Origin: Candidatus Acetothermia bacterium | Lineage (GTDB): Bacteria; Bipolaricaulota; Bipolaricaulia; Bipolaricaulales; Bipolaricaulaceae | Length of the DNA: 29,392 bases | Reading direction: 5' to 3' | Assembly: GCA_011057175.1 (NCBI GenBank) | Contig: DSBZ01000253.1 | Span: 1-29,392 of the forward strand | Made by a program: the position numbers and the translations under genes | Notes under the pieces: model-generated | The model's database searches: none | The model's input: the letters and a program-made list of their open reading frames with translations, nothing else | Told to the model about the DNA's origin: nothing | Shown: piece by piece, positions 1 through 29,392 of the stretch | Position numbering within the stretch: the first letter of the stretch is position 1 | How the letters are laid out: each line of letters begins with the position of its first letter

Positions 1-2
1 CC

Positions 3-1058
3 ATCCCCACCTACAACGTGACGGGCGACTTCCCGTGGGATGACCCGGACCTCGCCCCGCTGTGGGAGATGACGGCGAAGTATGGGATCCCCTACTTCGC
101 GAACTTCCTCTCCTCGGACATGATGCCGGAGGACGCGCGCAGCATGTGCTGTCGTCTCCGGCTCGACGTGCGGGAGCTCCGGCGCCGGGGCGGGGGCCTC
201 TTCGGGTCGAACCCCCTCACCGGCTCGATCGGGGTCGTGACGTTGAACCTGCCGCGGCTCGCGTTCCTCGCGAAGAGCGAGGAGGAGTTCTTCGAGCGGC
301 TCCATTCGCTGATGCAGATCGCGGGACGGTCGCTCATCATCAAGCGCAAGCTCCTGGAGCGCCTCACCGAGCAGGGGTTGTACCCGTACTCCAAGTTCTA
401 CCTGTCCTCGGTCCGGGAGGGGAGAGGCGAGTACTGGGCGAACCACTTCTCCACGATCGGCGTGGTCGGGATGAACGAAGCGGCCCTCAACCTCCTCGGG
501 GTCGACCTCGCCCACGAGGAGGGGATCCGGTTCGCCCGCCGTACGCTCGAGTTCATGCGCGAGACCCTTGTGCGGTTCCAAGAGGCGACTGGACACCTGT
601 GGAACCTCGAGGCGACCCCCGCCGAGGGGACGGCCTATCGGTTGGCGATGCTCGACCGGGAACGCTACCCTGGGATCCGGGTCGCCAACGGGCGCGCCGT
701 GCGGGAGAAGGGGGCTGCCCCCTACTACACGAACTCGTCCCAGCTCCCGGTGGACTTCACCGACGACCTGTTTTGCGCTTTGAAGCTACAGGAAGGGCTT
801 CAGACCCTGTACACGGGGGGGACCGTGTTCCACGCTTGGCTCGGGGAACGTCTCCCTTCGCCCGAGGCCGTGAAATCGCTCGTGGCGAAGATCTTCGCGA
901 ACTTCCGCATCCCCTACCTCACCCTCACCCCGACGTTCTCCGTGTGCCCCCAGCATGGGTACCTTCGCGGGGAGAACCGCTACTGCCCCAAGTGCGACGA
1001 GGAGATCATCGCGCGCCATCAGAAGGCCAAAGGAGGCGTTTGTGTCCACATACCGTGA
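3..1058 (+). CDS. nrdD: Anaerobic (class III) ribonucleoside-triphosphate reductase, large part, 5' end cut by window edge
   Basis: This is the C-terminal half of the catalytic subunit that reduces ribonucleotides to deoxyribonucleotides without oxygen. The frame is open to the window edge: codons before the GTG at 18 read I-P-T-Y-N, the family's PTYN motif, so that GTG is internal. In the visible 351 residues, the cysteine pair in SMCCRLRLD (C49, C50) lies where the thiyl-radical cysteine is expected, followed by NPLTGSIGVVTLNLPRL, YPYSKFYL, NHFSTIGVVGMNEA and YYTNSSQLPV. A zinc-site-like C315-x2-H318...C328-x2-C331 sits near the end; four cysteines are more usual. The protein stops 20 residues later, before the glycyl-radical segment, which lies in the next ORF in another frame. 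Family assignment is secure; the split is discussed separately. Confidence 0.95.
   Translation: MPTYNVTGDFPWDDPDLAPLWEMTAKYGIPYFANFLSSDMMPEDARSMCCRLRLDVRELRRRGGGLFGSNPLTGSIGVVTLNLPRLAFLAKSEEEFFERLHSLMQIAGRSLIIKRKLLERLTEQGLYPYSKFYLSSVREGRGEYWANHFSTIGVVGMNEAALNLLGVDLAHEEGIRFARRTLEFMRETLVRFQEATGHLWNLEATPAEGTAYRLAMLDRERYPGIRVANGRAVREKGAAPYYTNSSQLPVDFTDDLFCALKLQEGLQTLYTGGTVFHAWLGERLPSPEAVKSLVAKIFANFRIPYLTLTPTFSVCPQHGYLRGENRYCPKCDEEIIARHQKAKGGVCVHIP
1030..1036 (+). promoter_or_regulatory. Ribosome binding site inside the nrdD tail
   Basis: AAGGAGG lies 5 nt before the GTG at 1042, within the last codons of the preceding nrdD ORF. It fixes the start of the glycyl-radical ORF and argues that this ORF is translated separately rather than being only the tail of a frameshifted nrdD. 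Confidence 0.7.
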
Positions 1059-1248
1059 GGATGAACAAAGGAATCTGATTCTCGAGGATGGCACAGTCAT
1101 CCCGGAGGCGGAGCGGGTACAGGCCGAAGTCTACTCGCGCGTGGTGGGGTACCTGCGTCCGGTGGAGCAGTGGAACGCGGGGAAACAGGCGGAGTTCGCG
1201 GATCGAAAGGTGTTCCGCCCCACCCTCGACGACGGCCGCACCGAGTAG
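1042..1248 (+). CDS. nrdD: Glycyl-radical segment of anaerobic ribonucleotide reductase as a separate 68-aa ORF
   Basis: The 68-residue product contains VYSRVVGYLRPVEQWNAGKQ and then AEFADRKVF, the C-terminal signature of short-type NrdD proteins. Gly36 of RVVGY is the expected radical-bearing glycine, oxidised by NrdG. The ORF starts at GTG 1042 behind a strong ribosome binding site, overlaps the large NrdD ORF by 17 nt in a different frame, and ends 3 nt before nrdG, so coupled translation is likely. Its first 25 or so residues (YREDEQR, LEDGTVIPEAER) are charged and could dock onto the large part. Inference: a two-piece enzyme in which the radical glycine comes from a small partner. The alternative is one sequencing or real frameshift near 1042-1058 in a normal nrdD. 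The well-placed start favours a true split. Confidence 0.8.
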   Translation: MSTYREDEQRNLILEDGTVIPEAERVQAEVYSRVVGYLRPVEQWNAGKQAEFADRKVFRPTLDDGRTE

Positions 1249-1251
1249 CGG

Positions 1252-1986
1252 ATGGAGGTCGCCCATCTCCAGCCCCTCTCCCTCCTCGACTACCCGGGGA
1301 AGGTGGCGGCAGCGGTGTGGACGGTGGGGTGCAACCTGCGCTGTCCGTACTGCTACAACGCTGAGCTCGTTCTGCCCGAGCTTGGCGCGGACCTCCCGCG
1401 GCTTCCGGCTGAGGCAGTGGTCGCTCGGCTGCAGGAGAGGGTGGGGTTCCTCGACGGGGTCGTCGTCACCGGGGGCGAACCGACCCTCCACCGCGATCTC
1501 GTCGCCTTCGTGCGGAGACTCAAGGAGCTCGGGTTCCTCGTCAAGCTCGACACGAACGGGACCCATCCCGGCGTCCTGCGCTCGCTGTTGGAGGACAGGC
1601 TCGTGGACTACGTGGCCCTCGACCTGAAGGCTCCCTTCGCCCGGTACCGCGAGTTCACAGGCCTCCTCTCCCCGGACCCTGTAGCGTCGGAGCTTGTCTC
1701 CGACATCGTCCTGCGGGTTCGGGAGTCGATCGCTCTCATCCGCGACCACGCCCCGGACTACGAGTTTCGCACCACGGTCGCCCCCGGGCTCGCCCCCGAC
1801 GATATGATCGCGATTGCCAACGAGATCCGCGGCGCCCGACGCTACGCGCTGCAGCCGTTCTTCGCTCCCGAGGGAAAGCGATTGGTGGATGAGACGTGGC
1901 GGGGACAGTTCACCCTGTCAGCGGAGAAGCTGCGCAGCCTCCTCCCCGAGCTTCAGGAGTTCGTCCCCACCGAGCTTCGAGGCTAG
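1252..1986 (+). CDS. nrdG: Anaerobic ribonucleotide reductase activating protein (radical SAM)
   Basis: This 244-residue radical-SAM activase uses a [4Fe-4S] cluster and S-adenosylmethionine to place the glycyl radical on NrdD. The cluster motif C27-x3-C31-x2-C34 (CNLRCPYC) and the SAM-contacting GGEP (74-77) are present, and the N-terminal LSLLDYPGKVAA is typical of NrdG-type and related activases. It is longer than E. coli NrdG (about 154 aa) and resembles the longer activases paired with short-type NrdD. It starts 3 nt after the glycyl-radical ORF, which places all three ORFs in one unit. Its stop codon (1984-1986) overlaps that of convergent trpS. Substrate is inferred from position; pyruvate formate-lyase activases share the fold. 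Confidence 0.92.
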   Translation: MEVAHLQPLSLLDYPGKVAAAVWTVGCNLRCPYCYNAELVLPELGADLPRLPAEAVVARLQERVGFLDGVVVTGGEPTLHRDLVAFVRRLKELGFLVKLDTNGTHPGVLRSLLEDRLVDYVALDLKAPFARYREFTGLLSPDPVASELVSDIVLRVRESIALIRDHAPDYEFRTTVAPGLAPDDMIAIANEIRGARRYALQPFFAPEGKRLVDETWRGQFTLSAEKLRSLLPELQEFVPTELRG

Positions 1987-2963
1987 TCGAGTCCTACCCG
2001 GGCACGGACCTCGCGCATCGTCTCCCGGGCGATCGCCCGCGCCCGCTCCGCACCGTGGGCGAGGACCTCGTCCACGTCTCCGCGGGAAACGAGCTTCGCC
2101 CGACGCTCCCGGACCGGGCGCAGGGCGGCCATGAGGTGGGTGAAAAGCGCCTCCTTGAGGTCGCGGTAGAGGAGTTTCCCCGCCGCGTGGTCGCGCCGGA
2201 AGCCTTCTACGACCTCCCTCGGGGCCACGAGCTCGAGCAACGCGAACAGGTTCGCGACCCCAGGGCTCATCTCCTGGCTCGGGGTGAGGCCGACGTCGGT
2301 CACCGCCGACCGCACCTTCCTGCGGATGCTCTCCTCTGGCTCCATGAGGCCGATGTAGTGCTCCGGCCCAGCCGACTTGCTCATCTTCCGCTCCGGATCC
2401 GCGAGCGACATGATCCGCGCTCCCTCTCCGAGGATCGGCTCCGGCTCGGGGAACGTCTCCCCGAACCGGGAGTTGAACCGCCGCGCGATCCGCCGCGCCT
2501 CCTCCAAATGCTGGACCTGGTCCTCGCCCACCGGGACGTGGTCGGCCTTGTAGAGGAGGATGTCCGCCGCCTGGAGGACCGGATAGTAGAACAGGCCGCC
2601 GTTGACGAACTCCTGGCGGGCGGCCTTCTCCTTGAACTGGGTCATCCGCGTCAGGTCGCCGTAGGAGGCCACACAGCCCAGGATCCAACACAGCTCCGCG
2701 TGCTCCGGGACATCGGACTGCAGATAGAGGATCGAGCGTTCGGGGTTGATCCCGCACGCCAGGAGATCCAGCGCGAGCTCCCGCCGCGCGGTGCGGAGCT
2801 CGGCGGGCACTGTGTCCTCGTTCGTGAGGGCGTGGTAGTCGACGATGCTGTAGATCGTGTCGTTCCCGTGCTGGAGCTCAACCCAGCGCTGAATCGCCCC
2901 GAAGTAGTTCCCGATGTGGAGCTCCCCCGTTGGCTGGATCCCGGAGAAGATGCGCATGGCCAT
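1983..2963 (-). CDS. trpS: Tryptophanyl-tRNA synthetase
   Basis: TrpS charges tRNA-Trp with tryptophan using ATP in the cytoplasm. The 326-residue protein is close to the usual bacterial length (about 330). Class I signatures are visible: HIGN (16-19) as the HIGH motif after FSGIQPTGELHIGNYFGA, GEDQ (146-149) and KMSKS (193-197). The ATG at 2963 is chosen because it comes directly after a good promoter; a second ATG lies two codons later. No ribosome binding site precedes either, which suggests a leaderless mRNA. It runs toward nrdG and the two stop codons share the CTAG at 1983-1986. Its promoter diverges from the one for glmU across about 500 bp. Confidence 0.96.
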   Translation of the reverse strand: MAMRIFSGIQPTGELHIGNYFGAIQRWVELQHGNDTIYSIVDYHALTNEDTVPAELRTARRELALDLLACGINPERSILYLQSDVPEHAELCWILGCVASYGDLTRMTQFKEKAARQEFVNGGLFYYPVLQAADILLYKADHVPVGEDQVQHLEEARRIARRFNSRFGETFPEPEPILGEGARIMSLADPERKMSKSAGPEHYIGLMEPEESIRRKVRSAVTDVGLTPSQEMSPGVANLFALLELVAPREVVEGFRRDHAAGKLLYRDLKEALFTHLMAALRPVRERRAKLVSRGDVDEVLAHGAERARAIARETMREVRARVGLD

Positions 2964-2972
2964 CGGACGGGA

Positions 2973-3000
2973 AGTATAGGGGGGAAGGCCGCTAGCGCAA
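2973..3000 (-). promoter_or_regulatory. Sigma-70-type promoter of trpS
   Basis: On the minus strand, TTGCGC (3000-2995), a 16-nt spacer and TATACT (2978-2973) form a good housekeeping promoter. Only 9 nt separate the -10 box from the trpS ATG, so transcription would begin 2-3 nt before the start codon. Confidence 0.65.
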
Positions 3001-3143
3001 CCACAGGCCGTCGTCGGCGCCTGCGGGGAGGGGCGGCGCGTGGACTGGGAACCCCCGCTGCAGTACGGAAGGGGGTCTGCTCCCCTCGGCTGGCGAGGGA
3101 CGTCGGGCGCGGGTTCCGGGACGGGACCGACACGGAGGTCCCC

Positions 3144-3379
3144 ATGCCAGGCAAGTGGTGGACGGCCTGTCCTACGCGGGCCGCCTAGGACAGGTCCCCC
3201 CGATCCCGAACGTGGGCCGGGGCATGGCGGCGTGGTACCGGGGGGCGACCGCAGCGGGGGTGAACGACGCTGGGCTGTGGGCCAGCGGCCCCGACGCCCC
3301 GGGCGGGTCGTCCCCCGGGAGACCTAATTCCGACGAGAACGGTGACTGGATCGCGCAGCTCCGTCGAGAAGCGGAGTAG
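3144..3379 (+). pseudogene. Unrecognised small coding-like stretch with a frame break
   Basis: An ATG at 3144 follows GGAGG (3134-3138) at 5-nt spacing but reaches a stop after 14 codons (3188). In the -1 frame, entered at the AAG ending at 3155, 74 codons stay open to the TAG at 3377-3379, giving a joined product of 78 residues (MPGKVVDGLSYAGRL... ending QLRREAE). In that second frame 63 of 74 third positions are G or C against 46 of 74 second positions, a coding-like pattern. Upstream, about 30 codons before 3155 in the ATG frame also show GC-rich third positions, so the remnant may start near 3060. I recognise no family. It could be a decayed gene, a one-base sequence error or a chance effect of high GC. 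Confidence 0.3.
3166..3194. repeat. Inverted repeat with 8-bp perfect stem
   Basis: CCTGTCCT (3166-3173) pairs with AGGACAGG (3187-3194) across a 13-nt GC-rich loop. It falls at the frame break of the small remnant. No T-run follows, so a classic terminator is not supported. A transcription-factor site or simple RNA hairpin is possible. Confidence 0.4.
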
Positions 3380-3397
3380 GGTCGCCGGACGTCGGCC

Positions 3398-3420
3398 GGG
3401 GATCGTCCCCTGGTCAGGGG
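3398..3420. repeat. Overlapping short GC-rich inverted repeats upstream of the glmU promoter
   Basis: GGGG-atcgt-CCCC (3398-3410) overlaps CCCCTG-gt-CAGGGG (3407-3420), so one arm is shared and the two hairpins exclude each other. They lie 28 nt before the glmU -35 box and 18 nt after the remnant's stop. They may be a weak terminator or a regulator site; function unproven. Confidence 0.3.
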
Positions 3421-3448
3421 GAGTTCGCTCTCCACCCCGTTCCGTTCT

Positions 3449-3477
3449 TTGCAGGAGAAGCGCGGGGAGGGTATAGT
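3449..3477 (+). promoter_or_regulatory. Sigma-70-type promoter of glmU operon
   Basis: TTGCAG (3449-3454), exactly 17 nt, then TATAGT (3472-3477). The glmU ATG is 11 nt after the -10 box and no ribosome binding site lies between, so the transcript would start about 5 nt before the ATG (near-leaderless). Confidence 0.7.
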
Positions 3478-3488
3478 CGAAGCGATCG

Positions 3489-4877
3489 ATGGACGACTCG
3501 CTCGATATCGTGATCCTGGCGGCGGGGAAGGGGACGCGGATGTGCTCCCGCCGCCCCAAGGTCCTCCACCCGCTGTGCGGCCTTCCCCTCCTTGAACACG
3601 TGCTCCGTACCTCCTTCTCCCTTTCGCCGCGGCGGGTCGTGGTCGTGGTGGGCCACGGTAGGGACGTGGTGCGGGCCACGTTCGCGGAACGAGGGGTCGC
3701 GTTCGTGGACCAAGGGGAGCCCCGCGGCACGGGCCACGCCGTTCTCGCGGCGCGGGGGGCGGTGAGCTCGGGCACGTTCCTCGTCCTCCCCGGCGACGTC
3801 CCCCTTGTCCCTCCCGACGCCCTGCGCGCCCTCATCCAGTTCCACCAGGAGCGCGACGCCATGGTCTCCTTCCTCACGATGGAGCCGGCTGACCCTCGCC
3901 CCTACGGCCGCGTCGTGCGGGGGGAGGATGGGAAGCCGCTCCGGATCGTGGAGGCGGGCGATTCCTCCCCCGAAGAACTGTCGATCCGCGAACTCAACTC
4001 CGGGATCTGGTGCCTGAACAATTCCCCTGAGGTGTGGGAGGCGCTCGCCGGGCTCACCACCGCCAACGCGAAGGGCGAGTTCTACCTCACCGACCTCGTG
4101 GCGCACTTCTCCGCGGACGGGAAGGCTGCCGCCCTCCTCTGGCCCTGCGCGGACGACCTCGGGGGGGTGAACGACCGCGCTGACCTCGCCCGGTTCGAGC
4201 AGCTCCTCCGACAACGGATCCTCGCCGCGTGGATGTGCGGCGGGGTCACGGTGGTGGATCCGGCCGCGGTCTATCCGTCCCTCGATGCCACGGTGGGCGA
4301 GGACACGGTCCTCCACCCCGGTACCCACCTCCTCGGGCGGACCGCGGTCGGCGCCGGGTGCATGATCGGTCCCGGAGCCTATCTCATCGATGCGCGGATC
4401 GGCGACGGGGCACGGGTATGGTACTCGGCCATCGAGGGGGCAGAGGTGGGGCCGGAGGCGAGCGTGGGCCCCTACGCCCACCTCCGGCCGGGGTCGCGCA
4501 TCGGAAGGGGAGCGAGGGTCGGGAACTTCGTCGAGATCAAGGCATCCACCCTCGGAGAGGGGGTGAAGGCCGGTCACCTCGCCTACATCGGCGATGCCGA
4601 CGTCGGGGCCGGGGCGAACATCGGGGCCGGCGCCATCACCTGCAACTTCCAGCCGGGAAAGAAGGAGAAGTTCCGCACCGAGATTGGCGAGGGCGCGTTC
4701 GTCGGCAGCAACGCGTCCTTGATCGCGCCCATCCGGATCGGGGAAGGGGCCGTGGTGGGGGCGGGATCGGTGATCACGCACGACGTTTCCCCGTACGCGC
4801 TGGCCCTGGAGCGGGCCCCCGAGGTCGTGAAGCCGGACTGGGCGCAACGAACGGGGGAAGGGGAGGAGCATGCCTAG
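3489..4877 (+). CDS. glmU: Bifunctional UDP-N-acetylglucosamine pyrophosphorylase / glucosamine-1-phosphate N-acetyltransferase
   Basis: GlmU acetylates glucosamine-1-phosphate and couples it to UTP, giving UDP-GlcNAc for peptidoglycan and lipopolysaccharide. At 462 residues it matches the family (E. coli 456). The N-terminal nucleotidyltransferase has LAAGKGTRM (10-18), Lys24, GTGHA (80-84), PGDVP (101-105, Asp103) and GVNDR (226-230). From about residue 255 come left-handed beta-helix hexapeptide repeats, with the catalytic histidine at 363 in KAGHLAYIGDADVG and the ITCNFQPGKKEKF loop. It heads the long operon. The start is the first ATG after the promoter. The last 8 nt overlap prs. Confidence 0.97.
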   Translation: MDDSLDIVILAAGKGTRMCSRRPKVLHPLCGLPLLEHVLRTSFSLSPRRVVVVVGHGRDVVRATFAERGVAFVDQGEPRGTGHAVLAARGAVSSGTFLVLPGDVPLVPPDALRALIQFHQERDAMVSFLTMEPADPRPYGRVVRGEDGKPLRIVEAGDSSPEELSIRELNSGIWCLNNSPEVWEALAGLTTANAKGEFYLTDLVAHFSADGKAAALLWPCADDLGGVNDRADLARFEQLLRQRILAAWMCGGVTVVDPAAVYPSLDATVGEDTVLHPGTHLLGRTAVGAGCMIGPGAYLIDARIGDGARVWYSAIEGAEVGPEASVGPYAHLRPGSRIGRGARVGNFVEIKASTLGEGVKAGHLAYIGDADVGAGANIGAGAITCNFQPGKKEKFRTEIGEGAFVGSNASLIAPIRIGEGAVVGAGSVITHDVSPYALALERAPEVVKPDWAQRTGEGEEHA

Positions 4878-5904
4878 AGGAGAGGGGTTCGACGAGCTGC
4901 GGATCCTTTCGGGAAGCGCGAACCTGCCGTTGGCCCAACGCATCGGGGAGATCCTCGGGGTCGAGCTGTGCGAGGCCGATGCGCGATGCGGGAACGGGAC
5001 CTCCTACGCTCCTGGTCGGTTCCCGGACGGAGAGGTGCGCGTGCAGGTCCAACAGACGGTGCGCGGGAAGCACGTATTCGTCATCCAACCGACTTCCCCG
5101 CCGGTGAACGATCATCTGATGGAGCTCCTCATCCTCGTGGATGCCCTGCGGCGGGCCGCGTGCCGGGAGATCTGTGCTGTGATCCCCTACCTCGGCTACG
5201 CCCGCCAGGACCGGAAGATGATGGGGCGGGTCCCCATTTCGGCCCGCCTGGTGGCGGACCTCCTCGAGGCGGCAGGGGTGGACCGGGTGCTGACGATGGA
5301 CCTCCACGCTGGGCAGATCCAGGGCTTCTTCAAGGTGCCCCTCGATCACCTGCGGTCGGACCGAATGCTCGCCAAGTACATCTACGACCAGCATCCGGAG
5401 TGGCTGGAGAACCTCACCGTGGCCTCTCCGGACATCGGGGGGGTGTGGCGGGCACGGCGGATGGCCAAACGCCTGGGCGAGCTCGTCCACGGCAGCGGGG
5501 AGCTCCCGCTGGCCCTCGTCGTGATGCAGCGCGACGAGGCGAGAAAAGAGGTGGTGGTCAAAGACGTGATCGGAACGGTGTCGGGCCGCGACGTGCTCCT
5601 CGTGGACGACATCCTGGCGAGCGGCCGGACCCTCATCACCGCGGCGGAAGAGGTGGTGAGAGAGGGGGCGACCCGGGTCTTCGCCGCCTGTACCCACGGT
5701 GTGTTCACACCGGGCGCGCTGGAGACCCTCGATACTCCGTGGTTGCAGAGGGTGTTGGTGACCGATACCATTGCCCACCGCGACGAGGTCCGGGCGGCCC
5801 CCCAGATCGAGATCGTCTCGGTGGCCGAGTTCTTCGCGGACGCGATTCGCCGAATCTACCGCCACGAGTCGATGACCGACCTCTTGGCGTACTTGTCGCT
5901 GTAG
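4870..5904 (+). CDS. prs: Ribose-phosphate pyrophosphokinase family protein (PRPP synthetase) with altered catalytic loop
   Basis: The family makes PRPP from ribose-5-phosphate and ATP for purine, pyrimidine, histidine and tryptophan synthesis. Visible motifs are FPDGE (51-55), YLGYARQDRK (107-116), DLHAGQIQGFF (144-154), SPDIGG (186-191) and the PRPP loop VDDILASGRTL (245-255). It has 344 residues, about 30 more than usual, partly from an insertion around 37-50. By eye alignment, the flexible catalytic loop normally holding K-R-R (E. coli K194/R196) reads Q220-R221-D222, and the PRPP loop has A-S-G-R-T instead of the usual D-T-(A/G)-G-T. The glmU-prs-ctc order supports a role as the main PRPP synthetase. 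Activity is inferred; a divergent or regulatory homologue is the alternative. Confidence 0.88.
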   Translation: MPRGEGFDELRILSGSANLPLAQRIGEILGVELCEADARCGNGTSYAPGRFPDGEVRVQVQQTVRGKHVFVIQPTSPPVNDHLMELLILVDALRRAACREICAVIPYLGYARQDRKMMGRVPISARLVADLLEAAGVDRVLTMDLHAGQIQGFFKVPLDHLRSDRMLAKYIYDQHPEWLENLTVASPDIGGVWRARRMAKRLGELVHGSGELPLALVVMQRDEARKEVVVKDVIGTVSGRDVLLVDDILASGRTLITAAEEVVREGATRVFAACTHGVFTPGALETLDTPWLQRVLVTDTIAHRDEVRAAPQIEIVSVAEFFADAIRRIYRHESMTDLLAYLSL

Positions 5905-5920
5905 GCGGAGGAGGATCGGG

Positions 5921-6568
5921 ATGATGGTGAATGCAGCGCGGCGGCCCACCGGGAAGGCGGGGGCTCTCCGCCGTCAAGGGCAAGTTCCAGCCGTCCTGTA
6001 CGGTGCTCACGTGGCTTCGTTGCACGTCGCGATCCCGGAGAAGGAGCTCCTTCACCTTTTCGACCACGTGACGCGCTCGACCCCGGTCGAAGTGAAGGTA
6101 GATGGGAGGGAGACCTATCACGTCTTCCTCAAGGAGATCCAGGTCCATCCGATCACAGAGCGGTTCCTGCACGTCGACCTCTACGTCGCGGATCCGGAAC
6201 GCCCCCTCCAGATGGATGTCCCCGTGCGCTTCGTGGGCACGGCCCGCGGGATCAAGGACGGGGGGATCCTGGAGGCGGTGCACGGCTACATCCCAGTTCA
6301 AGCCCTCCCCGCCAAGATGCCGCCGCGGATCGAGATCGATGTGTCGGACCTTGGGATCGGCGACTCGATCCTCGTCAAGGACCTCCCGTGGGGCGAGGGC
6401 GTCGAGCCCCTGCTTCCTCCCGAGGACGCGGTGGTAACCGTGGCCGCACGGCGGGCGCTCGAGGTCGAGGCGCCGGTGGCCGCGGAAGCCGCCGAGGCCG
6501 TTCCGATTGAGGAGGGCGCCGAGGGCAAAGAGGCCGAACCAGCGGGAGGCGAACCACCCGCGGCTTGA
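5921..6568 (+). CDS. rplY: 50S ribosomal protein L25 / general stress protein Ctc
   Basis: This 215-residue long-form L25 (Ctc/TL5 type) binds 5S rRNA in the large subunit. The N-terminal domain (about 1-95) has the KAGALRRQGQVPAVLYG start and the HVDLY stretch; a second beta domain follows (about 97-185, PVRFVGTARGIKDGGIL), then an acidic, alanine-rich, probably disordered tail (about 188-215). The ATG at 5921 is preceded by GGAGGAGG (5907-5914) at 6 nt; the ATG at 5924 is a weaker alternative. It lies 16 nt after prs and overlaps pth by 4 nt. Ctc between prs and pth is a classic Firmicutes order. Confidence 0.95.
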   Translation: MMVNAARRPTGKAGALRRQGQVPAVLYGAHVASLHVAIPEKELLHLFDHVTRSTPVEVKVDGRETYHVFLKEIQVHPITERFLHVDLYVADPERPLQMDVPVRFVGTARGIKDGGILEAVHGYIPVQALPAKMPPRIEIDVSDLGIGDSILVKDLPWGEGVEPLLPPEDAVVTVAARRALEVEAPVAAEAAEAVPIEEGAEGKEAEPAGGEPPAA

Positions 6569-7137
6569 GGGCCGTCGTCGGGCTAGGGAACGTCGGACCG
6601 GAGTACGCGGCCAGCCGGCATAATGTTGGGTTCTGGGTAATCGAACGGCTCATCCCGCGCGCGAGGTGGTGCCGGGAGGTCCATCCTTGGGGTGAGGTCC
6701 ACCGATCGGCCAACGGCCTTCTCCTTCGCCCCTCCACCTACATGAACCGGTCCGGGGAGGCCGTGCGCGAGCTCCTCAGCACCTTCTCCCTCTCTCCCCA
6801 CGAGATCCTCGTCGCCTACGACGAGGCCGACCTCCCAGTGGGAAGCCTCCGGCTACGGGCTCGGGGAGGGGCAGGGACGCACCGCGGGATGGCGTCCGTC
6901 CTCGCCGCGCTGGGGACGGACGACGTGCCCCGCCTCCGGGTCGGGATCGGTCGGCCGGCGCAAGGCGGGGACTGGACTGCGCACGTCCTCTCGCCGCCTC
7001 CCCGCGCCGAGGCGGAGGCCCTGTCGGGTGCGGTGGATCTCGCCGGGGAACTGGCGTGGGCGTTCCTCAGCCACGGGCTGGCCGCGGCCCTGGACCGCTT
7101 CTCCCGTGAGGGGGGAAGGGCGGACCGTATAATCTAA
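6565..7137 (+). CDS. pth: Peptidyl-tRNA hydrolase
   Basis: Pth frees tRNAs from peptidyl-tRNAs dropped by ribosomes. At 190 residues it is of normal length. GLGNVGPEY contains Asn9, His19 of SRHNVGFW matches the catalytic histidine (E. coli His20), PSTYMNRSG carries Asn61 (E. coli Asn68), and YDEADLP carries Asp86 (E. coli Asp93). The start is TTG at 6565, since the conserved GLGN lies only six residues in and no ATG or GTG fits nearby. TTG shares TTGA with the stop codon of the L25 gene, so translation is probably coupled; no strong ribosome binding site is seen. The 3' end hosts the likely clpC promoter. Confidence 0.95.
   Translation: MRAVVGLGNVGPEYAASRHNVGFWVIERLIPRARWCREVHPWGEVHRSANGLLLRPSTYMNRSGEAVRELLSTFSLSPHEILVAYDEADLPVGSLRLRARGGAGTHRGMASVLAALGTDDVPRLRVGIGRPAQGGDWTAHVLSPPPRAEAEALSGAVDLAGELAWAFLSHGLAAALDRFSREGGRADRII
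7105..7133 (+). promoter_or_regulatory. Probable internal promoter for clpC within the pth tail
   Basis: A consensus TATAAT (7128-7133) overlaps the last pth codons, with a poor -35 match (CGTGAG, 7105-7110) at 17 nt. The start codon of clpC at 7151 follows GGAGG (7140-7144) at 6 nt. This could allow stress-specific transcription of clpC-radA-disA apart from the upstream genes. No CtsR operator that I could recognise is present. Confidence 0.45.
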
Positions 7138-7150
7138 TCGGAGGTCGTCG

Positions 7151-9562
7151 ATGTACGAGAAGTTCTCGAAGGATTCCATGAGGCTCCTCGCCGCGTCCCA
7201 GGAGGAAGCGGGGGACTGGCGCCACCGCTACGTGGGGACGGAGCACCTCTTGCTCGCCGCGGCGCGCATAGAGGGGTCGCGGGTGGCGCGGTTCCTCGAC
7301 GCCAAGGGGCTGACCTACGAGCGGATCGCGCGGTTCGTGGAGCGCCAGAAGGGCCGGGGGAAGGTCCACGTCCCCGCCGACGAGCTCGAGCCGACCCAGC
7401 GCCTGCGGCGGGTGATGAAGCTCGCCTACGAGGAGGCGCGACGGGAGGGGGTGGAGGCGATCGAGCCGGAACACCTCGTGTTGGGGATCCTTCGTGAGGG
7501 GGAATGCACGGCGGCGGAGATCCTACGGGCGCAGGGGATCGACCTCCGGTCCGCCCGCGAGCACTTCGCCCCCGGCCGGCGAGGGGGGGTGCGGGTGCGG
7601 ACGAGCCATGCCCGCCTCCCCGGGGAACTCGGGGAGTTCGGCCGCAACCTGGTCGAGGAAGCGGCGAGTGGGACCCTCGACCCGGTCATCGGCCGCGACC
7701 GCGAGCTGGAGCGGGTGGTGGAGATCCTGTGCCGGCGCAAGAAGAACAACCCCGCCCTCATCGGGGAATCCGGCGTCGGCAAGACGGCGATCGTGGAGGG
7801 GCTCGCCCAGAAGATCGCCGCCGGCGATGTGCCATCCGCCCTCGCCCAGAAGGAGATCGTGGAGCTCGATATGGCGGGGATCGTTGCCGGCACGAAGTAC
7901 CGCGGCGAGTTCGAGCAGCGCCTGAAGACGATCCTCAACCAGGTCATGAGCGCGGAGAACATCATCCTGTTCATCGATGAGCTCCAAACGGTGGTCGGGG
8001 CCGGCGGGGCGGAGGGGGCGATCGACGCCTCGGCGATCTTGAAGCCGCCGCTTGCGTCCGGGGCGATCCAGTGCCTCGGCACCGCGACCCCCGATGACTA
8101 CCGGAAGTCGATCGAGAAGGACCCCGCCCTCAAGCGGCGGTTCAAGACCGTGTACGTGGACGAGCCATCCGTGGAGGACACGGTGAAGATCCTCCACGGT
8201 CTCCGGCACCGCTACGAGGAGCACCACGGGGTACAGATCACGGACGAGGCCCTCTGGCAGGCCGCCCGGCTTTCCGACCGTTACATCACCGACCAGTTTC
8301 TCCCCGACAAGGCGATCGACCTCGTCGACGAGACGGCGGCCAAGGTCCGCCTCGCGGCGACCGAACTCCCTCCTGAAGCGCGGGAGCTCCTCGACGAGAT
8401 CACCCACCTTGAGGATGAGGAGGAGGCCGCGGTGGCGGACCAGAACTACGAGCTCGCCGCCCGGCTCCGCGACCGACGAGCGACGAAGATCGAGGAGCTG
8501 AAGCGGTTCGAGGAGGTGGGGCGCGAGCCCCTGGTCCCCGTGGTGAGGGGGGAAGAGGTCGCGGCGACCGTGGCCGCGTGGACGGGGATCCCGGTCCGTC
8601 ACCTCCAGGAGGAGGACACGGCGCGGCTCGTGCAGATGGAGGAGAAGATCCACGAGCGATACGTGGGCCAGGACGAGGCGGTGAAGAGCGTGGCCCGGGC
8701 CATCCGTCGTGCCTACGCCGGGGTGAAGGATCCTCGCCGCCCGATCGGGTCATTCCTGTTCCTCGGCCCCACCGGCGTGGGCAAGACCGAGCTCGCGCGG
8801 ACCCTGGCCGGGTTCCTGTTCGGGGACGACGACGCCCTGATCCGGATCGACATGTCGGAGTACGTGGAGCGGTTCGCGGTGTCCCGCCTCGTGGGGGCCC
8901 CCCCGGGGTACGTGGGGTACGAAGAGGCGGGCCAGCTCACCGAGGCGGTCCGCCGCCGGCCCTACTCCGTGGTCCTGTTCGACGAGATCGAGAAGGCGCA
9001 TCGCGACGTGTTCAACATCCTCCTCCAGGTGATGGACGACGGGATCCTCACCGATTCCCAGGGCCGCAAGGTCGACTTCCGGCACACCGTGCTCATCATG
9101 ACCTCCAATGTGGGGAGCAAGCTGATCGTGGACCGGACCGGGGTCGGGTTCACCACCGCGGACGTCGAGAGCGAGCAAGCGTATCGGGACATGAAGAGCC
9201 GGGTGATGGGGGAGGTGCGCAAGGAGTTCTCCCCGGAGTTCCTGAACCGGCTCGACGATGTGATCGTGTTCCACTCCCTCACCCGGGAGCAGGTGAAGGA
9301 GATCGCTGACCTGTTCATTGGTCGGCTGAGGAGCCGCCTCCGCGATGAGCACGGGATCGAGCTCGTCCTGGAGCCTTCGGCGTGGGAGGTCATCACCGAG
9401 CGTGGGTACGATGAGAAGTACGGAGCCCGCCCGATGGGGAGGGCCATCGAGCGCCTCTTGGAGGACCCGATCGCTGAGCGGATCCTAACCCAGGAGTTCC
9501 CCGCGGGATGCCAGGTCGTCGCTGCGGCCCAGGACGGGGAGATCGTGGTGCGGAAGGAATAG
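7151..9562 (+). CDS. clpC: AAA+ unfoldase ClpC (ClpA/ClpB family)
   Basis: ClpC unfolds substrate proteins with ATP and feeds them to ClpP. The 803-residue protein has two N-terminal Clp repeats (about 1-140), AAA module 1 with Walker A GESGVGKT (205-212) and Walker B ILFIDE (272-277), a middle UVR segment (about 411-453, DQNYELAARLRD), AAA module 2 with GPTGVGKT (539-546) and VVLFDE (607-612), and GVGF (664-667) in the region of the ClpP-binding loop. The UVR middle domain distinguishes ClpC from ClpA and ClpB. The usual partners ctsR, mcsA and mcsB are not adjacent, so regulation probably differs from Bacillus. It is 13 nt after pth and directly abuts radA. Confidence 0.96.
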   Translation: MYEKFSKDSMRLLAASQEEAGDWRHRYVGTEHLLLAAARIEGSRVARFLDAKGLTYERIARFVERQKGRGKVHVPADELEPTQRLRRVMKLAYEEARREGVEAIEPEHLVLGILREGECTAAEILRAQGIDLRSAREHFAPGRRGGVRVRTSHARLPGELGEFGRNLVEEAASGTLDPVIGRDRELERVVEILCRRKKNNPALIGESGVGKTAIVEGLAQKIAAGDVPSALAQKEIVELDMAGIVAGTKYRGEFEQRLKTILNQVMSAENIILFIDELQTVVGAGGAEGAIDASAILKPPLASGAIQCLGTATPDDYRKSIEKDPALKRRFKTVYVDEPSVEDTVKILHGLRHRYEEHHGVQITDEALWQAARLSDRYITDQFLPDKAIDLVDETAAKVRLAATELPPEARELLDEITHLEDEEEAAVADQNYELAARLRDRRATKIEELKRFEEVGREPLVPVVRGEEVAATVAAWTGIPVRHLQEEDTARLVQMEEKIHERYVGQDEAVKSVARAIRRAYAGVKDPRRPIGSFLFLGPTGVGKTELARTLAGFLFGDDDALIRIDMSEYVERFAVSRLVGAPPGYVGYEEAGQLTEAVRRRPYSVVLFDEIEKAHRDVFNILLQVMDDGILTDSQGRKVDFRHTVLIMTSNVGSKLIVDRTGVGFTTADVESEQAYRDMKSRVMGEVRKEFSPEFLNRLDDVIVFHSLTREQVKEIADLFIGRLRSRLRDEHGIELVLEPSAWEVITERGYDEKYGARPMGRAIERLLEDPIAERILTQEFPAGCQVVAAAQDGEIVVRKE

Positions 9563-10888
9563 GTGCCCTACCGCTGCCGGGAGTGCGGCTACCGGTCTCC
9601 AAAGTGGCTGGGCCGCTGTCCCCAGTGCGGGCAGTGGGAGTCGTTTGAGGAGGTGGGCGGAGCGGTTGACGAGGGGACGGCCGCGGGGGGAGGCCTTCCC
9701 CAGATCCTCGCCGCTGTGCCCAGCGCTGCAGGGGAGCGGCTGACCACGGGGATGCCGGAGGTGGACCGCGTGCTCGGAGGGCTCATCCCCGGGGCGGTGG
9801 TCCTCTTCGGCGGCGAGCCTGGGGTGGGGAAGTCCACCCTCCTCCTCCAGCTCGCCGCCCGCCTCGTCGCCTATGGGAAGGTCCTCTACGTCTCGGGCGA
9901 GGAGGCCCCGGCTCAGGTCAAGCTGCGGGCGGAGCGCCTCGGGATCGAGGGGGATTCCCTCTATTTCCAGTCAGAGCAGGAGCTCCTGGCGATCGTGCGC
10001 GCGGTGAAGGGGCTGGAGCCGGCCGTGCTCGTCGTGGACTCCCTCCAGACCGTGCTCGCCCGTCCCGATGGGGGCGAGATCGGGAGCCTCGTTCAGGTGA
10101 GGGAGGCCGCCGCGCAGCTGGCGCGCCTGGCCAAGGGGCTGGGCATGGTCACGTTTCTCGTCTCTCACATCACGAAGGGTGGCGAGTTCGCGGGTCCGAA
10201 GACGGTCGAGCACCTCGTGGATGTGGCGGTGCAGCTCGAGGGGGTGCGGGAGGGGGAGCTCCGCCTCCTGCGCTGCGCGAAGAACCGGTTCGCGTCCACG
10301 GCCGAGGTCGCCGTGCTCCAGATGGGCCCGGCCGGGCTCTCCGAGGTGGCCAACCCCTCGCTCTTCTTCGTGTCCCAGGACCGGGCCCCCAAGCCGGGGG
10401 CGGCGATCGTCCCCGTGCTTGAGGGGTCGCGGACCCTCCTCGTGGAGATCCAGGCCCTCGTCGCTCCGGGAGGGGGGGTCGGCCCCCCCCAACGCCGTAC
10501 GGCTGGCCTTGATCTGAACAGAACTTTAGTCCTTCTGGCCGTGATCGAGAAGCACCTCGGCGTGCATGTCCGGGCGATGGACGTGTACCTCGCTGTGGCC
10601 GGCGGGCTCGAAGTGCGGGAGCCAGCGGCGGACCTCGGGGTCTGTGCCGCGATCTTGGGGAGCCTGCGGAACCGCGCCATCCCCGCTGACACCGTCGTCG
10701 TGGGCGAGGTCGGCTTGGCTGGGGATCTCCGTCCCGTGCGGAAGGGACCGGAACGCCTCCAGGAAGTAGCCAAGCTCGGGTTCGCGCGGGCGGTGGTGCC
10801 GAGCGGGCCCGTCCCCAAGCGCGTACGGTTGGAGATGGTTCCCTGTTCGACGTTGCGGGAAGCGATGGAGGCGCTGGGGCTGATCTGA
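9563..10888 (+). CDS. radA: DNA repair protein RadA
   Basis: RadA is a RecA-like hexameric helicase that extends branches during recombination. The 441 residues show an N-terminal zinc finger C5-x2-C8 ... C19-x2-C22, Walker A GGEPGVGKST (83-92), a Walker B-like LVVDS (156-160), the RadA signature K240-N-R-F-A-S-T (usually KNRFGST, here Gly to Ala), and a C-terminal Lon-protease-like domain (about 305-441, DVYLAVAGGLEVREPAADLG). The GTG start at 9563 immediately follows the clpC stop; the zinc finger begins at residue 5, so no later start is acceptable. disA follows after 1 nt. Confidence 0.96.
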   Translation: MPYRCRECGYRSPKWLGRCPQCGQWESFEEVGGAVDEGTAAGGGLPQILAAVPSAAGERLTTGMPEVDRVLGGLIPGAVVLFGGEPGVGKSTLLLQLAARLVAYGKVLYVSGEEAPAQVKLRAERLGIEGDSLYFQSEQELLAIVRAVKGLEPAVLVVDSLQTVLARPDGGEIGSLVQVREAAAQLARLAKGLGMVTFLVSHITKGGEFAGPKTVEHLVDVAVQLEGVREGELRLLRCAKNRFASTAEVAVLQMGPAGLSEVANPSLFFVSQDRAPKPGAAIVPVLEGSRTLLVEIQALVAPGGGVGPPQRRTAGLDLNRTLVLLAVIEKHLGVHVRAMDVYLAVAGGLEVREPAADLGVCAAILGSLRNRAIPADTVVVGEVGLAGDLRPVRKGPERLQEVAKLGFARAVVPSGPVPKRVRLEMVPCSTLREAMEALGLI

Positions 10889-10889
10889 G

Positions 10890-11954
10890 ATGGGGGGGAA
10901 GAAGGATCCGCGGCTGGAGTTCCTGCGGCGCACGGCCCCCGGTACCCCGTTGCGGGAGGCGATCGATCGCATCGTGCTCCTCGGACGGGGCGGGCTCATC
11001 CTCGTTGCGGATCGATCCGTGGCGAGCCCGATCATCGCCGCCGGGTTCGAGCTCAATGCGCCGTTCACCCCGCAAGCGATCGTCGAGCTGTCGAAGATGG
11101 ACCGTGCGGTGGTGGTGGATGAGGAACTGAAGACGATCCTCTACGCCAACGCCCATCTCGTGCCGAGCCCGTCGATCCCCTCCCAGGAGACGGGCACCCG
11201 CCACCGGGTGGCGGAGCAGGTCGCGCAGCAGCTGGGGAAGCTGGTGATCGCGGTCTCCGAGGACAGCCATCAGGTGACCCTGTTCCATGGGGACTGGCGG
11301 TACGAGCTTCAGGAGATCCACACCCTCCTCGCTCGCGTGTCCCAGGGGCTGCAGATCCTGGATCGGTACCGCCGGGAGCTGCGGGAGCTCCTCAGCGAGC
11401 TCGCGCCCCTGGAGTTCGAGCGCCGGGTGTTCCCCTCCCAAGTGGCAACGGTCCTCCAGCGTGCCCTGTACATGATGGAGCTGGAGCGGGATGTGGAGGG
11501 GACGCTCGTCGAGCTGGGCGTCCATCGGGAGCTGCCAGAGCGGCACCTCACCGCCCTCATGCGGGGGGTACGCGAGGAGATGGAGCTCCTCGTGCGGGAT
11601 TTCAAGTCCGATCCCCGGCCGGCGGAGGAGATCATGGATGACCTCCTCGCCCTCCCCCCGGAGGACGTGCTGAGGCCGGATGCCGTCCTCCGCCCCCTGG
11701 GGATCACCACCGAGCAGGACCTCGAGGAGCCGATCCCATCCCGGGGGTACAGGCTCCTGTCCAAGGTCCCGCGCCTGCCCCTGTCCGTGATCGAGCGCCT
11801 GATCGAGGAGATCGGGACGGTGGACAAGGTTTACCGCGCCTCCCGTCGCCAGCTCGATCGGGTGAAGGGGATCGCCGAGGCGAGGGCGCGGGCGATCGAG
11901 TACGGGCTGAGCCGGTTCAAGAACGGGTACACGGCGACGATGGACGGGTTCTAG
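10890..11954 (+). CDS. disA: DNA-integrity scanning protein DisA, diadenylate cyclase
   Basis: DisA scans DNA for branched structures and makes the second messenger c-di-AMP from two ATP. The 354-residue protein has an N-terminal DAC domain (about 10-145), a helical linker, and a C-terminal helix-hairpin-helix DNA-binding part (about 290-350, VKGIAEARARAIEYGLSRF). TGTRHR (101-106) and ILYANAHLVPSPSIP are intact. The DGA active-site motif reads D71-R72-A73: the metal-binding Asp stays, but the conserved Gly is Arg. radA-disA adjacency is widespread and matches the known antagonism of RadA on DisA. Synthesis of c-di-AMP is likely but the motif change makes it less than certain. Confidence 0.93.
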   Translation: MGGKKDPRLEFLRRTAPGTPLREAIDRIVLLGRGGLILVADRSVASPIIAAGFELNAPFTPQAIVELSKMDRAVVVDEELKTILYANAHLVPSPSIPSQETGTRHRVAEQVAQQLGKLVIAVSEDSHQVTLFHGDWRYELQEIHTLLARVSQGLQILDRYRRELRELLSELAPLEFERRVFPSQVATVLQRALYMMELERDVEGTLVELGVHRELPERHLTALMRGVREEMELLVRDFKSDPRPAEEIMDDLLALPPEDVLRPDAVLRPLGITTEQDLEEPIPSRGYRLLSKVPRLPLSVIERLIEEIGTVDKVYRASRRQLDRVKGIAEARARAIEYGLSRFKNGYTATMDGF

Positions 11955-11996
11955 CACCACGGTTGCCGGTTCGCGGTGCCGTAGGGAGGAGCGAGG

Positions 11997-12806
11997 ATGG
12001 AGGAGATGAGGCGGATCGAACGAGCGGCGAACGCGTTGGCCGAGCTGGGGAGGCCCGAGGTGGCGGTCATCCTCGGGTCGGGTCTGTCCGGGGTTTTCCC
12101 GCTCGCTGAGGAGCGAACGCTTCCGTTCACGGCCATCCCGGGGTTCCCTGTCCCGTCGGTGGCCGGGCACGCCGGGGAGGTCGCGGTGGGGACGCTCTCC
12201 GGGCGCACGGTGCTCGTCCAGCGGGGGCGCGTCCACTTCTACGAGGGGCATCCCCTGGCCGACGTCGTCCTCCCCGTGCGTGCCTACGCCCGGCTGGGGG
12301 TGGGGGCCCTCGTCCTCACCAACGCCTCGGGGGGGATCGCCCACGGCCTCGAGGCGGGGGACCTCGTCCTCCTCTCCGACCACATCAACTTCCTCGGGGA
12401 GAACCCCTTGCGTGGACCGAACTTGGATCCCGTGGGTCCCCGGTTCCCGGACATGACGGAGGTCTACGACCGGGCGCTGCGGAGGATCGCCCACGGGGTG
12501 GCGGAGGAGCTCGGGATCACCCTCAAGGAAGGGGTATACCTGGCGACCCTGGGGCCCTCCTATGAGACCCCGGCCGAGATCCGGGCGTTTCGGTCATTGG
12601 GGGCGGACCTCGTGGGGATGTCCACCGTGCCCGAGGCGATCGCCGCCCGCCACGCGGGGATGAAGGTGCTCGCCATCTCCTGCGTCACCAACCTCGCGGC
12701 GGGGGTGTCCCCCTCGCCCCTGTCCCACGACGAGGTCATCGCGACGTCCCGCCGGCGGGCGGCGGACCTGGGACGCCTCCTCAACTCGTTGGTCCCGCGC
12801 CTGTAG
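11997..12806 (+). CDS. punA: Purine nucleoside phosphorylase (trimeric, guanosine/inosine type)
   Basis: This enzyme splits purine nucleosides with phosphate into base and ribose-1-phosphate. The 269-residue protein has ILGSGLS (25-31, phosphate loop), RGRVHFYEGH (76-85), TNASGG (108-113), GPSYETPAEIR (186-196, purine-binding Glu190), VGMSTVPEA (206-214, Met208) and CVTN (229-232). Asn232 matches the residue that favours 6-oxopurines (human Asn243), so guanosine and inosine are the expected substrates. ATG 11997 follows GGGAGGAGCGAGG closely; the gap to disA is 42 nt, so it probably ends the long operon. A secreted nucleotidase lies next, suggesting joint nucleoside salvage. Confidence 0.95.
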   Translation: MEEMRRIERAANALAELGRPEVAVILGSGLSGVFPLAEERTLPFTAIPGFPVPSVAGHAGEVAVGTLSGRTVLVQRGRVHFYEGHPLADVVLPVRAYARLGVGALVLTNASGGIAHGLEAGDLVLLSDHINFLGENPLRGPNLDPVGPRFPDMTEVYDRALRRIAHGVAEELGITLKEGVYLATLGPSYETPAEIRAFRSLGADLVGMSTVPEAIAARHAGMKVLAISCVTNLAAGVSPSPLSHDEVIATSRRRAADLGRLLNSLVPRL

Positions 12807-12848
12807 AGCCGCACCGAGCGCGGACCTCTGCCCTGGAGCTCCTCCCAT

Positions 12849-12857
12849 TGGTATAAT
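12849..12857 (+). promoter_or_regulatory. Extended -10 promoter of the nucleotidase gene
   Basis: TGGTATAAT is a perfect extended -10 element (TGnTATAAT) in the punA-nucleotidase gap. No good -35 is seen 17 nt upstream, as is common for extended -10 promoters. Transcription would start near 12864 and give a leader of about 100 nt. Confidence 0.6.
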
Positions 12858-12875
12858 CGGACCGCGGAGTTGAGG

Positions 12876-12904
12876 CCCCTTATCCGGATCCGGGGCGGAA
12901 GGGG
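12876..12904 (+). promoter_or_regulatory. Possible hairpin in the nucleotidase mRNA leader
   Basis: CCCCTT (12876-12881) can pair with AAGGGG (12899-12904), enclosing the palindrome CCGGATCCGG (12884-12893). It falls in the early leader. It matches no riboswitch class I recognise and may simply be a stability element. Confidence 0.25.
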
Positions 12905-12950
12905 GTGAGAGAGGGAAGCACGTGCAGTACACCCAATGAGCCACCACCCA

Positions 12951-12957
12951 AAGGAGG
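12951..12957 (+). promoter_or_regulatory. Ribosome binding site that sets the nucleotidase start
   Basis: AAGGAGG lies 5 nt before the ATG at 12963. It makes that ATG the start, not the in-frame ATG at 12936, whose extra nine residues would spoil the signal peptide. Confidence 0.8.
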
Positions 12958-12962
12958 GGAGT

Positions 12963-14654
12963 ATGAGGCTCGTTTCTGTTCTGCTGCTATCTTTGTTGAC
13001 GGCTGTAGGGTTGGGAAGTTGGGCCCACGATTGGACGTTCACGATCCTCCACACGAACGACACCCATTCCCAGCTCGAGAACATGGCCCGGCAGGCGACG
13101 CTCGTCGAGGAGATCCGCCTCCAGGTCCCCGACGTCCTCCTCCTCCACGCTGGGGATGCGGTGATGGGGACCCTGTACTACACGGTGCACAAGGGGGCCG
13201 CGGAGGCGTGGGTCCTGGCGAGGACGGGATTCACGGCGATGACGCTGGGGAACCACGAGTTCAACGAGGGTCCGGCGGGCCTCGCCGAACTCGCGGAGGC
13301 GGTCAGTTTCCCTCTCCTCTGCGCCAACTTCGACTTCACGGGGGAGCCGCTCCTTGCGGGGAAGATCCTCCCCTACGTGATCGTCGAAGTGGGCGGGGGG
13401 AGGGTGGGGATCATCGGTCTGACCACGGCGAGCACCGCCTGGAGTTCGAACCCCGGTCCGAACATCGTGATCGGGGATCCGATCGCCGCCGCACGACAGG
13501 CGGTGGATGAGCTGTCTGCCCTTGGCGTCAACGCGATCGTCGCCCTGACCCATCTCGGCTGGGAGGAGGACCTTGAGCTTGCGCGGTCCGTCACGGGGAT
13601 CGACCTCGTCGTCGGCGGGCACTCCCATACGTTGCCGGAGCAGTATCCGACCGTGGTGGAGCGGAAGCTCATCAACATCAACACCGCCTCCTCCGAGGAG
13701 CTGCAGACCCTGTATCGCATCGGCCCGGCCTTGGCGCAGAGGATCATCGACTACCGGACGGAACACGGCCCATTCCAGGCAATCGAGGAGATCATGGAGG
13801 TGAGCGGGATCGGCTCCGTCATCTTCGCCGGGATCCGGGATCGGATCTCCGTCACGGATACGGCTCCCCCCGCGTTGGTCGTCCAAGCGGGGGAGAAAGG
13901 GCTCTACCTCGGGCGGCTAGAGGTCACGTTCGACGAGGCGGGAGTGCTCGTGGGGTGGCGTGGAGAGCTCATCCCGACCGAGGGCTTGCCGCTCGCGGGA
14001 GCGATAGCGGATCAACTCGCCGTGTTCCGGGAGCCCATGGATGCCCTGCGCGCGGAGGCGGTCGGGGAGGCGGAGATCGACCTCGACGGGGAGCGTGGCC
14101 ACGTGCGGACCCGGGAGACGAACCTCGGGAACCTGATCGCGGACGCGATGCTGTGGAAGGCAGGGCCCTCCGGGGCCCAGATCGCGATCCAGAACAGCGG
14201 TGGGATCCGGGCGTCGATCCCCGCCGGGCCGATCACCCTCGGCCAGGCGATGGAAGTGCTCCCATTCGGGAACTACCTCGTCGTCCTCTCCCTCACCGGG
14301 GAGCAGATCCTCGCCGCCCTCGAGAACGGCGTCTCCCAGGTTGAGAACGTAGCGGGGCGATTCCCCCAGGTGGCCGGGCTTCGCTTCACTTGGGATCCGA
14401 CCAAGCCCGCTGGGCAAAGGATCGTGATGGCGGAAGTCTGGACCGAGGCCGGGTTCCAGCCCCTTCAGGCGCGGGGGAGGTACACTGTGGTCACGAACGA
14501 TTTCCTCGCTGGAGGCGGGGATGGGTACGATGTCTTCCGCGAGGCGGAGGAAACGAGGGTCCTCGGGTTCGTCGATTACGAACTCCTCGCCGACTACCTC
14601 CGGGCCCATTCCCCGGTCCGCCCTGTGGTCGAGGGACGGATCACGGAGAAGTAG
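12963..14654 (+). CDS. Secreted 5'-nucleotidase/UshA-family phosphoesterase with inserted ComEA-type HhH module
   Basis: The 563-residue protein begins with a Sec signal peptide (hydrophobic VLLLSLLTAVGLG, likely cleavage after SWA at 21). The metallophosphoesterase domain has TNDTH (31-35), GDAVMGT (64-70), GNHEF (96-100), THLGW (196-200) and GGHSH (218-222). The 5'-nucleotidase C-terminal domain has RETNLGNLIADAML (384-397), NSGGIR (411-416), VLPFGN (432-437) and NDFLAGGGDGYD (512-523). Between GGHSH and the QAGEKGLYLG strand (308-317) lies an extra module of about 65 residues (234-298): LININTASSEELQTL, RIGPALAQRIIDYR and VSGIGSVIFAGIRDRI, a ComEA-like helix-hairpin-helix repeat that binds DNA in its family. 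Inference: a DNA- or oligonucleotide-tethered nucleotidase outside the cytoplasm. Exact substrate (nucleotide, UDP-sugar, 2',3'-cyclic nucleotide) cannot be told. Confidence 0.93.
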   Translation: MRLVSVLLLSLLTAVGLGSWAHDWTFTILHTNDTHSQLENMARQATLVEEIRLQVPDVLLLHAGDAVMGTLYYTVHKGAAEAWVLARTGFTAMTLGNHEFNEGPAGLAELAEAVSFPLLCANFDFTGEPLLAGKILPYVIVEVGGGRVGIIGLTTASTAWSSNPGPNIVIGDPIAAARQAVDELSALGVNAIVALTHLGWEEDLELARSVTGIDLVVGGHSHTLPEQYPTVVERKLININTASSEELQTLYRIGPALAQRIIDYRTEHGPFQAIEEIMEVSGIGSVIFAGIRDRISVTDTAPPALVVQAGEKGLYLGRLEVTFDEAGVLVGWRGELIPTEGLPLAGAIADQLAVFREPMDALRAEAVGEAEIDLDGERGHVRTRETNLGNLIADAMLWKAGPSGAQIAIQNSGGIRASIPAGPITLGQAMEVLPFGNYLVVLSLTGEQILAALENGVSQVENVAGRFPQVAGLRFTWDPTKPAGQRIVMAEVWTEAGFQPLQARGRYTVVTNDFLAGGGDGYDVFREAEETRVLGFVDYELLADYLRAHSPVRPVVEGRITEK

Positions 14655-14738
14655 AGCCAGCTTGTTGAGGGGATTCGTCTCAGCGGGGGCAGGGCGCGCC
14701 CTGCCCCCGCTGAGACGAATCCCCTCAACAAGCTGGCT
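14655..14738. terminator. Palindrome junction; GC-rich terminator-like hairpin
   Basis: These 84 nt lie between the two mirrored nucleotidase stop codons and are wholly self-complementary. The GC-rich core, CAGCGGGGGCAGGGCG (14681-14696) and its complement (14697-14712), would make a 16-bp stem without loop. Placed just after a stop codon, it looks like a terminator stem that is present in the genome. A T-run cannot be judged because the sequence past the axis is the mirror of the left side. How much of the outer stem is native is unknown. Confidence 0.6.
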
Positions 14739-16430
14739 CTACTTCTCCGTGATCCGTCCCTCGACCACAGGGCGGACCGGGGAATGGGCCCGGAGGTAGT
14801 CGGCGAGGAGTTCGTAATCGACGAACCCGAGGACCCTCGTTTCCTCCGCCTCGCGGAAGACATCGTACCCATCCCCGCCTCCAGCGAGGAAATCGTTCGT
14901 GACCACAGTGTACCTCCCCCGCGCCTGAAGGGGCTGGAACCCGGCCTCGGTCCAGACTTCCGCCATCACGATCCTTTGCCCAGCGGGCTTGGTCGGATCC
15001 CAAGTGAAGCGAAGCCCGGCCACCTGGGGGAATCGCCCCGCTACGTTCTCAACCTGGGAGACGCCGTTCTCGAGGGCGGCGAGGATCTGCTCCCCGGTGA
15101 GGGAGAGGACGACGAGGTAGTTCCCGAATGGGAGCACTTCCATCGCCTGGCCGAGGGTGATCGGCCCGGCGGGGATCGACGCCCGGATCCCACCGCTGTT
15201 CTGGATCGCGATCTGGGCCCCGGAGGGCCCTGCCTTCCACAGCATCGCGTCCGCGATCAGGTTCCCGAGGTTCGTCTCCCGGGTCCGCACGTGGCCACGC
15301 TCCCCGTCGAGGTCGATCTCCGCCTCCCCGACCGCCTCCGCGCGCAGGGCATCCATGGGCTCCCGGAACACGGCGAGTTGATCCGCTATCGCTCCCGCGA
15401 GCGGCAAGCCCTCGGTCGGGATGAGCTCTCCACGCCACCCCACGAGCACTCCCGCCTCGTCGAACGTGACCTCTAGCCGCCCGAGGTAGAGCCCTTTCTC
15501 CCCCGCTTGGACGACCAACGCGGGGGGAGCCGTATCCGTGACGGAGATCCGATCCCGGATCCCGGCGAAGATGACGGAGCCGATCCCGCTCACCTCCATG
15601 ATCTCCTCGATTGCCTGGAATGGGCCGTGTTCCGTCCGGTAGTCGATGATCCTCTGCGCCAAGGCCGGGCCGATGCGATACAGGGTCTGCAGCTCCTCGG
15701 AGGAGGCGGTGTTGATGTTGATGAGCTTCCGCTCCACCACGGTCGGATACTGCTCCGGCAACGTATGGGAGTGCCCGCCGACGACGAGGTCGATCCCCGT
15801 GACGGACCGCGCAAGCTCAAGGTCCTCCTCCCAGCCGAGATGGGTCAGGGCGACGATCGCGTTGACGCCAAGGGCAGACAGCTCATCCACCGCCTGTCGT
15901 GCGGCGGCGATCGGATCCCCGATCACGATGTTCGGACCGGGGTTCGAACTCCAGGCGGTGCTCGCCGTGGTCAGACCGATGATCCCCACCCTCCCCCCGC
16001 CCACTTCGACGATCACGTAGGGGAGGATCTTCCCCGCAAGGAGCGGCTCCCCCGTGAAGTCGAAGTTGGCGCAGAGGAGAGGGAAACTGACCGCCTCCGC
16101 GAGTTCGGCGAGGCCCGCCGGACCCTCGTTGAACTCGTGGTTCCCCAGCGTCATCGCCGTGAATCCCGTCCTCGCCAGGACCCACGCCTCCGCGGCCCCC
16201 TTGTGCACCGTGTAGTACAGGGTCCCCATCACCGCATCCCCAGCGTGGAGGAGGAGGACGTCGGGGACCTGGAGGCGGATCTCCTCGACGAGCGTCGCCT
16301 GCCGGGCCATGTTCTCGAGCTGGGAATGGGTGTCGTTCGTGTGGAGGATCGTGAACGTCCAATCGTGGGCCCAACTTCCCAACCCTACAGCCGTCAACAA
16401 AGATAGCAGCAGAACAGAAACGAGCCTCAT
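14739..16430 (-). CDS. Secreted nucleotidase with HhH insertion (mirror copy)
   Basis: Residue-identical reverse copy of the gene at 12963-14654. The helix-hairpin-helix module lies at 15537-15731 here. The start is again fixed by AAGGAGG (16442-16436) before the ATG at 16430. Probably the same locus seen twice. Confidence 0.9.
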   Translation of the reverse strand: MRLVSVLLLSLLTAVGLGSWAHDWTFTILHTNDTHSQLENMARQATLVEEIRLQVPDVLLLHAGDAVMGTLYYTVHKGAAEAWVLARTGFTAMTLGNHEFNEGPAGLAELAEAVSFPLLCANFDFTGEPLLAGKILPYVIVEVGGGRVGIIGLTTASTAWSSNPGPNIVIGDPIAAARQAVDELSALGVNAIVALTHLGWEEDLELARSVTGIDLVVGGHSHTLPEQYPTVVERKLININTASSEELQTLYRIGPALAQRIIDYRTEHGPFQAIEEIMEVSGIGSVIFAGIRDRISVTDTAPPALVVQAGEKGLYLGRLEVTFDEAGVLVGWRGELIPTEGLPLAGAIADQLAVFREPMDALRAEAVGEAEIDLDGERGHVRTRETNLGNLIADAMLWKAGPSGAQIAIQNSGGIRASIPAGPITLGQAMEVLPFGNYLVVLSLTGEQILAALENGVSQVENVAGRFPQVAGLRFTWDPTKPAGQRIVMAEVWTEAGFQPLQARGRYTVVTNDFLAGGGDGYDVFREAEETRVLGFVDYELLADYLRAHSPVRPVVEGRITEK

Positions 16431-16435
16431 ACTCC

Positions 16436-16442
16436 CCTCCTT
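16436..16442 (-). promoter_or_regulatory. Ribosome binding site of nucleotidase (mirror copy)
   Basis: Reverse copy of the site at 12951-12957; 5 nt before the ATG at 16430. Confidence 0.75.
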
Positions 16443-16535
16443 TGGGTGGTGGCTCATTGGGTGTACTGCACGTGCTTCCCTCTCTCACCCCCTTCCGCCC
16501 CGGATCCGGATAAGGGGCCTCAACTCCGCGGTCCG

Positions 16536-16544
16536 ATTATACCA
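16536..16544 (-). promoter_or_regulatory. Extended -10 promoter of nucleotidase (mirror copy)
   Basis: TGGTATAAT on the minus strand, the reverse copy of 12849-12857. Confidence 0.55.
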
Positions 16545-16586
16545 ATGGGAGGAGCTCCAGGGCAGAGGTCCGCGCTCGGTGCGGCT

Positions 16587-17396
16587 CTACAGGCGCGGGA
16601 CCAACGAGTTGAGGAGGCGTCCCAGGTCCGCCGCCCGCCGGCGGGACGTCGCGATGACCTCGTCGTGGGACAGGGGCGAGGGGGACACCCCCGCCGCGAG
16701 GTTGGTGACGCAGGAGATGGCGAGCACCTTCATCCCCGCGTGGCGGGCGGCGATCGCCTCGGGCACGGTGGACATCCCCACGAGGTCCGCCCCCAATGAC
16801 CGAAACGCCCGGATCTCGGCCGGGGTCTCATAGGAGGGCCCCAGGGTCGCCAGGTATACCCCTTCCTTGAGGGTGATCCCGAGCTCCTCCGCCACCCCGT
16901 GGGCGATCCTCCGCAGCGCCCGGTCGTAGACCTCCGTCATGTCCGGGAACCGGGGACCCACGGGATCCAAGTTCGGTCCACGCAAGGGGTTCTCCCCGAG
17001 GAAGTTGATGTGGTCGGAGAGGAGGACGAGGTCCCCCGCCTCGAGGCCGTGGGCGATCCCCCCCGAGGCGTTGGTGAGGACGAGGGCCCCCACCCCCAGC
17101 CGGGCGTAGGCACGCACGGGGAGGACGACGTCGGCCAGGGGATGCCCCTCGTAGAAGTGGACGCGCCCCCGCTGGACGAGCACCGTGCGCCCGGAGAGCG
17201 TCCCCACCGCGACCTCCCCGGCGTGCCCGGCCACCGACGGGACAGGGAACCCCGGGATGGCCGTGAACGGAAGCGTTCGCTCCTCAGCGAGCGGGAAAAC
17301 CCCGGACAGACCCGACCCGAGGATGACCGCCACCTCGGGCCTCCCCAGCTCGGCCAACGCGTTCGCCGCTCGTTCGATCCGCCTCATCTCCTCCAT
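16587..17396 (-). CDS. punA: Purine nucleoside phosphorylase (mirror copy)
   Basis: Identical to the protein at 11997-12806, including the GSGLS phosphate loop, SYETPAE purine site and CVTN. It would be read from the inverted operon towards the axis. Confidence 0.92.
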   Translation of the reverse strand: MEEMRRIERAANALAELGRPEVAVILGSGLSGVFPLAEERTLPFTAIPGFPVPSVAGHAGEVAVGTLSGRTVLVQRGRVHFYEGHPLADVVLPVRAYARLGVGALVLTNASGGIAHGLEAGDLVLLSDHINFLGENPLRGPNLDPVGPRFPDMTEVYDRALRRIAHGVAEELGITLKEGVYLATLGPSYETPAEIRAFRSLGADLVGMSTVPEAIAARHAGMKVLAISCVTNLAAGVSPSPLSHDEVIATSRRRAADLGRLLNSLVPRL

Positions 17397-17438
17397 CCTC
17401 GCTCCTCCCTACGGCACCGCGAACCGGCAACCGTGGTG

Positions 17439-18503
17439 CTAGAACCCGTCCATCGTCGCCGTGTACCCGTTCTTGAACCGGCTCAGCCCGTACTCGATCG
17501 CCCGCGCCCTCGCCTCGGCGATCCCCTTCACCCGATCGAGCTGGCGACGGGAGGCGCGGTAAACCTTGTCCACCGTCCCGATCTCCTCGATCAGGCGCTC
17601 GATCACGGACAGGGGCAGGCGCGGGACCTTGGACAGGAGCCTGTACCCCCGGGATGGGATCGGCTCCTCGAGGTCCTGCTCGGTGGTGATCCCCAGGGGG
17701 CGGAGGACGGCATCCGGCCTCAGCACGTCCTCCGGGGGGAGGGCGAGGAGGTCATCCATGATCTCCTCCGCCGGCCGGGGATCGGACTTGAAATCCCGCA
17801 CGAGGAGCTCCATCTCCTCGCGTACCCCCCGCATGAGGGCGGTGAGGTGCCGCTCTGGCAGCTCCCGATGGACGCCCAGCTCGACGAGCGTCCCCTCCAC
17901 ATCCCGCTCCAGCTCCATCATGTACAGGGCACGCTGGAGGACCGTTGCCACTTGGGAGGGGAACACCCGGCGCTCGAACTCCAGGGGCGCGAGCTCGCTG
18001 AGGAGCTCCCGCAGCTCCCGGCGGTACCGATCCAGGATCTGCAGCCCCTGGGACACGCGAGCGAGGAGGGTGTGGATCTCCTGAAGCTCGTACCGCCAGT
18101 CCCCATGGAACAGGGTCACCTGATGGCTGTCCTCGGAGACCGCGATCACCAGCTTCCCCAGCTGCTGCGCGACCTGCTCCGCCACCCGGTGGCGGGTGCC
18201 CGTCTCCTGGGAGGGGATCGACGGGCTCGGCACGAGATGGGCGTTGGCGTAGAGGATCGTCTTCAGTTCCTCATCCACCACCACCGCACGGTCCATCTTC
18301 GACAGCTCGACGATCGCTTGCGGGGTGAACGGCGCATTGAGCTCGAACCCGGCGGCGATGATCGGGCTCGCCACGGATCGATCCGCAACGAGGATGAGCC
18401 CGCCCCGTCCGAGGAGCACGATGCGATCGATCGCCTCCCGCAACGGGGTACCGGGGGCCGTGCGCCGCAGGAACTCCAGCCGCGGATCCTTCTTCCCCCC
18501 CAT
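17439..18503 (-). CDS. disA: DisA diadenylate cyclase (mirror copy)
   Basis: Identical to the protein at 10890-11954 and carries the same Asp-Arg-Ala change of the DGA motif (codons at 18285-18293 on the minus strand). The shared variant gives no independent support, because the arm is a copy. Confidence 0.9.
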   Translation of the reverse strand: MGGKKDPRLEFLRRTAPGTPLREAIDRIVLLGRGGLILVADRSVASPIIAAGFELNAPFTPQAIVELSKMDRAVVVDEELKTILYANAHLVPSPSIPSQETGTRHRVAEQVAQQLGKLVIAVSEDSHQVTLFHGDWRYELQEIHTLLARVSQGLQILDRYRRELRELLSELAPLEFERRVFPSQVATVLQRALYMMELERDVEGTLVELGVHRELPERHLTALMRGVREEMELLVRDFKSDPRPAEEIMDDLLALPPEDVLRPDAVLRPLGITTEQDLEEPIPSRGYRLLSKVPRLPLSVIERLIEEIGTVDKVYRASRRQLDRVKGIAEARARAIEYGLSRFKNGYTATMDGF

Positions 18504-18504
18504 C

Positions 18505-19830
18505 TCAGATCAGCCCCAGCGCCTCCATCGCTTCCCGCAACGTCGAACAGGGAACCATCTCCAACCGTACGCGCTTGGGGACGGGCCCGCTCGGCACCAC
18601 CGCCCGCGCGAACCCGAGCTTGGCTACTTCCTGGAGGCGTTCCGGTCCCTTCCGCACGGGACGGAGATCCCCAGCCAAGCCGACCTCGCCCACGACGACG
18701 GTGTCAGCGGGGATGGCGCGGTTCCGCAGGCTCCCCAAGATCGCGGCACAGACCCCGAGGTCCGCCGCTGGCTCCCGCACTTCGAGCCCGCCGGCCACAG
18801 CGAGGTACACGTCCATCGCCCGGACATGCACGCCGAGGTGCTTCTCGATCACGGCCAGAAGGACTAAAGTTCTGTTCAGATCAAGGCCAGCCGTACGGCG
18901 TTGGGGGGGGCCGACCCCCCCTCCCGGAGCGACGAGGGCCTGGATCTCCACGAGGAGGGTCCGCGACCCCTCAAGCACGGGGACGATCGCCGCCCCCGGC
19001 TTGGGGGCCCGGTCCTGGGACACGAAGAAGAGCGAGGGGTTGGCCACCTCGGAGAGCCCGGCCGGGCCCATCTGGAGCACGGCGACCTCGGCCGTGGACG
19101 CGAACCGGTTCTTCGCGCAGCGCAGGAGGCGGAGCTCCCCCTCCCGCACCCCCTCGAGCTGCACCGCCACATCCACGAGGTGCTCGACCGTCTTCGGACC
19201 CGCGAACTCGCCACCCTTCGTGATGTGAGAGACGAGAAACGTGACCATGCCCAGCCCCTTGGCCAGGCGCGCCAGCTGCGCGGCGGCCTCCCTCACCTGA
19301 ACGAGGCTCCCGATCTCGCCCCCATCGGGACGGGCGAGCACGGTCTGGAGGGAGTCCACGACGAGCACGGCCGGCTCCAGCCCCTTCACCGCGCGCACGA
19401 TCGCCAGGAGCTCCTGCTCTGACTGGAAATAGAGGGAATCCCCCTCGATCCCGAGGCGCTCCGCCCGCAGCTTGACCTGAGCCGGGGCCTCCTCGCCCGA
19501 GACGTAGAGGACCTTCCCATAGGCGACGAGGCGGGCGGCGAGCTGGAGGAGGAGGGTGGACTTCCCCACCCCAGGCTCGCCGCCGAAGAGGACCACCGCC
19601 CCGGGGATGAGCCCTCCGAGCACGCGGTCCACCTCCGGCATCCCCGTGGTCAGCCGCTCCCCTGCAGCGCTGGGCACAGCGGCGAGGATCTGGGGAAGGC
19701 CTCCCCCCGCGGCCGTCCCCTCGTCAACCGCTCCGCCCACCTCCTCAAACGACTCCCACTGCCCGCACTGGGGACAGCGGCCCAGCCACTTTGGAGACCG
19801 GTAGCCGCACTCCCGGCAGCGGTAGGGCAC
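18505..19830 (-). CDS. radA: DNA repair protein RadA (mirror copy)
   Basis: Identical to the protein at 9563-10888: zinc finger, Walker A GGEPGVGKST, KNRFAST and Lon-like domain. GTG start abuts the clpC stop as in the left arm. Confidence 0.93.
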   Translation of the reverse strand: MPYRCRECGYRSPKWLGRCPQCGQWESFEEVGGAVDEGTAAGGGLPQILAAVPSAAGERLTTGMPEVDRVLGGLIPGAVVLFGGEPGVGKSTLLLQLAARLVAYGKVLYVSGEEAPAQVKLRAERLGIEGDSLYFQSEQELLAIVRAVKGLEPAVLVVDSLQTVLARPDGGEIGSLVQVREAAAQLARLAKGLGMVTFLVSHITKGGEFAGPKTVEHLVDVAVQLEGVREGELRLLRCAKNRFASTAEVAVLQMGPAGLSEVANPSLFFVSQDRAPKPGAAIVPVLEGSRTLLVEIQALVAPGGGVGPPQRRTAGLDLNRTLVLLAVIEKHLGVHVRAMDVYLAVAGGLEVREPAADLGVCAAILGSLRNRAIPADTVVVGEVGLAGDLRPVRKGPERLQEVAKLGFARAVVPSGPVPKRVRLEMVPCSTLREAMEALGLI

Positions 19831-22242
19831 CTATTCCTTCCGCACCACGATCTCCCCGTCCTGGGCCGCAGCGACGACCTGGCATCCCGCGGGGAACTCC
19901 TGGGTTAGGATCCGCTCAGCGATCGGGTCCTCCAAGAGGCGCTCGATGGCCCTCCCCATCGGGCGGGCTCCGTACTTCTCATCGTACCCACGCTCGGTGA
20001 TGACCTCCCACGCCGAAGGCTCCAGGACGAGCTCGATCCCGTGCTCATCGCGGAGGCGGCTCCTCAGCCGACCAATGAACAGGTCAGCGATCTCCTTCAC
20101 CTGCTCCCGGGTGAGGGAGTGGAACACGATCACATCGTCGAGCCGGTTCAGGAACTCCGGGGAGAACTCCTTGCGCACCTCCCCCATCACCCGGCTCTTC
20201 ATGTCCCGATACGCTTGCTCGCTCTCGACGTCCGCGGTGGTGAACCCGACCCCGGTCCGGTCCACGATCAGCTTGCTCCCCACATTGGAGGTCATGATGA
20301 GCACGGTGTGCCGGAAGTCGACCTTGCGGCCCTGGGAATCGGTGAGGATCCCGTCGTCCATCACCTGGAGGAGGATGTTGAACACGTCGCGATGCGCCTT
20401 CTCGATCTCGTCGAACAGGACCACGGAGTAGGGCCGGCGGCGGACCGCCTCGGTGAGCTGGCCCGCCTCTTCGTACCCCACGTACCCCGGGGGGGCCCCC
20501 ACGAGGCGGGACACCGCGAACCGCTCCACGTACTCCGACATGTCGATCCGGATCAGGGCGTCGTCGTCCCCGAACAGGAACCCGGCCAGGGTCCGCGCGA
20601 GCTCGGTCTTGCCCACGCCGGTGGGGCCGAGGAACAGGAATGACCCGATCGGGCGGCGAGGATCCTTCACCCCGGCGTAGGCACGACGGATGGCCCGGGC
20701 CACGCTCTTCACCGCCTCGTCCTGGCCCACGTATCGCTCGTGGATCTTCTCCTCCATCTGCACGAGCCGCGCCGTGTCCTCCTCCTGGAGGTGACGGACC
20801 GGGATCCCCGTCCACGCGGCCACGGTCGCCGCGACCTCTTCCCCCCTCACCACGGGGACCAGGGGCTCGCGCCCCACCTCCTCGAACCGCTTCAGCTCCT
20901 CGATCTTCGTCGCTCGTCGGTCGCGGAGCCGGGCGGCGAGCTCGTAGTTCTGGTCCGCCACCGCGGCCTCCTCCTCATCCTCAAGGTGGGTGATCTCGTC
21001 GAGGAGCTCCCGCGCTTCAGGAGGGAGTTCGGTCGCCGCGAGGCGGACCTTGGCCGCCGTCTCGTCGACGAGGTCGATCGCCTTGTCGGGGAGAAACTGG
21101 TCGGTGATGTAACGGTCGGAAAGCCGGGCGGCCTGCCAGAGGGCCTCGTCCGTGATCTGTACCCCGTGGTGCTCCTCGTAGCGGTGCCGGAGACCGTGGA
21201 GGATCTTCACCGTGTCCTCCACGGATGGCTCGTCCACGTACACGGTCTTGAACCGCCGCTTGAGGGCGGGGTCCTTCTCGATCGACTTCCGGTAGTCATC
21301 GGGGGTCGCGGTGCCGAGGCACTGGATCGCCCCGGACGCAAGCGGCGGCTTCAAGATCGCCGAGGCGTCGATCGCCCCCTCCGCCCCGCCGGCCCCGACC
21401 ACCGTTTGGAGCTCATCGATGAACAGGATGATGTTCTCCGCGCTCATGACCTGGTTGAGGATCGTCTTCAGGCGCTGCTCGAACTCGCCGCGGTACTTCG
21501 TGCCGGCAACGATCCCCGCCATATCGAGCTCCACGATCTCCTTCTGGGCGAGGGCGGATGGCACATCGCCGGCGGCGATCTTCTGGGCGAGCCCCTCCAC
21601 GATCGCCGTCTTGCCGACGCCGGATTCCCCGATGAGGGCGGGGTTGTTCTTCTTGCGCCGGCACAGGATCTCCACCACCCGCTCCAGCTCGCGGTCGCGG
21701 CCGATGACCGGGTCGAGGGTCCCACTCGCCGCTTCCTCGACCAGGTTGCGGCCGAACTCCCCGAGTTCCCCGGGGAGGCGGGCATGGCTCGTCCGCACCC
21801 GCACCCCCCCTCGCCGGCCGGGGGCGAAGTGCTCGCGGGCGGACCGGAGGTCGATCCCCTGCGCCCGTAGGATCTCCGCCGCCGTGCATTCCCCCTCACG
21901 AAGGATCCCCAACACGAGGTGTTCCGGCTCGATCGCCTCCACCCCCTCCCGTCGCGCCTCCTCGTAGGCGAGCTTCATCACCCGCCGCAGGCGCTGGGTC
22001 GGCTCGAGCTCGTCGGCGGGGACGTGGACCTTCCCCCGGCCCTTCTGGCGCTCCACGAACCGCGCGATCCGCTCGTAGGTCAGCCCCTTGGCGTCGAGGA
22101 ACCGCGCCACCCGCGACCCCTCTATGCGCGCCGCGGCGAGCAAGAGGTGCTCCGTCCCCACGTAGCGGTGGCGCCAGTCCCCCGCTTCCTCCTGGGACGC
22201 GGCGAGGAGCCTCATGGAATCCTTCGAGAACTTCTCGTACAT
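19831..22242 (-). CDS. clpC: AAA+ unfoldase ClpC (mirror copy)
   Basis: Identical 803-residue protein to 7151-9562, with both AAA modules and the UVR middle segment. Confidence 0.93.
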   Translation of the reverse strand: MYEKFSKDSMRLLAASQEEAGDWRHRYVGTEHLLLAAARIEGSRVARFLDAKGLTYERIARFVERQKGRGKVHVPADELEPTQRLRRVMKLAYEEARREGVEAIEPEHLVLGILREGECTAAEILRAQGIDLRSAREHFAPGRRGGVRVRTSHARLPGELGEFGRNLVEEAASGTLDPVIGRDRELERVVEILCRRKKNNPALIGESGVGKTAIVEGLAQKIAAGDVPSALAQKEIVELDMAGIVAGTKYRGEFEQRLKTILNQVMSAENIILFIDELQTVVGAGGAEGAIDASAILKPPLASGAIQCLGTATPDDYRKSIEKDPALKRRFKTVYVDEPSVEDTVKILHGLRHRYEEHHGVQITDEALWQAARLSDRYITDQFLPDKAIDLVDETAAKVRLAATELPPEARELLDEITHLEDEEEAAVADQNYELAARLRDRRATKIEELKRFEEVGREPLVPVVRGEEVAATVAAWTGIPVRHLQEEDTARLVQMEEKIHERYVGQDEAVKSVARAIRRAYAGVKDPRRPIGSFLFLGPTGVGKTELARTLAGFLFGDDDALIRIDMSEYVERFAVSRLVGAPPGYVGYEEAGQLTEAVRRRPYSVVLFDEIEKAHRDVFNILLQVMDDGILTDSQGRKVDFRHTVLIMTSNVGSKLIVDRTGVGFTTADVESEQAYRDMKSRVMGEVRKEFSPEFLNRLDDVIVFHSLTREQVKEIADLFIGRLRSRLRDEHGIELVLEPSAWEVITERGYDEKYGARPMGRAIERLLEDPIAERILTQEFPAGCQVVAAAQDGEIVVRKE

Positions 22243-22255
22243 CGACGACCTCCGA

Positions 22256-22828
22256 TTAGATTATACGGTCCGCCCTTCCCCCCTCACGGGAGAAGCGGTC
22301 CAGGGCCGCGGCCAGCCCGTGGCTGAGGAACGCCCACGCCAGTTCCCCGGCGAGATCCACCGCACCCGACAGGGCCTCCGCCTCGGCGCGGGGAGGCGGC
22401 GAGAGGACGTGCGCAGTCCAGTCCCCGCCTTGCGCCGGCCGACCGATCCCGACCCGGAGGCGGGGCACGTCGTCCGTCCCCAGCGCGGCGAGGACGGACG
22501 CCATCCCGCGGTGCGTCCCTGCCCCTCCCCGAGCCCGTAGCCGGAGGCTTCCCACTGGGAGGTCGGCCTCGTCGTAGGCGACGAGGATCTCGTGGGGAGA
22601 GAGGGAGAAGGTGCTGAGGAGCTCGCGCACGGCCTCCCCGGACCGGTTCATGTAGGTGGAGGGGCGAAGGAGAAGGCCGTTGGCCGATCGGTGGACCTCA
22701 CCCCAAGGATGGACCTCCCGGCACCACCTCGCGCGCGGGATGAGCCGTTCGATTACCCAGAACCCAACATTATGCCGGCTGGCCGCGTACTCCGGTCCGA
22801 CGTTCCCTAGCCCGACGACGGCCCTCAA
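22256..22828 (-). CDS. pth: Peptidyl-tRNA hydrolase (mirror copy)
   Basis: Identical to 6565-7137, with the same TTG start overlapping the L25 stop codon. Confidence 0.92.
   Translation of the reverse strand: MRAVVGLGNVGPEYAASRHNVGFWVIERLIPRARWCREVHPWGEVHRSANGLLLRPSTYMNRSGEAVRELLSTFSLSPHEILVAYDEADLPVGSLRLRARGGAGTHRGMASVLAALGTDDVPRLRVGIGRPAQGGDWTAHVLSPPPRAEAEALSGAVDLAGELAWAFLSHGLAAALDRFSREGGRADRII
22260..22288 (-). promoter_or_regulatory. Internal clpC promoter (mirror copy)
   Basis: TATAAT at 22265-22260 on the minus strand with the weak -35 at 22288-22283; reverse copy of 7105-7133. Confidence 0.4.
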
Positions 22829-23472
22829 GCCGCGGGTGGTTCGCCTCCCGCTGGTTCGGCCTCTTTGCCCTCGGCGCCCTCCTCAATCGGAACGGCCTCG
22901 GCGGCTTCCGCGGCCACCGGCGCCTCGACCTCGAGCGCCCGCCGTGCGGCCACGGTTACCACCGCGTCCTCGGGAGGAAGCAGGGGCTCGACGCCCTCGC
23001 CCCACGGGAGGTCCTTGACGAGGATCGAGTCGCCGATCCCAAGGTCCGACACATCGATCTCGATCCGCGGCGGCATCTTGGCGGGGAGGGCTTGAACTGG
23101 GATGTAGCCGTGCACCGCCTCCAGGATCCCCCCGTCCTTGATCCCGCGGGCCGTGCCCACGAAGCGCACGGGGACATCCATCTGGAGGGGGCGTTCCGGA
23201 TCCGCGACGTAGAGGTCGACGTGCAGGAACCGCTCTGTGATCGGATGGACCTGGATCTCCTTGAGGAAGACGTGATAGGTCTCCCTCCCATCTACCTTCA
23301 CTTCGACCGGGGTCGAGCGCGTCACGTGGTCGAAAAGGTGAAGGAGCTCCTTCTCCGGGATCGCGACGTGCAACGAAGCCACGTGAGCACCGTACAGGAC
23401 GGCTGGAACTTGCCCTTGACGGCGGAGAGCCCCCGCCTTCCCGGTGGGCCGCCGCGCTGCATTCACCATCAT
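22825..23472 (-). CDS. rplY: Ribosomal protein L25 / Ctc (mirror copy)
   Basis: Identical 215-residue protein to 5921-6568, including the acidic alanine-rich tail. Confidence 0.92.
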   Translation of the reverse strand: MMVNAARRPTGKAGALRRQGQVPAVLYGAHVASLHVAIPEKELLHLFDHVTRSTPVEVKVDGRETYHVFLKEIQVHPITERFLHVDLYVADPERPLQMDVPVRFVGTARGIKDGGILEAVHGYIPVQALPAKMPPRIEIDVSDLGIGDSILVKDLPWGEGVEPLLPPEDAVVTVAARRALEVEAPVAAEAAEAVPIEEGAEGKEAEPAGGEPPAA

Positions 23473-23488
23473 CCCGATCCTCCTCCGC

Positions 23489-24523
23489 CTACAGCGACAA
23501 GTACGCCAAGAGGTCGGTCATCGACTCGTGGCGGTAGATTCGGCGAATCGCGTCCGCGAAGAACTCGGCCACCGAGACGATCTCGATCTGGGGGGCCGCC
23601 CGGACCTCGTCGCGGTGGGCAATGGTATCGGTCACCAACACCCTCTGCAACCACGGAGTATCGAGGGTCTCCAGCGCGCCCGGTGTGAACACACCGTGGG
23701 TACAGGCGGCGAAGACCCGGGTCGCCCCCTCTCTCACCACCTCTTCCGCCGCGGTGATGAGGGTCCGGCCGCTCGCCAGGATGTCGTCCACGAGGAGCAC
23801 GTCGCGGCCCGACACCGTTCCGATCACGTCTTTGACCACCACCTCTTTTCTCGCCTCGTCGCGCTGCATCACGACGAGGGCCAGCGGGAGCTCCCCGCTG
23901 CCGTGGACGAGCTCGCCCAGGCGTTTGGCCATCCGCCGTGCCCGCCACACCCCCCCGATGTCCGGAGAGGCCACGGTGAGGTTCTCCAGCCACTCCGGAT
24001 GCTGGTCGTAGATGTACTTGGCGAGCATTCGGTCCGACCGCAGGTGATCGAGGGGCACCTTGAAGAAGCCCTGGATCTGCCCAGCGTGGAGGTCCATCGT
24101 CAGCACCCGGTCCACCCCTGCCGCCTCGAGGAGGTCCGCCACCAGGCGGGCCGAAATGGGGACCCGCCCCATCATCTTCCGGTCCTGGCGGGCGTAGCCG
24201 AGGTAGGGGATCACAGCACAGATCTCCCGGCACGCGGCCCGCCGCAGGGCATCCACGAGGATGAGGAGCTCCATCAGATGATCGTTCACCGGCGGGGAAG
24301 TCGGTTGGATGACGAATACGTGCTTCCCGCGCACCGTCTGTTGGACCTGCACGCGCACCTCTCCGTCCGGGAACCGACCAGGAGCGTAGGAGGTCCCGTT
24401 CCCGCATCGCGCATCGGCCTCGCACAGCTCGACCCCGAGGATCTCCCCGATGCGTTGGGCCAACGGCAGGTTCGCGCTTCCCGAAAGGATCCGCAGCTCG
24501 TCGAACCCCTCTCCTCTAGGCAT
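23489..24523 (-). CDS. prs: PRPP synthetase family protein (mirror copy)
   Basis: Identical to 4870-5904, with the same Gln-Arg-Asp catalytic loop and VDDILASGRTL. Confidence 0.85.
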   Translation of the reverse strand: MPRGEGFDELRILSGSANLPLAQRIGEILGVELCEADARCGNGTSYAPGRFPDGEVRVQVQQTVRGKHVFVIQPTSPPVNDHLMELLILVDALRRAACREICAVIPYLGYARQDRKMMGRVPISARLVADLLEAAGVDRVLTMDLHAGQIQGFFKVPLDHLRSDRMLAKYIYDQHPEWLENLTVASPDIGGVWRARRMAKRLGELVHGSGELPLALVVMQRDEARKEVVVKDVIGTVSGRDVLLVDDILASGRTLITAAEEVVREGATRVFAACTHGVFTPGALETLDTPWLQRVLVTDTIAHRDEVRAAPQIEIVSVAEFFADAIRRIYRHESMTDLLAYLSL

Positions 24524-25904
24524 GCTCCTCCCCTTCCCCCGTTCGTTGCGCCCAGTCCGGCTTCACGACCTCGGGGGCCCGCTCCAGGGCCAGCGCGTAC
24601 GGGGAAACGTCGTGCGTGATCACCGATCCCGCCCCCACCACGGCCCCTTCCCCGATCCGGATGGGCGCGATCAAGGACGCGTTGCTGCCGACGAACGCGC
24701 CCTCGCCAATCTCGGTGCGGAACTTCTCCTTCTTTCCCGGCTGGAAGTTGCAGGTGATGGCGCCGGCCCCGATGTTCGCCCCGGCCCCGACGTCGGCATC
24801 GCCGATGTAGGCGAGGTGACCGGCCTTCACCCCCTCTCCGAGGGTGGATGCCTTGATCTCGACGAAGTTCCCGACCCTCGCTCCCCTTCCGATGCGCGAC
24901 CCCGGCCGGAGGTGGGCGTAGGGGCCCACGCTCGCCTCCGGCCCCACCTCTGCCCCCTCGATGGCCGAGTACCATACCCGTGCCCCGTCGCCGATCCGCG
25001 CATCGATGAGATAGGCTCCGGGACCGATCATGCACCCGGCGCCGACCGCGGTCCGCCCGAGGAGGTGGGTACCGGGGTGGAGGACCGTGTCCTCGCCCAC
25101 CGTGGCATCGAGGGACGGATAGACCGCGGCCGGATCCACCACCGTGACCCCGCCGCACATCCACGCGGCGAGGATCCGTTGTCGGAGGAGCTGCTCGAAC
25201 CGGGCGAGGTCAGCGCGGTCGTTCACCCCCCCGAGGTCGTCCGCGCAGGGCCAGAGGAGGGCGGCAGCCTTCCCGTCCGCGGAGAAGTGCGCCACGAGGT
25301 CGGTGAGGTAGAACTCGCCCTTCGCGTTGGCGGTGGTGAGCCCGGCGAGCGCCTCCCACACCTCAGGGGAATTGTTCAGGCACCAGATCCCGGAGTTGAG
25401 TTCGCGGATCGACAGTTCTTCGGGGGAGGAATCGCCCGCCTCCACGATCCGGAGCGGCTTCCCATCCTCCCCCCGCACGACGCGGCCGTAGGGGCGAGGG
25501 TCAGCCGGCTCCATCGTGAGGAAGGAGACCATGGCGTCGCGCTCCTGGTGGAACTGGATGAGGGCGCGCAGGGCGTCGGGAGGGACAAGGGGGACGTCGC
25601 CGGGGAGGACGAGGAACGTGCCCGAGCTCACCGCCCCCCGCGCCGCGAGAACGGCGTGGCCCGTGCCGCGGGGCTCCCCTTGGTCCACGAACGCGACCCC
25701 TCGTTCCGCGAACGTGGCCCGCACCACGTCCCTACCGTGGCCCACCACGACCACGACCCGCCGCGGCGAAAGGGAGAAGGAGGTACGGAGCACGTGTTCA
25801 AGGAGGGGAAGGCCGCACAGCGGGTGGAGGACCTTGGGGCGGCGGGAGCACATCCGCGTCCCCTTCCCCGCCGCCAGGATCACGATATCGAGCGAGTCGT
25901 CCAT
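24516..25904 (-). CDS. glmU: Bifunctional GlmU (mirror copy)
   Basis: Identical to 3489-4877; nucleotidyltransferase plus left-handed beta-helix acetyltransferase. Confidence 0.94.
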   Translation of the reverse strand: MDDSLDIVILAAGKGTRMCSRRPKVLHPLCGLPLLEHVLRTSFSLSPRRVVVVVGHGRDVVRATFAERGVAFVDQGEPRGTGHAVLAARGAVSSGTFLVLPGDVPLVPPDALRALIQFHQERDAMVSFLTMEPADPRPYGRVVRGEDGKPLRIVEAGDSSPEELSIRELNSGIWCLNNSPEVWEALAGLTTANAKGEFYLTDLVAHFSADGKAAALLWPCADDLGGVNDRADLARFEQLLRQRILAAWMCGGVTVVDPAAVYPSLDATVGEDTVLHPGTHLLGRTAVGAGCMIGPGAYLIDARIGDGARVWYSAIEGAEVGPEASVGPYAHLRPGSRIGRGARVGNFVEIKASTLGEGVKAGHLAYIGDADVGAGANIGAGAITCNFQPGKKEKFRTEIGEGAFVGSNASLIAPIRIGEGAVVGAGSVITHDVSPYALALERAPEVVKPDWAQRTGEGEEHA

Positions 25905-25915
25905 CGATCGCTTCG

Positions 25916-25944
25916 ACTATACCCTCCCCGCGCTTCTCCTGCAA
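25916..25944 (-). promoter_or_regulatory. glmU promoter (mirror copy)
   Basis: TTGCAG-17 nt-TATAGT on the minus strand, 11 nt before the ATG at 25904; reverse copy of 3449-3477. Confidence 0.65.
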
Positions 25945-26013
25945 AGAACGGAACGGGGTGGAGAGCGAACTCCCCCTGACCAGGGGACGATCCCCGGCCG
26001 ACGTCCGGCGACC

Positions 26014-26249
26014 CTACTCCGCTTCTCGACGGAGCTGCGCGATCCAGTCACCGTTCTCGTCGGAATTAGGTCTCCCGGGGGACGACCCGCCCGGGGCGTC
26101 GGGGCCGCTGGCCCACAGCCCAGCGTCGTTCACCCCCGCTGCGGTCGCCCCCCGGTACCACGCCGCCATGCCCCGGCCCACGTTCGGGATCGGGGGGACC
26201 TGTCCTAGGCGGCCCGCGTAGGACAGGCCGTCCACCACTTGCCTGGCAT
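26014..26249 (-). pseudogene. Frame-broken coding-like stretch (mirror copy)
   Basis: Reverse copy of 3144-3379, with the frame break at the same base. Since the arms are not independent, its recurrence says nothing about whether the break is real. Confidence 0.28.
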
Positions 26250-26392
26250 GGGGACCTCCGTGTCGGTCCCGTCCCGGAACCCGCGCCCGACGTCCCTCGC
26301 CAGCCGAGGGGAGCAGACCCCCTTCCGTACTGCAGCGGGGGTTCCCAGTCCACGCGCCGCCCCTCCCCGCAGGCGCCGACGACGGCCTGTGG

Positions 26393-26420
26393 TTGCGCTA
26401 GCGGCCTTCCCCCCTATACT
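26393..26420 (+). promoter_or_regulatory. trpS promoter (mirror copy)
   Basis: TTGCGC (26393-26398), 16 nt, TATACT (26415-26420), then 9 nt to the ATG at 26430. Confidence 0.62.
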
Positions 26421-26429
26421 TCCCGTCCG

Positions 26430-27410
26430 ATGGCCATGCGCATCTTCTCCGGGATCCAGCCAACGGGGGAGCTCCACATCGGGAACTACTTCGGGGCGAT
26501 TCAGCGCTGGGTTGAGCTCCAGCACGGGAACGACACGATCTACAGCATCGTCGACTACCACGCCCTCACGAACGAGGACACAGTGCCCGCCGAGCTCCGC
26601 ACCGCGCGGCGGGAGCTCGCGCTGGATCTCCTGGCGTGCGGGATCAACCCCGAACGCTCGATCCTCTATCTGCAGTCCGATGTCCCGGAGCACGCGGAGC
26701 TGTGTTGGATCCTGGGCTGTGTGGCCTCCTACGGCGACCTGACGCGGATGACCCAGTTCAAGGAGAAGGCCGCCCGCCAGGAGTTCGTCAACGGCGGCCT
26801 GTTCTACTATCCGGTCCTCCAGGCGGCGGACATCCTCCTCTACAAGGCCGACCACGTCCCGGTGGGCGAGGACCAGGTCCAGCATTTGGAGGAGGCGCGG
26901 CGGATCGCGCGGCGGTTCAACTCCCGGTTCGGGGAGACGTTCCCCGAGCCGGAGCCGATCCTCGGAGAGGGAGCGCGGATCATGTCGCTCGCGGATCCGG
27001 AGCGGAAGATGAGCAAGTCGGCTGGGCCGGAGCACTACATCGGCCTCATGGAGCCAGAGGAGAGCATCCGCAGGAAGGTGCGGTCGGCGGTGACCGACGT
27101 CGGCCTCACCCCGAGCCAGGAGATGAGCCCTGGGGTCGCGAACCTGTTCGCGTTGCTCGAGCTCGTGGCCCCGAGGGAGGTCGTAGAAGGCTTCCGGCGC
27201 GACCACGCGGCGGGGAAACTCCTCTACCGCGACCTCAAGGAGGCGCTTTTCACCCACCTCATGGCCGCCCTGCGCCCGGTCCGGGAGCGTCGGGCGAAGC
27301 TCGTTTCCCGCGGAGACGTGGACGAGGTCCTCGCCCACGGTGCGGAGCGGGCGCGGGCGATCGCCCGGGAGACGATGCGCGAGGTCCGTGCCCGGGTAGG
27401 ACTCGACTAG
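26430..27410 (+). CDS. trpS: Tryptophanyl-tRNA synthetase (mirror copy)
   Basis: Identical to 1983-2963, with HIGN and KMSKS. Convergent with the nrdG copy, sharing CTAG at 27407-27410. Confidence 0.94.
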   Translation: MAMRIFSGIQPTGELHIGNYFGAIQRWVELQHGNDTIYSIVDYHALTNEDTVPAELRTARRELALDLLACGINPERSILYLQSDVPEHAELCWILGCVASYGDLTRMTQFKEKAARQEFVNGGLFYYPVLQAADILLYKADHVPVGEDQVQHLEEARRIARRFNSRFGETFPEPEPILGEGARIMSLADPERKMSKSAGPEHYIGLMEPEESIRRKVRSAVTDVGLTPSQEMSPGVANLFALLELVAPREVVEGFRRDHAAGKLLYRDLKEALFTHLMAALRPVRERRAKLVSRGDVDEVLAHGAERARAIARETMREVRARVGLD

Positions 27411-28141
27411 CCTCGAAGCTCGGTGGGGACGAACTCCTGAAGCTCGGGGAGGAGGCTGCGCAGCTTCTCCGCTGACAGGGTGAACTGTCCCCGCCACGTC
27501 TCATCCACCAATCGCTTTCCCTCGGGAGCGAAGAACGGCTGCAGCGCGTAGCGTCGGGCGCCGCGGATCTCGTTGGCAATCGCGATCATATCGTCGGGGG
27601 CGAGCCCGGGGGCGACCGTGGTGCGAAACTCGTAGTCCGGGGCGTGGTCGCGGATGAGAGCGATCGACTCCCGAACCCGCAGGACGATGTCGGAGACAAG
27701 CTCCGACGCTACAGGGTCCGGGGAGAGGAGGCCTGTGAACTCGCGGTACCGGGCGAAGGGAGCCTTCAGGTCGAGGGCCACGTAGTCCACGAGCCTGTCC
27801 TCCAACAGCGAGCGCAGGACGCCGGGATGGGTCCCGTTCGTGTCGAGCTTGACGAGGAACCCGAGCTCCTTGAGTCTCCGCACGAAGGCGACGAGATCGC
27901 GGTGGAGGGTCGGTTCGCCCCCGGTGACGACGACCCCGTCGAGGAACCCCACCCTCTCCTGCAGCCGAGCGACCACTGCCTCAGCCGGAAGCCGCGGGAG
28001 GTCCGCGCCAAGCTCGGGCAGAACGAGCTCAGCGTTGTAGCAGTACGGACAGCGCAGGTTGCACCCCACCGTCCACACCGCTGCCGCCACCTTCCCCGGG
28101 TAGTCGAGGAGGGAGAGGGGCTGGAGATGGGCGACCTCCAT
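27407..28141 (-). CDS. nrdG: Anaerobic ribonucleotide reductase activase (mirror copy)
   Basis: Identical to 1252-1986, with the CNLRCPYC cluster motif. Confidence 0.9.
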   Translation of the reverse strand: MEVAHLQPLSLLDYPGKVAAAVWTVGCNLRCPYCYNAELVLPELGADLPRLPAEAVVARLQERVGFLDGVVVTGGEPTLHRDLVAFVRRLKELGFLVKLDTNGTHPGVLRSLLEDRLVDYVALDLKAPFARYREFTGLLSPDPVASELVSDIVLRVRESIALIRDHAPDYEFRTTVAPGLAPDDMIAIANEIRGARRYALQPFFAPEGKRLVDETWRGQFTLSAEKLRSLLPELQEFVPTELRG

Positions 28142-28144
28142 CCG

Positions 28145-28351
28145 CTACTCGGTGCGGCCGTCGTCGAGGGTGGGGCGGAACACCTTTCGATCCGCGAACT
28201 CCGCCTGTTTCCCCGCGTTCCACTGCTCCACCGGACGCAGGTACCCCACCACGCGCGAGTAGACTTCGGCCTGTACCCGCTCCGCCTCCGGGATGACTGT
28301 GCCATCCTCGAGAATCAGATTCCTTTGTTCATCCTCACGGTATGTGGACAC
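28145..28351 (-). CDS. nrdD: Glycyl-radical segment of NrdD as separate ORF (mirror copy)
   Basis: Identical to 1042-1248; GTG start behind AAGGAGG (28363-28357) inside the end of the large nrdD ORF. Carries RVVGYLRP. Confidence 0.77.
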   Translation of the reverse strand: MSTYREDEQRNLILEDGTVIPEAERVQAEVYSRVVGYLRPVEQWNAGKQAEFADRKVFRPTLDDGRTE

Positions 28352-29390
28352 AAACGCCTCCTTTGGCCTTCTGATGGCGCGCGATGATCTCCTCGTCGCA
28401 CTTGGGGCAGTAGCGGTTCTCCCCGCGAAGGTACCCATGCTGGGGGCACACGGAGAACGTCGGGGTGAGGGTGAGGTAGGGGATGCGGAAGTTCGCGAAG
28501 ATCTTCGCCACGAGCGATTTCACGGCCTCGGGCGAAGGGAGACGTTCCCCGAGCCAAGCGTGGAACACGGTCCCCCCCGTGTACAGGGTCTGAAGCCCTT
28601 CCTGTAGCTTCAAAGCGCAAAACAGGTCGTCGGTGAAGTCCACCGGGAGCTGGGACGAGTTCGTGTAGTAGGGGGCAGCCCCCTTCTCCCGCACGGCGCG
28701 CCCGTTGGCGACCCGGATCCCAGGGTAGCGTTCCCGGTCGAGCATCGCCAACCGATAGGCCGTCCCCTCGGCGGGGGTCGCCTCGAGGTTCCACAGGTGT
28801 CCAGTCGCCTCTTGGAACCGCACAAGGGTCTCGCGCATGAACTCGAGCGTACGGCGGGCGAACCGGATCCCCTCCTCGTGGGCGAGGTCGACCCCGAGGA
28901 GGTTGAGGGCCGCTTCGTTCATCCCGACCACGCCGATCGTGGAGAAGTGGTTCGCCCAGTACTCGCCTCTCCCCTCCCGGACCGAGGACAGGTAGAACTT
29001 GGAGTACGGGTACAACCCCTGCTCGGTGAGGCGCTCCAGGAGCTTGCGCTTGATGATGAGCGACCGTCCCGCGATCTGCATCAGCGAATGGAGCCGCTCG
29101 AAGAACTCCTCCTCGCTCTTCGCGAGGAACGCGAGCCGCGGCAGGTTCAACGTCACGACCCCGATCGAGCCGGTGAGGGGGTTCGACCCGAAGAGGCCCC
29201 CGCCCCGGCGCCGGAGCTCCCGCACGTCGAGCCGGAGACGACAGCACATGCTGCGCGCGTCCTCCGGCATCATGTCCGAGGAGAGGAAGTTCGCGAAGTA
29301 GGGGATCCCATACTTCGCCGTCATCTCCCACAGCGGGGCGAGGTCCGGGTCATCCCACGGGAAGTCGCCCGTCACGTTGTAGGTGGGGAT
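28335..29390 (-). CDS. nrdD: Anaerobic ribonucleotide reductase, large part, cut by window edge (mirror copy)
   Basis: Identical to 3-1058 and open at the right window edge at exactly the matching base. Confidence 0.93.
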   Translation of the reverse strand: MPTYNVTGDFPWDDPDLAPLWEMTAKYGIPYFANFLSSDMMPEDARSMCCRLRLDVRELRRRGGGLFGSNPLTGSIGVVTLNLPRLAFLAKSEEEFFERLHSLMQIAGRSLIIKRKLLERLTEQGLYPYSKFYLSSVREGRGEYWANHFSTIGVVGMNEAALNLLGVDLAHEEGIRFARRTLEFMRETLVRFQEATGHLWNLEATPAEGTAYRLAMLDRERYPGIRVANGRAVREKGAAPYYTNSSQLPVDFTDDLFCALKLQEGLQTLYTGGTVFHAWLGERLPSPEAVKSLVAKIFANFRIPYLTLTPTFSVCPQHGYLRGENRYCPKCDEEIIARHQKAKGGVCVHIP

Positions 29391-29392
29391 GG

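Follow-up and report, generated by a model that had tools for sequence, protein, structure and literature searches.

Linear replicons with hairpin telomeres of the resolvase type replicate through an intermediate that forms an inverted repeat centred on a short palindrome. Palindromes that span a whole contig have been attributed to other causes: the relevant passages of two reports describe 81 whole-contig palindromes in SPAdes assemblies as a likely assembly error (PMC9455707) and exactly mirrored contigs of single-cell genomes as artefacts that very likely arose in assembly (PMC12755884). In multiple displacement amplification (MDA), more than 85% of rearrangements were inverted and more than 70% of junctions were primed at 2-21 complementary bases, according to the pertinent part of PMC1855051. 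The palindrome passages of three further papers (PMC5253355, PMC6350398 and PMC9296519) were considered and have no bearing on the palindrome treated here.

The window, that is, the whole stretch of DNA analysed, is a complete contig (C1) of 29392 bases with no N. The draft genome to which it belongs comprises 1382944 bases in 271 contigs, with completeness rated at 93.99% and contamination at 3.55%. The initial annotation had called the entire window a perfect, spacerless palindrome, and comparing it with its own reverse complement bore this out with 0 mismatches (identity at 29392/29392 positions), position x pairing with 29393-x about an axis between 14696 and 14697. It had also placed both outer ends inside nrdD at the mirrored base; this holds as well, and the shared base is the end of C1 itself. 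Like the contigs in the passages on palindromic assemblies (PMC9455707, PMC12755884), C1 forms one palindrome with identical ends, in which the genes are doubled as exact reverse complements. Those passages do not give the turning point, whereas for C1 we could identify the axis, the inverted repeat in which it lies and a contig with homology to the expected continuation. An exact inverted copy of 14.7 kb cannot have arisen by chance, and the palindrome is almost certainly an assembly fold-back artefact, perhaps aided by inverted chimeric reads, and not a biological structure. The features of C1 are given below; gene names in the arm were derived from Pfam domains and are in part conjectural, and every arm feature at x-y has a counterpart on the opposite strand at (29393-y)-(29393-x).

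1..14696, + strand: arm, real chromosomal sequence, colinear with relatives except for length differences between some genes
3..1058, + strand: nrdD (class III ribonucleotide reductase), 3' part of the catalytic core (PF13597 positions 204-532), truncated at the contig end
1042..1248, + strand: glycyl-radical domain of NrdD as a separate ORF, GTG start with AAAGGAGG upstream; mirror at 28145-28351, - strand
1252..1986, + strand: radical SAM protein (PF04055, PF13353), probably an NrdG-type activase
1983..2963, - strand: class I W/Y tRNA synthetase (PF00579), probably trpS
3489..4877, + strand: glmU-like gene (NTP transferase and hexapeptide repeats)
4870..5904, + strand: ribose-phosphate pyrophosphokinase (prs)
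5921..6568, + strand: ribosomal protein L25/TL5
6565..7137, + strand: peptidyl-tRNA hydrolase (pth)
7151..9562, + strand: ClpC-type AAA ATPase
9563..10888, + strand: radA-like gene, named from its domains
10890..11954, + strand: disA-like gene (DAC and DisA-linker)
11997..12806, + strand: purine nucleoside phosphorylase-like gene (PF01048)
12936..14654, + strand: 5'-nucleotidase with an inserted helix-hairpin-helix domain, the final gene ahead of the axis
14687..14706, no strand: axis core, the 20-base self-complementary GGGCAGGGCGCGCCCTGCCC
14697..29392, - strand: almost certainly artefactual half, an exact reverse-complement copy of the arm

No tRNA genes were detected in the arm by ARAGORN. 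Homologues of the 5'-nucleotidase with 73-88% identity were found in 10 loci, eight of them named Bipolaricaulota or Bipolaricaulis, one Acetothermia and one Thermotoga sp. Among the contigs whose length was seen, C1 is the longest (C2 has 23403 bases and C10 has 14771), and this rank is due solely to the doubling, as the arm alone has 14696 bases; the contigs appear to be numbered by falling length. None of 35 other contigs of the genome is a whole-contig palindrome (the scan took in 37 stretches totalling 431848 bases, or 31% of the assembly; C4 and C5 were covered by their first 20000 bases, and five short contigs of 1506-2779 bases, which read N, fell outside it).

The axis lies in an intergenic inverted repeat 42 bases 3' of the 5'-nucleotidase ORF, with GGGCAGGGCG on its left and CGCCCTGCCC on its right. 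In all five relatives compared at this site, drawn from the 13 closest loci (L002, L009, L003, L014 and L007), the best inverted repeat nearby consists of 8- to 16-base arms around a 2- to 4-base loop, and past it the relatives run on into other sequence. The MDA chimeras reported in part of PMC1855051 are likewise joined in inverted orientation where short stretches are complementary; unlike those, the junction in C1 has no intervening deletion or spacer, and there is no sign that the sample was amplified. A role of the axis hairpin as a terminator was rejected (in L009 the fold has a z of -1.49, 14/200 shuffles fold equally well, and no T run lies downstream), and we call the element an inverted repeat only. 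A megablast search of the axis region against a phage collection gave no match.

The arm was also aligned with its relatives. In the two nearest, the alignment stops 1-2 bases short of the axis (at window position 14695 in L009/G004 and 14694 in L002/G006), with an identity over the last segment of 86.7% and 88.3%, respectively. Beyond this point the relatives carry a Nif3-like gene (PF01784), whose single match in the genome under study is on contig C16. The alignment of C16, taken in reverse, to G004 begins at position 22455; the equivalent of the axis is 22414, which leaves 40 bases between them, and the alignment continues in segments over ~13 kb to the far end of C16. The order of arm and then C16 was found in 7/7 relatives compared (L002/G006, L009/G004, L003, L006, L014, G005 and G009), a set made up of five of the 13 closest loci together with G005 and G009, the other eight loci lying outside this comparison. 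Both G005 and G009 are single-contig genomes. The first 145-150 bases of C16 are unaligned in L003, L014 and G005. The match to the far end of C16 sits, in L014, at another place in the locus and on the opposite strand. None of the contigs of the genome that were read contains the ~40 bases separating the axis from C16, so the join of arm and C16 is drawn from the relatives and not from an overlap; judged by gene order, C16 is probably the true neighbour of the arm in this organism. The initial annotation had proposed that the assembler folded back at a self-complementary node or that an inverted amplification gave a chimera, and its proposal is supported by an axis within an inverted repeat, by relatives that diverge there and by a continuation that sits on C16.

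The same comparisons weigh on the biological alternatives. A hairpin telomere of a linear replicon, replicated to an inverted dimer that a telomere resolvase then resolves, would account for perfect symmetry around a short palindrome, but it would not stop both outer ends at one base inside nrdD. The ResT/TelK resolvase domain PF16684 was found in 0/20 genomes searched, this one (rated 94% complete) included, with the control positive in 1/14 genomes. Moreover, the axis site is not at a replicon end in the relatives: it is internal to a contig in G004 and G006 and to the single contigs of G005 and G009. C1 differs in both respects from replicons with hairpin telomeres, and we regard this explanation as extremely improbable. 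That the cell itself carries a head-to-head duplication, or an inverted amplification, of ~14.7 kb is very improbable; the sequence by itself would be compatible with one in a minority subpopulation, but the outer ends are identical, divergence is zero, there is no spacer, and arm is followed by C16-type sequence in all seven relatives. In the regions around the axis site of four relatives (G004, G005, G006 and G009) no inverted repeat longer than 150 bases was present. A mixed population, in which part of the cells would carry a true spacerless inverted dimer formed when replication turned at the hairpin and the remainder would keep the normal order with C16, is likewise highly improbable.

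Under the assembly fold-back that we favour, the chromosome would run from the arm through the short intergenic inverted repeat into the sequence at the end of C16, while the assembly path would switch at the repeat to the opposite strand and retrace the same 14.7 kb to the same graph end. Because a walk that turns at the axis would reach the same end of the graph on both sides, exact symmetry and identical outer ends would both follow. The turn itself may have been caused by inverted chimeric reads, or by a self-complementary de Bruijn edge combined with poor coverage past the repeat. When k is odd no k-mer can be self-complementary, yet an edge of k+1 bases can be. A short palindrome alone is insufficient, since six further spacerless palindromes of 20-24 bases are unfolded in the 431848 bases of other contigs tested; coverage lost past the hairpin, or a number of inverted chimeric reads, would therefore be needed in addition.

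A second fold-back was found at the end of contig C12, in or beside an rsmH/mraW-type gene, where positions 185-247 recur, exact and reverse-complemented, as positions 1-63, with a spacer of 121 bases. Twelve genomes were searched for this region, eight of them of the same genus. Seven of these eight have a long forward match to C12, beginning no earlier than C12 position 67 in 7/7, and in the same seven C12 positions 2 to 63-77 match at the same place on the opposite strand, so that the fold-back arrangement is absent from all seven; the eighth, G008, has no match to the region. A few short matches lie elsewhere in the relatives. With the threshold set to 24 exact bases, the genome's own contigs besides C12 contain two 24-base palindromes, and 17 loci of relatives (303820 bases, with overlap between some loci) contain three spacerless 26-base palindromes, two of which are probably one site, and no spaced or long inverted repeats.

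These observations bear on how the turn came about. It is somewhat probable that inverted chimeric molecules from amplification or library preparation were responsible, with a 3' end snapping back at the repeat and copying its own strand, after which the assembler would retrace the arm. The C12 fold-back, with its spacer, would not be produced by a self-complementary k-mer and leans towards chimeric reads, and the six unfolded palindromes lean the same way. The form of the C12 junction is that of MDA chimeras, for which inversion and priming at short complementary stretches are the rule in the part of PMC1855051 concerned. The CGCG loop at the axis is self-complementary, so a snap-back at this hairpin would appear spacerless. 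Counting against chimeric molecules, there is no sign of library amplification, and fold-backs occur in 2/36 contigs examined (C1 and C12).

A pure graph error is a real possibility that falls short of probable: a self-complementary edge of 20-22 bases, at the lowest k, would have linked the arm with the reverse complement of itself where the true exit was without coverage. The axis is a spacerless palindrome that is partly kept in relatives, and C16 begins ~40 bases past it, as expected if coverage fell at the hairpin. The ends of contigs C25 and C150 overlap by exactly 119 bases, which suggests that the assembly was made by a k-mer assembler; 119 is a member of the default k list of MEGAHIT. 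That reading draws on one pair, and the ends of C29 and C3 have 25 bases in common with C34 and C21, respectively, but do not overlap them cleanly end to end (the comparison covered one true end fewer for C4 and C5). A pure graph error also has to contend with the six similar palindromes that stayed unfolded, and with C12, for which a different cause is needed.

With the palindrome read as an assembly fold-back, it has no biological meaning, and its value lies in assembly quality control. About a dozen arm genes are present twice in C1, several of which are usually single-copy, and the doubled genes may add to the reported contamination. Screening for self-complementary contigs is simple, and such contigs should be cut to one half before genes are counted.

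At the outer end of the contig, a search of this genome for the 5' part that nrdD lacks gave no match; it had no positive control, so that its empty answer is weak, and five short contigs (those of 1506-2779 bases mentioned above) read N. Positions 1-1710 of C34 correspond to what lies upstream of nrdD in G004, but on C34 they are joined to other sequence.

We also observed that NrdD is divided between two reading frames. The glycyl-radical ORF (1042-1248) overlaps the end of the catalytic-core ORF, and in 12/12 genomes of the genus AAGGAGG stands shortly upstream of its start, with the long core ORF ending 17-23 bases inside it. The start, assigned by a script from the motif, is GTG in 11 of these genomes and ATG in one. 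In other genera, NrdD was matched in 18 genomes, 17 of which have it in a single long frame (703-1040 codons); G014, with 95 codons, is the exception. From these reading frames, the genus possibly has a split class III ribonucleotide reductase; a programmed frameshift in place of a separate start for the glycyl-radical ORF is an alternative. Split chains are described for class II enzymes in part of PMC9669993, and no split class III enzyme appears in the titles and abstract openings retrieved from the literature.

Further differences from relatives were seen. The Nif3-like gene on C16 (about 12268-12817) is without several internal stretches that are present in G004 and G006, the first of which is flanked in G004 by a short direct repeat; these gaps may reflect gene decay or misassembly. 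The spacers at window positions 2984-3241 and 12783-12823 measure 0.26 kb and 0.04 kb here versus ~3.1 kb and 0.8 kb in G004, and either the genome is more compact or the assembly has collapsed there. In the 5'-nucleotidase (12936-14654, + strand), the helix-hairpin-helix domain (PF12836, residues 243-304) sits between the two domains of the enzyme, and a motif for this domain is present in 10 of 69 related loci, all 10 within the 13 closest.
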